A stretch of DNA of 64,000 bases from Cytophagales bacterium WSM2-2. GTDB taxonomy: Bacteria > Bacteroidota > Bacteroidia > Cytophagales > Cyclobacteriaceae. A program made the translations under genes and the position numbers. The notes under the pieces were generated by a model that was not told the DNA's origin, searched no databases, and saw nothing but the letters and a program-made list of their open reading frames with translations. Shown piece by piece: positions 1-64,000 of the stretch (the stretch's first letter is position 1; each line of letters starts with the position of its first letter). The DNA is taken from positions 4,762,001 to 4,826,000 of the forward strand of contig BNHL01000001.1 in the NCBI GenBank assembly GCA_015472025.1, read 5' to 3'.

Positions 1-339
1 GATCTTGGACTGCTAATGTCCAGGGAGCAACTCTATAAAGAAAACGACCTCAAACTGGAAACGCTTGCTGAGAAATTAAAAAGCAACCGGCACTTTGTAT
101 CACAGGTCATCAATCAATACTACAACACCAATTTTTTTGATTTCATCAATGCAAATAGAATTGATGAGGCTAAACGACTATTGGTCAGTGACGACCATGA
201 ACTGAACATCATAGAAATAGCCTATGCCGTTGGCTACAACAACAAAGTAACCTTCAATACAGTTTTTAAGCGTTTTACGGGTACCACTCCTTCGGAGTAC
301 CGAAAACAAAATCACTATCAACTCAAGGCAGGCAATTAG
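1..339 (+). CDS. AraC-family transcriptional regulator, C-terminal part
   Basis: The reading frame is open from the first base, so this is the 3' end of a gene that begins outside the window. The visible 112 residues form the AraC-type double helix-turn-helix. The first helix pair lies around LETLAEKLKSNRHFVSQVIN. The second includes the family hallmark IIEIAYAVGYNNKVTFNTVFKRFTG followed by TPSEYR. Known members bind promoter DNA through this domain. The sensing part is missing, and in Bacteroidota such C-termini often sit behind membrane helices or two-component hybrids. It ends 76 bp before the barrel-protein gene on the same strand and could regulate it, but that is inference. Confidence 0.9.
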   Translation, partial: DLGLLMSREQLYKENDLKLETLAEKLKSNRHFVSQVINQYYNTNFFDFINANRIDEAKRLLVSDDHELNIIEIAYAVGYNNKVTFNTVFKRFTGTTPSEYRKQNHYQLKAGN

Positions 340-415
340 GTAAACCTTTATCGGGATAGACGAAGTAGCGTCCGGCTTCTCTGAAATTTACTTGAAAATC
401 AAATCAAGGAAATTC

Positions 416-2851
416 ATGAGAACGATGTTTAGCTACCTTACAATTTCAGCATTGGTGATCACAACAGTGGTTTGTTCTGTTGCCCAATCCAAATCTGCGA
501 GAATAGAAGGGCGTGCCAGCAATGAGAAAGGCGAGCCAATAGAATATGTTACGGTATTGTTGCGACAGCCACAAGATTCAATCCTGGTGTCGGGAGTCAT
601 TACCAATGCAGCTGGTCAGTATTCCTTTGAATCAGTAGCACCAGGAAAATACATACTCACGCTAACATTCATGGGGTACCATAAACAGTCGGTACCCATT
701 GAACTACAAGCCGGTGTCAGCATTTACACGGTCCCACCAATTACTCTAAAGGAAGACACCAGGGTTCTTGGCGAAGTGGTTGTCAGCGCACAGAAAACGC
801 TGGTGGAGCAAGACGGTGGCAAACTCATTTTTAATGTGAAAAACTCCATCATCGCTGCCGGTGGTTCTGCAGCTGAACTTTTAGAGCGAGCTCCCGGTGT
901 GAGTATAGACCAAAACAACCAAATATCGGTCAACGGCAAAACTGGCGTCAATGTCATGATAGATGGTAAACCCACCTACCTGCCACCGGCCGAGCTGGCC
1001 ACCTTGCTTCGCAGCATGAATGCAAACAATATTGCAACCATAGAAATTATTTCCAATCCATCAGCCCGCTATGATGCCAGTGGTAACTCTGGTGTCATTA
1101 ACATCAAACTGAAAAAGAATACCCTGGAGGGGTTCAACGGTTCTATCATTGCGGGAACCGGTTACGGCCGTTATGGCAAGGCTAATGGAAGTGTCAATCT
1201 GAACTATCGCATAAGGAAATGGAATCACTTTCTCAACTATGGATATACTTTTAACAAGCGGTTTGCCGATGTATTCACCAATCGTGTTACACTTCGTAAT
1301 ACCGACCCCGTTTACTATACTCAACAGCTTGACCGGATTCAAAGGTTGCCCTCTCATACATGGCAAGCAGGGTCAGAATGGCAATGGAATTCTAAAAACT
1401 CAATTACGATCATGACATCAGGTATTTACAATGAGCGACTCACGGACACCAATTCATTTACACAAATAAAATCAGCATCCGGTGGCAAGGCAGACTCAAC
1501 GTTTACGCTGACCAGCGACCAACGATATCGCTGGCACAACATTTCAAGCTCAATTGGCTACAAGCATCTGTTTGCACGCACAGGCAGCGAATTCTCCATC
1601 GATGTTGACTACTCCAATTATGAATTTAAGCTCAACGACAACTTTGCAATCAAACAATTTGAGCAACAGGGCATTCTTACAAAGCAATACAACGTGTTGA
1701 GCAACCAACCTTCATCGTTTAATATTTATACCTCGCGTGTGGATTATGTGCATCGCTTGAATAAGCAAACCTCCGTAGAGGCGGGGGCTAAGTTCAGTTA
1801 TGTAAACACGGTAAACGAAATATTTTTTGCCAATAACCAAAATGGACAGTTTGAAACTGATTTAACAAGGTCGACAGATTTTAACTACACAGAAAAGGTT
1901 GGGGCTGGCTACGTGACAATGAAAACAAAATTGTTGGGGTTTGATGCACAGCTGGGATTGCGGGCCGAGCAGACTCACTACGATGGGTTTTCGAAAAGAA
2001 CTCAGCAATCAATCGAGCGAGACTATTTCAGGATGTTTCCAAACATCAGTCTTAATCACAACCTCTTGGAGAACTATCAATTTAGTTTTGCCTATAGTTA
2101 TCGGATTGACCGGCCGGCCTATAATGACCTGTACCCCTACGTCTTCTACTTCGATCCTTTCGCCAGTCAGAAAGGAAACCCTGCATTGCTTCCGCAGTTC
2201 ACACACAACTTCCAATTCTCACAGACGATTGCAAGGGATTTTACTGTCAACCTCGGGTACAGTACTGCTTCACAATATATCGCATTTGTCATACTGCTTA
2301 ACGAAGACAGGGTGTCAGAGTATTCGATCAAGAAAAACTTTGACAGGTTCCAAAACTATTACCTTACTGTAAGCGCTCCTGTAAGAGTCAGCAGGAATTG
2401 GACGATCAATAGCAACATCAATTTATTTTACAATCGTTTTAACACACAGTTTCTGGATGACGTTTATAACGTTGGCAAATTCAGTGGCATCGCTACTATC
2501 ACGCAAACCGTAACATTACCGTGGGAACTCACGGGCGAAATTACGACCACGTATAATGCACCTAATGTGTCGGGGCTTATTCAGACTCAGGCACTGGGTT
2601 CAGTGAATGTGGGACTGCAAAAAAAGATATTCGACAAAAAAGGCTCGTTCCGTTTAAATGTTACTGACATTTTTTATACTAATCGGGTAGTGAACGGTGT
2701 CGTGTATCCCGGCCTTGATGTGCAATTTTATAATTACCCCGAAACCCGTGTTATCAGGTTTAATTTTACTTACAACATTGGCAAGATTGGAGAAGCTATG
2801 CACAAACGCAATGGGCAAGACGAGGAACGGAAAAGAGTCGGGATAAATTAA
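416..2851 (+). CDS. TonB-dependent receptor-like outer-membrane beta-barrel protein
   Basis: This is an 811-residue protein with an N-terminal signal peptide (about residues 1-24). A carboxypeptidase-regulatory-like beta domain follows at about 30-110 (IEGRASNEKGEPIEYVTV). A plug-like domain lies at about 125-235 and carries GVNVMIDGKPTYL, typical of the OMP_b-brl_3 family. The rest is a long barrel rich in alternating aromatic strands. Such proteins sit in the outer membrane and take up or bind unknown ligands. The ATG at 416 is preferred because it gives a clean signal peptide; an in-frame TTG at 392 would add eight basic residues. No SusD partner is adjacent, so the substrate cannot be inferred. 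It is convergent with the permease gene downstream. Confidence 0.88.
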   Translation: MRTMFSYLTISALVITTVVCSVAQSKSARIEGRASNEKGEPIEYVTVLLRQPQDSILVSGVITNAAGQYSFESVAPGKYILTLTFMGYHKQSVPIELQAGVSIYTVPPITLKEDTRVLGEVVVSAQKTLVEQDGGKLIFNVKNSIIAAGGSAAELLERAPGVSIDQNNQISVNGKTGVNVMIDGKPTYLPPAELATLLRSMNANNIATIEIISNPSARYDASGNSGVINIKLKKNTLEGFNGSIIAGTGYGRYGKANGSVNLNYRIRKWNHFLNYGYTFNKRFADVFTNRVTLRNTDPVYYTQQLDRIQRLPSHTWQAGSEWQWNSKNSITIMTSGIYNERLTDTNSFTQIKSASGGKADSTFTLTSDQRYRWHNISSSIGYKHLFARTGSEFSIDVDYSNYEFKLNDNFAIKQFEQQGILTKQYNVLSNQPSSFNIYTSRVDYVHRLNKQTSVEAGAKFSYVNTVNEIFFANNQNGQFETDLTRSTDFNYTEKVGAGYVTMKTKLLGFDAQLGLRAEQTHYDGFSKRTQQSIERDYFRMFPNISLNHNLLENYQFSFAYSYRIDRPAYNDLYPYVFYFDPFASQKGNPALLPQFTHNFQFSQTIARDFTVNLGYSTASQYIAFVILLNEDRVSEYSIKKNFDRFQNYYLTVSAPVRVSRNWTINSNINLFYNRFNTQFLDDVYNVGKFSGIATITQTVTLPWELTGEITTTYNAPNVSGLIQTQALGSVNVGLQKKIFDKKGSFRLNVTDIFYTNRVVNGVVYPGLDVQFYNYPETRVIRFNFTYNIGKIGEAMHKRNGQDEERKRVGIN

Positions 2852-2883
2852 ACAGAGTTTGTAACGACTAAGTTTAATCGATT

Positions 2884-5487
2884 CTATTCGCTCCTTAAAA
2901 CCTCCGTAGGATTTCTCAGCGCGGCCTTCAATGTCTGAAATCCTACTGTCAACATCGTGCACAACAGCGTAACCAGGCCAACGCCACCGAACACCCACCA
3001 GTAAATTGGTGTTCTATATTCGTACGACTGAAGCCAGTTGCGCATGATCAGCCAGGCGATCGGAAAGGCAACAATAAAGGAAAGCCCAACGAGCTTGAGA
3101 AAGTCAGAGGAGATCATTGATGTGATGTTGTTTACAGTTGCACCCAATATTTTCCTGATCCCTATTTCCTTGGAGCGTTGTTGTGCGGTATACGATGCAA
3201 GGCCGAATAATCCAAGACAGGAAATGAACACCGCGAGCACTCCAAAAATACCGGCCAGATTTTGGACCAGTGCTTCGGTCTTAAATAGCTTGTCAAACTC
3301 TGTATCTGTAAAATTATATTCAAAGGGGTATTCAGGGTTGTATACTTTCATTACTTTTTCGATCTCCTTAAGATCAGTTTGTATATCCGAGCCGCTGAGA
3401 CGGATTGTGAGTATTCTAAGGAAATTAGTCGCACCCGGACTTGAAGTAAGCATAACCGGTAGCGGTGATTTACGATAGACATTTCCGTAGACAAAATCTT
3501 TGACCACGCCTATCACTTTCATGTGATCCTTGCCGCTGATGATCTCTTCGCCAACAGGCGAATGGTCGCTGATCAGCTTGGCAAATGCTTCATTGATGAT
3601 TATACTGTTGGCGTCTGCCTGGGCGTCCGCATTGAAATCGCGTCCGTCTTTGATCGTCATCCCGACAGTAGAAATATATTCGGGAGTAACCGCCTCGGTG
3701 AGGATCGAAATATTTTGGTTAGGGTCCTTTCCCTGCCATGAATAGTGGCTGTCGTCATACCAGCCGAACCGAAATACCGGTTTTATACTCATGGTGGCAT
3801 TTTCAGCTACACCCTTGCGGATAAGCTCACTCTTGATGGCATTAAAATTCCCGCGCATCCCTCCACGCATCTCTATATATATAGTCTGTTGGGCAGTATA
3901 CCCGACATCACGCCCCTTTGTGAAATCGATCTGTTGATAAATGATCACGGTGGCAATCATTAAAGTAATCGACACCACGAATTGTACGATCACAAGTCCT
4001 TTTCGGATAAAACCGGAACCGGAGCTTGCTTTTATCTTCACTCCTTTCAGCACCTGGATGGGATTGAATGAAGACAAGTAAAAAGCAGGATAGCTTCCTG
4101 CCAGTAAGCCACAAGTCAATGTCACTGCCACAAGAGCACCGATGTGCCGCCAATCGTTCAATCGCATAGCTAGCTCTTTCCCTACGAGTGAATTGAATGC
4201 CGGAATAATAGAATAGACAATCGTGATCGATACCAGTACCGAAACGAATGCCAACATCAATGACTCCGAAAGGAATTGTGAGATAAGTATGCGTCTGCCT
4301 GCACCTAATGTTTTGCGAACACCGACCTCTTTTACCCGTTGATCCGAACGCGCAGTGGCAAGATTCATGAAGTTGATGCATGCCACCAGCAGAATGATAC
4401 ACGCGATGATTGTAAAAAGCCTCACGTATTTGATCTGGCCGTTGCCGTCCGGGCTTCCGTTTGAAAAACTATTGTAAAGGTGCCAGTCATTCATTGGGAA
4501 TAAAAAACAGGAATTGGTCTTCTTAGGGTTTCTGTCCCTCAAAACTTTGGTGAGTTTCTCATTGATCGCATTGATATCCGCATCAGGGTATAGCTCGACA
4601 AGCGTGACTGCTGCCATCGCATCCCATTGAATCAGCCAGGGGGCCTTGCTTTCCAGCAGCTCATACCGTGCAAACCAATCTCCCTTGAATGATGAATTCG
4701 GGTGTGGGTTTCGGACGACTGCCGTAATCGTAAAGAGCTTATCCTTGTCTATGCTTACAGTCTTGCCCAATACATCTGTTGTGCCGAAGAACTTCAGGGC
4801 CATTCGTTCGGTGATCACAAGGGCATACAGATCGTTAAGCGCTGTTTCAGGGGAACCCTTCAGCAATCGCGGATCTATCATAGACAGGAAAGTAGAATCG
4901 ACATATTCACCTTTCTCATAAAATGCTTTGTCGTTGGCGGTTATGAGTGCTGTATTAAGGTCACCTGTAATTCGAGATGCGTGCTTGATCCCGGAGACTT
5001 CGTCTGTCAGCACTGCGGCCATTGGTCCGGGCAGATTGCTGCTCGTATAGGCAACACCTTCGTGAAGCTCATTCTCCATCACCTTGTAGATATGCTTTCG
5101 GTTCGAAACATCATGATCGAAGGTGACTTCGTCTTCTACCCAAAGGAAGATAAGCGATGCGCAGGCCACCCCAACCGCCAGGCCGGCCACGTTCAATGTG
5201 CTATAGCCACGGTTCTTCCACAGGTTTCGTAGCGTTGATTTGAAATAATTTGTCATAAAAGTTTCAGTCTGCCGCTGTTTATGTTTAGAGATGCTTTTCC
5301 TGAATGGCCGTAAAAGTGTAAACACTGTCCACAGGTATTTCCATCGGGCTTTTTTCCCGCCATGCTCCTTTACCCAGTGTATATACATTTCTTCGAGATC
5401 TCCTTCCACTTCCTCAATTGTATTCGGGTCAGCAAACCTTTGAAGTAGTTTTCGTGGCAAGGATGGAGTATGGATTTCTTTCGACAT
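2884..5487 (-). CDS. FtsX/MacB-like ABC transporter permease with N-terminal prefix domain
   Basis: This 867-residue protein has a soluble prefix at about 1-75 (RFADPNTIEEVEGDLEEMY, a permease-prefix domain typical of Bacteroidota). A first membrane helix, MacB-type periplasmic domain and three-helix FtsX unit follow, and the pattern then repeats. Each FtsX unit contains the conserved (R)VKEVGVRKTLGA or RSKEIGIRKILGA motif. It is thought to act as the membrane part of a mechanotransmitting ABC complex; no ATPase gene is adjacent. The ATG at 5487 lies 8 bp after the padR stop, while an upstream TTG at 5508 would overlap it. The padR-permease pairing suggests that the upstream repressor controls its expression. 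Confidence 0.9.
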   Translation of the reverse strand: MSKEIHTPSLPRKLLQRFADPNTIEEVEGDLEEMYIHWVKEHGGKKARWKYLWTVFTLLRPFRKSISKHKQRQTETFMTNYFKSTLRNLWKNRGYSTLNVAGLAVGVACASLIFLWVEDEVTFDHDVSNRKHIYKVMENELHEGVAYTSSNLPGPMAAVLTDEVSGIKHASRITGDLNTALITANDKAFYEKGEYVDSTFLSMIDPRLLKGSPETALNDLYALVITERMALKFFGTTDVLGKTVSIDKDKLFTITAVVRNPHPNSSFKGDWFARYELLESKAPWLIQWDAMAAVTLVELYPDADINAINEKLTKVLRDRNPKKTNSCFLFPMNDWHLYNSFSNGSPDGNGQIKYVRLFTIIACIILLVACINFMNLATARSDQRVKEVGVRKTLGAGRRILISQFLSESLMLAFVSVLVSITIVYSIIPAFNSLVGKELAMRLNDWRHIGALVAVTLTCGLLAGSYPAFYLSSFNPIQVLKGVKIKASSGSGFIRKGLVIVQFVVSITLMIATVIIYQQIDFTKGRDVGYTAQQTIYIEMRGGMRGNFNAIKSELIRKGVAENATMSIKPVFRFGWYDDSHYSWQGKDPNQNISILTEAVTPEYISTVGMTIKDGRDFNADAQADANSIIINEAFAKLISDHSPVGEEIISGKDHMKVIGVVKDFVYGNVYRKSPLPVMLTSSPGATNFLRILTIRLSGSDIQTDLKEIEKVMKVYNPEYPFEYNFTDTEFDKLFKTEALVQNLAGIFGVLAVFISCLGLFGLASYTAQQRSKEIGIRKILGATVNNITSMISSDFLKLVGLSFIVAFPIAWLIMRNWLQSYEYRTPIYWWVFGGVGLVTLLCTMLTVGFQTLKAALRNPTEVLRSE

Positions 5488-5494
5488 CTGATTT

Positions 5495-5833
5495 TTAATT
5501 TTCAGCAAGTCTTAGAATTCTCTTGGGAACCGATGCCCAAAGAGCATCCCTTGTATCTTTTACCTCACGGAGTATTCGGCAGCCAAGTGGTGTAATCGTG
5601 AAATACCTTTTTCGCCTCCCTCCTCGCTCAGTCGTTGCACCCATCATCTGAGACTCGAGCAGGCCTTTTTCCTCCAAACGTTGAAGTGTGGTATGCACTG
5701 TATTGAATCCGGGTTGCCTTCCTGTTTGCTTCTCAATCTCAAGAGTAACGGTGACTCCATAGGCTTCCCCATCAAGCCTGGCCGTTATCAAAAGCACAAT
5801 TTCCTCAAATTCTCCTATGCTGTATTTCATCAT
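5495..5833 (-). CDS. PadR-family transcriptional repressor
   Basis: This is a 112-residue winged-helix protein. The features are GVTVTLEIEKQTGRQPGFNTVHTTLQRLEEKGLLES, a PadR-type helix-turn-helix and wing, then GGRRKRYFTITPLG, the usual beta-hairpin that ends the DNA-binding domain. PadR proteins repress promoters and are released by small ligands. It is the first gene of a two-gene unit with the FtsX-type permease 8 bp downstream, which it probably regulates together with itself. Two adjacent ATGs (5833 and 5830) could serve as the start. Confidence 0.92.
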   Translation of the reverse strand: MMKYSIGEFEEIVLLITARLDGEAYGVTVTLEIEKQTGRQPGFNTVHTTLQRLEEKGLLESQMMGATTERGGRRKRYFTITPLGCRILREVKDTRDALWASVPKRILRLAEN

Positions 5834-6020
5834 ATATGATTACATCTTATTTTGTCGATCAAATAGAGTGCCAATATATAAACAGTTCGTATTAAGCTGT
5901 GTTTTCTAAAGACACATTATGAATACGAGTACGGAAATGGACATTGGTGAAGCAATAACGGACAGGCTTTTGACCCGGGAGAGTAAAAAAATCGGAAACT
6001 CAATGTTCAGGGTTCTGTGA

Positions 6021-6932
6021 TCAAAACAAAAACAAGAGAGCAAATGAGCCGCGAGATTGAAAATGCGTTTGGCCATTGAATAGATCTTGACTTACAGGCA
6101 AAAATCCATTACCAGAAAAACCTATTTTACCTCGTTGCACATTGAGGCCTGCAAGCCCACTCAACACATAACCTCTGCTTCCAATAATTTCCTGTCCTTG
6201 ATATCGATTTGAATTATTGTTGACAAAATTTAAACCAAACGATGGCCTGATGATAAACAACCCAGCATTCCAAGAATGAAAACAGGCGATGTTTAAGTAG
6301 ACCGTATTGCCAAATTTGTATTGTTGTGAATTGGCGGAATTGAATCGGTAAGTTACATTGGTCACAATCCCATTATTGCCTGATAGCAAATTATGCGTGG
6401 CGTTTATTAAATAGTCAGTTGACCCGGTGCCAGGCATTGAGCTAAAGTCTCCAACAGAAAAGGAAGGATTACTTACATCGACATCACTTTGACCACTGTT
6501 AAATTTTATTCCACCACCAAGGTAAAGGTTGTTGCTAATCGTGCGATGAGTTTCTGGGTTGACGTGCCTTAAAGTCAACATTTTGTAATTCGTTAGGAAA
6601 ACAATATCCCCAACTCCTTTAGTGTCAACTACCCCATCGTCACTCACCTTATGTGTTGTGATATATGGAATAAAAGTCATCATTTGTACTTTGCCAAATT
6701 GATACCCACCCCATAATTCAACGGAGTGAAAATAATCACGACTGAATTGACTACCATCTGCACTGGACGACTTAAACTGAGAATAGGTATAACGAACACC
6801 GGCAAACGCTTTAGTATAATTTGGCAGGATTCCAATCTGAAAATTACTATTTCCACATCCGCAAAACGGGCAGGCAGCCGCTGACAAGAAAGACAGAACT
6901 ATAAGAATTAAGGGACAAAATAGTCGTATCAT
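6021..6932 (-). CDS. Putative outer-membrane barrel protein with Cys-rich N-terminus
   Basis: This 303-residue protein has a signal peptide (about 1-19). Immediately after the expected cleavage site comes CPFCGCGNSNF, an unusual cluster of three cysteines. The remainder shows alternating amphipathic strands with Gly and aromatic girdle residues and ends in FALLFLF, with the C-terminal Phe expected of an outer-membrane barrel. It resembles the loose PF13557 (phenol-pathway MetA-like) barrel group, but its function is unknown. It lies 23 bp downstream of the fasciclin lipoprotein on the same strand and is likely cotranscribed with it. The cysteine cluster hints at metal or haem binding, which is inference only. 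Confidence 0.7.
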   Translation of the reverse strand: MIRLFCPLILIVLSFLSAAACPFCGCGNSNFQIGILPNYTKAFAGVRYTYSQFKSSSADGSQFSRDYFHSVELWGGYQFGKVQMMTFIPYITTHKVSDDGVVDTKGVGDIVFLTNYKMLTLRHVNPETHRTISNNLYLGGGIKFNSGQSDVDVSNPSFSVGDFSSMPGTGSTDYLINATHNLLSGNNGIVTNVTYRFNSANSQQYKFGNTVYLNIACFHSWNAGLFIIRPSFGLNFVNNNSNRYQGQEIIGSRGYVLSGLAGLNVQRGKIGFSGNGFLPVSQDLFNGQTHFQSRGSFALLFLF

Positions 6933-6955
6933 AAATGTGATTTAGCGTTCGTCCA

Positions 6956-7528
6956 TTATTTCTTTGCAGGAGGAATAAGTACTGCATCAGTTACGTAAAC
7001 GATACCATTGGAAGCAGGAACTGTAGCCACAATGTTCGCTCCGTTTACAGTATACTTTCCATCCTTGACTCCAATAACAACGTTGTCAAGGTTTACTTGA
7101 TTTATTTTTTGACCGTCCTGCAGATTCTCAAGTTTATACACTCCTACAGAGACATGATATTCCAGAATATTACGCAAGGCGTCTTTGCTTTCCGGTTTTA
7201 ATAATCCATCAACTGTACCCGCAGGCAACTTGTCGAAAGCGGCATTCGTAGGTGCAAAAACCGTGAACGGACCAGCATTCGACAAAACATCAACATACGA
7301 TGCAGCCTTAAGCGCTGTAACTAAAGTAGTATGATCAGAAGAGCCAACTGCCACGCGGACCACATCCTTTTTGGATACATCGTCCTTAACAGATGATTGA
7401 CCACCACCTTCTGTCGGTGCTTCAGTATTAGCATCAGTCGGTTGCTGGGTTTTGCCGCCACAGGAAAATAAGAATATCGCCAATGTCACTGACAGCAACA
7501 TTGACAAACTGGTTTGATTGGTTTTCAT
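6956..7528 (-). CDS. Fasciclin (FAS1) domain lipoprotein
   Basis: This is a 190-residue lipoprotein. Residues 1-23 form a signal peptide ending in the lipobox LFSC, with Cys23 as the lipidated residue. A Gly/Thr/Glu-rich linker follows, then one FAS1 domain at about 52-188. The diagnostic motifs are FTVFAPTNAAFDKLP and the C-terminal NGIVYVTDAVLIP. FAS1 domains mediate adhesion or matrix contact and in some bacteria accompany haem or respiratory genes. Two strong Fnr-like inverted repeats lie 47 and 106 bp upstream of the start. Together with the position after nosY, they suggest anaerobic induction with the nos genes. Confidence 0.92.
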   Translation of the reverse strand: MKTNQTSLSMLLSVTLAIFLFSCGGKTQQPTDANTEAPTEGGGQSSVKDDVSKKDVVRVAVGSSDHTTLVTALKAASYVDVLSNAGPFTVFAPTNAAFDKLPAGTVDGLLKPESKDALRNILEYHVSVGVYKLENLQDGQKINQVNLDNVVIGVKDGKYTVNGANIVATVPASNGIVYVTDAVLIPPAKK

Positions 7529-7574
7529 TGTCGTGATTTTTTTCTACAACATTCCTTAATAGCCGGGAATTGAA

Positions 7575-7592
7575 TTATGATTTCGATCATGT
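7575..7592. promoter_or_regulatory. Fnr/Dnr-like operator upstream of fasciclin gene (proximal)
   Basis: The inverted repeat TTATGA-TTTCGA-TCATGT has ATGA and TCAT half-sites separated by six bases. That is the same spacing as in Crp/Fnr/Dnr sites. It is centred about 55 bp before the fasciclin start codon. A transcription start 41.5 bp downstream of the centre would leave a short leader of about 14 nt. Confidence 0.6.
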
Positions 7593-7633
7593 TCTTCCAT
7601 GATAATTGAAAGCTTTTCGTCAAAATTCCGGCA

Positions 7634-7651
7634 TTATGATCTCAGTCATAA
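7634..7651. promoter_or_regulatory. Fnr/Dnr-like operator upstream of fasciclin gene (distal)
   Basis: TTATGA-TCTCAG-TCATAA is a six-base half-site repeated perfectly in inverted orientation around a 6-bp spacer. It lies between the end of nosY (7729) and the fasciclin start (7528), 59 bp from the proximal site. It matches the sites upstream of the Crp/Fnr gene at 14.8 kb. Confidence 0.65.
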
Positions 7652-7728
7652 ACTGGCATTTGAATGCCCAGTGGATTTGATTTGATTTCAATTGGTTGTG
7701 CCGATTGACGGGATCAATGGCATCCGAA

Positions 7729-8496
7729 TCAGATGTCTTTTTTCGCGAATTTCTTCAACGCAAATAGAAGCGGACCTCCTATCCAGAGCATCAAAAACAA
7801 AAAGGAGTAAGTGATTCCTAAACTGCTTCCGAAGAAATTTCTATAGAATGCTCCGGTATATCCCATTAAAGCTGAAAGGTCCAATTTTAATAAGATGATT
7901 ATTCGGGCGAGATCTACTGGGTTTAAAGAGCTTAATATCAAAGTGACCTTCTCAAGCGGGTAGTCACTAAAACTGTATATGACATAGAGTACAAGTCCAT
8001 CATAGATCAACGTAAAATAGATCCAAAACAAGAGTGCAACTCCTATGCCTTTTGCTTTATCTCGTGTAGAAACCGATGCGAGCAATGCGAGTGATACAAA
8101 AACAAACGTGAGCAAGAGCCCCGAAAGAATCAAATACATTGCTGCTCCGCTGTAAGCCAGTAGCATCATAGGTACCGCCACTCCAACCAGGAACGCCAGT
8201 GCCAACGACATTGCCACTGAAAAGAACTCAGCAATAAAAATAGTTCTGCGATTGACTGGCTGGGAAAGCAAAAGCTCAATAAACTCGTATGAATTGAAGA
8301 AATGTGTTGTCGTGAAAACCACACTAACGAGAGGAACAACGAGAAGAATTATATTTAATAAGCTTAATGTTGATTTTCCCGGATCTGTATCCAGGCTATA
8401 CATGCTTAAAGTTACAACCATTAAAAAGGCAGTATAGAACAGGATGAACCGGCTTCTGACGATATCATAGAGAACGTACTTTGCTATCTTGATCAT
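7729..8496 (-). CDS. nosY: NosY-like ABC transporter permease
   Basis: This 255-residue hydrophobic protein has about six membrane segments and matches the ABC-2 type permease layout of NosY. In known nos systems NosY pairs with the ATPase NosF and periplasmic NosD to support assembly of the copper centre of N2O reductase. Its start overlaps the nosF stop in an ATGA arrangement, implying translational coupling. It is the last gene of the nos operon; a spacer of about 200 bp with two Fnr-like sites follows. Assignment rests on topology and on its place after nosF, because permease sequences of this type diverge strongly. Confidence 0.88.
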   Translation of the reverse strand: MIKIAKYVLYDIVRSRFILFYTAFLMVVTLSMYSLDTDPGKSTLSLLNIILLVVPLVSVVFTTTHFFNSYEFIELLLSQPVNRRTIFIAEFFSVAMSLALAFLVGVAVPMMLLAYSGAAMYLILSGLLLTFVFVSLALLASVSTRDKAKGIGVALLFWIYFTLIYDGLVLYVIYSFSDYPLEKVTLILSSLNPVDLARIIILLKLDLSALMGYTGAFYRNFFGSSLGITYSFLFLMLWIGGPLLFALKKFAKKDI

Positions 8497-9218
8497 TGTA
8501 TTTCAGCCGCTTTCAAGTTACGCTTCATGATCGTTGCAACCGCGCGACCTAATTTTAACTCACCCGTCTCTTTTTTCAATAAATCGATGGTGTCATTGAA
8601 CAACATTTTTCCGTCTTCCAGATAAACGAGGTTGGATGACAATTCATCCAAGTCACTCATAATGTGAGATGTGATCAGAAACAATTTATTCTTACTTGTC
8701 TCCGATTGAATTTTTTCTTTCAATATTTCGACAGCAATCGGATCGAGCCCTGCCGTGGGCTCATCAAGGATTAGAATTGGAGGATTAAAAAGAAAAGCAA
8801 GAGAAGCACTCACCTTTTGACGTGTCCCTCCTGAAAGAGTATGCATCCGTTTATCTTTCAGTTGATCAAGCTTAAATTCTCTAATCAAATCTTCGTCAAT
8901 TTTGTTTTCATCACTCCGAAGATCACGTATCATGCCAATGATTTGCCCGATTTTCATTTGATCAGGATACCGGCCAATCTGTGGCATGTACCCAATCAAC
9001 TTGCGATACACTGAATTCTGCAGAATGGATTTGCCGTCAACGAATATTTCGCCACGATCCGGCACCACCATCCCCAAAATGCATTTGATCAGTGTTGTTT
9101 TTCCTGAACCATTAGGACCGACAATAGCATATGACTTCCCTGATTCAAATTCGACATTGATTGAATCCAAAACTTCCAGCCGACCGAAACGTTTGTGAAT
9201 ATCAGTTATCGTAATCAT
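8493..9218 (-). CDS. nosF: NosF-like ABC transporter ATPase
   Basis: This is a 241-residue ABC ATPase. Walker A is GPNGSGKT at residues 34-41, the signature is LSGGTRQK at about 130-137, and Walker B is ILILDEPTAGLDP at about 150. A switch histidine follows in TSHIMSDLD. It powers the NosY permease in copper-site maturation of N2O reductase. The start overlaps the end of nosD by 17 bp and its stop overlaps the nosY start by 4 bp, so the three genes form a tightly coupled block. Confidence 0.92.
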   Translation of the reverse strand: MITITDIHKRFGRLEVLDSINVEFESGKSYAIVGPNGSGKTTLIKCILGMVVPDRGEIFVDGKSILQNSVYRKLIGYMPQIGRYPDQMKIGQIIGMIRDLRSDENKIDEDLIREFKLDQLKDKRMHTLSGGTRQKVSASLAFLFNPPILILDEPTAGLDPIAVEILKEKIQSETSKNKLFLITSHIMSDLDELSSNLVYLEDGKMLFNDTIDLLKKETGELKLGRAVATIMKRNLKAAEIQ

Positions 9219-10440
9219 AATTCTTCATAGCCGGGTGATTGTCTTTTAGGCTTTCGGGAGTGATAGATGGAACTACTTTCTCGGATCGATCCAAAAGATA
9301 CACCAAAAAACTGCGCCATAACATTATCGATGATGGCATCTTCTCAACCACCATAGAGTACAAACTCACCGGATGAAAAGGCACATCCCCTATTCCATTT
9401 CTATCAAGATCGTACCCCTGATAACTATCCCAATAATTGTAGTCGACCGTATTCAATACCAGCGAACCATTGGTGGCCATGTCAAAAGTATTGGTTAAGA
9501 AATTATTCTTTTCAAAAGAATTTCCATCACAGTTCGCCTGTATTTTTACAGCCCACCCATTGCCGCTAAATACATTTTTTTCGAATAAGCAACGGCTCGA
9601 GCCCTCCATATAAACACCAACTGTGTTCCGTAAAAACTGATTGTCTTCGATATGACTATCCCGAATATCTTTCAACAACAAACCGTAAGACGATGAGCCC
9701 CAGTTATCCTCGAAGTGATTCCCTTTCATTGTCACATCTTGTGTGTACATAACTGCAACACCTGCTCCGTTATCATGAAAAGTATTATTGATGTACTCAT
9801 CATGATGCGAAAACATGAAATGAAGTCCATACCGCATATTTGCGCGACTGAAATTCTTTTCGACTTTTGAGTGTGTGACAAATTCAAAGTAAATACCATC
9901 CCGATGTCCACTAATTTCATTGTGCCTGACCGTAATTGAATCGCATTTCCATGCATGAATTCCGTTACCGATTTGCTGCTCTGCCTCTGCATTGGAGTGA
10001 AGAATATTGTTTTCAACCAGGGTACACGTGGAATTGGCCAAGTGTATTCCGAAGAAAGTATTTTCTAACTGATTATTTATCACCCGCAACCGCTTTGTCT
10101 CTATAGCGCTCACCGCTGAAATATCGGTAATGCTTGCCGTGCCTGTATTGATCATCCGGAAACCAATAATGGAGACGTCATTGGCAGCTACCGTAAATAT
10201 TTCATACTTGTTTTCCCCGTCAAGTACTGGATAATTAATGCCTATGAATACAATGGATTTTTTTACTATAAAATTCCCCTCACGATAAAGGCCAGGCATC
10301 ACACGAATGGTATCGCCTTTCGTGGCTAAGACAATTGCCGATTGAATCGACTTCAGAGATTTTCTCTGGTCCACAACCAGGGTCCGGGCTTTGGCTGGAA
10401 ATAGGGATAAGGCAAAAACAAAAAAAAACAGGAGCCTCAT
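9202..10440 (-). CDS. nosD: NosD, periplasmic beta-helix nitrous oxide reductase maturation protein
   Basis: This 412-residue protein starts with a Sec signal peptide (about 1-18, MRLLFFFVFALSLFPAKA). A right-handed parallel beta-helix of about a dozen rungs follows, rich in N-N-x-F/I-x-x-N repeats (for example NNTFHDNGAGVAVMYTQDVTMKGNHF). This is typical of NosD and the pectate-lyase-like fold. NosD works with NosF/NosY in the periplasm to deliver or fit the copper-sulfur cluster of NosZ. The ATG at 10440 shares its A with the TAA stop of the upstream gene (TAATG). A longer frame to 10491 would lie inside that gene and precede the signal peptide, so it is not used. Confidence 0.93.
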   Translation of the reverse strand: MRLLFFFVFALSLFPAKARTLVVDQRKSLKSIQSAIVLATKGDTIRVMPGLYREGNFIVKKSIVFIGINYPVLDGENKYEIFTVAANDVSIIGFRMINTGTASITDISAVSAIETKRLRVINNQLENTFFGIHLANSTCTLVENNILHSNAEAEQQIGNGIHAWKCDSITVRHNEISGHRDGIYFEFVTHSKVEKNFSRANMRYGLHFMFSHHDEYINNTFHDNGAGVAVMYTQDVTMKGNHFEDNWGSSSYGLLLKDIRDSHIEDNQFLRNTVGVYMEGSSRCLFEKNVFSGNGWAVKIQANCDGNSFEKNNFLTNTFDMATNGSLVLNTVDYNYWDSYQGYDLDRNGIGDVPFHPVSLYSMVVEKMPSSIMLWRSFLVYLLDRSEKVVPSITPESLKDNHPAMKNYDYDN

Positions 10441-11453
10441 TACTTGTATTGCGTAACCAGTTCGCCCCAAGCCAAATAAATTCCCTTCCATTCTTTTTTA
10501 AATTTGCTCATGCTTGCCTTCGTTTCGAATGCAGCTGCCTGGCCATCCATAGGGCTCCTGATTTCTGTTGACTTGACGTAAAATGCATCAAAGGCGTTGA
10601 TAAGCTTTCCAGGATTCAAATAATCTATTACAAGGGCATGTTGAAAATCATATGGATCATCGTTCCCGGAGTTGTAGTAATTGATGAAACAACGTATATC
10701 GTCAAACTTATAAATCTTCCCTTTTTTTGTAACCAGTTCAGCTCCAAACTTATTATCCATTAGTGTCATTTTGCAAAAATGACAAACATCTGTTCCATAG
10801 TTTAATTGTTCGGGCTCAGTGGAGCAAGAAATAATTAACGAGCCGGCAAGTAGAAGAAAGCCAAAATTAAAATACTTCATGTCATTTATTTTTTTCCATT
10901 CATAAACAAGAAGGCCAAAAAGCAACACCCCTACCCCGATAAAAATCCATCCTCCGATATCTGGTCCGGAGAACGCTGTAAAATTTAATAACTGCTTAGT
11001 TCCGATTAAAGGAGGTTGGTATGACATTCCTTCGATCTTGATTGGCGCCTCCGGATTGAGATTGTGTCCATAGTCGTATCCCCACAAATAAAAATCAATC
11101 AGGGCTCCGAAACCTGTCGCTAAAATCAAACCCAGGAATGATATAAGCATGAACCGTTTGTTAACGATCACGCTTGCAAGTCCAAACACAATAATAAAAC
11201 CAATGATGTAGCTGATGTATCCAAATTCAGGAAACATACTTGGCTCAATTGTTCTCATGCCGATATAATGATTCAATGCACTGATCGTTCTTACTTCACC
11301 CGTTAGGGTGTTATACCAAATCTTCATCTCCAAGCCTTCCGGGTACTGTGGCGCCCACATAAGGATTTGCCACAGCGGGACGAAGAAAGCAGCAATCAGC
11401 ACAAGCGCAGATGCTGCTACCAGGATTCGGGTAATTGGCTTTAATGGCTTCAT
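10440..11453 (-). CDS. nosL: Membrane protein fused to NosL copper chaperone
   Basis: This is a single 337-residue reading frame with two parts. Residues 1-190 form an integral membrane protein with about four helices and the motif APQYPEGLEMKIW. It resembles the small membrane protein next to clade II nosZ (tentatively NosB-like). Residues 192-337 form NosL, beginning with a complete lipoprotein signal (MKYFNFGFLLLAGSLIISC) and carrying the Cu-site motif CHFCKMTLMD. A lipoprotein leader in mid-protein is abnormal. The junction contains a run of seven A, and either other reading phase stops at once just before the NosL ATG at 10880. NosL may therefore normally be translated separately. The ATG at 11453 lies after an intercistronic hairpin, which argues against the in-frame start further upstream at 11501. 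Confidence 0.85.
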   Translation of the reverse strand: MKPLKPITRILVAASALVLIAAFFVPLWQILMWAPQYPEGLEMKIWYNTLTGEVRTISALNHYIGMRTIEPSMFPEFGYISYIIGFIIVFGLASVIVNKRFMLISFLGLILATGFGALIDFYLWGYDYGHNLNPEAPIKIEGMSYQPPLIGTKQLLNFTAFSGPDIGGWIFIGVGVLLFGLLVYEWKKINDMKYFNFGFLLLAGSLIISCSTEPEQLNYGTDVCHFCKMTLMDNKFGAELVTKKGKIYKFDDIRCFINYYNSGNDDPYDFQHALVIDYLNPGKLINAFDAFYVKSTEIRSPMDGQAAAFETKASMSKFKKEWKGIYLAWGELVTQYK

Positions 11454-11469
11454 TTTTCGTTGCGTTGTA

Positions 11470-11495
11470 AAGGCGCCCCTCTGCAGAGGCGCCTT
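11470..11495 (-). repeat. Strong hairpin between nosZ and the NosL fusion gene
   Basis: The arms AAGGCGCC and GGCGCCTT are perfectly complementary over 8 bp, with a 10-nt loop whose core TCTGCAGA is itself palindromic. The hairpin sits in the 69-bp gap between the nosZ stop and the next ATG. No T-run follows on the transcribed strand, so a simple intrinsic terminator is unlikely. An mRNA-stabilising or attenuating element that sets the nosZ:nosL ratio fits better. Confidence 0.6.
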
Positions 11496-11522
11496 GCTCA
11501 AACCTGTAAACTATGAAACCTG

Positions 11523-13511
11523 TTATTTAGGTGAGCTTTTTGCCTCTTCTGCTATAACACCGGTAGAAAATTTCAGTGGAGTATTACTGCCAGCAGCGGA
11601 TACCCGGGCGTATCCTTGCATCTCCTGGTGAAGAGCGGAACAAAAATCTGTGCAATAGAACGGTGACACACCAACTTCATCCGGTATCCACTTCAAAGTT
11701 TGTGTCTCACCTGGCATAATCAATATTTCAGCATTGGCAGCTCCTTTGATGGCAAATCCATGCGGCACATCCCAGTCTTGCTCAAGATTTGTCACGTGGA
11801 AGTATACCACATCGCCGAGCTTAATACCTTCAATGTTATCAGGTACAAGGTGAGATCGAATAGCAGTCATTGAAACATGCACTTCGTTTCCTTTACGAAC
11901 TACCTTCGCTTCTTTTTCTCCTTTTGCTGCATAAGGGTGATTGTTGTCTTCAATCTTGAATATTTTTACAGAATTGGGCATCACAAGGCTTGCAGGAATG
12001 GCTTCTGCATAATGAGGTTCTCCTGTCGTTGGGAAATCAAGCAGCAACTGCATTTTATCTCCGGAAATATCATACAACTGTGCAGACTGAGTCAGTTCCG
12101 GTCCTGTTGGCAAATAGCGGTCCTTGGTAATTTTATTATACGCGATTACATATTTGCCATGAGGCTTGCGTGTAGGGCCTCCCGGCACACTCAAGTGACC
12201 AATAGAATAATAAGTTGGAACTCTATCCAGAACCTCTAGCGATTTCACATTCCACTTTACTATTTCAGAGGATACGAAGAATGAAGTATAAGCATTGCCC
12301 TCGTTGTCAAATTCCGTGTGCAATGGACCCAGGCCTGGTTTCTTAACTTCACCATGAAGAGCTGATTCATATTTAATCACGGGTATTCCCGCAAATTCAC
12401 CTTCAAAATCTTTATCAGCTATTGCTTTTTGAATTTTGCTAAAGGAGAACACGGGAATCAATGCCGCCAGTTTTCCTGAAGCAACAATGTACTCGCCTGA
12501 TGGATCTGTGTCACAACCATGAGGGGATTTCGGACAAGGAATGAAATAAATAATATCTTTCAGAACAGTCGGGTCCAACTGCAATACCTCGGTCATCATC
12601 TCCGAGGTGGCGGTGTGGGTTTTCTCGTCAAGCACGTTATGTGCATACTTGGCCTTGACCTTCTCTCCCTTTCCTTGCGCTATATATTCTTCGGCCTTTT
12701 TCCAATTGACAGCCATAATGAAATCCTTATCCTTTTGGGTTGCATTTACCTCCAGTAAAGTATAAGCTTGTTCAGTATTATAGCAAGAGAAAAAGAACCA
12801 GCCATGTGAAGGGCCCTTACCAGCTCTTGACAAATCAAAATCCACGCCCGGTGTTTTCAATTGAAAACCGATATTCATACGGCCTGATGCAGGATCAATT
12901 TTAATGAAACTGATTGTGCCTTTAAAATTTTGTTTGTATGAACTGATCGGCACATCGCGATTGTCTCCTACCGGCACGCTAAAGCGCGTACCCGCAACAA
13001 TGTATTCACTATTCTCAGTAATAAATGGCGAAGAGTGGTTGCCACCACTATTCGGCAATTCAAGAATCTCTTCTGTCTTAAAAGTCTTTAAACTTACTCG
13101 CGCTACTCGGGGAGTATTGTTACCATTACCAAATGCCCAACGTCCGTCATGTTCCCCATTGGTTACCGAAAGCGCGATGTGGTGAAGGTCATCCCAGGGA
13201 ACGAATCCATGGGAAGTGTTAAGCATAGGTTTAGTTTCTTCACTGAACCCATATCCACTTTCAGCAAACTGCGAAAACACAGGAACTATCCTTAACAGGC
13301 GACCTGACGGGATTCCATAAATTGACATTTGCCCGTTGAACCCCCCTGAAACGATATTGTAAAACTCATCATATTTTCCGGGGGCTACATAAACTTTTGC
13401 AGCTGCATTTCCTACCACAGCTTCCTGGGGCCCTTTGGGCTTGCAGCCATTTACTGCGACTATTGCACCCGTAACGGCCAGTAGCGCTATTATTCTGGTT
13501 AAATTTTTCAT
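11523..13511 (-). CDS. nosZ: Nitrous-oxide reductase NosZ, clade II (Sec-dependent)
   Basis: This 662-residue protein reduces N2O to N2 in the periplasm. The N-terminus is a Sec or lipoprotein-like leader (MKNLTRIIALLAVTGAIVAV then NGC, Cys23) without the twin-arginine of clade I enzymes. The beta-propeller carries CuZ-type histidines in WDDLHHIALSVTNGEHDGRW, PSHGWFF, CPKSPHG, LGPLHTEF, IGHLSVPGG, RKPHGKY and GEPHYAE. The C-terminal cupredoxin has the CuA ligands in FYCTDFCSALHQEM (about Cys620, Cys624, His628, Met631). The first in-frame ATG at 13556 would overlap the cytochrome gene; the ATG at 13511 gives the signal peptide. It lies in an operon with a cytochrome c and maturation genes. 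Confidence 0.98.
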   Translation of the reverse strand: MKNLTRIIALLAVTGAIVAVNGCKPKGPQEAVVGNAAAKVYVAPGKYDEFYNIVSGGFNGQMSIYGIPSGRLLRIVPVFSQFAESGYGFSEETKPMLNTSHGFVPWDDLHHIALSVTNGEHDGRWAFGNGNNTPRVARVSLKTFKTEEILELPNSGGNHSSPFITENSEYIVAGTRFSVPVGDNRDVPISSYKQNFKGTISFIKIDPASGRMNIGFQLKTPGVDFDLSRAGKGPSHGWFFFSCYNTEQAYTLLEVNATQKDKDFIMAVNWKKAEEYIAQGKGEKVKAKYAHNVLDEKTHTATSEMMTEVLQLDPTVLKDIIYFIPCPKSPHGCDTDPSGEYIVASGKLAALIPVFSFSKIQKAIADKDFEGEFAGIPVIKYESALHGEVKKPGLGPLHTEFDNEGNAYTSFFVSSEIVKWNVKSLEVLDRVPTYYSIGHLSVPGGPTRKPHGKYVIAYNKITKDRYLPTGPELTQSAQLYDISGDKMQLLLDFPTTGEPHYAEAIPASLVMPNSVKIFKIEDNNHPYAAKGEKEAKVVRKGNEVHVSMTAIRSHLVPDNIEGIKLGDVVYFHVTNLEQDWDVPHGFAIKGAANAEILIMPGETQTLKWIPDEVGVSPFYCTDFCSALHQEMQGYARVSAAGSNTPLKFSTGVIAEEAKSSPK

Positions 13512-13539
13512 CTCATCTATTTTAAACGTGTCGTTCAGA

Positions 13540-14013
13540 TTATTTCTCTCCATCATTTTTTCTCATAAACTCAAGGATATCCCGCGCATCTCCTATTGAG
13601 ATATTTTGATTTGGCATTCTCACTAAGCAGAGTTCAAATAATTTTTGTGCCTCCGGATCTTTATCAAGCATCACATCCACATTAGTGACCATATTCATAA
13701 TCCATTCAGGCTGTCTGCGCTTAGTCACATCTTTCCATCCCGGCCCAACAAGCCTTTGATCGGTGAGCTTATGACAGGCGCCACATTTCATATCGTAAAT
13801 GGCCTGTCCACGCTCTACGCGCCCAGCCTCGAGCGGGGTTTTCAGCGTGACATTCTTTACTGCTCCTATCCCTTTAGTTGGATTGGCTATCACTTCTTCT
13901 ACAGCCGATTTTGTTGCGGGTTGCTCAGGGTATTCTTCAACGGGGCCCTTTGGTTTTTTAGGAGCACAAGCGAAGGCCAGCACTACAACTCCTAATAAGA
14001 ATAAGTATTTCAT
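13540..14013 (-). CDS. Monohaem cytochrome c lipoprotein, probable electron donor to NosZ
   Basis: This is a 157-residue protein. The leader ends in the lipobox AFAC (Cys16), followed by a Pro/Lys/Glu-rich linker. A class I cytochrome c domain follows with haem motif CGACH at residues 77-81 and a likely axial Met133 in VRMPNQN. GPGWKDV is typical of short cytochromes in clade II nos clusters. It is probably anchored in the periplasm and passes electrons to CuA of NosZ, whose gene follows at once. The donor role is inferred from position. Confidence 0.93.
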   Translation of the reverse strand: MKYLFLLGVVVLAFACAPKKPKGPVEEYPEQPATKSAVEEVIANPTKGIGAVKNVTLKTPLEAGRVERGQAIYDMKCGACHKLTDQRLVGPGWKDVTKRRQPEWIMNMVTNVDVMLDKDPEAQKLFELCLVRMPNQNISIGDARDILEFMRKNDGEK

Positions 14014-14032
14014 AGTTTATTTTTGGTTTGAT

Positions 14033-14650
14033 TCATATGGATATTTTTCTTCCGATGATTTTGACCTTCCCGTTTGACTCCATTTTCTTGACTGTTCGGA
14101 TAACAGTTTCTACACGAAGGCCACTCATGTCTGCCAGTTGTTGACGGGTAAATGGAACTATATAATTACGATCAGTTTTTACACTTGATAAGATTTTCGG
14201 TTGCGAAGTTGAGTCAGTCTTAAAATAATGTAACAAGCTCATGATCCTATGCTCCGGATCGTAAGAGGATATTTCTGACAACAACATCGATTTGTATTTT
14301 AGTCGTTGACACAGAACCTGATCCAGATGCAGGTGAATATCAAAATTGTCCCGGAGAAGATTGAAAAAATTCTCCTTTGTTAGTTTAATAATAAGAGTCG
14401 GTTCAATTGCACTAGCTGTGCTCGGGTAACGGAAATTGGAGAACAACGGAGGTTCTCCGAAGCTATCGTTATTCTTGAAGACACCTTGAATAAATTCTTT
14501 TCCTTCGGGACTATTGGTCGTCATCTTAATCGAACCCTTCGCAATCTGAAAATAATTTGACGCTTCTTCACCTTGACGAAAAATGACATCGTTCTTTCGC
14601 AACTGAATCTCCTTGGCTCCATATTTTCTAAGAATCTCCAGATCTATCAT
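14033..14650 (-). CDS. Crp/Fnr-family transcriptional regulator without Fe-S cysteines
   Basis: This 205-residue protein has a cyclic-nucleotide-binding-type beta barrel (about 15-120), a dimerisation helix and a C-terminal helix-turn-helix (TRQQLADMSGLRVETVIRTVKKM). Only one cysteine is present, so the [4Fe-4S] cluster of Fnr is absent; sensing of NO/haem (Dnr-like) or redox is more likely. In the recognition helix the Glu and Arg of the Fnr ETxSR pattern are kept but Ser is replaced by Ile, compatible with an altered half-site. The ATG at 14650 is preferred because an Fnr-like site lies 54 bp upstream. An in-frame ATG at 14815 is also possible. It heads the nos operon, 19 bp before the cytochrome gene. 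Confidence 0.9.
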   Translation of the reverse strand: MIDLEILRKYGAKEIQLRKNDVIFRQGEEASNYFQIAKGSIKMTTNSPEGKEFIQGVFKNNDSFGEPPLFSNFRYPSTASAIEPTLIIKLTKENFFNLLRDNFDIHLHLDQVLCQRLKYKSMLLSEISSYDPEHRIMSLLHYFKTDSTSQPKILSSVKTDRNYIVPFTRQQLADMSGLRVETVIRTVKKMESNGKVKIIGRKISI

Positions 14651-14703
14651 TTCTCTCCTTATTTGTTCCCGAGGTAAACCTAGCCTCCACCGCCTATTGA
14701 AAA

Positions 14704-14719
14704 CATGACTTTTGTCATG
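14704..14719. promoter_or_regulatory. Fnr/Dnr-like operator near the crp/fnr start
   Basis: The repeat CATGA-CTTTTG-TCATG has ATGA/TCAT half-sites with a 6-bp spacer, centred 61 bp before the ATG at 14650. A start site 41.5 bp downstream of the centre would give a leader of about 20 nt. The position suggests autoregulation of the operon. If the longer reading frame from 14815 were real, this site would be inside the gene. Confidence 0.55.
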
Positions 14720-14850
14720 ATACTTTATGATAATACCCATAAAACCCTCAAGAATTGGGTTTCTGAAAGAGTTGGCATCCAGTATAAAAGATGGAATTAT
14801 GTTGCTTCCCTTCATGATTGATCAAAAATCATGAACTTCTATCTATTAGT

Positions 14851-14868
14851 TTATGATTCGAATCATAA
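14851..14868. promoter_or_regulatory. Perfect Fnr/Dnr-like palindrome upstream of the nos operon
   Basis: TTATGATTCGAATCATAA is an 18-bp perfect palindrome and the best copy of the TTATGA-N6-TCATAA motif in the window. It lies upstream of the Crp/Fnr gene that leads the nosZ operon. A paired second copy lies at 14704. Confidence 0.7.
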
Positions 14869-15165
14869 ACCAGCATATTTTAAAAGAAGTCCACTGACTA
14901 ATATGGTGTTGAGTAAACTTATGCTACAACGCCTTGACTCTACCTATTGTGCAACTACCGAGTTCGGGGGCGATTGCAGAGCATGATATTTTCTTTTTGG
15001 ATTGTGCACAGAAGAATTTAGGAAGATTAAAAATTCTCCGAAGATATTTGGAAGGTCAAACCAGTTTCAGTCACTGTTCCTCCCTATAATTCCAGCACAT
15101 CAGATATTTCTTTTCATTTATAATAATTCGCGTTTCAGATTCGTTTTGAGAATTAGTAAAGGCAA
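14869..15165. other. Intergenic stretch with no supported gene
   Basis: This stretch lies between the palindrome upstream of the nos operon and the end of the AI-2E permease gene on the same strand. I see only a short open frame (15002-15199, plus strand). It has no recognisable family and runs antisense into the permease gene. No clear hairpin with a T-run was found. Confidence 0.5.
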
Positions 15166-16251
15166 TCAGCGCTTCATTTTTCCTCTAAATTTCTTTTGAC
15201 TGTCGTCAGCGCCAAGAATAACAGAACCAACTCTCCATTTTGGATTGTGATCAGCAATTAGTTTGATGATACCAACGAAGGGAACAAACAGTATCATTCC
15301 TGCCATACCCCAAAGTATTCCGCCTAAAAAAATAGCAACTAACATAACCAGTGAATTGACGTTAAGCCTGCTGCTGACGGCTATCGGAAAGATGATATTG
15401 GCTTCGAGGTATTGAACAAACGAAAAAATTCCAATAACCCCAATCGGATACCAGATAGAATTGTAGGTGGCCCATGAGATCGTAATAGGAAGAAGGGATC
15501 CAACCATGATACCCACATAGGGAACGAAAGTAAGAATGGAAGCAATGAATCCGAAAAGGATGGCATGAGGCACTCCCAGAATCAGCAGGCCGATGCTATT
15601 CAGGGAACCGACAATTAGATATACCAATGCCATTCCCTTTATAAAATTGTAATAGGTGCCTACCACACGTGAAACCATTTCTCTGATTTCATCCTCCTTC
15701 TCTCCAGGAAACAAATGAAATAACACATTCACCCAATAGCTTCGGTAATAAAGTACTAACACAACATAGACTGGAATGAGTATCATCATCACCAGTGAAA
15801 CAGCCGATGCTGAAACAGTATTTCTGATGATGACCAGAATATTTCCTACCGATTGATTGGAAATATTCGTTAGCGTTTGTCGCTGCTGTTCTTTCGAGAT
15901 TCCAAAGGAATCAATTAACAATTGACTGGCATCCTGAAGCGACTTAATAAGTTTACTTTGAAGTGTTGGCCACTCATCCATAAACGAGATGACTTGACTT
16001 GTGAGTAACGCCACAACCAAAAAGCCGAGCAGTAATAAAAAAGAAAGAGAAATCAGCACAGAGGTCAACCGGCCTGCTCCCCTGGATTCGAACCACCGGC
16101 TAATGGGATAAAGAACAAAACTGATAAGTAAGGCAAAGCTTAAGGGAATAAAAATCTCCCTCCCGAAGTACAGAATAGCAGAACCGCAAATAATCAACTG
16201 CATCCATTGTAACGGACCTGATCCTGACCAAATATTCCTGGATACTTGCAT
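15166..16251 (-). CDS. AI-2E family (PerM/YdiK-like) membrane transporter
   Basis: This 361-residue protein has about eight hydrophobic segments in the AI-2E layout: two N-terminal hairpins, a soluble stretch at about 85-130, then the conserved VPYVGIMVGSLLP and GGILWGMAGMILFVPFVGIIK region. Family members are described as exporters of autoinducer-2 or as Na+/H+ antiporters, so the substrate is uncertain. The ATG at 16251 is chosen over the TTG at 16275. It is divergent from the P-type ATPase gene, and one Fnr-like site lies between them. Confidence 0.9.
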   Translation of the reverse strand: MQVSRNIWSGSGPLQWMQLIICGSAILYFGREIFIPLSFALLISFVLYPISRWFESRGAGRLTSVLISLSFLLLLGFLVVALLTSQVISFMDEWPTLQSKLIKSLQDASQLLIDSFGISKEQQRQTLTNISNQSVGNILVIIRNTVSASAVSLVMMILIPVYVVLVLYYRSYWVNVLFHLFPGEKEDEIREMVSRVVGTYYNFIKGMALVYLIVGSLNSIGLLILGVPHAILFGFIASILTFVPYVGIMVGSLLPITISWATYNSIWYPIGVIGIFSFVQYLEANIIFPIAVSSRLNVNSLVMLVAIFLGGILWGMAGMILFVPFVGIIKLIADHNPKWRVGSVILGADDSQKKFRGKMKR

Positions 16252-16300
16252 TGTTCTCTGGATTTTAATGCACAAGAAATAGTAATTCGAAAGAAGAAAA

Positions 16301-16316
16301 TCTGATTAAAATCATC
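16301..16316. promoter_or_regulatory. Fnr/Dnr-like site between AI-2E permease and P-type ATPase genes
   Basis: The sequence CTGA-TTAAAA-TCAT keeps TGA-N6-TCA. The site is in a divergent promoter region and could serve both genes. With activation at -41.5 it would leave leaders of about 16 nt (permease) and about 75 nt (ATPase from the ATG). Confidence 0.5.
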
Positions 16317-16424
16317 TGAGAACATTTCTTTAGTCATTATGCTCGCTGTGGTTTCATACCATATTACGAACTTAAATCCGTGCCACAGAAGGCCGGAGTT
16401 GGTACTATCCGATTACACCTCAAG

Positions 16425-19001
16425 ATGACAGAGCACGTCAAAAAACTTACAGGACTTAATGAAGCTGACGTAGCTGAACGTCTAAGGAAATTTGGTTTCA
16501 ACGAACTCCCTTCTGCCGGACGCTCATCTCCCTGGCAAATACTTTTTCGGGTTGTCCGTGAGCCTATGTTCATTTTTCTATTGAGCTGCGGTTCAATATA
16601 CATTGCCCTGGGCGACAAGGGTGAAGGCTTTATGCTTCTGTCGTCAGTCCTTCTTGTCGTCTATATCAGTTTCTTTCAACAACGAAAAACAGAGAATGCA
16701 TTAGCCGCCTTGCGCAAACTTTCGGCTCCAAGAGCTTTGGTAATCCGTAATGGAATTGAAAAAAGGATTGCGGGAAGAGACGTTGTAAAGGACGATATTA
16801 TTTTACTGCATGAAGGCGACCGGGTATGCGCTGATGCAATCGTTTTGCAAGCCACGAATTTAAAAGTGGACGAGTCAATTTTAACGGGCGAGTCGTTTCC
16901 TGTGAGTAAGTCGGAACAAAGTAACGCAGGTAGTAAGAAAAATGATTCCTCCATTGAATCAACATCGGTCTATTCTGGTACACTGATCGTGCAGGGTACC
17001 GGTATGGCGAGAGTTACTTCTACAGGTATTAGCACTCGCATCGGTATCATTGGAAAACTATTGGATAATGTCAGGAAAGTACCGACACTATTACAACAAG
17101 AGACAACCCGAATCATAAAAGTATTCTCAGTCGTCGGTTTAATTCTGTGCATCATCGTGACGATCACCTATGGCTTATTGCACGGGAATTGGATTTATGG
17201 AATTCTGGCGGGCCTTTCCCTGGCCATCGCGATGCTTCCGGAGGAATTTGCGATTGTACTTATCATTTTCACGACCCTCGGAGCTTGGAGGATGTCGAAG
17301 AGAAATGTGCTTACCCGAGAGCCGGCGGTAATAGAAACACTTGGCGCAGTGACAGTCCTTTGTGCTGATAAAACGGGTACGCTCACACAAAACAGGATGA
17401 GCATTCAAAAACTTTATTCGCAGGGAGAATGCTTTACTGTTAATGACGAATCAAGAGATGCATTACCGGGGAAATTTAGTCAACTGATTGAATACGGCAT
17501 TCTTTCCAGTCAACAAAGTCCATTCGACACGATGGAGAAAGCCATCTTGTCTTTTGGCAAACTAACTCTTGCAGGAACTAAACACTTGCACAGCGATTGG
17601 AAAATTGAAAAAGAGTACCCACTTACTCATGAGTTCCTCTCAATGTCTCGTGCCTTCAAAGAACCATCTTCAGATTCCTTTGTAATCGCAGCGAAAGGCT
17701 CTCCCGAAGCTATTATCTCCCTATGTCATTTGGATAAGGAAGAGTCAGACGTTTTAAATAGGCAAATAGCCTTAATGGCCAGTGATGGAATGAGAATTCT
17801 TGGTGTGGCGAAAGCCCTATTTACTCAGGCCGATCTTCCGGAAAGCCAGCATAATTTCAATTTTGAATTTATTGGCCTGCTTGGTTTTCAGGATCCACTG
17901 CGAGACACGATCAAAAGTGATTTGCTTGACTGCTATGCTGCCGGAGTTCGGGTAATTATGATTACCGGTGATTATCCAATCACAGCACAATATATTGCCA
18001 GGAGTATGGGCCTTAAAAACCCGGAAGAAGTAATCACAGGTTCAGCGCTTAAACTAATGGACAAAAGTGCGCTTAGTGAGAAAATCAAAACGGTAAATAT
18101 TTTTGCGCGCGTCAGCCCTGAACAAAAACTGCAACTTGTAAATGCACTGAAGGGAAACGGAGAAGTAGTAGCGATGACCGGGGACGGTGTAAATGATTCT
18201 CCTTCTTTAAAAGCTGCGAACATCGGAATTGCCATGGGGCAGCGAGGAACGGATGTAGCGCGGGAAGCATCGGCCCTGGTTTTACTTGACGATAATTTTT
18301 CATCTATAGTTACAGCCATCCGCCTTGGTCGAAAAATATATGACAACATCAAGCGGGCAATGGTTTATGTTTTTGCCGTCCATATTCCCATTGCAGGGCT
18401 TGCCTTGATTCCCGTTGTCTTTCCACAGATTCCGCTGATACTTCTGCCCTTGCATATCGCTTTCCTGGAGCTAATCATTGACCCAACATGTTCTCTCATT
18501 TTCGAAGCGGAAGAGGAAGGAAAGGGAATTATGAATCGCGCCCCCCGAAAAGTGACTGAGCGTGTCCTTGGGAGGTCAGAGTTTTTACTAGGAGCGTTGC
18601 AAGGGCTTACGGTCACGCTGATCACCGGGTTAGTGTGCCTGGTAGCTTTTATGTTGAAAAGACCGGAAGAAGTAATCAGAGCGATGACATTCACCACACT
18701 CGTGGTTGCTAACATTGGTCTGATATTAATCAACCGTTCATGGACTGAAACTCTAAATGAGTCGATTCTAAAAAAGAACCCCGCTCTAAAATGGGTGGTT
18801 ATCGGAGTCACCGGATTTTTGTTCATGGTGCTGTATACACCGCTTCCGCGTAAATTATTTCACCTTGATTTCCTTCCCCCACAAGATATTGCCATATGTT
18901 TTTTTGCCGGAATAGCAAGTGTTGTTTGGTTTGAGATTGTAAAAATCGTTCGCAAAAAAAAAGACCTCTCCCGGGTTCAGTATGAATACCAGTCAAATTA
19001 G
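16425..19001 (+). CDS. Cation-transporting P-type ATPase (Ca2+-ATPase-like, P2 group)
   Basis: This 858-residue membrane pump has an N-terminal cation-ATPase domain (LTGLNEADVAERLRKFGFNELP), the actuator loop LTGESFPVSK, and a membrane helix with MLPEEFAIVL. The phosphorylation site is DKTGTLTQNRM (Asp about 315) and the hinge is MTGDGVNDSPSLKAANIGIAMG. Its C-terminal six-helix block is of the P2 type. The PEEF sequence in the transport helix fits Ca2+/Mn2+-like pumps, but the ion is not proven. A GTG at 16380 could extend the N-terminus by 15 residues. A universal stress protein gene begins 26 bp downstream, suggesting one operon. Confidence 0.93.
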   Translation: MTEHVKKLTGLNEADVAERLRKFGFNELPSAGRSSPWQILFRVVREPMFIFLLSCGSIYIALGDKGEGFMLLSSVLLVVYISFFQQRKTENALAALRKLSAPRALVIRNGIEKRIAGRDVVKDDIILLHEGDRVCADAIVLQATNLKVDESILTGESFPVSKSEQSNAGSKKNDSSIESTSVYSGTLIVQGTGMARVTSTGISTRIGIIGKLLDNVRKVPTLLQQETTRIIKVFSVVGLILCIIVTITYGLLHGNWIYGILAGLSLAIAMLPEEFAIVLIIFTTLGAWRMSKRNVLTREPAVIETLGAVTVLCADKTGTLTQNRMSIQKLYSQGECFTVNDESRDALPGKFSQLIEYGILSSQQSPFDTMEKAILSFGKLTLAGTKHLHSDWKIEKEYPLTHEFLSMSRAFKEPSSDSFVIAAKGSPEAIISLCHLDKEESDVLNRQIALMASDGMRILGVAKALFTQADLPESQHNFNFEFIGLLGFQDPLRDTIKSDLLDCYAAGVRVIMITGDYPITAQYIARSMGLKNPEEVITGSALKLMDKSALSEKIKTVNIFARVSPEQKLQLVNALKGNGEVVAMTGDGVNDSPSLKAANIGIAMGQRGTDVAREASALVLLDDNFSSIVTAIRLGRKIYDNIKRAMVYVFAVHIPIAGLALIPVVFPQIPLILLPLHIAFLELIIDPTCSLIFEAEEEGKGIMNRAPRKVTERVLGRSEFLLGALQGLTVTLITGLVCLVAFMLKRPEEVIRAMTFTTLVVANIGLILINRSWTETLNESILKKNPALKWVVIGVTGFLFMVLYTPLPRKLFHLDFLPPQDIAICFFAGIASVVWFEIVKIVRKKKDLSRVQYEYQSN

Positions 19002-19027
19002 CTAAGCAACAATTAAAATAAATTAAT

Positions 19028-19864
19028 ATGAAACGAATACTAGTCCCATGTGATTTCACAACCACGGCTCTTAATGCATTTCGGTTTGCCTGCGAAATGG
19101 CGTCTCAAACCAAGAGCGAAATATTTGTTCTTTACGTAGTGGAGCTCCCTCATATTTATAGCCCCCTACCCGTTCCTGTACATGCCTATGAATCAGCATT
19201 TCTGGGTACGATCAAAGAGAAGGTGAACAAGCAATTCGAGAAGATGAAGAAGTCAGCAGGGAAAAAGTTAAAAATCCACTTCAATGTCGAAAGCGGATCT
19301 GTGCTATCAGCTACTACTCGATTTGCATCCAAAAAACGGATTGACCTTATTGTCATGGGCACCCATGGCTCAAGTGGCATTAGGGAATACATGATTGGGT
19401 CGAATGCAGAGAAGATTGTCAGGACATCAGCAGTGCCGGTAATCGCTGTAAAAAAAATGATGAAACCCTCAGGCATTAAAGATATTTTATTCCCAACGGA
19501 CTTAGGCCCGGTGCAAAAGGACTTTCTCATCAAGCTGAAAAGTTTGCAGGAAAGGCTTAAAGCAACTATCCACATTTTGTATGTGAACACACCGGCCAAT
19601 TTTAGTGCAGACCTGGCCACGGGAGAAAATCTGACAGCGTTTGTTAAGGAAAATAACCTTCGCAACTATACTATCAATATTTTCAATGACTTGAGTGAAG
19701 CAAGAGGGATAACTCATTTTGCATCGATTTTTAAGAATAAAATGATCGCTATGGCAACCCACGGCAGAACACCATTGGGCCATTTGTTGATGGGAAGTAT
19801 TGCAGAGAATATTGTGAATCACATTGATTGTCCAATCTGGACTTACACTCAGAGAAAAAAGTAA
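19028..19864 (+). CDS. Universal stress protein, tandem UspA domains
   Basis: This 278-residue protein consists of two Usp folds (about 1-145 and 150-278). The first begins MKRILVPCDFT and keeps the full ATP-binding pattern G-2x-G-9x-G-S in MGTHGSSGIREYMIGS. The second has ATHGRTPLGHLLMGS, where the first Gly is Ala. Family members are cytoplasmic ATP/AMP-binding proteins that help survival under starvation, hypoxia and energy stress. It follows the P-type ATPase by 26 bp and is closely similar to the protein encoded at 21.5 kb, so the two are recent paralogues. Confidence 0.95.
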   Translation: MKRILVPCDFTTTALNAFRFACEMASQTKSEIFVLYVVELPHIYSPLPVPVHAYESAFLGTIKEKVNKQFEKMKKSAGKKLKIHFNVESGSVLSATTRFASKKRIDLIVMGTHGSSGIREYMIGSNAEKIVRTSAVPVIAVKKMMKPSGIKDILFPTDLGPVQKDFLIKLKSLQERLKATIHILYVNTPANFSADLATGENLTAFVKENNLRNYTINIFNDLSEARGITHFASIFKNKMIAMATHGRTPLGHLLMGSIAENIVNHIDCPIWTYTQRKK

Positions 19865-19873
19865 ACCGAGAGA

Positions 19874-20090
19874 ATGAATCCTATTACCCACATTGCCTTA
19901 GGTGCAACATTAGGAGAGATCATTGTGGAAAAAAAATAGGGAAGAAAGGCCTGGTCATTGAATATAACACAAAGCCTGTCAGACATTGACATCATTGCCG
20001 GGGTTTGGATGTCACTATTGGAAAAGACCTGCCAACAACAATCCAATTTCAATATTGAACGAGCGACAATAAACTCAATTAAGCTGGCAA
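19874..20090 (+). pseudogene. Remnant of a YdjM-like membrane-bound metal-dependent hydrolase
   Basis: Starting 9 bp after the stress-protein stop, a 21-residue frame reads MNPITHIALGATLGEIIVEK plus Lys and then a TAG at 19937. This matches the conserved N-terminus of the YdjM/DUF457 family (M-P-x-T-H-x-x-x-G-A-x-x-G). After a shift in frame the next family block can be read as ITQSLSDIDIIAGVWMSLLE (about 19962-20021). The stop falls right after a run of eight A. The family is normally much longer, and nothing matching it is seen further on. This is a decayed and truncated gene, with at least two frame disruptions. Confidence 0.65.
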
Positions 20091-20435
20091 GCTTGTCTTT
20101 TCATTTTGTTCATCTATGGATAATCTTCCATTCTCTGTCGTCTCAATCCATCCTTTTCCGGATTTCCTAAGAACCACAGCAGATAGACCATAAGTGTCAC
20201 TAAGTGATTGCTGTAAGTCAGAGATTGTCATTAAACCCTTCAAAGTCAATTCACCTTTAGTGTGAACCACGCGGCTGTCACCAAGTGTACTGCTGCTCTT
20301 GATAAGCCTTTTTGCTGCGGCCTCTCCTACTTTGGAGGGTTTCTTGTAAAATTCAATTTTCAAATTAGGGAAGAGCTGGGAAAACTCTTCTTGAACTGCA
20401 AATACCTTGCGGTGATCGTTAATCTGGATTTTCAT
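20079..20435 (-). CDS. Conserved hypothetical protein, 118 aa
   Basis: This is a small soluble protein of no family I can name. It begins MKIQINDHRKVFAVQEEFSQLFPNLKIEFYKKP. A mixed helix/strand region follows, then LTLKGLMTISDLQQSLSDTYGLSAVVLRKSGKGWIETT. It has no signal peptide or membrane segment. The layout suggests a compact alpha/beta domain. It is on the opposite strand to the stress genes around it, and its 3' end overlaps the tail of the YdjM remnant. A role in the same stress response is plausible only from context. Confidence 0.75.
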   Translation of the reverse strand: MKIQINDHRKVFAVQEEFSQLFPNLKIEFYKKPSKVGEAAAKRLIKSSSTLGDSRVVHTKGELTLKGLMTISDLQQSLSDTYGLSAVVLRKSGKGWIETTENGRLSIDEQNEKTSLPA

Positions 20436-20546
20436 AAAAATATTTTTTCAGTGTTTATCTACAATTCGTCAAACCAAGCCTCATTTGCTCTCTTGTTGGT
20501 ATTGAAATTTTTCAGAAGTAAAATTCGCCAATAAAGAGAGCTCATT

Positions 20547-20564
20547 AGATGACGAAAATCAGGA
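20547..20564. promoter_or_regulatory. Fnr/Dnr-like site upstream of stress-protein gene
   Basis: ATGA-CGAAAA-TCAG keeps TGA-N6-TCA with one imperfect outer base. The centre is 67 bp before the stress-protein ATG at 20623. Activation at -41.5 would give a leader of about 26 nt. It lies in the region divergent from the 118-residue gene. Confidence 0.45.
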
Positions 20565-20622
20565 AAGCTGGTGATTGCTGTCAGATCGATTCAAAAGCTC
20601 ACCTGGTACTTTCGAGTAAACA

Positions 20623-21444
20623 ATGCGCATGAAAAAAATCCTATGTCCTACAGACTTCTCTGAGATAGCTTACAATGCGACAGCTTATGCTGCCAAATTT
20701 GCTCAGGCAACAAATTCAGAGTTGATCCTTTTTCATACTGAATCAATATTTGACCTGACTCCACTTGAAATGGTCAGAGGCAAAGAAATGACAGCACAAG
20801 CCCTTCAAGAACAGCTGGACAGGCAATGCATGGAAATTAGCACGGCTTTCAAGATTTCATGTTATGCCGATGTTCAAATATCAAGTCAACCACTAACCTC
20901 CGTCATATCTAAAAAAGCTGCTGAATTTGATTTAATCATCATGGGGACCAATGGAGTGAATGATTATTATGACTTTTTCGCCGGAAGTACTACATACGGT
21001 GTGATTAAGAAATCTGCAATTCCTGTTTTGCTTATACCGGCAGGCTATGAATATAGTGCGATCACCAGGATGACTTTCGCAGCAGACTTGATGAAAGGCG
21101 ACTATGTCCCTTTACGAAAAATTGTTGATTGGGCTAATCTGCTAAAAAGTGAAGTGAGTATTCTACAAGTAATCCGGGGACACTATAACCATGAAACGGA
21201 AGCTGCTTTAAAACGGACCCAGGATGAGATTAGTGATTTCTACTCAGACGACATGACGATAGAGTTTGACACCATCTGGTCAGACGAGATCGCCAGCAGT
21301 ATCCATAGCTATATATTGAGAAACCAATCAGACGTGCTGGCCCTGTGCACTGAGCATCGAAGTTTTCTTAAAGCCATGTTTCACAAAAGTGTAACGAAAG
21401 TCATTACCAATATTGCCAGTTATCCGGTATTTGTTTTCCATTAA
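20623..21444 (+). CDS. Universal stress protein, tandem UspA type (second subfamily)
   Basis: This 273-residue protein starts MRMKKILCPTDFSEIAYNA. The N-terminal Usp domain keeps the ATP loop in MGTNGVNDYYDFFAGSTT (G-2x-G-9x-G-S). The C-terminal half (about 145-273) is a degenerate Usp fold without the loop. It resembles the protein encoded at 35.8-36.7 kb more than the MKRILVPCDF pair. It is the first gene of a run that continues with another Usp gene and probably the small membrane protein, cbpA and cbpM. Confidence 0.94.
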   Translation: MRMKKILCPTDFSEIAYNATAYAAKFAQATNSELILFHTESIFDLTPLEMVRGKEMTAQALQEQLDRQCMEISTAFKISCYADVQISSQPLTSVISKKAAEFDLIIMGTNGVNDYYDFFAGSTTYGVIKKSAIPVLLIPAGYEYSAITRMTFAADLMKGDYVPLRKIVDWANLLKSEVSILQVIRGHYNHETEAALKRTQDEISDFYSDDMTIEFDTIWSDEIASSIHSYILRNQSDVLALCTEHRSFLKAMFHKSVTKVITNIASYPVFVFH

Positions 21445-21485
21445 AAAATTTGACCATGCGACCAGACAATATTGAAACCTCATAT

Positions 21486-22307
21486 ATGAAAAGAATACTA
21501 GTCCCATGTGATTTTTCAGAGCAGGCGATCGAAGCATATCAATTTGCTCTGAATATTTCAGCCCAAGCCTCAGGCGAGGTTTTCGTACTGAAGGTGATTG
21601 AACTTCCGTTGGCGTATGTTGAAACTGACGACCTTGCGTTGAAGGGCTTAGAAGCTCAGGCGAAGAAGGAATTCGAAAAAATGAAAACCCAATTTCCAGC
21701 CATCGTTAAAGTTACGTTCGTCACTATCCGCGGGGCAGTGTCTTCCGTGATATCACAGTTTATAAAGGATCATAAAATAAGCCTTGTTGTAATGGGCACC
21801 CGTGGTTCCAGTGGCCTGAGAGAATATGTTATTGGTTCTAATGCGGAGAAGACCGTACGGTTCTCGGCAGTACCTGTCTTCGCTGTTCGAAAATTTCCGC
21901 AGATCGACAAAATCAGGAACATTGTCTTCCCTACGTCACTGGAAATGGACCAAGTGGAATTTGTTTCGCATGTCAAAGAATTGCAATCCTTTTTCAACGC
22001 GACACTGCATTTACTCTTGGTGAATACTCCTTACAACTTCAAGCGTTCGGGAGATGACAAAGTTCTAATGGAAGAATACGCCAAACATTACAAACTCCGG
22101 GATTATACGCTGAATACATATGACGACTACCGCCTGGAAGATGGAATCATAAACTTTGCCAACAGCATTAAGGCTGATATGATTGCGATAGCTACTCACG
22201 GGCACAGGGGGCTGGCCCACTTGTTCGTAGGTAGTGTTGCTGAAGATATAGTTAACCACAAGAGTTGCCCCATCTGGACATACAGGCTTGAGGAAAGTAA
22301 AATGTAA
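21486..22307 (+). CDS. Universal stress protein, tandem UspA domains (paralogue)
   Basis: This is a 273-residue protein from the ATG at 21486, chosen because it gives MKRILVPCDFS, the same start as the paralogue at 19.0 kb. An ATG at 21456 or a TTG at 21450 would add a short tail. The first domain has MGTRGSSGLREYVIGS, an intact nucleotide loop. The second has ATHGHRGLAHLFVGS, with the first Gly changed to Ala, as in the paralogue. It probably binds ATP and acts in energy or hypoxia stress. It follows the previous Usp gene closely, on the same strand. Confidence 0.94.
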   Translation: MKRILVPCDFSEQAIEAYQFALNISAQASGEVFVLKVIELPLAYVETDDLALKGLEAQAKKEFEKMKTQFPAIVKVTFVTIRGAVSSVISQFIKDHKISLVVMGTRGSSGLREYVIGSNAEKTVRFSAVPVFAVRKFPQIDKIRNIVFPTSLEMDQVEFVSHVKELQSFFNATLHLLLVNTPYNFKRSGDDKVLMEEYAKHYKLRDYTLNTYDDYRLEDGIINFANSIKADMIAIATHGHRGLAHLFVGSVAEDIVNHKSCPIWTYRLEESKM

Positions 22308-22345
22308 GGTCAGGTGTATTGAAGCAAAATAAATAAACAATCGAA

Positions 22346-22459
22346 ATGAAAATTAATGTGAAAGAAAAAGCTCCTCTTAGGATTGAACACAAGCACACCG
22401 TATTGATCGTTGTCTTGATTATCATTTTGATATCGCTGGCAATCAAAGTGTGGGGATAA
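22346..22459 (+). CDS. Small single-span membrane protein, 37 aa
   Basis: The frame from the ATG at 22346 encodes a basic head (MKINVKEKAPLRIEHKH) followed by one hydrophobic helix (about 18-35, VLIVVLIIILISLAIKVW) and stops. The N-in/C-out charge pattern fits a single-pass inner-membrane peptide. It lies between a stress-protein gene and cbpA on the same strand, separated from them by 38 and 28 bp. Function is unknown. Short length limits confidence, but the helix and placement make chance less likely. Confidence 0.55.
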   Translation: MKINVKEKAPLRIEHKHTVLIVVLIIILISLAIKVWG

Positions 22460-22487
22460 GTACGGCTTGGATTAACCTGATCAAATT

Positions 22488-23390
22488 TTGGACTTCATCG
22501 ATTATTATAAAGTTCTGGGGCTGGAAAAGAATGCGAGCACTGACGATATCAAAAAAGCATATCGTAAACTCTCCTTAAAATATCATCCGGACCTCAACCC
22601 AAAGGACGAAGCTGCTAATGCAAAATTCAAACAATTGAATGAGGCTCACGAGGTATTAAGCGATCCGGAGAAGAGAAAGAAGTACGACAAGTATGGTCAG
22701 GATTGGAAGCATGGTGAAGAAGCACATCGCTACCAGGAAGAAAGACAAGGCCGCAAGAATGCTCAACGCACACCGGATTTTTCAGGGCAATTTTCCGAAA
22801 GTGATTTCTCTGATTTTTTTGAGTCCATGTTTGGCGGCCAGCAAGGCCAACGCGGAAGTCATGTCCGGTATCGGGGTCAGGATTTTAGTACTACAATAGA
22901 GCTGGGACTAAAAGACGTTTATGTAACGCACAAGCAAACGCTTAACGTCAATGGAAAAAATATCCGCATCACAGTTCCCGCCGGGATCGAGAATGGGCAA
23001 GTCATAAAAATCACCGGCCATGGCGGTGAGGGCGTGAATGGCGGACCTAATGGAGACCTGTACATAACTTTTTCTATTTCAAATACTACAGGCTTTAGAC
23101 GGGAAGGCAATCACTTATATAAGGATATTGATTTAGATCTATATACAGCAGTACTGGGTGGAGAAATTACAATCGACTCTTTTGATGGAAAGGTTAAAGT
23201 GGCCGTAAAACCGGAAACACAGAACAACACCAAAATCAGGCTTAAGGGAAAGGGTTTCCCGGTGTACAAGAAAGAAGGTGAATTTGGTGACCTGATAATC
23301 ACCTGGCAGATAAAAATTCCGACAAGCTTGTCAGACAAAGAAAAAGAATTGTTCCAGGAACTGTCAAAACTTCACAGCCATGGAAAATGA
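22488..23390 (+). CDS. cbpA: CbpA-type DnaJ co-chaperone / curved-DNA-binding protein
   Basis: This 300-residue protein has an N-terminal J domain (about 4-68) with the HPD motif in [13 protein letters not shown] Gly/Phe-poor linker follows, then two DnaJ C-terminal beta domains ([50 protein letters not shown]). There is no zinc-finger, so it belongs to the CbpA class that stimulates DnaK and binds DNA in stationary phase. The start must be TTG at 22488: a stop lies five codons upstream, no ATG is available, and [12 protein letters not shown] matches the family start. The gene overlaps cbpM by 11 bp. Confidence 0.94.
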
Positions 23391-23664
23391 GCATCTGATT
23401 ACAATCGAAGAATTCTGCACCCACTACAATGTTGAGGTCTCGTTCGTTCACTCACTGATTGATGTTGGCCTCGTTGAAATTACTGTCATCGACCAGACGC
23501 ATTATTTATTGAAAGACCAGATTAGCAGTGTTGAGAAAATGATACGGCTGCACTACGACCTCGATATCAACATTGCTGGCATTGAGGCCATCTCCCATCT
23601 GCTTCAAAGGATAAACAGCCTTCATGAAGAGCTTGCTGCATTAAAGAGCAGGTTTCAATCGTGA
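23380..23664 (+). CDS. cbpM: CbpM-like chaperone modulator
   Basis: This is a 94-residue MerR-like protein: [34 protein letters not shown], then a helical tail ([24 protein letters not shown]). CbpM binds the J domain of CbpA and blocks both its DnaK stimulation and its DNA binding. Overlap with cbpA by 11 bp indicates translational coupling and matches the usual cbpA-cbpM order. Confidence 0.9.
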
Positions 23665-23760
23665 GCTAAAACGTTGACAAAGATCATTACTCCGGATGAC
23701 TCTGATCATCTCCGACTTGCGGTGAGTACAGTAATTTTCGAAAGAAATTATAAATCAAAT

Positions 23761-23883
23761 ATGGGGCGCCTGGCAACTCTTATTGCATTGATTATTACTG
23801 GTCTTGCACCAGTGGTGCATTTCGCAATCCGGGGATGGGTGAAATTAAAAGAATGGTTCAAGCGTGATACCCACATTCTATAA
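23761..23883 (+). CDS. Small membrane protein, about 40 aa
   Basis: From the ATG at 23761 the frame encodes MGRLATLIALIITGLAPVVH, then a basic amphipathic tail (WVKLKEWFKRDTHIL) and a stop. A TTG at 23674 would make a 69-residue form with a charged N-terminal arm. One membrane helix is predicted by eye. It sits between cbpM and the coiled-coil gene on the same strand. I do not recognise it, and it may be a membrane-anchored stress peptide or not expressed. Confidence 0.4.
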   Translation: MGRLATLIALIITGLAPVVHFAIRGWVKLKEWFKRDTHIL

Positions 23884-23895
23884 GATCAAAAAATC

Positions 23896-24516
23896 ATGAA
23901 AACATCTTATCCAACTGATGAATCTGTTTTGCTGAAGATAGCAAAGAAGCTGAATGAAGCACAACAAGAGCTCGATGAGCTCGCACTTCAACTTTCTCTT
24001 GGCAAGGCTGAAGCCTCGGATAAATTCGAGGAAATTAAAAAAGAATTTGCTGCACGATTGACAGCGTTGAAGCAACTCATCAAACAGAGCACTAAAGGAG
24101 AAGCCTGGAGTGACCTGACAACCAGGCTTTCCGGGGTGGAGTCGGAATTGGTGGCACGAGAATCAAAAACCCAAGCTTCGTTTGAAATACAAAAAGAGAA
24201 AATCATTGCTGCCTTGCTGGCACTTGAAAAAGGATTAAAGTCAAAATTTGTTAACAATGATGCACTTCATGAAGTCGTTAACGAATTGGAAAAATTCAAG
24301 CTTAAGCTCGAAATTCTCAGGCTGAGATTTACCGTTAAGAAATTTGAAATTAAGGATGGATTTAGGTCCGGGATGGACGAAGCCAGGGATGGTATCCGCA
24401 ACATTCTGACTACTGCCAAAGATAAATGGGATAAAACAAAAGACACATACAATGACTACAGGGATGAAATTATTGAGTCATATGACCACCTCCGAAAAGC
24501 AATAAAGAAAATATAA
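23896..24516 (+). CDS. Hypothetical coiled-coil protein, 206 aa
   Basis: This is a highly charged, almost entirely helical protein with heptad-like spacing across most of its length (LLKIAKKLNEAQQELDELALQL; ELEKFKLKLEILRLRF). It has no cysteines, signal peptide or membrane helix. The C-terminal third (about 155-206) looks apolipoprotein- or YtxH-like, with repeated K-D-x-x-D-x-x-K patterns. It may be a stress-associated scaffold or membrane-surface protein, but no function is known. It precedes the CoA-transferase gene by 6 bp on the same strand. Confidence 0.8.
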   Translation: MKTSYPTDESVLLKIAKKLNEAQQELDELALQLSLGKAEASDKFEEIKKEFAARLTALKQLIKQSTKGEAWSDLTTRLSGVESELVARESKTQASFEIQKEKIIAALLALEKGLKSKFVNNDALHEVVNELEKFKLKLEILRLRFTVKKFEIKDGFRSGMDEARDGIRNILTTAKDKWDKTKDTYNDYRDEIIESYDHLRKAIKKI

Positions 24517-24522
24517 GATCTA

Positions 24523-25827
24523 ATGAATATGGAAAGATATTTGACTGCTGAAGAGGCTGTGAAAGTAATAAAGCCTGGCAATCGCGTGTTTGTTCATGGT
24601 GGAGCAGCTACCCCACACCACCTCCTGGAGAAAATGGTAGAGCGGTCTTCAGAACTTTGGGACGTTGAAATAGTAGGCACCAGTCTGCAAGGAGATATTC
24701 TTTTTACTGATAAGAAATATCAGCGAAGTTTCAGGATAAATTCTCTGTTCGTCTCCCAAAATGTGAGAGAAGCTGTCAACGATGGTCGTGGCGATTATAT
24801 CCCGGTATTCCTCAGTGAAATACCAAATTTGTTTCGAAGAAACATACTTCCGTTGGATGTCGCACTTGTGCAGGTTTCACTTCCCGATAAACATGGTTAT
24901 TGTTCACTTGGCGTATCTGTTGACGTTGCTGCAACTGCTGTGAAGACGGCCAAATACGTTATTGCGCAGATCAATCCTCGTATGCCCAGAGCCATGGGCG
25001 ATGGAGTCTTTAAAATAGATTCTTTTGACGCGTTGGTCTATCATGAACAAGAGCTTCCCGAAGTTCAATACAGTCAGTCGTTTTCTGAAATAGCCACGCG
25101 TATTGGATCTCATTGTGCCGGGCTAATAGAAGATGGTGCGACAATCCAGGCGGGAATTGGTTCAATACCCGATGCTGTCCTCGCTTCCCTGACAGCGCAC
25201 AAAGAATTGGGAATACACACGGAAATGTTTTCCGATGGAATACTTCAGTTGGTAGAAAAAGGAGTGGTTACAAATCAGCACAAGAAAAAGTATAGGGGAA
25301 AAATTGCCACCGGTTTTTTGCTAGGCACGCGAAAGTTGTATGATTTTGTTGATGACAATCCTTCTGTCGTTTTATTGAACATTGACTATGTAAACGATAC
25401 CGCTGTCATTCGTACCAACCCGAAAATGACAGCGATCAATAGCGCTATTGAGATAGACATTACCGGCCAGGTTTGCTCTGACTCTATTGGCACGTATCAT
25501 TATTCGGGTGTAGGCGGCCAAATGGATTTCATGCGCGGAGCAGCTTTATCTGAAGGAGGCAAGCCAATTATCGCATTGCCCTCAACAGCAGCTAAAGGAG
25601 CCTCTAGAATCGTAGCGCAGCTTAAGCCGGGTGCAGGTGTGGTTACTACAAGAGCACATACTCACTATGTAGTCACGGAATATGGTGTAGCCGACCTCTA
25701 TGGAAAAAACATGAGACAAAGAGCAAAAGCATTAATTGATATTGCTCACCCCAATCAACGTGAAGCATTGGATAAAGCGGCTTTTGAGCGCTTCAAGAAC
25801 TACCAATTCGAGCACGTCATCTTTTGA
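24523..25827 (+). CDS. Acetyl-CoA hydrolase/transferase family protein
   Basis: This 434-residue protein has two CoA-transferase-I domains. The first half shows GNRVFVHGGAATPHHLLE and ALVQVSLPDKHGYCSLGVSVD. The second has GIGSIPDAVLASL, the catalytic Glu in HTEMFSDG, and GVGGQMDFMRGAALSEGGKPIIALPSTA. This is typical of 4-hydroxybutyrate or acetate CoA-transferases. Such enzymes exchange CoA between acyl groups and acetate, and under low oxygen could recover energy by acetate formation with succinyl-CoA. The exact acyl substrate is unknown. It closes the cbpA run; a 245-bp spacer follows. Confidence 0.92.
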   Translation: MNMERYLTAEEAVKVIKPGNRVFVHGGAATPHHLLEKMVERSSELWDVEIVGTSLQGDILFTDKKYQRSFRINSLFVSQNVREAVNDGRGDYIPVFLSEIPNLFRRNILPLDVALVQVSLPDKHGYCSLGVSVDVAATAVKTAKYVIAQINPRMPRAMGDGVFKIDSFDALVYHEQELPEVQYSQSFSEIATRIGSHCAGLIEDGATIQAGIGSIPDAVLASLTAHKELGIHTEMFSDGILQLVEKGVVTNQHKKKYRGKIATGFLLGTRKLYDFVDDNPSVVLLNIDYVNDTAVIRTNPKMTAINSAIEIDITGQVCSDSIGTYHYSGVGGQMDFMRGAALSEGGKPIIALPSTAAKGASRIVAQLKPGAGVVTTRAHTHYVVTEYGVADLYGKNMRQRAKALIDIAHPNQREALDKAAFERFKNYQFEHVIF

Positions 25828-25941
25828 AATAAAGTCACCTGTACTATACACGAAGAGAACCCACACAGTCCTGGTCAGGATTTTCATTTCTATTCAGCGA
25901 GAGAAATTAAAAATGGGAATTTGGAATTGAAAGCTTCTGTC

Positions 25942-25959
25942 ATATGATAAAAGTCATCT
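25942..25959. promoter_or_regulatory. Fnr/Dnr-like site upstream of YciE-like gene
   Basis: TATGA-TAAAAG-TCATC contains exact ATGA/TCAT half-sites with a 6-bp spacer. It is located in the 245-bp spacer after the CoA-transferase gene and 114 bp before the ATG at 26073. It may open a second transcription unit, running from the YciE-like gene to the Mg pump and thioredoxin. Confidence 0.55.
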
Positions 25960-26072
25960 TCGATGCAAGCAACAATCATGTTTGTTGGAAAAAGGGAATA
26001 CTACTTTAGCTTCATAAATAGCGGCAATTGTTACGGTTATTATGACTTACCTGGAGATACCGGGGCAAAATT

Positions 26073-26582
26073 ATGAAAGCAAAACTCAATAATCTAAATG
26101 ACGCACTGACATATCATCTGGAGGGTATGTATCGTGTGGAGAAAAAACTGCAAAAGTTCTTGCCCGATTGCTTCGATCAGGCCGCTTCCCGGGCTTTGAA
26201 AAATGAAGTCAAAAAATACCTCAGCAATACGGGAGATAAGAGAGTCAAGCTGAAACGCATCTTTAGCTATTTGCTGACCGGGCCTTTCGGATGTAAGAAC
26301 AAGATTATTGACGCATTCATGGAGGATCAAACCAGCTTGCAGAAATATGCAATGACTTCTTCATTAAGAGATACTATGCTCATTGGAAACCTCCAGGCAA
26401 TTAATTCCTATAAGATTTCTATGTACAACACGGCCAAAACGTTTGCCATGACGCTTGAATTACAAAAAGTGGTTGACCTGCTTCAGGAGATCCTCGAGTT
26501 GGAAAAAGAATCGGAACACGCGTTTGCGAAAATTGCTCTTAAGGAAATAAGTGATAAAACAACAGCATTGACGACTGTTTAA
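26073..26582 (+). CDS. YciE/DUF892-like ferritin-fold protein, ligands degenerate
   Basis: This is a 169-residue four-helix protein. Residues 8-25 (LNDALTYHLEGMYRVEKKL) match the start of YciE/DUF892 proteins, and the family length fits. YciE proteins are ferritin-like and induced by stress. In the third helix, where the family has Q-x-x-E-H-Y-E-I, this protein reads LQAINSYKISMYNTAK. The expected Glu/His metal ligands are therefore replaced and the di-iron site may be lost. It is four bases upstream of the flavoprotein gene. Confidence 0.7.
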   Translation: MKAKLNNLNDALTYHLEGMYRVEKKLQKFLPDCFDQAASRALKNEVKKYLSNTGDKRVKLKRIFSYLLTGPFGCKNKIIDAFMEDQTSLQKYAMTSSLRDTMLIGNLQAINSYKISMYNTAKTFAMTLELQKVVDLLQEILELEKESEHAFAKIALKEISDKTTALTTV

Positions 26583-26586
26583 AAAT

Positions 26587-27045
26587 ATGATTGGGGAACT
26601 TACAAATAATCAAATAGATCAGGTCTTGCATAGTCAGGCTGTTGGGAGGATTGCCTGCTACACGAATGACAAGCCATATATTGTTCCTGTAACGTATGCC
26701 TTTGACGGAGAATATCTCTACCTGCATTCACGGGAAGGAATGAAAATCAAAATGATGCGTAAAAACCCGGTGGTATGCTTTGAAGTTGATATAATTGAAA
26801 ATATGGCGAACTGGCGAAGCGTAATTATCTGGGGAAGATATGAGGAATTAAAAAAAGAGACAGACCGTCAAAGAGCTGCGAAGATATTGAAGGAAAGAGT
26901 ACTGCCACTCCAAACTTCGGAAACCGTAAGCCGGCCTGCTGAGGGCACCAACCCTCCACTTGTTGTGGAAAAAAAACAAAGAGCCATCATTTACCGAATC
27001 AGGATAACGGAGAAGACCGGAAGATTCGAGAAATCGGGTCGCTAA
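26587..27045 (+). CDS. Pyridoxamine 5'-phosphate oxidase-fold flavoprotein
   Basis: This 152-residue split-barrel protein of the NimA/PNPOx-like family has MIGELTNNQIDQVLHSQAVGRIACYTNDKPYIVPVTY, followed by LYLHSREGMKIKMMRKNPVVCFEVD and WRSVIIWGRYEEL. This group binds FMN, F420 or haem and includes nitroimidazole-resistance proteins and unknown reductases. Similar genes occur in hypoxia-induced islands next to universal stress proteins. Its substrate is not known. It is the second gene of the unit beginning at 26073. Confidence 0.9.
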   Translation: MIGELTNNQIDQVLHSQAVGRIACYTNDKPYIVPVTYAFDGEYLYLHSREGMKIKMMRKNPVVCFEVDIIENMANWRSVIIWGRYEELKKETDRQRAAKILKERVLPLQTSETVSRPAEGTNPPLVVEKKQRAIIYRIRITEKTGRFEKSGR

Positions 27046-27063
27046 TTCATTTCTCCCAGGAAA

Positions 27064-28569
27064 ATGCTCACTGGTGAACATAATTTTTTAATAGTCAAAT
27101 CGCTCGGCATTGATTCTTACCGGGAGAACATCATCTTCATGCGACAGGATTGTGAGGTTTGCCGATCGGAAGGATTCACCGCATTGACCCGGGTTGTGGT
27201 CAGCTATGGCGACAAGAGTATCGTTGCTACAATCAATGTTGTCGTGTCAGAAATCCTCCATCACTCTGAAGCTGCATTATCCATTGAGGGAATGAAGCGG
27301 CTGGGTGTCAAGGATGGGGATGTGATTCATGTATCTCACCTGAAGCCAATTGAATCTCTAAAAAAAGTAAGAGCTAAGATGTATGGAAATACGCTGGATG
27401 ATGATTCATTCATTGAAATCATCCAGGATGTTATCGCAGGACACTACTCGAATATTGAATTGGCGGCATTTATTTCCACATGCGTTGGTAAGAGGCTTAC
27501 ATTACAGGAAATTACTTCGCTTACCAGGGCGATGCTTAAGACAGGTCAGAATATCGAATGGGGCTCTGATAAAGTTTTTGATAAACACTGTGTGGGAGGA
27601 CTTCCCGGCAATCGAACCACTCCTATTATCGTAAGCATCATTGCAGCTTTGGGACTAATGATCCCAAAAACATCTTCACGAGCAATTACATCACCCGCTG
27701 GTACCGCAGACACTATGGAGACAATGACACCAGTCGACCTCACTCTTGCTCAAATGAGAAAAGTGGTTGAAAAAGAAGGTGGCTGTATTGTTTGGGGAGG
27801 AGCAGTTCAGCTTAGTCCGGCAGATGACGTGCTGATATCGGTGGAGCGTTCTTTAGATGTTGACAGTGAAGGGCAAATGATCGCCTCTGTATTATCTAAG
27901 AAAGCGGCAGCAGGATCAACTCATGTTATCATTGATATACCAGTAGGTCCTTCAGCCAAAGTTCGTGACCCTATTGCAGCAAGACACCTTTGTCAATCTT
28001 TCACTTCCGTTTGCGAAGCGATTGGCCTGGAAGTACTGGTCTTGCAGACCGATGGCAGCCAACCTGTTGGCAATGGTATCGGGCCGGCTTTGGAAGCAAT
28101 AGATGTTCTTAATGTCTTGAAAAATAAGAAGGACGCCTCCGTGGATTTATCGGATCATGCCTTGCTCCTTTCGGGAGCACTACTGGAAATGGCTGGCCAG
28201 TGCAAAACTGGTGAAGGGATTCAACAGGCAAGAACTGTTTTGGAAAACGGCAAAGCTTATGAAAAATTCATTGCGATATGCGAGGCACAGGGAGGATTCC
28301 GTGAGCCCAAAACTGCACCTTATACATTGGATATTCTATCAGATCACTCAGGCAAAGTAGTTGGCATTGACAATCGCACCGTTGCCAGAATTGCAAAGTT
28401 GGCCGGAGCACCGAAAGCTTCAAGTGCTGGAATTTTCTTTCGCACTAAACTTGGAAAGAAAATTGAAAGAGGTGAACCTCTTTTAACCATTCACGCAGAA
28501 TCGATCGGAGAACTCAACTATGCCCGCGATTACGCCAATACCATGAATCATTTTATCAAAATTCAATGA
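27064..28569 (+). CDS. AMP phosphorylase-type nucleoside phosphorylase (DeoA family)
   Basis: This 501-residue protein has an N-terminal extra domain (about 1-95), as in archaeal AMP phosphorylase, then the DeoA-type alpha domain and phosphate/nucleoside-binding alpha/beta domain. The loop KHCVGGLPGNRTTPIIV matches AMP phosphorylases rather than the KHSTGG(V)GDKT form of thymidine phosphorylase. The SSRAITSPAGTADTMETMTPV motif is also present. The expected reaction is NMP + phosphate to free base + ribose 1,5-bisphosphate. The stop overlaps the PRPP synthetase start (ATGA), implying coupled synthesis. No ribose-1,5-bisphosphate isomerase or RubisCO is seen in the window. Confidence 0.88.
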   Translation: MLTGEHNFLIVKSLGIDSYRENIIFMRQDCEVCRSEGFTALTRVVVSYGDKSIVATINVVVSEILHHSEAALSIEGMKRLGVKDGDVIHVSHLKPIESLKKVRAKMYGNTLDDDSFIEIIQDVIAGHYSNIELAAFISTCVGKRLTLQEITSLTRAMLKTGQNIEWGSDKVFDKHCVGGLPGNRTTPIIVSIIAALGLMIPKTSSRAITSPAGTADTMETMTPVDLTLAQMRKVVEKEGGCIVWGGAVQLSPADDVLISVERSLDVDSEGQMIASVLSKKAAAGSTHVIIDIPVGPSAKVRDPIAARHLCQSFTSVCEAIGLEVLVLQTDGSQPVGNGIGPALEAIDVLNVLKNKKDASVDLSDHALLLSGALLEMAGQCKTGEGIQQARTVLENGKAYEKFIAICEAQGGFREPKTAPYTLDILSDHSGKVVGIDNRTVARIAKLAGAPKASSAGIFFRTKLGKKIERGEPLLTIHAESIGELNYARDYANTMNHFIKIQ

Positions 28570-29486
28570 ACACGGTGATCATGGCTTTTCCGGGAAATGA
28601 AATCCTTGCCGAAGCAATTCGCAGAGGAATTAACGGTGAAGAAGGTAAAACTACTATCCGATACTTTCCGGATGGCGAATCTTATGTACGAATTCTTACC
28701 GATGTCAAAGCAAAGGAGGTAATTGTAGTATGTTCCTTAGATCGTCCCGACAACAAGATTTTACCATTATTCTTTCTGTGCAAAAAATTAAAGGAAGGCG
28801 AAGCGCAGCGGATAACACTCATTGCCCCCTACCTCGCTTACATGAGACAGGATAAATCATTTGCACCTGGCGAGGCAGTAACTTCAGTTCATTTTGCTTC
28901 TCTTTTATCCTCGTTTGTGGATCGGCTGATAACCATTGATCCACATTTGCACCGCCATCATGCCATGGAAGAAATCTACTCTATCCCATGCACCGTCCTG
29001 CATGCTGCTGATCATATCTCAAAATGGATAAAATTAAATGTGTCAAATCCGGTACTGATAGGTCCGGACAGTGAAAGTGAACAATGGGTCTCATCGGTGG
29101 CTAAAAATGCCGATGCGCCTTTTATCATATTTGAAAAAGAACGACTCGGAGATCGCGAAGTAAAAATATCCGATTCACTTGTCCGCACTTATAAAAATTT
29201 TACTCCCGTTCTGGTCGATGACATTATTTCCACTGCCCAAACGATGATTGAATCAATTAGCCATTTAAAGAAAAATGGATTTAAACCGGTGTGTATTGGA
29301 GTTCACGGAATCTTCTGCGATGAGTCTTACCAGCAGCTTATGAGTGCCGGGTCTCTTCATGTGGTGACATGTAATACAATTCTACATCCAACCAATCAAA
29401 TTGATATAAATGAGCTTTTCGTCAAATCATTACAAGAGAACACAGGAGTTCCTCATCAAAAGAATCTATTGAAATACAATGATTAA
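28566..29486 (+). CDS. prs: Ribose-phosphate pyrophosphokinase-like protein (divergent)
   Basis: This 306-residue protein has two phosphoribosyltransferase-fold halves. The ATP/flexible loop region is APYLAYMRQDKSF. DPHLHRHH matches the catalytic-histidine region, and the PRPP-binding loop is VLVDDIISTAQTM. Members make PRPP from ribose 5-phosphate and ATP. It is shorter and more divergent than housekeeping Prs and overlaps the AMP-phosphorylase gene by 4 bp. A specialised partner in nucleotide turnover is more likely than the main cellular enzyme; this is inference. Confidence 0.85.
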   Translation: MNTVIMAFPGNEILAEAIRRGINGEEGKTTIRYFPDGESYVRILTDVKAKEVIVVCSLDRPDNKILPLFFLCKKLKEGEAQRITLIAPYLAYMRQDKSFAPGEAVTSVHFASLLSSFVDRLITIDPHLHRHHAMEEIYSIPCTVLHAADHISKWIKLNVSNPVLIGPDSESEQWVSSVAKNADAPFIIFEKERLGDREVKISDSLVRTYKNFTPVLVDDIISTAQTMIESISHLKKNGFKPVCIGVHGIFCDESYQQLMSAGSLHVVTCNTILHPTNQIDINELFVKSLQENTGVPHQKNLLKYND

Positions 29487-29853
29487 AGTTATGAAACCCG
29501 TTATCAGGCACTTGCTCTTATGGAGTCCGAGGGTTATTTGCATTCTTTATGTGAGTTGCTTCCTGACTTTATTTGCCTTGGATGAATGGAGCGGCCAACC
29601 TCGTTTCTGGGATAAGTTTCAGGCTGTTCTCATTCACCTGTCACCTGCTGTCTTGATCGTTGCGGTCCTGATTTTGGCCTGGAAATGGGAATGGATTGGC
29701 GCGATCGTTTTCAGTGCGCTTGGCATTGCTTATATGATTTTAGTTCCCGGACATCCAGACTGGGTCCTCGAAATTTCTGGCCCGTTATTTTTGATCGGGA
29801 TACTTTTCTTTGTGAGTTGGCTTTTCAGAAAAGATATAAAAGTGCAACATTGA
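29479..29853 (+). CDS. DUF7670-like four-helix membrane protein, 124 aa
   Basis: This small integral membrane protein has about four hydrophobic segments: SPRVICILYVSCFLTLFAL; VLIHLSPAVLIVAVLILAW; WIGAIVFSALGIAYMIL; and SGPLFLIGILFFVSWLF. It overlaps the PRPP synthetase gene by 8 bp. A second ATG at 29491 would still give the same membrane part. Similar small proteins occur in Bacteroidota, but their function is unknown. It lies just before the Mg-type pump and may accompany it. Confidence 0.8.
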   Translation: MIKVMKPVIRHLLLWSPRVICILYVSCFLTLFALDEWSGQPRFWDKFQAVLIHLSPAVLIVAVLILAWKWEWIGAIVFSALGIAYMILVPGHPDWVLEISGPLFLIGILFFVSWLFRKDIKVQH

Positions 29854-29890
29854 GTAGTTAAACACTTGGGGGCTAAAGCATGCCAATGTC

Positions 29891-32416
29891 ATGACTGAAC
29901 CATTGCGTCATTATGCGGTAGCGGAGTTAAAAAAAATTGAAGAGGAATTTCTTTCTTCTCCAAAGGGTCTATCTGAAGGACAAATCAGTAAACAGGAAAA
30001 ATTATTCGGCAGAAATGAGCTGCGCACGACCCCCAACCTCGGCATCTTCCTGGACTTTTTAAGTCACTTCAAAAGTCCCCTGGTTATCATTCTGCTTTTT
30101 GCATCCGGACTTTCATTTTTAGTGGGTGATGATGTCAATGCTATTATTATTGCTTCCATCGTATTGATCAGCGCAGCGTTAGATTTCTTTGAAGAAAGAG
30201 GCGCCAGGGATGCTGCACAACGCCTTCGGGATACTGTACGAAATAAGGCCCTGGTAATACGAGATGGATCGGAAAGAGAAGTATTCTCTGAAGAATTGCT
30301 CCCGGGAGATATTGTGAAACTAAGTGCCGGGAAAGTAGTTCCTGCAGATCTGAGAATCATTTTGGCTAAAGATTTCTTTGTAAACCAATCGGCCCTTACC
30401 GGAGAATCTTTCCCCGTAGAAAAAACACCAGTCGTTCCCGCTCAGGCGCAAAGTATTGATGAGTTTACAAATATTGCCTTGATGGGCTCTAGTGTTGTCA
30501 CCGGTTCAGCCACTGCAATCGTTGTCAAAACTGGAATGTCTACGCACTTCGGGGGCATTGCAGCAAAACTGATTCTTCCTGCAGAAGAGACCAGTTTCAG
30601 TCGTGGCGTAAAAGATTTCGGTTACCTGGTCATGCGCATCACATTGATGCTGATTGTATTCATTTTTCTAATCAATGGAGTCTTAAAGCACAATTGGTTG
30701 GAGGCGTTCATGTTTGCACTGGCCGTGGCCGTAGGCCTAACCCCTGAACTTCTAACGATGATCATGTCTGTGAGCATGGCGCGGGGCTCTTTGAGAATGG
30801 CGAAGAAAGGAGCTATCGTTAAGAAGCTGGCATCGATCCCGAACTTTGGAAGCATGGATGTTTTGTGTACTGATAAAACAGGAACGCTTACACAAGACAA
30901 GATCGCAGTAGTAAAATACATAAATGCGAATGGAGAAAGCAGCGATGAAGTATTGCGGCTCGCCTACCTTAACAGCTATTACCAATCGGGAATGAAAAAT
31001 CCGCTGGATGACGCGCTGCTGAGTGGTTTCAAAATAGATATTAATAATACCGAGAAAACGGACGAGGTCCCTTTTGATTTTTTTCGCAGGCGAATGAGCG
31101 TAGTCGTCAAAACTAATGGCGATAATCTGCTAATTACAAAGGGCGCTCCCGAAGAAATTTTGAAAATATGCAACACAGGTGAACTCAATGATCATAAAAT
31201 CACCGACCTGTATGAGTCATTGAGTAAAGAAGGCTACAAAGTCATTGCGATAGCTGTAAAAGAGCTGGGGCATAAAGAAAGTTGCTTAAAAGAAGACGAG
31301 CATGCAATGCTGCTGAAAGGTTTCATTGCTTTTCTTGACCCGCCCAAACCCGAAGCCGCTGAAACTATACGCTCACTGAATGATATCGGCATCGAAGTAA
31401 AAATAATAACAGGCGACAATCACTTGGTAGCCTTGAGAATTTGCGCGGATATCGGGCTGAAAGTAAAGGGACTGATGTTGGGTAAAGAAATAGATTTTTT
31501 GAGCGATGATGCACTTCAGATCAGAGCCGGGAACACTACGGTTTTTGCGCGATTTTCTCCTGATCAAAAGAACAGAGTTATCCACGCACTGCAAAAGCGG
31601 CACACTGTTGGCTACATGGGCGATGGTATAAATGATGCCCCTTCATTGAAGACAGCAGACGTAGGAATCTCGGTAAGCAATGCAACAGACGTTGCCAAAG
31701 AATCGGCCGATATAATTCTGACAGACAAAAGCCTGCTGATTCTCAAGGAAGGTGTGATGGAGGGCCGTAAAACTTTTGTCAACACGATTAAATATATTCA
31801 GATGGGCCTTAGCTCCAACTTTGGCAACATGTTTTCAATGGCCGCAGCAGCGGTATTCCTCCCCTTCCTGCCGATGTTACCCGTTCAGATATTGCTCAAC
31901 AATTTCATTTATGATTTTTCACAGGTGACGATTCCCACTGACAATGTGGATTCAGAATCCATTCTATATCCGAAGCGATGGAACCTAAGCTTCATCAAAA
32001 AGTTTATGATTGTGTTTGGTATAATAAGCTCCGCGTTTGACCTCATCACGTTCTATATCTTCTATAGCTACTTTGATGCAAACGAGTCACAGTTCCAGAC
32101 GGCATGGTTTCTCGAATCACTTACCACACAGACACTGGTGATCTTCTTCATTCGCACACGCAAAATTCCCTTTATGCAAAGCAATGCTAGTGTACCCGTG
32201 ATTGTAAGCTCAATCGCTTGTTTGCTATTGGCCTGGGCTATTCCATTTTCACCGTTAAGCCATTATTTGAATATGACCACACTTTCAGCAAATATGCTCA
32301 CTGTCATAATCGCCCTTGTATTCGTCTATCTGGTTATTGTAGAGTTGGCGAAACGCATTTTTTACAGATTTGATAAGCACATTATTGAAATGGAGCGAAT
32401 AAAAGTGGTTCTATAA
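29891..32416 (+). CDS. mgtA: Magnesium-translocating P-type ATPase (MgtA/MgtB-like)
   Basis: This is an 841-residue pump. An N-terminal cation-ATPase domain is followed by the actuator TGESFPVEKTP. The transport helix carries GLTPELLTMIMSVSMARGS, close to the MgtA signature, and ARGSLRMAKKGAIVKKLASI leads to the phosphorylation site DKTGTLTQDK (Asp about 328). A GDGINDAPSLKTADVGISV hinge and a hydrophobic C-terminal block follow. Known family members import Mg2+ at low external supply. No mgtL-type leader was recognised upstream. It follows the small membrane protein by 37 bp and precedes thioredoxin by 35 bp. Confidence 0.95.
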   Translation: MTEPLRHYAVAELKKIEEEFLSSPKGLSEGQISKQEKLFGRNELRTTPNLGIFLDFLSHFKSPLVIILLFASGLSFLVGDDVNAIIIASIVLISAALDFFEERGARDAAQRLRDTVRNKALVIRDGSEREVFSEELLPGDIVKLSAGKVVPADLRIILAKDFFVNQSALTGESFPVEKTPVVPAQAQSIDEFTNIALMGSSVVTGSATAIVVKTGMSTHFGGIAAKLILPAEETSFSRGVKDFGYLVMRITLMLIVFIFLINGVLKHNWLEAFMFALAVAVGLTPELLTMIMSVSMARGSLRMAKKGAIVKKLASIPNFGSMDVLCTDKTGTLTQDKIAVVKYINANGESSDEVLRLAYLNSYYQSGMKNPLDDALLSGFKIDINNTEKTDEVPFDFFRRRMSVVVKTNGDNLLITKGAPEEILKICNTGELNDHKITDLYESLSKEGYKVIAIAVKELGHKESCLKEDEHAMLLKGFIAFLDPPKPEAAETIRSLNDIGIEVKIITGDNHLVALRICADIGLKVKGLMLGKEIDFLSDDALQIRAGNTTVFARFSPDQKNRVIHALQKRHTVGYMGDGINDAPSLKTADVGISVSNATDVAKESADIILTDKSLLILKEGVMEGRKTFVNTIKYIQMGLSSNFGNMFSMAAAAVFLPFLPMLPVQILLNNFIYDFSQVTIPTDNVDSESILYPKRWNLSFIKKFMIVFGIISSAFDLITFYIFYSYFDANESQFQTAWFLESLTTQTLVIFFIRTRKIPFMQSNASVPVIVSSIACLLLAWAIPFSPLSHYLNMTTLSANMLTVIIALVFVYLVIVELAKRIFYRFDKHIIEMERIKVVL

Positions 32417-32451
32417 TTGAACATGATTAAGAAAGAAAACTAAATACAGAA

Positions 32452-32775
32452 ATGGAATCAGAACATAAGACACGAAAATTCTCAGATATTCTCAAAGAGG
32501 AGCATTTGGTTTTAGTAGAATTTTCAGCTGCCTGGTGCGGGCCATGTAAAATGATGGTACCCGTTTTAGCAGAACTCAAATCGTGGATTGGGGAAAAAGT
32601 CACGATCTTAAAAATAGATGTAGACAAAAATGCTCGCACAGCTGCGAACTATGAAATCAGGTCTGTTCCAACTTTACTTCTTTTCAAGAACGGCCAGGTT
32701 ACCTGGAGGCATTCTGGTACTGCTGATTTGCATATGTTGAAAAGGGTTCTGCAACAGCATTTCACGCCTGGCTAA
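32452..32775 (+). CDS. Thioredoxin
   Basis: This 107-residue protein is of canonical thioredoxin length with no signal peptide, so cytoplasmic. The active site is WCGPCK at residues 28-33, the conserved cis-Pro is in RSVPTLLLFKNG, and the substrate-groove Asp (KIDVDKN) is present. It reduces protein disulfides using thioredoxin reductase. Being last in the pump/nucleotide unit suggests a stress-induced extra copy rather than the housekeeping one. It is convergent with the 140-residue gene, 3 bp apart. Confidence 0.95.
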   Translation: MESEHKTRKFSDILKEEHLVLVEFSAAWCGPCKMMVPVLAELKSWIGEKVTILKIDVDKNARTAANYEIRSVPTLLLFKNGQVTWRHSGTADLHMLKRVLQQHFTPG

Positions 32776-32778
32776 AAC

Positions 32779-33201
32779 CTAACCTTTCTTGTTTGCACTA
32801 CTAATGAACTTAAGAAAGTCTGCTTTCAGCTCATTGTAGCTTTTCGAGAACGTACTCAGTTCATCCATTAGCGAATCATGTTCGCGGAAATACCGTGTAC
32901 TGGTTTCATTTTTTGTTTTTAAAGCAGACGCCAGCCTGTTTTCATGTTGACGCAGCTTTGAGCGCAAGCTATCAACAACCTCCCCGCTATAGTAAAGAAA
33001 CAGGTTTTCGAAGTGATCAATTTTCTTTTTGTCCTTTAGCTTATAAAATAGTGGAGCGTAGTCTATAAGCGCTTTTTGAAAAAAAATCAATTCACCTTTC
33101 CACATTATTGTAGTAGAAAGCCATTGAAGCGCTTTTTTGTGTTTCCGGATCAATTCTGGCTGGAGGATATAATTTTTGGTAGCACTGGTAACGGAGATCA
33201 T
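32779..33201 (-). CDS. Hypothetical helical protein, 140 aa
   Basis: This is an almost all-helical, charged protein with no signal peptide, membrane helix or cysteine (IRKHKKALQWLSTTIMWKGELIFFQKALID; HENRLASALKTKNETSTRYFREHDSLMDELSTF). It has no recognisable family. The gene is divergent from the Mla-type operon, and one Fnr-like site lies about 55 bp upstream, so it may belong to the same low-oxygen regulon. Confidence 0.75.
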   Translation of the reverse strand: MISVTSATKNYILQPELIRKHKKALQWLSTTIMWKGELIFFQKALIDYAPLFYKLKDKKKIDHFENLFLYYSGEVVDSLRSKLRQHENRLASALKTKNETSTRYFREHDSLMDELSTFSKSYNELKADFLKFISSANKKG

Positions 33202-33247
33202 AATGTTGTGTTTTTGACCTCAAGTAAGTGTAAATCACCCTTGGTCC

Positions 33248-33265
33248 TTATGACGGTTCTCATCG
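33248..33265. promoter_or_regulatory. Fnr/Dnr-like site in the divergent region before the Mla-type operon
   Basis: TTATGA-CGGTTC-TCATCG contains exact ATGA/TCAT half-sites. It lies between the hypothetical gene starting at 33201 (minus) and the permease gene starting at 33347 (plus). Leaders from a -41.5 position would be about 14 nt and about 49 nt, so it could act on either or both. Confidence 0.55.
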
Positions 33266-33346
33266 ACTGTACTGACAAACGTCAGCTTTGGCGTGGTGCT
33301 GATTCCCTTATTTTGAATTAATAACATTTTAAAGAACCATGTTCAA

Positions 33347-34117
33347 ATGGCAAACTTGGTAAATATGAGAGGGTTCCTGGAAGAAGTCGGAGGTATCTCG
33401 GGCTTCGTAGGTCGTTTTTTCCGGGAGGGGTTTAAACCTCGCTACGAGCTTGCCGAGTTGATCAGGCAATGTTACTGGGTTGGGTATAAGTCTCTGCCTC
33501 TCGTTGGCATTACTGCATTTATCATGGGGCTCGTACTTACGATTCAATCTCGCCCGACTTTAGTGAAGTTCGGTGCTGCGTCCATGCTTCCGATGATGAT
33601 AGCAGTGTCTCTGGTACGTGAAATTTCCCCAGTGATCACCGCACTGATATGCGCTGGTAAAATCGGTTCAGGCATGGGTGCGGAACTTGGCTCCATGCGC
33701 GTGACAGAACAAATTGATGCGATGGAAGTATCAGGTACCAATCCATTTAAATATCTCATCGTAACCCGGGTTCTTGCCACCACTCTTATGCTTCCAGTGC
33801 TTGCCAATTTATCTAATGCAATATCTCTGTATGGCGGTTACCTGGGTGTGAACATTCGTGGCAACATCAGTTGGGATTTATATTGGACACAGGTTTTTGA
33901 TGCCCTCAACTATAGCGACTTGGTACCGTCAGTTGTTAAGACTTTTTTCTTCGGTTTTGCCATTGGCATTGTCGGGTGCTATAAAGGATACAATTCCAGT
34001 AAAGGAACAGAGGGTGTTGGCAGGTCAGCCAACTCGGCCGTTGTGGTTGCCTCACTCCTGGTCTTCATCATCGACTTAATCGCTGTTCAGATTATTGACT
34101 TGTTAGGACTTACCTGA
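33347..34117 (+). CDS. MlaE-like ABC permease of a lipid-transport system
   Basis: This 256-residue membrane protein of the MlaE/YrbE family has an amphipathic N-terminal region, then TAFIMGLVLTIQSRPTLVKFGA. The hallmark REISPVITALICAGKIGSGMGAELGSMRVTEQIDAMEVSGTNP follows, with several more helices. It forms the inner-membrane channel of a phospholipid-transport ABC complex with the ATPase and MCE protein encoded next. Those two genes start 1 bp after this stop and 5 bp after the ATPase stop respectively. An ATG at 33365 is an alternative start. Confidence 0.93.
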   Translation: MANLVNMRGFLEEVGGISGFVGRFFREGFKPRYELAELIRQCYWVGYKSLPLVGITAFIMGLVLTIQSRPTLVKFGAASMLPMMIAVSLVREISPVITALICAGKIGSGMGAELGSMRVTEQIDAMEVSGTNPFKYLIVTRVLATTLMLPVLANLSNAISLYGGYLGVNIRGNISWDLYWTQVFDALNYSDLVPSVVKTFFFGFAIGIVGCYKGYNSSKGTEGVGRSANSAVVVASLLVFIIDLIAVQIIDLLGLT

Positions 34118-34118
34118 T

Positions 34119-34856
34119 ATGAGCAGAGAAACGGTTATTGAAATTAGGAATTTGAATAAATCATTTGGCAGCAACCATGTGTTGAAAAATTTTGAAATGG
34201 ATTTGCTTAAAGGAGAAAACCTTGCCGTATTGGGGAAGTCAGGATCCGGGAAATCAGTACTTATAAAATGCATTATTGGTCTGTATCTTCCGGAAGAGGG
34301 ATCGATTCGCTTATTTGACAAAGACATTAGTGAATTTGACCATGATGAATGGGACAAGATTCGCCAGCGGGTAGGGTTTCTCTTTCAAAGCAATGCTTTA
34401 TATGACTCCATGACGGTTCGTGAGAACCTGGAGTTTCCGCTAAGGCGGCATGACACCAAAGAGCGATCCGTGCCTGACACCGAAAACCTGATTCGTGAAA
34501 CACTGGCCAACGTTGGACTGGAACATACTATTGACATGATGCCTGCGGAGCTATCGGGAGGAATGCGGAAACGTATTGCCCTCGCAAGAACCCTCATTTT
34601 GAAACCAGAAATTATTTTGTACGATGAACCCACTACAGGGCTTGATCCCATCACCGCAAGAGAAATCAGTAATCTGATTCTTGACGTTCAGAAAAAATAC
34701 AATACGTCATCTGTAATCATTTCGCATGACATGAATTGCATCAATATCACTTCGAACAGGATTATCATGCTAATTGATGGCAAATGCTACAAGGACGGAG
34801 ACTACGATTCACTCAAAAACTCAGCTGATCAGAAAATCAAAGAATTTTTCGAATAA
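34119..34856 (+). CDS. MlaF-like ABC ATPase
   Basis: This 245-residue ABC ATPase has Walker A GKSGSGKS at about 39-46, Q-loop FLFQSNALYDSMTVREN and signature LSGGMRKR. Walker B is ILYDEPTTGLDP, and the switch His is in ISHDMN. FQSNALYDSMTVRENL and GGMRKRIALAR are characteristic of the MlaF/Mkl group. It energises lipid movement between inner membrane and MCE protein. Confidence 0.94.
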   Translation: MSRETVIEIRNLNKSFGSNHVLKNFEMDLLKGENLAVLGKSGSGKSVLIKCIIGLYLPEEGSIRLFDKDISEFDHDEWDKIRQRVGFLFQSNALYDSMTVRENLEFPLRRHDTKERSVPDTENLIRETLANVGLEHTIDMMPAELSGGMRKRIALARTLILKPEIILYDEPTTGLDPITAREISNLILDVQKKYNTSSVIISHDMNCINITSNRIIMLIDGKCYKDGDYDSLKNSADQKIKEFFE

Positions 34857-34861
34857 GAATT

Positions 34862-35833
34862 ATGAAAACAAGAAATGTCGATAATGCAAAATTGGGAATG
34901 TTCGTTATGGCGGGACTGGTGTTCCTTATCTTCTCACTTTATATGATCGGAAGGAACAGAAATTTATTCTCTTCATCTTTTACGATCAGCGCCAATTTCC
35001 GAAACATCAACGGCCTCATGCCGGGTAACAACGTTCGTTTCTCCGGCATCGATGTCGGGACGGTTGCGCACATTGAAATCATCAGCGATACGCTCGTCAA
35101 AGTATCGATGGTGATCGATAACAAAGTCAGAAATTTCATCAAGAAAAATGCAGTTGCATCGGTTGGCACCGATGGATTGATGGGAAATAAGCTCATCAAC
35201 ATCAACTCTACCGTTGAGCCGGCACCTCCAATTGCTGCGGGCGATGTACTCGCATCACTACGGCCGATAGAAGGTGATGAGATGTTGCGAACACTGAATA
35301 CAACTAACGAGAACATGGCCATCATCAGCAACGATCTCAAACGCATTACCCAGCGCATTAACAACAGCAATGCACTATGGAAACTTACCTCGGATTCTAC
35401 GATCGTTAAAGATATCAAAGAAGCCGGGGCTAATTTGAAACATGCCGGCCGTAGGATTGCTGAAACAGTAGATGTAGCTTCTGATCTCATGAAAAATGTG
35501 AAGCAGGGAAAAGGCTTAGCTGGTGTAATATTGAGTGATAGCACTTTATCCAAGAAATTAAAGACCGCTGTCACTAATATTGAAGAAGTCTCTCAGAGAT
35601 CAGTTCAGTTGACCGGTACATTGAATGACATGATGAAGCAAGTTAAAGCTGGCAAGGGCTCAGCTGGTGCTTTAATATCTGACACTACAATGGCTAAAAA
35701 ACTGAAGTCTACATTGGTTAATGTCGAACAGGGTACTCAGCGATTTAATGAGAATATGGAAGCGCTGAAACACAACTTCCTGTTCAAAGGATATTTTCGC
35801 AGGCTCGAAAAGGCAAACAAACAAAAGAAGTAG
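34862..35833 (+). CDS. MCE/MlaD-family periplasmic lipid-binding protein
   Basis: This 323-residue protein has one N-terminal membrane anchor (about 14-29) and an MCE domain at about 38-115 (INGLMPGNNVRFSGIDVGTVAHIEI ... GTDGLMGNKLINI). Next comes a helical tail. Two copies of a segment in the tail are similar: MKNVKQGKGLAGVILSDSTL and MKQVKAGKGSAGALISDTTM, spaced about 60 residues apart, an internal duplication. MCE proteins hold lipids and pass them across the periplasm. No MlaA, MlaB or MlaC genes are in the window. Confidence 0.92.
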   Translation: MKTRNVDNAKLGMFVMAGLVFLIFSLYMIGRNRNLFSSSFTISANFRNINGLMPGNNVRFSGIDVGTVAHIEIISDTLVKVSMVIDNKVRNFIKKNAVASVGTDGLMGNKLININSTVEPAPPIAAGDVLASLRPIEGDEMLRTLNTTNENMAIISNDLKRITQRINNSNALWKLTSDSTIVKDIKEAGANLKHAGRRIAETVDVASDLMKNVKQGKGLAGVILSDSTLSKKLKTAVTNIEEVSQRSVQLTGTLNDMMKQVKAGKGSAGALISDTTMAKKLKSTLVNVEQGTQRFNENMEALKHNFLFKGYFRRLEKANKQKK

Positions 35834-35834
35834 C

Positions 35835-36650
35835 CTAGTGCCAGAAAACAAAAGTCGGATACTCAAGGATCATTGAAATTTGTCTGACCACATTGCCCTT
35901 AAATAATTTCTCCATGAAGGTCCGGTGGTGAAACGACAATGCGAGTACATCTGCCTGGTGGGTTTTCATGTAGTGATCTAAAGCCCACGAAATATCCTTT
36001 GAAAAAAGACTTTCAAAATTCCATTCAATATCTCTCACAGCCCGGGCCAGGACAGCTTCCCGTAATGCTTGCAACTTATGATGTGCTTCATTAGAAGGCT
36101 CATCTTCAGAGACGTGCACTACTCTAACCGCGGCCTTGATCGGAACCACCAACCTCTTTAGTTGGTCAATTAAAAAAATCGGGTTTGTATCCGGCTCGAA
36201 TGCATACACGATATTTTGTATGGGTTTATAAACGTAGCCCTGGGGAACAATCATAAGCGGGCATTGCGTCTTTTCGATTACATGGTATGTATTGGTGCCA
36301 AATATGTATTGATAAGAATTACTCACGCCATTAGTTCCCATAATAATCAAGTCTTGTTTTTTTGCCTGATTGGCTATCGCTTCTGGCAGGGTATTGGTGG
36401 TACAGTCAATACAGTAATTACAAGGAACCTGAAACTCAAATTGTATTTCATTGCTCATCTCCTGCAAACGAATTGAAATATCTTCTGAGCTGTCCTTTGC
36501 CTGGTGCTCTAGCGGCAAAGCTTCAGGCCAAACTGAAACGCGAACGTAAAGCAAGGTAAGCTGACCGGAAAGCACTTTGGCCAGATGTGCAGCATATTCC
36601 ATTCCATTAATTGCTGCTTCTGAAAAATCCATAGGACACAGTATTTTCAT
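35835..36650 (-). CDS. Universal stress protein, tandem UspA type
   Basis: This 271-residue protein starts MKILCPMDFSEAAINGMEYA. The nucleotide loop in the first domain is MGTNGVSNSYQYIFGTNT, with G-T in place of the usual G-S. The C-terminal half is a degenerate Usp fold. It is most like the protein encoded at 20.6 kb (shared MGTNGV and C-terminal pattern including LAL, FHHRTFMEKLFKGNVVRQI). The gene is convergent with the MCE gene (1 bp apart) and follows the DUF4136 lipoprotein gene by 29 bp. Confidence 0.94.
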   Translation of the reverse strand: MKILCPMDFSEAAINGMEYAAHLAKVLSGQLTLLYVRVSVWPEALPLEHQAKDSSEDISIRLQEMSNEIQFEFQVPCNYCIDCTTNTLPEAIANQAKKQDLIIMGTNGVSNSYQYIFGTNTYHVIEKTQCPLMIVPQGYVYKPIQNIVYAFEPDTNPIFLIDQLKRLVVPIKAAVRVVHVSEDEPSNEAHHKLQALREAVLARAVRDIEWNFESLFSKDISWALDHYMKTHQADVLALSFHHRTFMEKLFKGNVVRQISMILEYPTFVFWH

Positions 36651-36679
36651 AAAATGTCGTTGTTGAATTTCTGGGGAAT

Positions 36680-37198
36680 CTATTTCTTAGCAGGTAGTTT
36701 TGTGAATAGCTTCACAATGGCTTCATCAATTTTGACTTCGGAAAGATCAGAGGCGGGATCATCAAGTATTTGAGAAGCATAACCACGCCAGATAAGGCAG
36801 TTGGAAATGTCCATGATATCAATGATTAGTGTGCCTTGATTATACTTGTAATAAGCTATTTCTGGGCGCATCCAGGATGCATCATGATGGAAAACAGGGT
36901 TTTCACGATAAGCAACCATATCGTCCACTACGATATGATAATGCAGCACAAGTTCCGCTTGCTGTGCAGACTCAAGGTAGCCCTTCTTCCTAAGCTCCTT
37001 GTTTACGGCTGATTTAATTCGTTTATCATTGAGTTCATTGTAATAGATGGGGTTTCGGTTGCTCTCAATATTTTTTATCTCACTCCACCGATAGTAAGTA
37101 TAAGTTCTGATGTCGTAATCTTTGTCATGGTCAGTAAAAACACGAATGTCGGACGAACATGAAACGACAAGCATAGCAAACACAAAGAACCTCTTCAT
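36680..37198 (-). CDS. DUF4136-like lipoprotein
   Basis: This 172-residue lipoprotein has a leader ending VVSC (Cys14). The body has TYTYYRWSEIKN, the helix KRIKSAVNKELRKKGYLES, AELVLHYHIVVDD, then GTLIIDIMDISNCLIWRGYASQIL. This is the order seen in DUF4136 proteins: a conserved linker, a hydrophobic strand carrying the ligand, and a DIxD strand. Function is unknown; members are cell-envelope proteins found with stress genes. It forms a unit with the downstream stress-protein gene and is divergent from the OsmC gene. Confidence 0.9.
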   Translation of the reverse strand: MKRFFVFAMLVVSCSSDIRVFTDHDKDYDIRTYTYYRWSEIKNIESNRNPIYYNELNDKRIKSAVNKELRKKGYLESAQQAELVLHYHIVVDDMVAYRENPVFHHDASWMRPEIAYYKYNQGTLIIDIMDISNCLIWRGYASQILDDPASDLSEVKIDEAIVKLFTKLPAKK

Positions 37199-37247
37199 AG
37201 TTGATTTTTTTTACCCATAAAGGGAACCAATTGGGTCCGTTTATAAG

Positions 37248-37283
37248 ATGAGAATGATCAGGATTTATTCTGATCGTTCTCAT
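37248..37283. repeat. 14-bp inverted repeat between DUF4136 and OsmC genes
   Basis: The arms ATGAGAATGATCAG and CTGATCGTTCTCAT are complementary except for one position, which would form a T/U-G pair on the plus-strand transcript. They are separated by the 8-nt spacer GATTTATT. It lies 50 bp before the DUF4136 start and 35 bp before the OsmC ATG, so in a divergent promoter region. No T-run follows on either strand. An operator for a dimeric regulator is more likely than a terminator. Confidence 0.6.
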
Positions 37284-37317
37284 AGACTTTCCTTGTTATT
37301 CACTGTTGATTGCGGGC

Positions 37318-37791
37318 ATGAAAACTGAAACACCTTATTTTTATCACGTAGATGTAAAATGGAGTAAGGAGCGTAAGGGAATAATGTGCTCCCCTGAACT
37401 GAAGACAAATCTTGGAGAAAACGGATGCATCGAGGTGGCCACTCCCCCGGAATTTGACAAAGGCATGCACGGTATATGGTCGCCAGAGCATTTGTTTACG
37501 GCCTCCGTATGCAGTTGCTTTATGACAACATTCCTGGCCATTGCAGAAAACTCCAGGCTTGATTTCTTGTCATTCAACTGCAGAGGTACTGGCAAACTTG
37601 ACTCTCAAGAAGGAAAGTTGCAAATGACAGAAATAGCACTTCAACCCGAGGTCACACTTCAAGATGAGGAGAAACGAGAACTTGCATTACGCGTGCTTCA
37701 GAAGGCTGAAAAAAACTGTTTGATTACCACCTCGATAAAATCTAAAGTAGTTGTTGAGTCATTAGTTCACTGCATAGCGAACTCTAAATAG
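37318..37791 (+). CDS. OsmC/Ohr-family protein
   Basis: This 157-residue protein carries the two conserved cysteines of the OsmC family. One is in ASVCSCFMTTFLAIAENS (peroxidatic position) and the other in KAEKNCLITTSIKSKVVV (resolving position). PEHLFTASVCSCF is typical of the YhfA-like OsmC group. Such proteins reduce organic hydroperoxides in the cytoplasm with dihydrolipoamide or related reductants. The ATG at 37318 is chosen over the TTG at 37306. It begins 35 bp after the large inverted repeat. Confidence 0.92.
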   Translation: MKTETPYFYHVDVKWSKERKGIMCSPELKTNLGENGCIEVATPPEFDKGMHGIWSPEHLFTASVCSCFMTTFLAIAENSRLDFLSFNCRGTGKLDSQEGKLQMTEIALQPEVTLQDEEKRELALRVLQKAEKNCLITTSIKSKVVVESLVHCIANSK

Positions 37792-37865
37792 AAATTGTGG
37801 TTTGAATTAAACCTCATCTGACGCTTTGTTGGATCCTGCCCTTTCCAATCCTAAGGCATCTTAAT

Positions 37866-37891
37866 CCCGGTTAAGCGCCCGATTAACCCGG
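37866..37891. repeat. Imperfect hairpin downstream of OsmC gene
   Basis: CCCGGTTAA and TTAACCCGG can pair over 9 positions with one C-C mismatch around an 8-nt loop. It lies 74 bp after the OsmC stop and 79 bp before the next gene. No T-run follows, so its role as a terminator or operator is open. Confidence 0.35.
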
Positions 37892-37969
37892 TTCATCAGG
37901 AAAGCATTCGTTACCCGGCAAATAGGTTCTTACTTCAATGTATTAACACTCCAAATTTGCCAAATCGTT

Positions 37970-38875
37970 ATGCATAAAAAATTACTTCTACTCCTATTCA
38001 TAATTCAGGGCCCGGTCACCATTAGTCAGAAGAATTCAGCGTCCATGGATTTTGAAATAATTGATCTGTCCCAACGACAGTTGAAGGTTATGAACAGGTA
38101 TAAGAATTCGACTATTCAGGAAAGAAACATCATTTTGATTGATTCAATCTATAAACCCTACCGACATCTGTGGGAAGGATACCTTGGTGACGAGAATGCT
38201 TTTACGCGGTGGTTAAATGAAACAGCGTTTCGTGAACTCACGGATTACAACGACAAGGCATTCGGAATTGATTTATTAAAACTGAATGAGCATCTCAAGA
38301 ATACCGCGATGGCAATGGATAAACTGACGGGGCACCGTCCGAAAGGGCGATGGTATATTTTTTACGGGCCAAAATGGACAAATCTGGGAGGCTTTCCAGA
38401 CGGATCTATGTTGATTGACCTGGCCAACAAACTAAATAATAAGTTTGAAAATATTGTCAGGGCTTTTCCACACGAACTTAACCATCAAATCTTCTCCACT
38501 GCCCCGAGATCGAAAAATCAGGTCTTAAGTCGAGTGCTAGACGAAGGATTTGCCTGTTATGTCAGTCATATTTATTACAACTCAAAATATACAATACTAA
38601 GTGAACTTGGCTATACTGCAGAAGAGTACAATTCGTGCGTAAAATACGACAACGATATTTTCAATCTTTTTATGGAACACTATGCTTCCCCCACTGACAA
38701 GACAGCATCAGACTTTGCTAACCGAAGCTATCGGTTCAATGACAAGTACCCTGCCGCACTCGGTTACTACATCGGGTTTAAGATTGTGGAGAACTATGTT
38801 CACGCAAATGGTAAAGAGTCGTGGAAAGATATTTATGAGCTCACACCCGAAATTGTACTAAAAAGTAGCAAGTAA
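37970..38875 (+). CDS. HEXXH metalloprotease-like secreted protein
   Basis: This is a 301-residue protein with a signal peptide (about 1-19). The zinc-binding motif HELNH is at residues 168-172, preceded by hydrophobic FPH context. A third possible ligand, Glu192, lies in DEGFACYVS, the gluzincin pattern HEXXH...E. It resembles the DUF2268/DUF5700 predicted zinc proteases loosely. It probably acts in the periplasm or outside the cell; the substrate is unknown. It is a single gene flanked by spacers. Confidence 0.75.
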   Translation: MHKKLLLLLFIIQGPVTISQKNSASMDFEIIDLSQRQLKVMNRYKNSTIQERNIILIDSIYKPYRHLWEGYLGDENAFTRWLNETAFRELTDYNDKAFGIDLLKLNEHLKNTAMAMDKLTGHRPKGRWYIFYGPKWTNLGGFPDGSMLIDLANKLNNKFENIVRAFPHELNHQIFSTAPRSKNQVLSRVLDEGFACYVSHIYYNSKYTILSELGYTAEEYNSCVKYDNDIFNLFMEHYASPTDKTASDFANRSYRFNDKYPAALGYYIGFKIVENYVHANGKESWKDIYELTPEIVLKSSK

Positions 38876-39296
38876 TCAACCCAAGACATCAAACTTCTGA
38901 GCCGTTCAAAAGCCAGGTGATTTTATCTGACTCAGGCGGTCGCTTTTACATTCGTTTGGACTGAGTCCATTCTTTTGTGCTAATCGAGAAGGCCCTTTTA
39001 TATCTTCTAGTTTATCAATAGCGACTAATTTATTGATACACTTCTGTTTACTCCGCCACTTAGCTTTCTCCTTACCTTCACCAGGCTTCAGTTTCCTGGG
39101 TAGAAACAGTGTCTTGGTAAGTCGAAAATGGTCCCCCATTTTTTAAGCGCATTTGTCCTAAGAGAATTTCGCAATAACCGATTTCTTACTTCCAAACTAT
39201 TCCCGAAGAATTGTTGTTGACACAACTCATCCAAAGTATTACCATTGCACTTTATTCTCATTCCTGACGAAAAATCACGCTTACTTTTTGTTGACT
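38876..39296. other. 421-bp spacer before the efflux operon
   Basis: The spacer separates the metalloprotease-like gene from the efflux operon. It holds one weak minus-strand frame (38906-39139) but no recognisable RNA, mobile element or conserved operator. The promoter of the efflux operon should lie in its last 100 bp, which are AT-rich, though I cannot fix the elements. Confidence 0.4.
38906..39139 (-). CDS. Possible small basic protein, 77 aa (doubtful)
   Basis: An open frame in the spacer before the efflux operon encodes a lysine-rich, hydrophilic protein (MGDHFRLTKTLFLPRKLKPG; EKAKWRSKQKCINKLVAIDK). It has no family resemblance, signal peptide or membrane helix. It may be a decayed gene end or chance. 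Confidence 0.25.
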   Translation of the reverse strand: MGDHFRLTKTLFLPRKLKPGEGKEKAKWRSKQKCINKLVAIDKLEDIKGPSRLAQKNGLSPNECKSDRLSQIKSPGF

Positions 39297-40739
39297 ATGA
39301 CCGGATTTGATCCTGTGAAGGCAGTATGCCGTGCTGTCGTTCTGACGTCATTTATCTTTTGTACCGGCCATTGGTGCTCTGGGCAAAACCAGGTCCTTGG
39401 TATTTCGGAGGCAGTAAATACCGGTCTTAAAAACTACCAGACGATCCAGGCCAAGCGCAATTACTATTATGCATCGTCTGCCCTGCTGAAAAACACGAAG
39501 AACGAATACCTTCCGAACCTGATCGCCTCATTGCAACAGGATTATGGAACCGTAAATAGTCAGTATGGTCCGCTCGGTGCTGTAGGTATTGCCGGTGCCG
39601 GTGGCGGTTTGGCCGCAGCTTCTTCCGGGCCTCTGTCCACATCGCAAAGTTGGAATGCTGCTTTTGGCGCGCTTTACCTCGCTACGGTGAACTGGGAATT
39701 TTATTCGTTCGGCCGCGTGCGTTCTAAAATAAAAATGTCTGGTGCACAAGCCAACCGTGACTCTGCCGACCTGGTGCAAGAGCAGTTCATTCACAGTGTC
39801 CGCGTATCGGGCGCTTACCTCAACTTGCTGGTAGCGCAGCGCCTGATGACGGTAGCTCAATCGAATCTGAACAGAACGGTTTATACACAGCAAGCGGTCA
39901 GGGCAAGAACCCGGGCCGGTTTGAATCCGGGAGTAGATTCGGCACAAGCCAATTCGGAAGTGTCACGTGCAATGCTGGCGCTGATCGAGGCAAGCAATAG
40001 CGAACAACAGACCCGAAACATACTCGCCCAGTACCTTAAAGTAGCCCCGGACCCTTTCTTATTGGATACAACATTGTTTAACCGGACACCTTCCGAGTTT
40101 AAGACAACATCTACTGCAGCTGACAATCCGCAAGCAAAATTTTATAAAAGCCGTTTGGAATTCAGTGACCGCACGGCTTCATTTCTTAAGAAGAGCATTC
40201 TTCCCGGTTTCAATTTTTTCAGTGTTCTTCAAACAAGGGCATCAGGATTTGCCAATAACTATACACCGGATTTTCCCGAGCGCTATTCCAAAAGCTACCT
40301 CGATGGAGTCAACCCCACACGAAGCAATTATTTATTAGGCGTTTCTTTGTCATGGAATGTGATGAGCATGCCTAAAATACAGCAGCAGGTCAATGCACAG
40401 CGGTTTGTTTCTGCCGCTTATCAAAATGAATATGACCTGATCGAGACTCAACTACGGGATCAACTGATCCTGGCAGATCAAAAAATTGCAAACTGTCTGC
40501 TGAGTGTAAGAGAAGTGCCCTTTCAACTGAAGGCTGCTTCGGATGCCTACATTCAGAAAAGTGCACTCTATAAAAACGGGCTTACTACACTGGTCGACTT
40601 GCAACAGGCACTCTATGCACTCAGTCGTGCAGAAGCGGATATGAGCGTGGCATATATTAACCTATGGCTGGCCTTACTTCAGAAAGCGGCCGCTTCCGGT
40701 GATTTTGACTTATTCATTAAACAAGCAGGCCGCCTATGA
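39297..40739 (+). CDS. TolC-family outer-membrane efflux protein
   Basis: This 480-residue protein has a signal peptide (about 1-30, up to GHWCSGQ) and two outer-membrane efflux repeats of long helices and beta segments (LGISEAVNTGLKNYQTIQAKRNYYYASS ... LGVSLSWNVMSMPKIQQQVNAQ). A Gly/Ala-rich insert lies at about 95-125 (GAVGIAGAGGGLAAA). It forms the trimeric outer-membrane duct of a tripartite pump. The ATG at 39297 is chosen over a TTG at 39288. Its stop overlaps the RND gene start (ATGA). Confidence 0.93.
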   Translation: MTGFDPVKAVCRAVVLTSFIFCTGHWCSGQNQVLGISEAVNTGLKNYQTIQAKRNYYYASSALLKNTKNEYLPNLIASLQQDYGTVNSQYGPLGAVGIAGAGGGLAAASSGPLSTSQSWNAAFGALYLATVNWEFYSFGRVRSKIKMSGAQANRDSADLVQEQFIHSVRVSGAYLNLLVAQRLMTVAQSNLNRTVYTQQAVRARTRAGLNPGVDSAQANSEVSRAMLALIEASNSEQQTRNILAQYLKVAPDPFLLDTTLFNRTPSEFKTTSTAADNPQAKFYKSRLEFSDRTASFLKKSILPGFNFFSVLQTRASGFANNYTPDFPERYSKSYLDGVNPTRSNYLLGVSLSWNVMSMPKIQQQVNAQRFVSAAYQNEYDLIETQLRDQLILADQKIANCLLSVREVPFQLKAASDAYIQKSALYKNGLTTLVDLQQALYALSRAEADMSVAYINLWLALLQKAAASGDFDLFIKQAGRL

Positions 40740-43700
40740 ACCTGATCCGATTTGCCCTGCGAAAACCTATCAGCATCCTGGTGATTGTAGCCGGTTTGTT
40801 CTTTTTTGGAATTAATGCCGTGCGAAATATCAAGATTGATATTTTTCCTTCACTCAATTTGCCGGTGATCTATTTGTCGCATCCTTTTGGCGGTTATTCT
40901 CCTTCGCAGATGGAAGCGTTCTTCGGCAAGCCTTATGTAAACCTGATGCTGTTTGTCTCCGGTGTGAAGAGCATCGAAACCAGGAACATCCAGGGCCTCA
41001 CACTGATGAAGCTGACGTTTTATGAAGGAACCAACATGGCACAGGCGGCAGCAGAAGTCTCCGCATTCAGCAACCGTGCACAGGCGGGTTTTCCTCCGGG
41101 TAGTAATCCTCCATTTATCATCCGCTTTGATGCTTCAACATTGCCTGTCGGTCAATTGGTGTTGAGCAGCAAAGTGAGATCGAACAATGAACTGCTGGAC
41201 ATGGCCAACGTCTATGTGCGCTCTTCGTTTACCTCTATTCCCGGACTAGTCTCCCCTGCTCCATTTGGAGGAAACATACGCACCGTTGTAGTCAAAGTTG
41301 ACCCGGAGTTGCTGCGTACACATAATCTCACACCTGACCAGATTGTCGAAGCCATTCGTGTAAACAACCAAACGTCTCCTGCGGGCAATGTTCGTATCAA
41401 TGACTATAATTACCTCACTCCCACCAACACTACGATCAAGACAATAAAGGATTTTGAAACTATTCCGTTGTTCAGGGGAAGTGCATCGAATCTTTATCTG
41501 CGCGATGTGGCCACAGTGGAAGATGGCTCCGACATTAATACAGGATACGCACTTGTTAACGGAAAGCGTTCGGTATATCTGCCTGTAACGAAATCGGCCG
41601 ATGCTTCCACCTGGGAAGTGGTGCAAAACCTGAAGAAAGCAATCCCCCGCTTTCAGAGCCTGCTGCCAGACGATGTTGAATTGTCTTATGAATTTGATCA
41701 ATCTGTTTATGTGATCAACTCCGTAAAAAGTTTAGTCAGTGAAGGCGTGATCGGTGCTTTGCTCACAGGGCTGATGGTGCTACTTTTTTTGAAAGATCCC
41801 CGCGGGGCACTCATTGTAATTCTCACTATTCCGACATCCATCATTTCAGGGATCTTGTTTTTGTCGTTGTTCAACCAGACGATCAACATCATGACACTGA
41901 GCGGGCTGTCGCTTGCCATCGGTATCCTGGTAGATGAGTCCACTGTTACGATAGAGAACATTCACCAGCATTTCGACATGGGCAAGCCCAAGGCTCTTGC
42001 CATCTGGGATGCCTGCAAGGAAATTGCTTTTCCCAAGTTGCTGATCCTGTTTTGTATCCTCGCGGTATTTGCACCTGCATTTACTATGTCTGGAATCCCG
42101 GGAGCATTGTTCCTTCCACTCGCCATGGCCATTGCATTCTCCATGATCACTTCCTACTTCCTGGCGCAGACGTTTGTTCCAATCATGGCCAACTGGATCA
42201 TGAAGAACCGGCATGAGAAAGCACAGGCAGGAGTTGCCGATGGAACCGAAGGAGCAGACGTATGGGAACAGAAGAAACAAATGCTTCACAAGGAAGAAAA
42301 CCTGTTGACGCCTTTCGAACGGTTGCGAAACAGGTTCATTCGTTTCCTTAACCGGATGATCCCTTATCAAAAAATAATTGTGGCATCGTACGTGTTGGTG
42401 ATTTCCGGACTCGTTGTTCTTTTACTGGCTTCTATTGGCAAAGATGTATTGCCCAAAGTCAACAGCGGCCAGTTCCAGGTACGCATCAAGGCTAAGGAAG
42501 GAACCCGTATGGAACGGACCGAAGTCATTTTATTGAAGACGGTGAATGCGTTGAGAGAGCTTGTGGGTAAAGAGAACATTGCTATCACTTCTTCTTATGT
42601 GGGCCAACACCCGGGGCAGTTCTCTTCGAACCCGATCTACCTCTTCATGAGCGGACCTCACGAGGCTGTTCTGCAAGTGAACCTTGAAGAGGACTATGAA
42701 GAAAACCTGGACGACCTCAAAGAACGCTTCCGAATCAAAATGAAAGAAGTGCTGCCCGATGTCAAACTTTCGTTCGAGCCGATCCAACTTACCGATAAAA
42801 TCCTGAGTCAGGGAGCTGCAACACCAATTGAAGTGCGGATTATAGGAAAGAATAAAAAACAGAACGAGATCTATGCGGCTAAAGTCGTTGAAAGACTTCG
42901 TAAAATCTCTTTCCTTCGTGATGTACAGCTGGCACAGCCGGTGAAGTATCCTTCGCTGAACATCGATATTGACCGTACCCGGGCAGCTCAGCTGAGTGTT
43001 GAAATTTCTGATATCTCGCGTTCGCTGATTGCTTCTACATCGTCTTCGAGATTTACCGAAAAGAATATCTGGCTCGATGAGAAGGTCGGGTTGAGCTACA
43101 GCGTACAAGTACAAATCCCTGAAAACAAGATGAACAGCGTTGACGAGCTGGGCGAAATCCCTGTGCTCCGCAATTCGTTACGTCCGGTCTTAAGTGATGT
43201 AGCCACTATTCAGCAAGACACCACGTATGGTGAAAACGATAACATTGGGGCTATCCCTTACCTATCAGTTACTGCAAATCTTCACAAGATTGATTTGGGT
43301 ACAGCGCAAAAAGAAGTCGATAAAGTGCTAAGCAACATTGGTAAACTTCCGCGCGGACTCTCCATCGAGACGAAAGGACTGACACAGGTGCTGAATGAAA
43401 CGTTGAGCAGCCTCCAGGCAGGATTGATTGTGGCTATTGTTGTGATCTTCCTGATGCTCGCAGCAAATTTCCAGTCGTTTAAAGTTTCACTGGTGGTGCT
43501 TGCTACTATCCCGGCTGTAGTGCTTGGCTCATTGATATTATTGCTGATCACCGGATCGACACTTAATCTGCAATCGTACATGGGTATTATCATGTCGGTG
43601 GGGGTCTCTATTGCGAACTCCGTACTGCTCATAACCAATGCCGAGCAACTCCGCTTGCACAAGACTAGCGCGTGGGAGGCGGCAGAAGAAGCTGCTGCCC

Positions 43701-43954
43701 TTCGGTTGCGTCCCATCCTGATGACAACGATCGCCATGGTTGCGGGTATGGTTCCTATGGCATTGGGATTTGGCGAAGGAGGAGATCAGGCTTCACCACT
43801 TGGTCGCGCAGTAATTGGTGGATTGATCGCATCTACTTTTGCGGCACTGTTCATCCTGCCACTCGCATTCTCCTGGGTGCTTGGAAAAACATCAACCGAG
43901 TCGGTATCACTGGACCCTGAGGACAAAGAAAGCAAACATTATACTCCATCATAA
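40736..43954 (+). CDS. RND-family efflux transporter permease
   Basis: This 1072-residue inner-membrane pump has the RND layout: TM1, a large periplasmic loop, TM2-6, a second loop and TM8-12. In TM4 the motif reads GILVDESTVTIENIHQH, where the AcrB Asp-Asp pair is Asp-Glu. In TM10, GVSIANSVLLITNAEQLR has no lysine at the AcrB Lys940 position. This points to a different proton-relay subgroup from classic HAE1 drug pumps. The family group uses proton motive force to expel drugs, lipids or metals. Substrate unknown. It is flanked by its TolC partner and adaptor genes. Confidence 0.94.
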   Translation: MNLIRFALRKPISILVIVAGLFFFGINAVRNIKIDIFPSLNLPVIYLSHPFGGYSPSQMEAFFGKPYVNLMLFVSGVKSIETRNIQGLTLMKLTFYEGTNMAQAAAEVSAFSNRAQAGFPPGSNPPFIIRFDASTLPVGQLVLSSKVRSNNELLDMANVYVRSSFTSIPGLVSPAPFGGNIRTVVVKVDPELLRTHNLTPDQIVEAIRVNNQTSPAGNVRINDYNYLTPTNTTIKTIKDFETIPLFRGSASNLYLRDVATVEDGSDINTGYALVNGKRSVYLPVTKSADASTWEVVQNLKKAIPRFQSLLPDDVELSYEFDQSVYVINSVKSLVSEGVIGALLTGLMVLLFLKDPRGALIVILTIPTSIISGILFLSLFNQTINIMTLSGLSLAIGILVDESTVTIENIHQHFDMGKPKALAIWDACKEIAFPKLLILFCILAVFAPAFTMSGIPGALFLPLAMAIAFSMITSYFLAQTFVPIMANWIMKNRHEKAQAGVADGTEGADVWEQKKQMLHKEENLLTPFERLRNRFIRFLNRMIPYQKIIVASYVLVISGLVVLLLASIGKDVLPKVNSGQFQVRIKAKEGTRMERTEVILLKTVNALRELVGKENIAITSSYVGQHPGQFSSNPIYLFMSGPHEAVLQVNLEEDYEENLDDLKERFRIKMKEVLPDVKLSFEPIQLTDKILSQGAATPIEVRIIGKNKKQNEIYAAKVVERLRKISFLRDVQLAQPVKYPSLNIDIDRTRAAQLSVEISDISRSLIASTSSSRFTEKNIWLDEKVGLSYSVQVQIPENKMNSVDELGEIPVLRNSLRPVLSDVATIQQDTTYGENDNIGAIPYLSVTANLHKIDLGTAQKEVDKVLSNIGKLPRGLSIETKGLTQVLNETLSSLQAGLIVAIVVIFLMLAANFQSFKVSLVVLATIPAVVLGSLILLLITGSTLNLQSYMGIIMSVGVSIANSVLLITNAEQLRLHKTSAWEAAEEAAALRLRPILMTTIAMVAGMVPMALGFGEGGDQASPLGRAVIGGLIASTFAALFILPLAFSWVLGKTSTESVSLDPEDKESKHYTPS

Positions 43955-43959
43955 TAAGT

Positions 43960-45093
43960 ATGACATTGAATAAGGAAGACTATAGAAAATTTGCCGTTGC
44001 TTTTGCTGTGATTTGTTGTTCGTTCCTTCTTCTGCAATGTAAATCGGCAGAAGAAAAGAGCAAAAAAAAGGAGCAGGCCGCACCTGCCATCGAGACCTTT
44101 GAACTTGGTGCAGGAAAGATCACTACTTCATTGAAAATTCCGGGGGAGCTGGTTTCCTTCCGGGACGTAGACGTGTATGCAAAGGTCAGCAGCTTTGTGA
44201 AGCAGATCAATGCGGATATCGGTACCGAAGTAAATGAGGGTCAACTGTTGGCCGTGATGGAAGCCCCGGAAATCGTATCACAGCTGATGGCAGCGGAGTC
44301 GCGTCTGAAATCGCAACAGGCAATTCACCTGGCGAGCAAAGCCAACTATGACCGATTGGTAGCAACCAGTAAAACACCCGGGACTATTTCACAAAACGAT
44401 CTGGACCTTGCACTTTCAAAAATGAATTCGGATTATGCTCAACTGGAAGCTGCACAGGCTTCGAAGCGCGAAATAGCTGCGATGCAAAATTATCTGGAGA
44501 TCCGCGCACCATTCAGTGGTATAATCAGCGCACGCAACGTAAGTCTTGGCGCCTATGTCGGGCCTTCTGGCAAAGGTTCGGAATTTCCAATGTTCACGCT
44601 CAACGAGCAGAAACGCCTTCGCCTGGTGGTGTATGTACCGGACGCGTATTCGAACTACATTCATTCAAATGATGACATTCAGTTTACAGTGAAGGGCCTT
44701 CCCAACGAAAAATTTACTGTGAAAGTGAAACGACTGGCCGGTGCCCTGGATAAAAAACTCCGCGCTCAACGCATCGAAATGGATGTGATTAACGATAGCA
44801 AAAAGCTCCTTCCGGGAATGATCGCCGAAGTAAGCTTCGCATTTAATTCTGATCAGAATGCATTGATTGTTCCAAAGTCAGCTGTGGTCAATTCCACAGA
44901 GCGGTTTTTTGTTATAAGGATCAACAACAATAAGGCAGAATGGGTTGATGTTAAGAAAGGGCTCGACAATGGTCGTGAAGCAGAGATTTTCGGAGCACTG
45001 AAACAAGGCGACATCCTCGTAACCTCGGCCAACGAAGAGATACGGAATGGCCAGGAGGTTACTAATATGATCTCATCCGCAAAACCGAAGTAA
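43960..45093 (+). CDS. RND periplasmic adaptor (MFP) lipoprotein
   Basis: This 377-residue lipoprotein has a leader ending LLLQC (Cys27). It shows the usual adaptor order: barrel/lipoyl halves (FVKQINADIGTEVNEGQLLAVMEAPEI; IRAPFSGIISARNVSLGAYV), a short helical hairpin (about 105-165), a beta-barrel domain and a membrane-proximal domain ending in GRDILVTSANEEI-like sequence. It joins the RND pump to the TolC duct in the periplasm. It is the third gene of the operon, with order TolC, RND, adaptor. Confidence 0.93.
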   Translation: MTLNKEDYRKFAVAFAVICCSFLLLQCKSAEEKSKKKEQAAPAIETFELGAGKITTSLKIPGELVSFRDVDVYAKVSSFVKQINADIGTEVNEGQLLAVMEAPEIVSQLMAAESRLKSQQAIHLASKANYDRLVATSKTPGTISQNDLDLALSKMNSDYAQLEAAQASKREIAAMQNYLEIRAPFSGIISARNVSLGAYVGPSGKGSEFPMFTLNEQKRLRLVVYVPDAYSNYIHSNDDIQFTVKGLPNEKFTVKVKRLAGALDKKLRAQRIEMDVINDSKKLLPGMIAEVSFAFNSDQNALIVPKSAVVNSTERFFVIRINNNKAEWVDVKKGLDNGREAEIFGALKQGDILVTSANEEIRNGQEVTNMISSAKPK

Positions 45094-45127
45094 CAGTCTT
45101 CTGTAAGCTATAATCTTCAGCTACAAT

Positions 45128-46006
45128 TTACTTATGTATCACCTCCCGCACTGAGTTAAATGGAACAGAGGCTGGCACCGATTGCTTTGCAAATATTTTA
45201 GCTTCCTCGTCTTCATAGTCGAACTGTTTTTGATTGATCACCGGAAGCATAGTATCAAAAAAGCCAATGATCAGGAGCCCGTTCGGTTTCAATGCTGAAT
45301 AAAACTTGGAGAGTATCTTTTCTTTGGCACTGTTATCAAAGTAGATCATTACATTTCTGCAGAAGATGATGTCGTAAAAATTAGTCTCCATGACAGGATC
45401 GGTGACGAGGTTGTGATAGGAGAAACTAACATGTTGTATCAACTCCGGACTCATGTGTGCCATCTTTCCATCGGACTGAAAGTAATTGCTTAATGTACTC
45501 CCACGATTGTATTCAGCATACTGCCTTTCGTTTTCCAGCATTTTTATTTTATGATAAAGTCCATCCTTTGCAATGGCGATGGCTTCCTGATTGATGTCCG
45601 TTGCAATTGCTTTTGCCTTCATTGACATCTGGAGTTCTTTCAAAAGAATTCCCATCGAGTAAACTTCTTCTCCTGTCGAGCATCCGGCATGCCAGATTTT
45701 AATCTCCCTGCTATTTGAATATTTGCGTTGTAAAATACCCTTCAATGTTTTCCAAAAAGGAGGATCGCGAAACATCGAAGTCATACCCACGCTGATATCG
45801 TTCATGAATGTGAATACGAAGTTCCGGTCATGAAGGAATTTTCCCCAGAGCTCAAATGTGGATTTGAAATTATACAGGTTCATGATCCGGATGATCCTTC
45901 GCCTGAAGGATTTAGGTTCATAACACGTAAAGTCAATTCCGTACCGGATCAGTATACTCTGAGCCAGAGACTTTACTTCTTCATCTGAAACGTCAACTAC
46001 CTCCAT
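45128..46006 (-). CDS. cheR: CheR-type chemoreceptor methyltransferase
   Basis: This 292-residue protein has an N-terminal helical CheR domain (about 10-75; GIDFTCYEPKSFRRRIIRIMNLY). An S-adenosylmethionine-binding domain follows with IKIWHAGCSTGEEVYSMGILL and FYDIIFCRNVMIYFDNSAKEKIL. CheR methylates glutamates on methyl-accepting proteins to adapt the signal. It is the last gene of the chemosensory operon, next to the GAF/PAS protein. The C-terminal tail lacks a TPR domain. Confidence 0.95.
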   Translation of the reverse strand: MEVVDVSDEEVKSLAQSILIRYGIDFTCYEPKSFRRRIIRIMNLYNFKSTFELWGKFLHDRNFVFTFMNDISVGMTSMFRDPPFWKTLKGILQRKYSNSREIKIWHAGCSTGEEVYSMGILLKELQMSMKAKAIATDINQEAIAIAKDGLYHKIKMLENERQYAEYNRGSTLSNYFQSDGKMAHMSPELIQHVSFSYHNLVTDPVMETNFYDIIFCRNVMIYFDNSAKEKILSKFYSALKPNGLLIIGFFDTMLPVINQKQFDYEDEEAKIFAKQSVPASVPFNSVREVIHK

Positions 46007-46010
46007 AATT

Positions 46011-47759
46011 TTAAACGGCTGCCATCATTGGGATTTTACTCTGGTCTGCTTCCCGTGCAAGCACCAGAATGTATTTGGAAATCTGTCCATCGAGTCCACG
46101 TGATTTTGAAATTGATGCCTCATAGGCCACTACCTGGTTATTGATTTTGACAGGCAGGACAGTGCTTAGGTTTCCACGGGATAAGATATCCTGAATGGCG
46201 GGCCCTTTGATATCTCCTTCGTGAATAAAATCATACATGGACCTGCCGCGAAGCTGAAGACGATTAATGCCAAACAGTTTCATGAACCTGTCATTTGCCG
46301 TTTTGCAGACAAACTGTTCGTTAAATTCAGCCACAGATACTGTTGCCTTCAGTGCATTCACCATTTCGGTAAGATCGTTTGCGCGTTCTTTCTCCTGCGT
46401 TGTGAATTGCGCCAGCATCATAATCCTTTCAATGTTACCTTCAAGACCTATGATCGGATTGAATGTACCCGTAAGCCAACTCTCCTGTCCTTGCTTATCT
46501 CTTAATCTGAATTCTCCGGAGAAAAACTTGCCGAGTTTTAAACTTTCCCACATCATCCGTGCTGAGCTCTCTTCAGGCATGAGTTGCAGATAGCCGCACC
46601 CCGCCAGCTCTTCGTTGGTATAACCCAACAGCTTTAGGAAAATATCATTTGCAGTCGTGAAATTTCCGTCTATTGTGAATTCAGCGGAAGCGATGGTAAT
46701 ATTGATAGCAGCGAGATAATTATCGATCTCTACCTGCTTGCGCTTTGTTTGCTCCTGTGTAATCGCAAGCTCTTCCAGGTTTTGTTTCATCTCTTCTTCG
46801 CGTGACTGCAACTCGGTTGTCAGTGTCTTGGACTCGCTGAGCAGCAACTTAGTCTTTTCAAAATTCTTGATTGATTCAATTTCTGATGCGATAATTTCAC
46901 ACACCTTTTTCAAGAAATCTGTTTGGTATGGCTCCAGGATTTTAAAAGATCCCAATTCAATGGCTCCATAAAATACATCGCGGATCATAAGTGGGGCTAC
47001 CACAATATTGCGAGGCGTGGCATAACCAAGCCCTGATGTAATGCGAACATACTCTTTCGGAACGTCAGTGATGAAAATAAAATCTTTCTCCAGCATACAC
47101 TGGCCAAGAAGCCCCTGTCCAACTTCAATGCGGCCTTCCAAATATTTTCTACGCTCGTACGCGTAACAGGCAATCAGTTCAAGATACCTGTTGCGATCAT
47201 CATCAAGGCTCTCCAGGAAAAGGCCGCCCTGATTCAGTCCCATATATTTAACCAGCGTACTTATAATTGAATTCCCAAACTCCTTCAGATCAGTCTTGTT
47301 GGCCAGAAGTTTGCTGAACATAGCAAGGCCTTCCGAAGCCCAGTGCCTCTGTGATTCTTCCGTCTTAATCCGTGTGATCATTTTACTTGCTTCGGCAAGG
47401 GCATGGCCGACCGCGTCATTCTGCAGTAACGGATCCAGTGCCCCCACTTCTTCATGTTGTCCAAGCTTAATAATGCTGCTGATCGAAAGTTGCATTTTCC
47501 GGTTCTGATCATCCAGCCCCTGGTATATCTCTGAAATTGTTGTGGAGAGATTGTGGCCCGGATTGACTTTATCCCGGTAGAGACGGGTATGAACCTCTGA
47601 CCCGAAGTCAGCAATCAGCTTTCTGACCATTGCTAAAAATGCCAATGTGCCGGCAACGGTAACAGCAATTGAATAATTTAGTTGGTATTGCGATAATAGA
47701 ATCACAAGAGCAGTCCAGGCTGCAAAGGCAATGGAAAGGACAATGAGTTTGTTTTTCAT
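46011..47759 (-). CDS. Membrane-anchored GAF/PAS sensor protein in the che operon
   Basis: This 582-residue protein has two N-terminal hydrophobic helices (about 5-44), a helical region, a GAF domain at about 140-290 (GLLGQCMLEKDFIFITDVPKEY; VVAPLMIRDVFYGAIELGSF), and a coiled coil (about 295-350). Two PAS domains follow, at about 355-455 and 470-570. No histidine kinase, methyl-accepting or output domain is present. Placed between the CheC-like gene and cheR, it may pass input to the chemosensory complex by contact. The coiled coil EEEMKQNLEELAITQEQT resembles that of the PAS chemoreceptor encoded at 52.5-55.0 kb. Confidence 0.85.
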   Translation of the reverse strand: MKNKLIVLSIAFAAWTALVILLSQYQLNYSIAVTVAGTLAFLAMVRKLIADFGSEVHTRLYRDKVNPGHNLSTTISEIYQGLDDQNRKMQLSISSIIKLGQHEEVGALDPLLQNDAVGHALAEASKMITRIKTEESQRHWASEGLAMFSKLLANKTDLKEFGNSIISTLVKYMGLNQGGLFLESLDDDRNRYLELIACYAYERRKYLEGRIEVGQGLLGQCMLEKDFIFITDVPKEYVRITSGLGYATPRNIVVAPLMIRDVFYGAIELGSFKILEPYQTDFLKKVCEIIASEIESIKNFEKTKLLLSESKTLTTELQSREEEMKQNLEELAITQEQTKRKQVEIDNYLAAINITIASAEFTIDGNFTTANDIFLKLLGYTNEELAGCGYLQLMPEESSARMMWESLKLGKFFSGEFRLRDKQGQESWLTGTFNPIIGLEGNIERIMMLAQFTTQEKERANDLTEMVNALKATVSVAEFNEQFVCKTANDRFMKLFGINRLQLRGRSMYDFIHEGDIKGPAIQDILSRGNLSTVLPVKINNQVVAYEASISKSRGLDGQISKYILVLAREADQSKIPMMAAV

Positions 47760-47764
47760 AGGGG

Positions 47765-48373
47765 TTAGACTCCGGCTGCTTTCTCTTCCGGAATAAGATC
47801 AAAAATCCTGGAGCTAAGCTTCCAGATAAATTGGGGATGTACTTCTTCATGATTATCGAACCTGAAGTTGGCCATCGAATAAACGATACTGAAATGCTCG
47901 TTTGATTCACTTGCATCGTTCAGAAAATAATCGTACAGATCTTTGCCGTGCATCTTCTTCAGTTTTGGAACATCTCCATAGACAACGGCATTCATCGAGT
48001 CGGAAATGGAAGATATTACCGAAGCCGAAAGGATGTTATCGATTTCGAGTAGCAATGCCTCCTTCAGATCATCGGAGAATTTTCCTTTGCTTGCCACCGA
48101 TCTGAAAATTTCATCAGCTTCAGACTGACTGAATATGAGATAACTTTTTCCTGAGAAATCACCCATGAGTTGGGTGATCAGAACAAACACCTGCTCGTCA
48201 CCTTCGGAGACATACGAGAAGTCGGTATCATGACGTATCACCAAGGATTGCAGCGTGCTGATCCTGATGTTCCGGTTAACTATTTTGGAAAAGGATTGTG
48301 CGGCATTTTCAAATCCTCTGTTAAGAGAATGAGCTATAAAGGTTTCGCGTTGTTTCTGGGCTTTCATAATCAT
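47765..48373 (-). CDS. CheC-like chemotaxis phosphatase family protein
   Basis: This 202-residue protein carries one copy of the CheC/FliY/CheX motif E-x-x-N-I in LLLEIDNILSASVISSISD (about 110-128). It is flanked by a strand region SGKSYLIFSQSEADEIF, as in CheC. CheC proteins dephosphorylate CheY-P and bind CheD. The family also has a second E-N copy in fully active members, which I do not see, so activity may be reduced. There is no CheZ in the operon, so this is the likely signal terminator. An ATG at 48367 is an alternative start. Confidence 0.75.
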   Translation of the reverse strand: MIMKAQKQRETFIAHSLNRGFENAAQSFSKIVNRNIRISTLQSLVIRHDTDFSYVSEGDEQVFVLITQLMGDFSGKSYLIFSQSEADEIFRSVASKGKFSDDLKEALLLEIDNILSASVISSISDSMNAVVYGDVPKLKKMHGKDLYDYFLNDASESNEHFSIVYSMANFRFDNHEEVHPQFIWKLSSRIFDLIPEEKAAGV

Positions 48374-48376
48374 GAT

Positions 48377-50122
48377 TCAATTGAGTGAAAGGCTTTTTGA
48401 ATTTTTTGCTGATGTCATGCTGAATATGACATGAAGCAGGTAAGGGATATTCAATACGAGGCAAACGTTTCCACTGCCAAGAATGGTGACTCCACTGATA
48501 AATCTGGTTTTATCAACCGGTTTCATTAATGGTTTCTCTACTATTTCTTTTTGCTGAAGTAGTTTATCCACAACAAAACCTACCGTGCGATTGTTAAACG
48601 ACACTACAACTATATCGAGTTTTGTTTCCTCGTGCAGTTTGTCAAATTCAGTTTGCAATACGTTGGTATACAAAGTACTATCCACCTGGTGGTCGAATAC
48701 ATCTTTCAGAAAAACTACGGCAATGTTTTTTCCCAGGTGAGTAGCCACCAGGCCGCCACCCGCTTTGTGTAAATCCGATTTGTATAGTGATATCACTGAC
48801 TCGGTATACGCCAGTGGAATGGCATAGACTTCATCACCGAGTTCAAACAACAACGATGACTTAACAGCCATCGACAACGGCAACCGGAGTTGAATAACAG
48901 TCCCCTGCCCTTCTTTGCTGATCAATCGAATGGTACCTCCTATGGAATCGAGCGTCTTCTTGACTACGTCCATACCTACTCCACGTCCTGCGATGGAAGT
49001 GACCTGGTCCATGGTAGAGAACCCTGGCTCGAATATTAACATACTCAGATCTTCCTTCGAAAGCCTTGATGCATCTTCTTCCGTGATCAGTTTGGAGGCA
49101 ATGGCCTTGCTTTTAATCTTTTCATAGTTCAGTCCTCTGCCATCATCACTGATCTCAATGAGGACTGCATCTGTTTCGTTTTGCGCACTCAACGCAATCA
49201 CACCTGCTTCGGGCTTGCCGGCTTTTATTCTTTGCTCTGGTTCTTCAATTCCATGCCCGATGCTGTTCCGTATGAGATGTATCAACGAATCGCTGATCAC
49301 CTGGAGAACATTGCGATCAATTTCAGCTTCTGTTCCTTCCAGTTTAAGTACTACTTTTTTATTCTCTAATGCCGATGCATCTCTAACTACACGATGAAAT
49401 TTGTTAAATAAGAAGCCTACCTGTACGAGGCGTACGTCCATTACGGAATATTGCAGATCAGAACTGATGCGGCTGAGCCTTGAAAATTCATTTGATGCAT
49501 AGAGGCTATTGCTTTGTGAAGCGAGTATCCGGTCTTTTTCAATGATAAGTTCCCCGATCAGGTTCATCAGGTTGTCGAGTTTGCGAACCGGAACCTGAAC
49601 CAGGTCTGAAAATGTCAATTTGGTTTCAGCTTCGCCAGTTCCTTCCCCGGCTCCTTGCTCCGGGCTAATTTCGTTTGCTGAAAGTGACTCTGCCAGTTCG
49701 GGAGGTGCTGCTGCTAATCCAGGATTTTTTTTATCCTCTTTTGCACGTTTGATCAGAACCTCCAACTTTGTTTTAATGCCTTTGTACTTGACTTCCTTCC
49801 CGTCTTTAACGGCATTGATCAGATTGCCCAGCGTGTCTGCGGCACTGTAGATCGAAGTAAATAAGTTTTGATCGAGGGCGATCCTGCCATCGCGTACTTC
49901 GCCAAAAAAATCTTCCAGCACATGTGCCATGTCTGCAATTCCCTGAAAACCCATACCGGCAGCATTTCCCTTCAGCGTATGCGTAATGCGAAAGAGCGCA
50001 TGAACAATGTTCTTTTCTGTTATATCTTTTTCAAGATTTGTCAGCAGACGATTGATCTCTTCAAAGTTGCCAAGTGCTTCAGCAAGAAACAGCTCCTTAT
50101 ATTCTTCTTCTTTATTCTTCAT
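48377..50122 (-). CDS. cheA: Chemotaxis histidine kinase CheA
   Basis: This 581-residue kinase has an Hpt domain with phospho-acceptor His48 in ITHTLKGNAAGMG. It also has a short linker, dimerisation helices (KLDNLMNLIGELIIEKDRI), an ATPase domain (LIRNSIGHGIEEP; DDGRGLNYEKIK; GRGVGMDVVKKTLDSIGG) and a CheW-like regulatory domain. The P2 docking domain is short or absent. It phosphorylates CheY and CheB according to receptor state. The ATG at 50122 is 5 bp after the cheB stop, and a TTG at 50137 would overlap it. Confidence 0.96.
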   Translation of the reverse strand: MKNKEEEYKELFLAEALGNFEEINRLLTNLEKDITEKNIVHALFRITHTLKGNAAGMGFQGIADMAHVLEDFFGEVRDGRIALDQNLFTSIYSAADTLGNLINAVKDGKEVKYKGIKTKLEVLIKRAKEDKKNPGLAAAPPELAESLSANEISPEQGAGEGTGEAETKLTFSDLVQVPVRKLDNLMNLIGELIIEKDRILASQSNSLYASNEFSRLSRISSDLQYSVMDVRLVQVGFLFNKFHRVVRDASALENKKVVLKLEGTEAEIDRNVLQVISDSLIHLIRNSIGHGIEEPEQRIKAGKPEAGVIALSAQNETDAVLIEISDDGRGLNYEKIKSKAIASKLITEEDASRLSKEDLSMLIFEPGFSTMDQVTSIAGRGVGMDVVKKTLDSIGGTIRLISKEGQGTVIQLRLPLSMAVKSSLLFELGDEVYAIPLAYTESVISLYKSDLHKAGGGLVATHLGKNIAVVFLKDVFDHQVDSTLYTNVLQTEFDKLHEETKLDIVVVSFNNRTVGFVVDKLLQQKEIVEKPLMKPVDKTRFISGVTILGSGNVCLVLNIPYLLHVIFSMTSAKNSKSLSLN

Positions 50123-50127
50123 AACTG

Positions 50128-51165
50128 TTATAGACAACTGATGATAAAGCCAGGAATTTGTTTCAGGCTTACTACCTGTTTAGCCGCTCCCGACTCATAA
50201 GCTGACTTCGGCATTCCATATACCACGGATGATTTCTCATCCTGTGCAATTGTATATCCTCCTTTTTCCCGTATACGCTTTAGTCCCACTGTCCCGTCTT
50301 TACCCATTCCGGTGAGCACTACGCCAACCGTTGTTCGTCCGTAAGTATCTGCTACAGATTCAAAAAGACAATCAACTGATGGATAATTGAATTCGATGTA
50401 TTTCTTGTCAGTCAAAGTGAACATAGGTTTACCAGTGACGATATTGTGTTCTATTCTTGTATTCCTTTCCCCCGGTGCAACATAGATCACTCCACCTTGT
50501 ATGGGTTCTCCCTGGCGCGCCAGTTTGATCGTGAAATTGCTTTGTTCATTTATCCGGCTCGTAAATGTTTCCAGGAAGCGATGCGGCATATGTTGAGCGA
50601 TCACCACAGGAATCTTGAGGTTAGCGGGCAAGTTGTTTATGATGTACTCGATTGCACCCGGCCCGCCTGTGGAAGCTCCGATAACGATAATCTCATAGTG
50701 AAGTACTTCGCTAAATGTATGTGCGCCATTGTTCTTTTTTGCGAGCTGCTTCGCCTTGAGCATAGTGATGTCTGTACAAGAAGCCTGTTTGATCAGATCG
50801 AGCAAACGGTAATCCCGGATCTTTCTCTTATCCAGATCCGTTGGCTTATCAATAAAATCAAAGGCTCCGTGCTGCAGGGCATCGAAAATCCGTGAGTCGG
50901 TCTTTTCCAGTGAACTCAGAAGGATGATGGGCAACGGGTTCTTCTCCATCAGTGAGCTCACCACATACATGCCGTCATATTCGGGCATGATCATATCAGT
51001 AATCACTACATCTGGTCTCAATTCCGAAGCCATGGTAACGCATTGCTCACCATTGTTGGCAACACCAACCAGTTCAATCGAGTCATCGGTGCTGATGATA
51101 TCGCTGATAACTTTGCGCATAAAGGCAGAGTCATCGATGAGTAACGCCCTGATCTTGGAACTCAC
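50128..51165 (-). CDS. cheB: CheB protein-glutamate methylesterase
   Basis: This 345-residue protein has an N-terminal receiver domain (phosphorylated Asp57 in VVITDMIMPEYDG) and a C-terminal methylesterase. Its catalytic Ser (IGASTGGPGA), His (AQHMPHRFLE) and Asp (GMGKDGTVGL) are in order. It removes methyl groups from receptors and deamidates glutamines. The start is GTG (51165); the receiver motif begins within 10 residues and no in-frame ATG precedes it. It lies 11 bp after cheY. Confidence 0.96.
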   Translation of the reverse strand: MSSKIRALLIDDSAFMRKVISDIISTDDSIELVGVANNGEQCVTMASELRPDVVITDMIMPEYDGMYVVSSLMEKNPLPIILLSSLEKTDSRIFDALQHGAFDFIDKPTDLDKRKIRDYRLLDLIKQASCTDITMLKAKQLAKKNNGAHTFSEVLHYEIIVIGASTGGPGAIEYIINNLPANLKIPVVIAQHMPHRFLETFTSRINEQSNFTIKLARQGEPIQGGVIYVAPGERNTRIEHNIVTGKPMFTLTDKKYIEFNYPSVDCLFESVADTYGRTTVGVVLTGMGKDGTVGLKRIREKGGYTIAQDEKSSVVYGMPKSAYESGAAKQVVSLKQIPGFIISCL

Positions 51166-51176
51166 AAAAGAGCAGG

Positions 51177-51533
51177 TTAGGCTTTATTAATAGCTTCGAC
51201 CAATTGTTCGTTGGTAAACGGCTTAACGATATAAGCCTTTGCTCCCAACCGGAGGCCCTCATTGACCACCGACTCCTGCCCAACCGCACTGATCATTACC
51301 ACTTTCGATTTCAAGCCTTCCTCATGATACACTTTGAGGATGTCCGTGCCAATCATGTCCGGAAGGATGTTGTCAAGGGTGATCAGGTCAGGTTGCAATT
51401 CGAAAGCAAGATCGATGGCCTCTTCACCATTGGCTGCCTGGCCTACAACATTATAACCGCCGGTTTCCAGGGCATCCTTGATCAGTGTTCTCATATAAAG
51501 AGAATCGTCTACAATTAATACTCTTTTTTCCAT
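51177..51533 (-). CDS. cheY: CheY-type single-domain response regulator
   Basis: This 118-residue receiver domain is alone. The acidic pocket is VDD at 8-10, the phospho-acceptor is Asp54 in LITLDNILPDMIG, and Thr/Ser (VMISAVGQ) and Lys (AYIVKPFTNEQ) complete the active site. It carries the signal from CheA. The target in this lineage is not a flagellar motor as far as the window shows. It lies between cheD and cheB. Confidence 0.93.
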   Translation of the reverse strand: MEKRVLIVDDSLYMRTLIKDALETGGYNVVGQAANGEEAIDLAFELQPDLITLDNILPDMIGTDILKVYHEEGLKSKVVMISAVGQESVVNEGLRLGAKAYIVKPFTNEQLVEAINKA

Positions 51534-51545
51534 AATAGATTTTAG

Positions 51546-52013
51546 TTAGTAGGTTTTACTTTGGTTCATTTCAGGAATACTGACTGTCAGTACTCCGGTG
51601 TCGCTGTTAAATTTTGTTGTCCGGCTAAAATTTCCACCCAGGTCGGTTGCGGCAACGAATATTCTCCGGCTGATAAGGTTCCTTAGTACAGATTGAATAT
51701 TCTGCTCGCCCACTTTTGATTCGGTTCCCAGAAAATTTGCGCCACCGGCCAGCTTCGCTCTCAATGCCATAAGGTTACTTCCATGTGCCTTCAATTGACG
51801 CAGAATTTCATCCAACGCCTGGGTTACACCTGAGAATGGAAAATACCCATTAGCTGCTTCGTCATCGGGAAGAAAAATATGGGCGCCACCAGTATATCCT
51901 GTAAGATTATCTTTGATGAACAATCCAATGCAGGAGCCCAGACCGAAGCAGGAATAACTTGCTTTCCCGGCTGACGTAGCTACTTCTCCGATATTTAATT
52001 TATACTCGATCAT
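51546..52013 (-). CDS. cheD: CheD, chemoreceptor glutamine deamidase
   Basis: This 155-residue protein has the catalytic Cys in CFGLGSCIGLFI and His in GGAHIFLPDDE. CheD deamidates receptor glutamines and, bound by CheC, adjusts CheC phosphatase activity. The start overlaps the end of cheW by 4 bp (ATGA), and a CheC-like protein is encoded in the same operon. The cheD/cheC pairing is therefore present. Confidence 0.93.
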   Translation of the reverse strand: MIEYKLNIGEVATSAGKASYSCFGLGSCIGLFIKDNLTGYTGGAHIFLPDDEAANGYFPFSGVTQALDEILRQLKAHGSNLMALRAKLAGGANFLGTESKVGEQNIQSVLRNLISRRIFVAATDLGGNFSRTTKFNSDTGVLTVSIPEMNQSKTY

Positions 52014-52516
52014 GCCGCCACAGATGCTTTACGGATTGCAGTGGTCATCTCGAAGTCAATCACTTTGAATATATCGATCAAAATGATCAGCCGTTCACCG
52101 GTCTTGATGATGCCTTTGATGTAGTTCGTCTCCGCGTTGGCATCATTAATGATACCGACAGATTCATCGAGATCTGAAGCATTGACGCTTACGGTGTTCG
52201 GAACTTCATTGACCAGCAATCCTAATTTGACATCTTCACTTTCCACTACCAGCGTGTACTTGCTTTCCCCGGTCTGCTTTGATTGTGCCAGGTTGAAACG
52301 ATCTTCGAGGTCGAAAATGGCGATGACGTTTCCGCGTATATTTGCCACTCCCTTCACAAAGGAAGGTGTTTGAGGCATCTTCGTAATGTTGGGAGTAATC
52401 ACCACCTCCTTAATCTGATCAATCTGCAGTCCGTATTCTTCATTTCCCAGGCGGAAGACCACGATCTGAAGTGATCTTGACGTGTCTTTGGTTGATTTTT
52501 GTTTTTCTTCAGTCAT
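52010..52516 (-). CDS. cheW: Chemotaxis adaptor CheW
   Basis: This 168-residue adaptor has the CheW SH3-like fold: LQIVVFRLGNEEYGLQIDQIKEVVITPNITKMPQTPSFVKGVANIRGNVIAIFDL. GLLVNEVPNTVSV follows. It bridges receptors and CheA in the signalling array. The 22-residue charged N-terminal extension (TEEKQKSTKDTSRSL) is extra. The gene follows the chemoreceptor gene by 19 bp. Confidence 0.94.
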   Translation of the reverse strand: MTEEKQKSTKDTSRSLQIVVFRLGNEEYGLQIDQIKEVVITPNITKMPQTPSFVKGVANIRGNVIAIFDLEDRFNLAQSKQTGESKYTLVVESEDVKLGLLVNEVPNTVSVNASDLDESVGIINDANAETNYIKGIIKTGERLIILIDIFKVIDFEMTTAIRKASVAA

Positions 52517-52535
52517 AACGAATCAAGTTTGCTGA

Positions 52536-54986
52536 TCAACCTTTCTTTAGTTTGAATTGCTGTACTCCTGCCTGCAGCTCAGCGGCTACTGCAGAGAGCT
52601 CGTCACCTGCCTTCGCTATTTCATTCATGCCCATGCTCATCTGCTGGCTGGAGCTTGCTACTTGTTGCGTACCTGCAGCTGTCTCTTCGGAAACCACAAC
52701 GATTTGTTCAAAATTTTTCACCACTGAAGAAATCGATTCTTTCTGCGTAATCGTAGCTGTCTGAATTTCTTTTGAAGCTCCGAATGTCTCTTCGCTCGAC
52801 TTGGCGATTTCCTGGAATATCAGTTCAGCCTCAACGCTGGACTTATTTCCTTCTTTGACACTTGACTCCATTGTCTCAATGGCTTTGCTTGCTGCTTGTG
52901 TATCCTTCTGCACATCACTGATGATCTTCTCGATCTCCACGGCTGACTTTCTCGAGTCTTCCGCCAGTTTCCTGATCTCTTCAGCCACCACGGCAAAACC
53001 TCTTCCGGCATCACCTGCCCGCGCTGCTTCGATCGCTGCGTTAAGGGCAAGCAAGTTTGTCTGACTTGCAATATCTGTGATCACATTCAGCGTACGACCA
53101 ATCTCTTCGGTACGCTTCGTGAGCACGCTTATGGATTGAGATGTCTGATTGGCCGACTCTTTAATTCCTGTCATGTTGTTGACAAGGACTTTCACCGTTT
53201 TCATTCCCTGGTTTGAGCTTTGAAGTCCGTTCTCGGCGGCCTTATTGATGAGGTTCGCTTTCTTCTCCATTTCAGTAGAAGAGCTCATGACGTCATTGAT
53301 CAACCGTGATGATGCATCGGTACGCGAGGCTTGGTCCTGCGCGCCTTTCGCCATTTGTGAAATGGAAGTTGCCACCTCAGTTGTATTGCGTTGCATGTCT
53401 GTTGTTTTCTTCTGCAATAAATCCGAAGATTTTGCCACGACATCAGAACCCTGGCTTATATTCTTGAGAACGCTGCTCAGGTTCTCTATCGTTTTGTTGA
53501 TTTCAGCAGTAAGACCTTCATTATCTGCTGAAGTATCGCAACGCAGGCTTAAATCTCCGACAGACATCGCCTTGATGACGCGAATTACTTCTGTCATGTC
53601 AAGTGCATACTTCACAACCTTGTACGGTTTTCCATCCATATCCTTGATCGGATTATAAGATGCCTGAATGAAAACTTCTTCTCCTCTCCTGTTAATACGG
53701 GTATAAGTACCCACAAAAAACTCACCTCTATTCAAGGTGTTCCAAAACTCACGGTACTCTGTGCTTCTTCCGTATTCCTGGGATACAAACATGCGATGGT
53801 GTTTCCCCTTGATTTCGTTGAGGGAGTACCCCAATGTTTTCAAGAAGTTATCGTTTGCGTTGATGATTGTACCATCCATATTGAACTCGATAACTGCATT
53901 CGACCGGCCGATCGCTTCGAGCTGCCCGGCATAATCCATGTTCTTCAATCTTTGATCTGTAATATCAGTCGCAAACTTTACCACCTTAAATGGAAGGCCA
54001 TTCAGGTCAAGGATCGGGTTGTATGATGCTTGTATCCAAACTTCCCTTCCACCTTTGCTAATTCGTTTGTATTCATTGACAAGGAATTCACCGCGGTTTA
54101 GTTTCGCCCAAAAGTCCTTGTATTCATTACTCTTCGCATAAGATGGCTCGACAAATATGCTGTGATGCTTGCCCTTGATTTCAGGAAGTGAATAGCCCAT
54201 CACACCGAGGAAATTCTCATTCGCAGAAATGATGGTACCGTCCATATTAAATTCAATGACTGCCTGTGACTTGTTGATGGCGTTGATCTGTCCCTGGAAG
54301 TCAGCGTTTTTCAGTTTTTGTTCGGTGATATTTGTTGCCAGTTCGATGACCTTAGTCACTTTACCAGCAGCATCTACGACTGGTGTATAATTGGCAAGGA
54401 TCCATACTTCATTCCCATCGCGGGCTATTTGCTTGAATTCCCCGGACTGTGCACTTCCTGCACGGAGGTTGTCCCAGAAGCGCTCGTATTCACGTGAACT
54501 CACATACGAGCCTTCACAAAATATTTTGTGATGCTTCCCTTCGATTTCCTTGATATCGTATTTAAGTGTTTTAAGGAGCAGGTCATTCGCAGTTACAATC
54601 ATTCCCTGTGGAGTAAATTCGATGTACGCAGAAGTACTGTTGATAGCTTCCATTTGCGCTTCCGTTTCGAATTGCCTGCGCGTCATTTCTTCCTGGGTAG
54701 CCGACATCTCTTCCATGTTCTGACGCAACTCTTCTTCCTGAGCTTTCATTTGCTCTATAGTCCTCTGCTGCTCCGCCTGAAGATCAAGCAATTGCTTTTT
54801 CAATTGATCCACCAGCTTGGTTTCGGTAGCTGTTACCAATCCTCCGTTGGTCGAACTTCCTTTCTCTTGGTATAAATTTCTTTTCATAGTGTTTTTTGTT
54901 TTGTTTTTTCGATTGGGTCTGGTTATTGTTGAGTGACCAGCTTCCAGCCGATCATCATTGTTTACTCCTTTATTAAGATCAAGCAT
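52536..54986 (-). CDS. Soluble PAS-domain methyl-accepting chemotaxis protein
   Basis: This 816-residue chemoreceptor has no membrane helix. After a coiled coil (about 60-110) come three consecutive PAS domains (about 111-235, 236-355, 356-480). They are near copies of each other: each contains a NF-x(0-1)-GTII-type block and W-x(2)-L-x-x-G/R. A linker/HAMP-like stretch (about 480-540) precedes the signalling domain (about 545-816), with its hairpin tip [24 protein letters not shown]. It probably senses an internal signal through PAS cofactors. Alternative start: ATG at 54887 ([10 protein letters not shown]). It is first of the che genes proper. Confidence 0.93.
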
Positions 54987-54997
54987 GTCGGATATGT

Positions 54998-55156
54998 TTA
55001 TAGTATACCCAAACTGAATCCCAGTACAGTTACCAACCAGGCTATCGCAGCGAACAAATAAAACACCACAGCTACCCCGGCGGTATAGAATGAAAGACGT
55101 CTTATCACAGCATTGTTGATCTGTATTTTGCTATTCCTGGTTTTCATCATCTGCAT
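54998..55156 (-). CDS. Small membrane protein, 52 aa
   Basis: This is a 52-residue frame. The head is [20 protein letters not shown]; the hydrophobic stretch about 22-52 ([20 protein letters not shown] then [12 protein letters not shown]) spans one or two membrane helices. Its ATG touches the stop of the gene upstream (TAAATG) and the chemoreceptor gene starts 12 bp beyond its stop. Tight packing inside the operon makes expression likely. Unknown family. Confidence 0.6.
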
Positions 55157-55669
55157 TTAATTAACAGAAATACTACTGAAGTCAAGCGGGCCGATAAACG
55201 GTTTTCTAATAATACTATTGTGGCGTTCCTTCTCAAGAGATTTGCACCTGCGTGAGTTGGCTATCAACAAAACCTCAACGAGCTTCCTGATTATTTCTCC
55301 AAAACAGCCAGCCTCTATCGAATTTTCGATTGACGTGATCATCATGTCTTTCACAGCGGCAGCGGGCATGTCCTCCCAACGTTCCCCTTTCGCCAGATTG
55401 ATCAAAGTGGAAATAGCATCCTGAGCAGAATATACTTGTGCTTCAACAGCTCCGTCAAAAACTTCGTTGAGCTCGTTGATCATGGCTAAAGGTGAATTTC
55501 CCACGGTTACTACAAGTATTCTGGAGGCGCTCTGCACTACGAATACTTCACTATAGTATGAACTGAGGTCGAGATGAAGACACTTCAAGTGCAATTCATC
55601 AAAAGTAGAACTGCAAGCTTGCACCTGATTTTTCAGATTTATCTCTGCTGCAAATAATTGTGTTCCCAT
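55157..55669 (-). CDS. Hypothetical protein encoded upstream of the chemoreceptor gene, 170 aa
   Basis: This is a 170-residue protein with no signal peptide or membrane helix. The middle (about 50-115) has strand-helix alternation (SRILVVTVGNSPLAMINELNEVFDGAVEAQ). A basic region near the C-terminus (SRRCKSLEKERHNSIIRKPFI) ends in DFSSISVN. No family recognised. It could be an adaptor linking the upstream kinase and the chemosensory array, but this is speculation. The ATG at 55669 is chosen; a TTG at 55705 would add 12 residues. Confidence 0.65.
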   Translation of the reverse strand: MGTQLFAAEINLKNQVQACSSTFDELHLKCLHLDLSSYYSEVFVVQSASRILVVTVGNSPLAMINELNEVFDGAVEAQVYSAQDAISTLINLAKGERWEDMPAAAVKDMMITSIENSIEAGCFGEIIRKLVEVLLIANSRRCKSLEKERHNSIIRKPFIGPLDFSSISVN

Positions 55670-55787
55670 GGCTGTAAAACTACCATGGGACTCATGGCGT
55701 TTCAATCAGCGGATACCTGTATTTTCAAATTCAGATATTCTACTGAATGCATCAGTAGTATTACGTAGCATCAAATCAGGATTCTTC

Positions 55788-56975
55788 TTAGTTGAAATTT
55801 TCCAGCTTACGTTTCCTGTTGATCAGGCGGCCCTTCGGACTGTTGGGCACAAAAACTTTAAATACGCTTCCAAAGCCCACCTCGGATTCTACAGAGATCG
55901 TTCCCCCCAACTGCTCAGCGCTCTCTCTGGCAATATAAAGACCGAGTCCTGCTCCTTTCGATTGGACAGTACCCTTGTAAAACATATTAAAGATTTGACT
56001 AAAATTCTGGCGGGCAATCCCAATACCGTTGTCATGCACTTCGATAGTGGCATGGTCGGGTGAAGAGATAACTCTCACGTTCAGGAAAGGCCTTACTTTG
56101 TTGGTGTCTGTATATTGAATAGCATTCCTGATGAGGTTATCCAGAATAATCTCCATGCGCTCCAGGTCAGAGTAGAATCGTGAATCTCCTTCAATAGTCA
56201 CTTCGATTCTTATCCGGTTAAAATTTTCATCACTCCGGTGTGCATTGATCACTTTCCACACGATCACATCAAATTCAATTAATTCCGTATGGATATTTTT
56301 ATAGGTCGTTTTGGAGAAAGTAATTATATCCCGAATAATTTTATCGAGCTTCATCGCACTGCTTTCAATTTTTGCCGTGTATTCAATTACCATAGCGTCA
56401 GCCGTCTCCATTCGCAGGAGGTTAACAATCCCCATGATGGAAGTGATAGGAGATCTTAGATCATGGGAAGTGCTGTATAGAAATTTCTCCATCTGGTTAT
56501 TGATCTTAGTCAGCTGAATATTCTTTTGCTCCAGATTGGATTCCGATTCAACTCTTTCCGAGATATCAAGACAAATCCAATTGAACACAAGGTGACCCCG
56601 TTCGTTGATTTGTGTCTGCGCATTAACTAATGCTACTAACCGTTTTCCATCCAGTTTCTTAAAATGAACCGCAACCTGGTGAAGGTGATTCTCTGATAAT
56701 AATTTTGCTTTAAGCCGCTGGTAATCTTCTTTTTTTTCAAAAGCATCTTCCAGCAAGTATCCCTTGGCTTCCTTGTAGGAAGGGAATCCGAAGCTCTGAA
56801 TAAAAAGTTTATTACTGAACAGGATGCGGTCCGACTCAGGAGATGAGCGGAAAATAATTTCAAAAGTATTATCTACAAACGACCGGTACAAGTTTCGAAG
56901 TAGTAATACCTGTTTTTTCTTGTCGAGTTCTGAATCCGGATCTTCAGGATGCGATTTTAAAGTAACACCACTCAT
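55788..56975 (-). CDS. PAS-domain sensor histidine kinase
   Basis: This 395-residue cytoplasmic kinase has one PAS domain (about 30-150; VNAQTQINERGHLVFNWICLDISERVESE) and a HisKA dimerisation domain with the H-box STSHDLRSPITS at about 170. A HATPase_c domain follows: LDNLIRNAIQY (N box), EVHDNGIGIARQNFSQIF (G1) and GAGLGLYIARE (G2). There is no receiver or membrane helix. It may act with the response regulator encoded at 57.0 kb or with the chemosensory array. Confidence 0.93.
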   Translation of the reverse strand: MSGVTLKSHPEDPDSELDKKKQVLLLRNLYRSFVDNTFEIIFRSSPESDRILFSNKLFIQSFGFPSYKEAKGYLLEDAFEKKEDYQRLKAKLLSENHLHQVAVHFKKLDGKRLVALVNAQTQINERGHLVFNWICLDISERVESESNLEQKNIQLTKINNQMEKFLYSTSHDLRSPITSIMGIVNLLRMETADAMVIEYTAKIESSAMKLDKIIRDIITFSKTTYKNIHTELIEFDVIVWKVINAHRSDENFNRIRIEVTIEGDSRFYSDLERMEIILDNLIRNAIQYTDTNKVRPFLNVRVISSPDHATIEVHDNGIGIARQNFSQIFNMFYKGTVQSKGAGLGLYIARESAEQLGGTISVESEVGFGSVFKVFVPNSPKGRLINRKRKLENFN

Positions 56976-57023
56976 GTTTTCTGAGTTTTCGATGACAAAG
57001 AATTTTAAGGCGTCTTCAATTCA

Positions 57024-57683
57024 CTAGTTTGATTCGGAAATGATATGGAGGCTTCTTGCTTTCTTCACAAGCTCAATGGAATTCTTTACTCCAAATTTTT
57101 TCATCAGGTTAGCGCGATGTGTTTCAACTGTCCTGGGACTTATAAATAGTTTATCCGCCATTTCATTACTTGTGAGTCCCGTGTCGATCAGGTTGATAAT
57201 CTCGATTTCACGCGGTGTCAGTTTGACGTTATCGCTCTTTTCTTTTCGTCCTACAGCTGTTCGTTTATACTTATTCAGAATGACTTCCTGAGCCTTTCGT
57301 CCGAAATAAGTCTTTCCCTCCAATATCGTTGAGACTGCCCGTTCCAATTCCTGAGCACTTTCATCTTTCACTACATATCCTTTCACCCCATGCTGAATAC
57401 ACCTGCATACATAGTCTTCATCCGCATGCATTGAAAGCATGAGAATATTAGCGGCAGGATCGAATTCAAGTATCTGCCTGCTTACATCCATTCCGTTGAT
57501 ATCCGGAAGCGAAATGTCGAGCATAATCAGGTCAGGTTTGATCTCCTCATACATCCGGATTGCTTTTGCTCCTGAGTCTGCTTCCCCAACAACCATCATC
57601 TCTTCAGAGTGTTTCAGGATATCTTTCACTCCTGTTCTAATCATCGAATGGTCGTCAACGAGAACTATCTTGTGCTTATTCAT
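57024..57683 (-). CDS. NarL/FixJ-type response regulator
   Basis: This is a 219-residue response regulator. The receiver has VDDH at the N-terminus and Asp56 in LIMLDISLPDINGMD, and the DNA-binding end is a LuxR-type helix-turn-helix (LTPREIEIINLIDTGLTSNEMADKLFISPRTVETHRANLM). Its start overlaps the stop of the hybrid kinase gene in an ATGA junction, so the kinase encoded just upstream is its likely partner. It is a candidate for binding the phased repeats at 62.2 kb, which is inference. Confidence 0.95.
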   Translation of the reverse strand: MNKHKIVLVDDHSMIRTGVKDILKHSEEMMVVGEADSGAKAIRMYEEIKPDLIMLDISLPDINGMDVSRQILEFDPAANILMLSMHADEDYVCRCIQHGVKGYVVKDESAQELERAVSTILEGKTYFGRKAQEVILNKYKRTAVGRKEKSDNVKLTPREIEIINLIDTGLTSNEMADKLFISPRTVETHRANLMKKFGVKNSIELVKKARSLHIISESN

Positions 57684-59101
57684 ACTTGTGGAATTAGGAT
57701 TGGTGTGTCAATGATTATCAGCGTACCGCGTTCGGGATGGGAAGTAATGGAAAGCTTCCCTTCGAGAACCTCGGTTCGTTCACGAATGTTGATCAACCCG
57801 TTGTGAACATGATCATCTTTTACAGGAAGAATCCCGTTACCATTGTCTTCAATGCGCAGGCTGATTAGTTTTTCTCTTTCTTCCAGGCGAACCGAAATTT
57901 CTGTTGCATTGGCATGCTTGATCGCGTTCGTTATCGCCTCTTGAGCTATCCGGTAGAGGTTTACTTTTTTACTTTGCTCAAGAACTGCCGGGCTGCCGGA
58001 GTGTTTAAACGTTATCGGAACATGTCCTTTTTCATTCATATTTTTGCACAGGGAACGAAGGCATGTGGACAGATCAAAATCTCTAAGTTTAGATGGCAAC
58101 AGGTTTTCCGAAATTCGAATTGATTCCTGAATTGCCTCGTCCAGGAGTTTATCAAGCTCTGCTGCTTTTTGCTTGTCGTCTACAGCTGAATTCACATTCA
58201 TCTTCACCACATTCAAGATCTGGCCAAGACCATCATGCAGGTCTTTGGCGATACGACTTCTCTCCTTCTCTTGTCCCTCAATCAAAGCAGCGATCCGTTG
58301 CTTTTCAATGTCCCTGATCAATTTCTCCCGTTCTCTCTTTTCTGTAAGATCCCGAAAAATCAAAATGAGGCCTTTGAGTTCGTCTTGAGAATCAATCAGT
58401 ACACTGACGCTGCTGCTGATGGGAACCTGGCGATTGTCTTTTGTAAAAAGGATCAGGTTGTTAAGTGCATCGCCTGAATTCAGTTTACCAATCGGGCTTT
58501 GCAGCGGGTTGACCGGCATGTTATATTCCACTCCATCTGAAGTCAGTCGCACCACTTGCTCGAGAGGCTTTTCATAGACTTCCGCCATCGCATACCGTAG
58601 CAGCGCTGAAGCACTGGGATTGATATAGTTGATCCTGAAATCTTTGTCAATAACAATTACCGCATCGCTTATGGATTTTACTGTTGAAAAATACTTCTCC
58701 TCACTTTCCTTCAACTTCTGCCGGATGGAATGCTTGTACCAGGCCATTTCAATCACAGTAAAGATCTCATGATCTTCAAATGGTTTCATAAGATAACCGT
58801 AGGGCTCAGCTAGCTTGGCCCGTTGAATAGTTTCTTTGTCAGTAAGAGCAGTTATAAAGATGACCGGAGTATCATATTTAAGTTTGATCAGGTGTGCCGC
58901 ATCAACACCGTTCATCTTACCACTGAGCATAATGTCCATGAGTACAAGCACGGTTTTCTCCCGATTCAGAAACTGGAGAGCTTCTTCGGCAGACACACAC
59001 TTGCCTACAACATCATAACCCTCGCTCTCCAGTGTGCTTTGCAAATGCACAGCTACGATCAGAGAATCTTCAACAATCAGAATCCTGGGTTTTGCATTCA
59101 T
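57680..59101 (-). CDS. Receiver-PAS-HisKA_3 sensor kinase
   Basis: This 473-residue protein opens with a receiver domain (Asp56 in VLVLMDIMLSGKMNG) followed by a PAS domain (about 135-250) and a NarL-type kinase module. The HisKA_3 H-box is KERSRIAKDLHDGLGQILN at about 270, and the HATPase_c domain carries EDNGNGI and GLINIRERTEVLEG. No membrane helix, so input may come through the receiver and PAS. It probably phosphorylates the NarL-type regulator encoded by the overlapping gene downstream. Confidence 0.94.
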   Translation of the reverse strand: MNAKPRILIVEDSLIVAVHLQSTLESEGYDVVGKCVSAEEALQFLNREKTVLVLMDIMLSGKMNGVDAAHLIKLKYDTPVIFITALTDKETIQRAKLAEPYGYLMKPFEDHEIFTVIEMAWYKHSIRQKLKESEEKYFSTVKSISDAVIVIDKDFRINYINPSASALLRYAMAEVYEKPLEQVVRLTSDGVEYNMPVNPLQSPIGKLNSGDALNNLILFTKDNRQVPISSSVSVLIDSQDELKGLILIFRDLTEKREREKLIRDIEKQRIAALIEGQEKERSRIAKDLHDGLGQILNVVKMNVNSAVDDKQKAAELDKLLDEAIQESIRISENLLPSKLRDFDLSTCLRSLCKNMNEKGHVPITFKHSGSPAVLEQSKKVNLYRIAQEAITNAIKHANATEISVRLEEREKLISLRIEDNGNGILPVKDDHVHNGLINIRERTEVLEGKLSITSHPERGTLIIIDTPILIPQV

Positions 59102-59147
59102 TTTAATAATCCGTTAAAGCCTAAAAATAAACCCCGCTTAAAAAATA

Positions 59148-62045
59148 CTACCCAAATACAAATCTGAACCTGGTTCCACATGTATTATCAACAGTGACAT
59201 CCGCTTTCAGTTGCTTTCCAAAAGTGTCTATTAATTGCATCCCGAATGAGGCGTTCACTCCGTTGGTCATCGGTAATGGTAGTCCAATACCAATACCGTT
59301 ATCAGCAACAGAGAAATAAAACTTTGCGCCTTCTTTTCGAAAGTGAATTTCGATACGCCCCTCTTCTCTTCCTTTGAATGCGTGCTTGATCGAGTTTGTG
59401 ATCAACTCATTCATTATAAGACCGCAATAGATTGCCGAATCCGAATCCATTCTGACCTCTTCAATTTCAGACTCGATAATGATCGATTTTTCCCGTGTAT
59501 TTATAGTCATCTGGACATCGGAAATAATTTTCTTCAGGAACTCAGCCACCCCCAACTGGTTTATTGATCCTGTCTGCAAAAGCTTCTCATGGATAAATGC
59601 AATAGCCCTGATCCGTTGCCGCATTTCGATAAGGAAATCTTTGGTTTCACTTTCCTTCATCTTGTTGAGGCGTATAAAAAGGATTGAAGAAATGAGTTGA
59701 AGGTTATTCTTTACACGGTGATGCATTTCACGGATCAGCATTTCCTTTTCCCGGAGAGTAGCAATCAGCTCATTCTGGTTCTTCAATTTTTCTGTTACTT
59801 CATTGACAGACGTCATGCGCAGAATCTCTCTCTCAATCTCCAGCACTTTTCGTATGGTTATGTCGTACATGAACCCGTACCAGAAGTATTTTCCCGTTTG
59901 CTCACGGTAAGGTTTGGAGGCAGTAGCAATCCATTTCACTCCACCATTCTTTAAAACGATTCGAAACTCAGAATCCCATGACTCCAGAGATTGGCGCGCT
60001 TCCCGGATGGATGTCAATACGGACGAAATATCCTCGGGATGAATCATATCAAAAAATAGACCTGGATTTTCTTGTAGTTCTTCCGGTGAAATCCCAAGAA
60101 GCAACTTCGATCCATCGCTGACAAATGGGAATCCCCCTCGATCATTGTCTGCAGAGAAGTTATAGATCATACCAGGGACATTTCCTGACAACCTTCCAAA
60201 TAATTCGTTCGTATCGATCAACTGTTGTTCTGCTTTTTTGGAATTAGAGATGTCTTTAAAGTAAACAAACAACCCCTCGGGATTCGGATAAATATTGACA
60301 AGAAAAATTTTATCGGACTTGTCAACAATAATACTCTTGTGTTCAAAGCTCATCGGTCGTTGTGTCCGAACGGCAGTTTCGTAGGTTTCAAGAAGTCTCG
60401 TTCCCTTGATAGAAGGAAATATATCTTTCACATTTCTTCCGGTCATTTCACTCTGCCTCATGTTAGCCATTGATGCAAAGGCCGGGTTGACGAGCGTAAA
60501 GTTCAACTCGCGGTCCATCGCAAATATCCCGTCTGTAATTCCATTCATCATTGATTCAATGAGTGCAAGGCGGCTTTGAGCTTCACCTTCCGCTTTCCTC
60601 AAAGCAGTAAGGTCGAGTCCCATACCTATAAGACAGTGTTGTCCTTCAAATGTGCCGGCCCAACCATTGAAGTAGTAAGGGATTACAACACCTTCTTTGG
60701 TAAGAAAATTAGCTTCAACATCGGCAGTGCCTTCTGCAAATACTTTTCCGATCCGTTCAGCAATCAATACTTTTTCTTCTTCGCGAAAGAAATCAAAGGG
60801 CACCATTTGTCCGATTTCCTTTGCCGAATAGCCAGACACGCTCTCGAAATTTTTATTCCATTTCAAAAATTTACCCTGGGCATCAAACAGGTAAAATACA
60901 CCTGGCAGGCTATTAATGATATTATTGAGATGTTCTCGCTCCTTGAGTATTTTTTGCTCCGTGGATTTTCTAAGTGTAATGTCGCGTAAAATCCCAAGCC
61001 CGGTATTTAATTTGAAAATGCCTTCTGCTTCGATCCAGATGGTTCGCCCCTGAGATGTAATCATCTCAAACTCCACAGTAACTTCGTTTCGATCGGGAAA
61101 AGCTCCGCTCAATCCCTGTTTCACCTTATCATAAATCAACTCCAGGTATTCCGACTTGACGTACTTGAGCAGAAATGATTCAAGGGACACGGTTTGGGCG
61201 TTTCTTTCGGGTTCGTCCAAAAGTTTAAAGAGCTCTGAACTAACTGTAAGCTGAAACGTTCGGAGATCCAGGTAAGCACTCCCCATCCGTCCGAATATCA
61301 ATGTTTCGCTAAGACTCTCATTTGCCTTTTCCAATTCTTCCTGAGCCTGCTTCCGAAGTGTAATATCATTCCGGATCGAGAGAAATTCTTTGATCTTTCC
61401 GCGTTCGTCCAGGAATGGCATGATAAAAGTATCTACCCAATAGAAGGTCCCATCCTTAGCCCTGTTCTTCACCTCTGCACGCCAGGCTCTTCCCAGGGAA
61501 ATAGTATGCCACATGGATGCCCAAAACTCTTTGGGATGGTGACCCGAATTGATTACGCGATGATTTTTCCCGACAAGTTCTCCTCGCTGATACCCGCTGA
61601 TGCGCTCAAAATTTTCGTTGACGTATGTGATCCTTCCGCTTTTATCGGCCATCGAAACGATGGATGCACTTGTTACTGCACGATGGAAGTTCTTGTTTAT
61701 GATCTCACTTTGTATCTGATCATGGACATCTGTGATCCAGTTGATACTACAAGCTTCCCCCTGATGCACAATTTTTCTTTCCAAAACACGGGCCAACCTT
61801 TCTTCACCTCTTTTGGTTATATGCGGGATAACCCCAAGATCATTCCATTCCCTGTCGGAGTCACCGGTAGTGAGTTTGGCTTCTTTTCTCCATTGGTTAA
61901 CCGATGGTTCATCTGTCTCGGCAAACTCAAGAAACTGGCGCGCTGCATTATTCCAATCCACTAGCCTGCCATCCTGCCTGGAATAAATCAGTGCTGGAAC
62001 AGGCACATCATCAACAGAGAACAGAAGTTTTTCTTCTAGTAACAT
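59148..62045 (-). CDS. Multi-PAS sensor kinase of the HisKA_2 type
   Basis: This 965-residue soluble kinase has about six PAS-like segments (about 1-120, 120-245, 250-360, 370-490, 500-620, 625-740). Blocks such as ISGYQRGELVGKNHRVINS and SVSGYSAKEIGQMVPFDFF mark them. A HisKA_2-type module follows with EMHHRVKNNLQLISSILFIR at about 765. The final HATPase has NELITNSIKHAFKGREEGR and ADNGIGIGLPLPMTNGVNASFGMQLI. No transmembrane helix. The promoter lies in the spacer upstream with the phased repeats. Its receiver partner is not adjacent. Confidence 0.93.
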   Translation of the reverse strand: MLLEEKLLFSVDDVPVPALIYSRQDGRLVDWNNAARQFLEFAETDEPSVNQWRKEAKLTTGDSDREWNDLGVIPHITKRGEERLARVLERKIVHQGEACSINWITDVHDQIQSEIINKNFHRAVTSASIVSMADKSGRITYVNENFERISGYQRGELVGKNHRVINSGHHPKEFWASMWHTISLGRAWRAEVKNRAKDGTFYWVDTFIMPFLDERGKIKEFLSIRNDITLRKQAQEELEKANESLSETLIFGRMGSAYLDLRTFQLTVSSELFKLLDEPERNAQTVSLESFLLKYVKSEYLELIYDKVKQGLSGAFPDRNEVTVEFEMITSQGRTIWIEAEGIFKLNTGLGILRDITLRKSTEQKILKEREHLNNIINSLPGVFYLFDAQGKFLKWNKNFESVSGYSAKEIGQMVPFDFFREEEKVLIAERIGKVFAEGTADVEANFLTKEGVVIPYYFNGWAGTFEGQHCLIGMGLDLTALRKAEGEAQSRLALIESMMNGITDGIFAMDRELNFTLVNPAFASMANMRQSEMTGRNVKDIFPSIKGTRLLETYETAVRTQRPMSFEHKSIIVDKSDKIFLVNIYPNPEGLFVYFKDISNSKKAEQQLIDTNELFGRLSGNVPGMIYNFSADNDRGGFPFVSDGSKLLLGISPEELQENPGLFFDMIHPEDISSVLTSIREARQSLESWDSEFRIVLKNGGVKWIATASKPYREQTGKYFWYGFMYDITIRKVLEIEREILRMTSVNEVTEKLKNQNELIATLREKEMLIREMHHRVKNNLQLISSILFIRLNKMKESETKDFLIEMRQRIRAIAFIHEKLLQTGSINQLGVAEFLKKIISDVQMTINTREKSIIIESEIEEVRMDSDSAIYCGLIMNELITNSIKHAFKGREEGRIEIHFRKEGAKFYFSVADNGIGIGLPLPMTNGVNASFGMQLIDTFGKQLKADVTVDNTCGTRFRFVFG

Positions 62046-62226
62046 AGGGCTATAATAACTCTTCTATTGATTACTCATTTTTCCCTGTAGGATTTTAACC
62101 TAAGTAGTTCTACGGATATATATTCAACTTTAAGTAAAAGATCTACCTGACACTGAGTTAGATTCTTTGCAGACTCCCGCTTATTCAAAATAAAAAATAA
62201 CTTCTGTTTGGACTCTAAACTTTCAG

Positions 62227-62283
62227 TGGGGAAAACCCCAAATGCTACGGGAAAAAACCCGGATGCTAATGGGGAAATCCCCA
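62227..62283. promoter_or_regulatory. Three phased GGG(G)-A-rich-CCC(C) inverted repeats
   Basis: Inverted repeats TGGGG-AAAA-CCCCA (62227-62240), CGGG-AAAAAA-CCCG (62248-62261) and TGGGG-AAAT-CCCCA (62270-62283) are spaced 21-22 bp apart, about two helical turns. Similar linkers AATGCTAC and GATGCTAAT separate them. The array lies about 180 bp upstream of the multi-PAS kinase gene and about 120 bp downstream of the HelD-like gene's stop. A dimeric regulator bound on one face of the DNA would fit. Confidence 0.6.
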
Positions 62284-62404
62284 TATCACCCATGATATTT
62301 TTTTTTAAAACTCAGATAAGATGGAGACGTTGGTTAGTTCTCCGGCTGGAATATCGCACTAAGAAGAAAACCTGGTGAATCGAAAAATAATCCTCCTTCG
62401 AAAT

Positions 62405-64000
62405 TCACTCAACAGGCATAAGCATCTCGCTCTTCTTTCCTTCATAAGTCAACGTGAGCTTATGCATCGCCCGAGTGCAGGCGATGTACAGCATGCTCCG
62501 GTCCAAATCGGATTGATAGTGGGTAGCAGAAGCGAATGGTACAATGACCTCATCGAATTCCAGGCCTTTGGCTAAATGGGCGCTGACAATGATAACACCA
62601 TGTGAAAATGTTGTGCTGGCGGGACTAAGCAGGTGAGCTTTCTCCCACTTGATTTTTTCAAACAAGACATTTGCCTGTTGTTGAGTCTTGCAAATGATGC
62701 CAAGCGAATGATGCCCGGACTTTTCAAATTCCACTATCCGTCCACGGATGGCTTCGACTTCCTGGTCGTGTGTGGGAAAGCCAAGCGCCTGTGGCTTTTC
62801 ACCGTGGCGCTCCATGGCGATGAGTCCGGGAGTTGGAAGAATGCTTGAAGCAAAACGACTGATCTCGAAAGTAGAACGGTAACTGCGGTACAATTTCACC
62901 ACTTCTCCATGAGGAAAAACTTCTTCAATATCTTCAGCGGCAGACGCTCCGAATGGGTTCACCGACTGGTTGATATCACCCAGGATCGTCTTTCGGCATT
63001 TGAACACACGTGAGAGTACTGCGTATTGCACAGGTGTATAGTCCTGCATCTCATCAATCAGCAAATGCTTAACATCGTCATAAGTGCCTGCGCCCTCCAG
63101 TCTGATCTTGCAGTAGATGAGCGGATACACATCCGCATACTCCAGCTGCATTCCCGGCATCATCCGGAACATTTCTGGCTTGCCTATCCATAAATAGAAA
63201 TCTTTGTAGATTTCAAAAGGCGAGCGAATGTTGAACATGCGAGGCACTAGTTCATACACGCGTGCTTTCTCCTTGCCGCTGAGTTTGCGTTTCACTTCCA
63301 TCCGGATGTATTGCAATACTTCCTGGATTACTTCCGGTATCCGCCGGTGCATAGGCATACGTTGCCAGGCTTTAAATTTTTCGACCACAAAAGGAAAGGG
63401 CACAACCACTCCCGCCACCCTCAGCTCGACATGCGTAAGCGAGGTGTTTTCCAAATGGATCAAATATTTGTTGAGCTGTTTCACAAATTCAAATGTTGAT
63501 TTGAATTTTACCCGTTCAATAAACTCCGGGCGGGGTCGGTCCAGTAACATAGCTACTTGCTGAAAGAACGTCTGAAAAGTGTATCTCTTTTCAAGTAGCT
63601 CAGTTGCCAGCTCTTCTATTTCCATTTCAGGAATTTGCTCCTCTCCCAATTCCGGCAATACATTACTGATGTAGTCGGCAAATACCTTATTGGGCGACAA
63701 GACCAAAATATCTTTCGCACGGATAGAGTCGCGGAAACGGTAAAGCAAGAAGGCGATCCGGTGAAGTGCGATGGAAGTTTTTCCAGAGCCAGCCACTCCT
63801 TGTATGATCATCACCTGGGCATGTTCATTGCGGATCACCTGGTTTTGATCGCGTTGAATAGTGGCCGCGATATTTTTCATGTGGTCATCGGCCGACTTAC
63901 TTAGTTCTTTCTGCAGGATTTCGTCATGAATGCTCACTGCACTTTCGATCATGAACTCCATCTGGCCATCGCGGATCTTATACTGACGCTTCAGGCTAAT
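62405..64000 (-). CDS. HelD-like UvrD/Rep-family helicase (partial)
   Basis: This gene runs off the window: the frame stays open from the first visible residues (LKRQYKIRDGQMEFMIES), so only the last 531 residues are seen. Walker A is GVAGSGKTSIALHRIAFLLYRF. SF1 motifs follow: LVLSPNKVFADYISNVLPELGE, LLIDEMQDYTPVQ (Walker B) and IACTRAMHKLTLTYEGKK near the end (motif VI). This is the pattern of HelD-type helicases that recycle RNA polymerase. The ATG at 63961 is not the true start. A longer N-terminal part lies outside. Confidence 0.9.
   Translation of the reverse strand: MSLKRQYKIRDGQMEFMIESAVSIHDEILQKELSKSADDHMKNIAATIQRDQNQVIRNEHAQVMIIQGVAGSGKTSIALHRIAFLLYRFRDSIRAKDILVLSPNKVFADYISNVLPELGEEQIPEMEIEELATELLEKRYTFQTFFQQVAMLLDRPRPEFIERVKFKSTFEFVKQLNKYLIHLENTSLTHVELRVAGVVVPFPFVVEKFKAWQRMPMHRRIPEVIQEVLQYIRMEVKRKLSGKEKARVYELVPRMFNIRSPFEIYKDFYLWIGKPEMFRMMPGMQLEYADVYPLIYCKIRLEGAGTYDDVKHLLIDEMQDYTPVQYAVLSRVFKCRKTILGDINQSVNPFGASAAEDIEEVFPHGEVVKLYRSYRSTFEISRFASSILPTPGLIAMERHGEKPQALGFPTHDQEVEAIRGRIVEFEKSGHHSLGIICKTQQQANVLFEKIKWEKAHLLSPASTTFSHGVIIVSAHLAKGLEFDEVIVPFASATHYQSDLDRSMLYIACTRAMHKLTLTYEGKKSEMLMPVE

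Follow-up and report, generated by a model that had tools for sequence, protein, structure and literature searches.

The rhizobial FixL-FixJ-FixK system is a microaerobic two-component cascade with a Crp/Fnr output, and its core targets are the cbb3 oxidase and copper ATPase genes. The FNR, ANR and DNR regulons also depend on Crp/Fnr-family proteins, which act from the class II position on low-oxygen targets that include Usp proteins and the cbb3 oxidase. The FNR box reads TTGAT-N4-ATCAA and the CRP box TGTGA-N6-TCACA, with G before the TGA. The DNR box is likewise TTGAT-N4-ATCAA, and HcpR, a Crp/Fnr-family regulator of N-oxide genes, is also present in Bacteroides and Porphyromonas as HcpR2 (PMC1274295).

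Here we describe a promoter with paired dyads which looks like a low-oxygen switch in a group of Bacteroidota. Like FixL-FixJ-FixK, the predicted system has a FixL-resembling PAS kinase, a two-component step, a Crp/Fnr output, and cbb3 and copper ATPase targets, and in one genome (G132) genes for a kinase, a REC-GerE regulator and a Crp stand consecutively. It departs from the rhizobial cascade in that receiver and Crp output are fused in 66 of 148 genomes, that in the source genome the kinase partner is REC-cNMP-HTH_Crp in place of a NarL/GerE-type FixJ (a REC-GerE occurs in G132), that the operators are paired at 22 bp, and that the targets further include Usp, Hsp20, Mla and nos genes. With the FNR, ANR and DNR regulons it shares the regulator family, the class II position and low-oxygen targets, Usp and cbb3 among them. 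However, the base preceding TGA in 132 composite windows is C in 48, A in 34, T in 9 and G in 7 per cent, whereas the FNR and DNR boxes have T and the CRP box has G at this place. Unlike FNR, neither the receiver-Crp fusion (REC-Crp) nor the Crp encoded beside the nos genes (nos-linked Crp) has an N-terminal cysteine cluster by inspection, and for the latter the initial annotation had already noted the lack of Fe-S cysteines. In Myxococcus xanthus, the two-component system NmpRSTU is reported to govern cbb3 and Usp in a similar way from paired sites, the proximal of which was essential at the promoter tested, but its NtrC-type activator, sigma-54 promoter and GCGCA-N5-TGCGC sites are its own (PMC11841059). 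The HcpR motifs (wTGTGAn6TCACAw, TTGAC-N4-GTCAA and GTAAC-N4-GTTAC) also differ from the element described here, and no mention of site pairing was found in the available part of that paper (PMC1274295); HcpR and DNR were ruled out as the regulator type by motif. We found no description of the element in the titles or opening abstract text of the literature searched, a search that left subscription journals and supplements outside.

In the 64-kb window (the whole stretch of DNA analysed), TGA-N6-TCA occurs 51 times against 29.6 expected, a number reached in 0 of 100 shuffles. Sixteen of these sites are wholly intergenic, within 4,348 intergenic bases, where 2.05 were expected and the highest of 300 Markov resamples held 6; the 35 that are not wholly intergenic may be chance matches. 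All eight dyads listed in the initial annotation are there, each TGA-N6-TCA core lying 2-3 bp inside the start given for it, and the two at 7634 and 14851 are, as claimed, perfect TTATGA-N6-TCATAA palindromes, neither of which belongs to a pair. What that list overlooked is eight more intergenic dyads (20503, 20572, 23675, 23697, 33273, 37249, 37271 and 39218) and the pairing at 22 bp. The palindrome at 7637..7648 was not assigned to any promoter, and an unpaired dyad at 16303..16314, flanked by AI-2E transporter and P-type ATPase genes, has no convincing -7 box.

Four perfect pairs with centres 22 bp apart (20550/20572, 23675/23697, 33251/33273 and 37249/37271) lie in the window, where 0.013 were expected and 300 resamples yielded at most 1; 14706/14728 is a 22-bp pair with one mismatch, and 25945/25967 and 7578/7600 each join one perfect site to a degenerate partner (3/6 and 4/6, respectively). 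Boxes of the form TAnnTTTG with 5/6 letters begin 23 bp past the pairs at 20550, 23675, 33251, 14706 (minus strand) and 25945. On the plus strand, the perfect pair at 20550..20583 with its box TACTTTCG at 20607..20614 lies 5' of two Usp genes (20623..22307). The perfect pair at 23675..23708, with TAATTTTC at 23732..23739, comes before genes for a 206-aa protein with no Pfam match and an acetyl-CoA hydrolase/transferase (23896..25827), and the pair at 25945..25978, with TACTTTAG at 26002..26009, before genes for DUF892, PNPOx, a nucleoside phosphorylase, PRPP synthetase, DUF7670 and a Mg-type P-ATPase (26073..32416). The last pair on this strand, a perfect one at 33251..33284, has its box TTATTTTG at 33308..33315 and is followed by MlaE, ABC ATPase (MlaF-like) and MlaD genes (33347..35833). 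On the minus strand, the perfect pair at 37249..37282 has a weak box, TCCCTTTA (4/6; 3/6 on the plus strand), facing the Usp and DUF4136 genes (35835..37198). The OsmC gene is on the opposite side of this pair. A weak minus-strand pair at 7578..7611 (6/6 and 4/6, with a 4/6 -7 box) is located 5' of a fasciclin gene. In Flavobacterium TAnnTTTG stands at -12 to -5 (PMC9723704), and because the -7 box usually lies 23 bp 3' of the pair, the two dyads are predicted to be centred at -63.5 and -41.5. The earlier guess of a -41.5 position agrees with the boxes at +23 after five of the window pairs.

We are almost certain that the composite of two dyads and a -7 box is a real promoter. There are 10 perfect 22-bp pairs in the 5.5-Mb source genome, and at a perfect pair before kdpA (442214) no -7 box was found at +23. 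Allowing up to two mismatches, a search of 148 genomes of the order found the full composite at 329 places and the reversed control at 2. In the 1.39 Mb of 80 named REC-Crp loci, 66 TGA-N6-TCA pairs are spaced at 22 bp and 15 at 23 bp, each of the remaining spacings between 12 and 60 bp occurring 3 times at most; among the 75 pairs listed from a scan of the family, 35 had the 22-bp spacing, and the runner-up spacing had 4. When the 66 pairs are read in both orientations, TAnnTTTG (at least 5/6) begins at offset +23 in 59 cases and at any other offset from 8 to 71 in no more than 6, so that the distance from the second dyad to the -7 box peaks at 23 bp, as for a class II activator. Unpaired dyads have a -7 peak of their own at +23 (24 of 365 oriented sites, elsewhere no more than 9 except at +45). 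The first gene past the composite, labelled by BLAST against a reference set built for the analysis, was ccoNO in 22 promoter rows, the FixL-like kinase in 21, CcoI in 10 and a Usp gene in many, counts that are conditional on a -7 box and include some genes repeatedly (ccoNO of G093 three times). Counted per named locus, a composite lies directly 5' of ccoNO in 18/27, CcoI in 10/20 and the kinase in 21/76, and by the rule used none was found directly upstream of 9/27 ccoNO, 10/20 CcoI and 55/76 kinase genes. The genes behind the composite include ccoNO and those for copper ATPases, Usp and Hsp20 proteins and histidine kinases. The tie that the initial annotation drew between the nos operon and the stress island through a Crp/Fnr-type motif at class II positions is supported, and the element recurs in related genomes 5' of comparable genes.

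The nos genes (7729..14013, minus strand) encode a cytochrome c, a Sec-type (clade II) NosZ, NosL, NosD, and an ABC ATPase and permease. Upstream of them and of the nos-linked crp is a tandem pair at 14706..14739 (5/6 and 6/6 half-site letters) with its -7 box TAGGTTTA at 14675..14682, both on the same strand. This pair lies inside ORF 14033-14815, which is over-called, and the Crp therefore probably starts near 14650; from this corrected start the regulator (14033..14650) has 205 aa, and its recognition helix, VETVIR, contains the Ile reported earlier. The palindrome at 14854..14865 is possibly a single-site promoter, because GATTTTTG, with 5/6 letters of the -7 box, lies 23 bp off on the nos strand. 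Since its own promoter is a composite, the nos-linked Crp is likely a target of the predicted regulon, and possibly a second-tier regulator. A composite-like element (score of at least 14/18) lies 5' of nosZ in 10/30 loci including the window's own (9/29 without the source genome). NosZ was matched in 55 genomes, of which 30 supplied these loci; among 1,500 reversed chunks, 1.3 per cent reach this score. By this count, nos is a lineage-variable member of the predicted regulon.

The REC-Crp of the source genome is a receiver-cNMP-HTH fusion of 353 aa (G000:C1:2043507-2044565), encoded directly 3' of the FixL-like PAS histidine kinase gene, near ccoNO and 2.7 Mb from the window. Two cultured relatives, Chryseolinea serpens and Ohtaekwangia koreensis, also have the fusion. 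P0001, P0004 and the window Crp all have Pfam matches above cut-off, and the cNMP-binding fold and Crp-type HTH of the Crp/Fnr superfamily are present in the three. In an AlphaFold model of P0001 (pLDDT 81.5, 11-row alignment) Crp/Fnr structures rank first, with low TM-scores, and against NCBIfam CRP the protein scores 74 of 266 bits, far under the cut-off. In FixL, a His ligates the haem and an Arg lies beside it. The kinase PAS domain matches FixL at 3.7e-14, FixL being among its best solved matches; the column of the ligand holds His in 22/22 kinases compared, and the Arg is retained in just 8/22. Genomes with REC-Crp contained at least one composite in 62/66 cases, those that have a P0004-type stand-alone Crp and no REC-Crp in 24/44, and those with neither in 3/38. 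Either Crp against neither gives a Fisher value of 8e-15, with related genomes treated as independent and small genomes included in the group with neither; REC-Crp against composite gives p 0.0008 in a within-family permutation, and the difference in perfect-pair counts between genomes with only a stand-alone Crp and those with none was not significant (p 0.07). REC-Crp was scored as present from a full-length-type match of about 215 bits or more (in 6/66 genomes the match stops before residue 340) among the best 14 candidates per genome, the search pooling the ExxIR fusion with its paralogue, and it was repeated with a stand-alone query to catch stand-alone Crps. Because 24/44 genomes without REC-Crp carry composites, REC-Crp cannot be the sole activator; among the early exceptions, with a composite and no REC-Crp, 4/5 have a stand-alone relative (that of G093 has an unreadable helix), and G048 matches neither. 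The helix signature ExxIR was found in 11/11 aligned REC-Crps, 66/68 readable helices of the 80 named REC-Crp loci (12/80 unread), 27/27 readable helices of 30 unnamed REC-Crp loci (3/30 unread), 7/7 stand-alone Crps labelled at the composite loci examined and 28/28 readable P0004-type Crps from 30 loci. Many of the last come from composite-free genomes, so ExxIR is a broad clade signature and does not discriminate. The source-genome paralogue at 4700605 has ESLNR, and a CxxC close to the N terminus is frequent in the stand-alone relatives.

We propose that the dyad pairs are probably the operators of a low-oxygen regulon of ExxIR-type Crp/Fnr proteins, for which REC-Crp is the best candidate here. 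The predicted activator is very likely of Crp/Fnr type, we hold a microaerobic regulon to be likely, and we lean towards REC-Crp as the main activator in the source genome. The initial annotation had favoured NO or redox state as the signal; oxygen appears more likely than NO, since composites of relatives repeatedly precede ccoNO and the FixL-like kinase/receiver-Crp operon. Low oxygen would act on the FixL-like PAS kinase, which would phosphorylate REC-Crp; two activator dimers would bind side by side at -63.5 and -41.5, presumably cooperatively, two helical turns apart on a common face of the DNA, and the proximal one would work as a class II activator through the housekeeping sigma factor of Bacteroidota, which reads TAnnTTTG at -12 to -5. 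The expected output is transcription of the cbb3 oxidase, copper ATPase, Usp and Hsp20 genes, and in the source genome also of nos and the window's stress island. It may further be, and here we are divided with some leaning to doubt, that one grammar (ExxIR dyads 22 bp apart, -7 box at +23) is kept across a class of Bacteroidota while the sensor is swapped among a kinase with a receiver-Crp fusion, separate FixL/FixJ/FixK-like genes and stand-alone CxxC Crps, that receiver phosphorylation tunes the two-dimer cooperativity, and that nos is recruited lineage-wise. A Crp mode in which receiver phosphorylation sets the cooperativity of adjacent dimers was not found in the literature searched. Counting against the oxygen-regulon reading, rising oxygen is reported to lower nosZ and not ccoNO in another Bacteroidota MAG, UBA6192 (PMC11879220).

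Other explanations were weighed against this proposal. It is possible, though we doubt it, that layered Crps (REC-Crp, the paralogue at 4700605 and the nos-linked Crp) use one site type, with the nos-linked Crp adding an N-oxide signal to oxygen control; REC-Crp and the nos-linked Crp have ExxIR in common, the latter is preceded by a composite, and the unpaired 7634 and 14851 palindromes and the -7 peak of unpaired dyads suit it, whereas the ESLNR of the paralogue does not. That the nos-linked Crp itself senses NO or redox state and is the master of nos and stress island, as first supposed, now seems unlikely. It has the ExxIR helix, sits in the island and has a pair in its own promoter, and in G064 its homologue adjoins a composite before cytc-nosZ. 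However, no NosZ match at E 1e-80 was found in G132 or G119, which carry 15 and 2 composites, respectively; a homologue is encoded no farther than 1.5 kb from nosZ in 8/30 nosZ loci, the window's included, and composites of relatives cluster in cbb3, kinase and REC-Crp regions; the nos-linked Crp was dropped as master regulator.

A regulator of another family, such as a NarL- or NtrC-type response regulator, might bind the dyads, with the Crps as bystanders, but this we consider quite improbable. TGA-N6-TCA is the register of Crp/Fnr sites, composite co-occurrence tracks Crps, and a locked -41.5 site with a housekeeping -7 box misfits sigma-54 enhancers, the fixed distance of the TAnnTTTG box ruling out sigma-54 control. 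What speaks for such a regulator is the REC-GerE protein adjoining the island of G132 and the NtrC-type NmpR of Myxococcus, which is reported to run a Usp/cbb3 oxygen regulon (PMC11841059). Chance or low-complexity matching, to which the 35 of 51 single sites outside wholly intergenic DNA might be referred, was ruled out for the pairs by the reversed control, the number of window pairs over expectation and the 22-bp spacing peak, and we give it next to no weight.

Bacteroidota from the environment that carry clade II nosZ are reported to be important N2O sinks (PMC11879220), and their oxygen/N2O switch is little described in the literature searched. The composite provides a 65-base signature, findable by simple pattern search, that in Cytophagales-like genomes would mark the members of a predicted low-oxygen regulon, and it comes with a two-component Crp named as a testable candidate regulator. 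One predicted switch would in this way tie the cbb3 oxidase to the Usp stress proteins and, depending on the lineage, to the N2O reductase.

We show that many intergenic TGA-N6-TCA sites of this genome form pairs at a fixed spacing. All eight such sites (dyads) that the initial annotation had reported as linking the nos operon with the stress island are present in the window sequence, and further ones lie at 20503, 20572, 23675, 23697, 33273, 37249, 37271 and 39218. The window holds 51 dyads where 29.6 are expected, and 16 of them are wholly intergenic against an expectation of 2.05 in 4,348 intergenic bases. What matters most about these sites is their spacing: among exact dyads separated by 12 to 60 bp, four pairs have centres 22 bp apart (0.013 expected), one 47 bp and one 59 bp. 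Across the whole genome (5.55 Mb) the exact paired pattern has 10 occurrences: besides the four of the window, there are three at 2.055-2.059 Mb, another two at 2.303 Mb and a single one at 0.442 Mb.

Read toward the gene, the Bacteroidota -7 box (TAnnTTTG) often starts 23 bp past the pair, forming a composite. When 34 non-redundant pairs, drawn from this genome and from relatives, were read in 50 gene-facing orientations, 24 orientations had a box of at least 5/6 letters starting at +23; no other offset between 10 and 79 had more than three. Moreover, the geometry recurs at 80 named loci around genes for a receiver-cNMP-HTH fusion (REC-Crp), which were picked by protein and not by motif: pairs are spaced 22 bp in 66 cases, 23 bp in 15 and any other distance in at most three, and the box, scored for the 66 pairs in both orientations, is at +23 in 59 cases versus at most six elsewhere. 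Across 132 composite windows the frequency matrix reads [C/A]TGAY-N4-RTCA, 10 bp, TGAY-N4-RTCA, 23 bp, TAnnTTTG; conservation of its half-site and box letters is partly due to window selection (at least 11 of the 12 half-site letters, plus a box of at least 5/6), and the Y, the R and the preceding C/A were unselected. Because TAnnTTTG is reported to cover -12 to -5 in Flavobacterium (PMC9723704), the dyad centres would fall at -41.5 and -63.5. The element is a predicted class II promoter of the Crp/Fnr type whose paired grammar is fixed. A perfect pair 240 bp upstream of kdpA (G000:C1:442214) has no -7 box at +23 and may be a chance occurrence or another promoter type.

Two Crp-type dimers bound 22 bp apart would lie on the same DNA face. 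Around unpaired dyads, the box peaks at +23 (24/365 oriented sites) and at +45 (23/365), and 22 of the 28 with a box at +45 or +46 have a second dyad of 4/6. This suggests a usually strong upstream dyad and a downstream one that may decay. Composites with 6+5 half-site letters outnumber those with 5+6 (37 vs. 14). Cooperative loading starting at the upstream dyad would agree with this pattern.

In the window, the composite precedes crp-nos, two Usp genes, an acetyl-CoA hydrolase unit, MlaEFD and, with a weak box, DUF4136/Usp; a pair with a degenerate second site precedes the DUF892-to-Mg-ATPase run. Elsewhere in the genome its neighbours are Usp genes, Hsp20 and a YceI/ethylbenzene-dehydrogenase-like unit; in addition, a pair with one mismatch separates a Usp gene from the PAS kinase gene that precedes the REC-Crp gene (box facing Usp), and a weaker pair (4+6) lies ahead of the cbb3 oxidase genes ccoNO. 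Promoter rows in relatives include 22 for ccoNO, 21 for the FixL-like kinase, 10 for the copper ATPase CcoI and many for Usp. Any composite is found at 59 of the 80 named loci, upstream of ccoNO in 18/27, CcoI in 10/20 and the kinase in 21/76. Judged by sequence, the neighbouring genes read as a microaerobic set. Two annotation points concern the window: the Crp ORF at 14033-14815 is over-called, with the promoter pair and -7 box falling inside it, and likely starts near 14650; and at 27064-29486, inside the stress island, the gene for an archaeal-type nucleoside phosphorylase (TIGR02645) stands ahead of the one for PRPP synthetase.

The initial annotation inferred a regulatory link between nos and the stress island, which the analysis supports, but its candidate for the head, the nos-linked Crp (14033-14650, minus strand), is probably wrong. 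Nine HTH_Crp_2 matches occur in the genome, seven above the cut-off; on visual inspection, the ExxIR recognition helix is seen in two of them, namely the nos-linked Crp (VETVIR) and REC-Crp (AESVIR). Of the stand-alone Crps labelled at the composite loci examined, 7/7 also have ExxIR, one being the nos-Crp homologue of G064. Among the fusions, ExxIR was read in 66 of the 68 named ones that were readable (12 others unread) and in all 27 unnamed ones that were readable (3 others unread); across 11 aligned REC-Crps, E313, I316 and R317 never vary. A second receiver-Crp paralogue (G000:C1:4700605-4701651) has ESLNR as its recognition helix. The base preceding TGA is T in FNR boxes and G in CRP boxes; in composites it is C or A, which would fit the helix Ile replacing the FNR Ser. 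The composite is found in 62/66 genomes with REC-Crp, in 24/44 with only the related stand-alone P0004-type Crp and in 3/38 with neither (REC-Crp/composite co-occurrence, within-family permutation, p 0.0008). The REC-Crp gene (2.0435-2.0446 Mb) lies downstream of the PAS kinase gene; its distance to ccoNO is 3.7 kb, and three perfect pairs are 10-14 kb away. The kinase gene is directly upstream in 76 of the 80 named loci. Among structures, the kinase PAS domain matched another histidine kinase best (E 9.1e-15), and the best FixL match followed with E 3.7e-14. At the position aligned with the haem ligand of FixL, the kinases compared have His in 22/22; the FixL Arg is retained in 8/22. Most likely, the composite promoters of this genome are run by a FixL-like/REC-Crp oxygen system.

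It seems that the input module varies and the promoter grammar is constant, as suggested by comparing REC-Crp with stand-alone relatives, in which a CxxC start is frequent, and with G132. G132 yielded no full-length REC-Crp match; it has a PAS-PAS-kinase, REC-GerE and Crp row, i.e., FixL-, FixJ- and FixK-like genes side by side, at one end of an island (G132:C3:88366-110279) whose 22 kb hold seven perfect tandem pairs plus one with a mismatch. It is a second stress island, with a different set of genes.

A 65-base composite pattern with at most two mismatches matched 329 places in 89 of 148 genomes of the order (reversed pattern, 2). Among 247 genomes sampled from the phylum (control matches, 2), it was present in 10/10 of the order, 23/51 of the rest of the class and 4/186 of other classes, at one place each. 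G432, from another order of the class, has 31 matches, followed in that sample by G019 with 16, and may have an expanded regulon. In G093, the ccoNO promoter region (L065, 8213-8407) has three serial dyads in 22-bp steps and one more pair.

Upstream of nosZ, a composite scoring at least 14/18 was found in 10 of 30 loci, this genome included (reversed null, 1.3 per cent), seven in its own family and three in a single other family. Across lineages, nos is a variable predicted target of the composite, and in this lineage it is most likely an added target of the composite promoter system.
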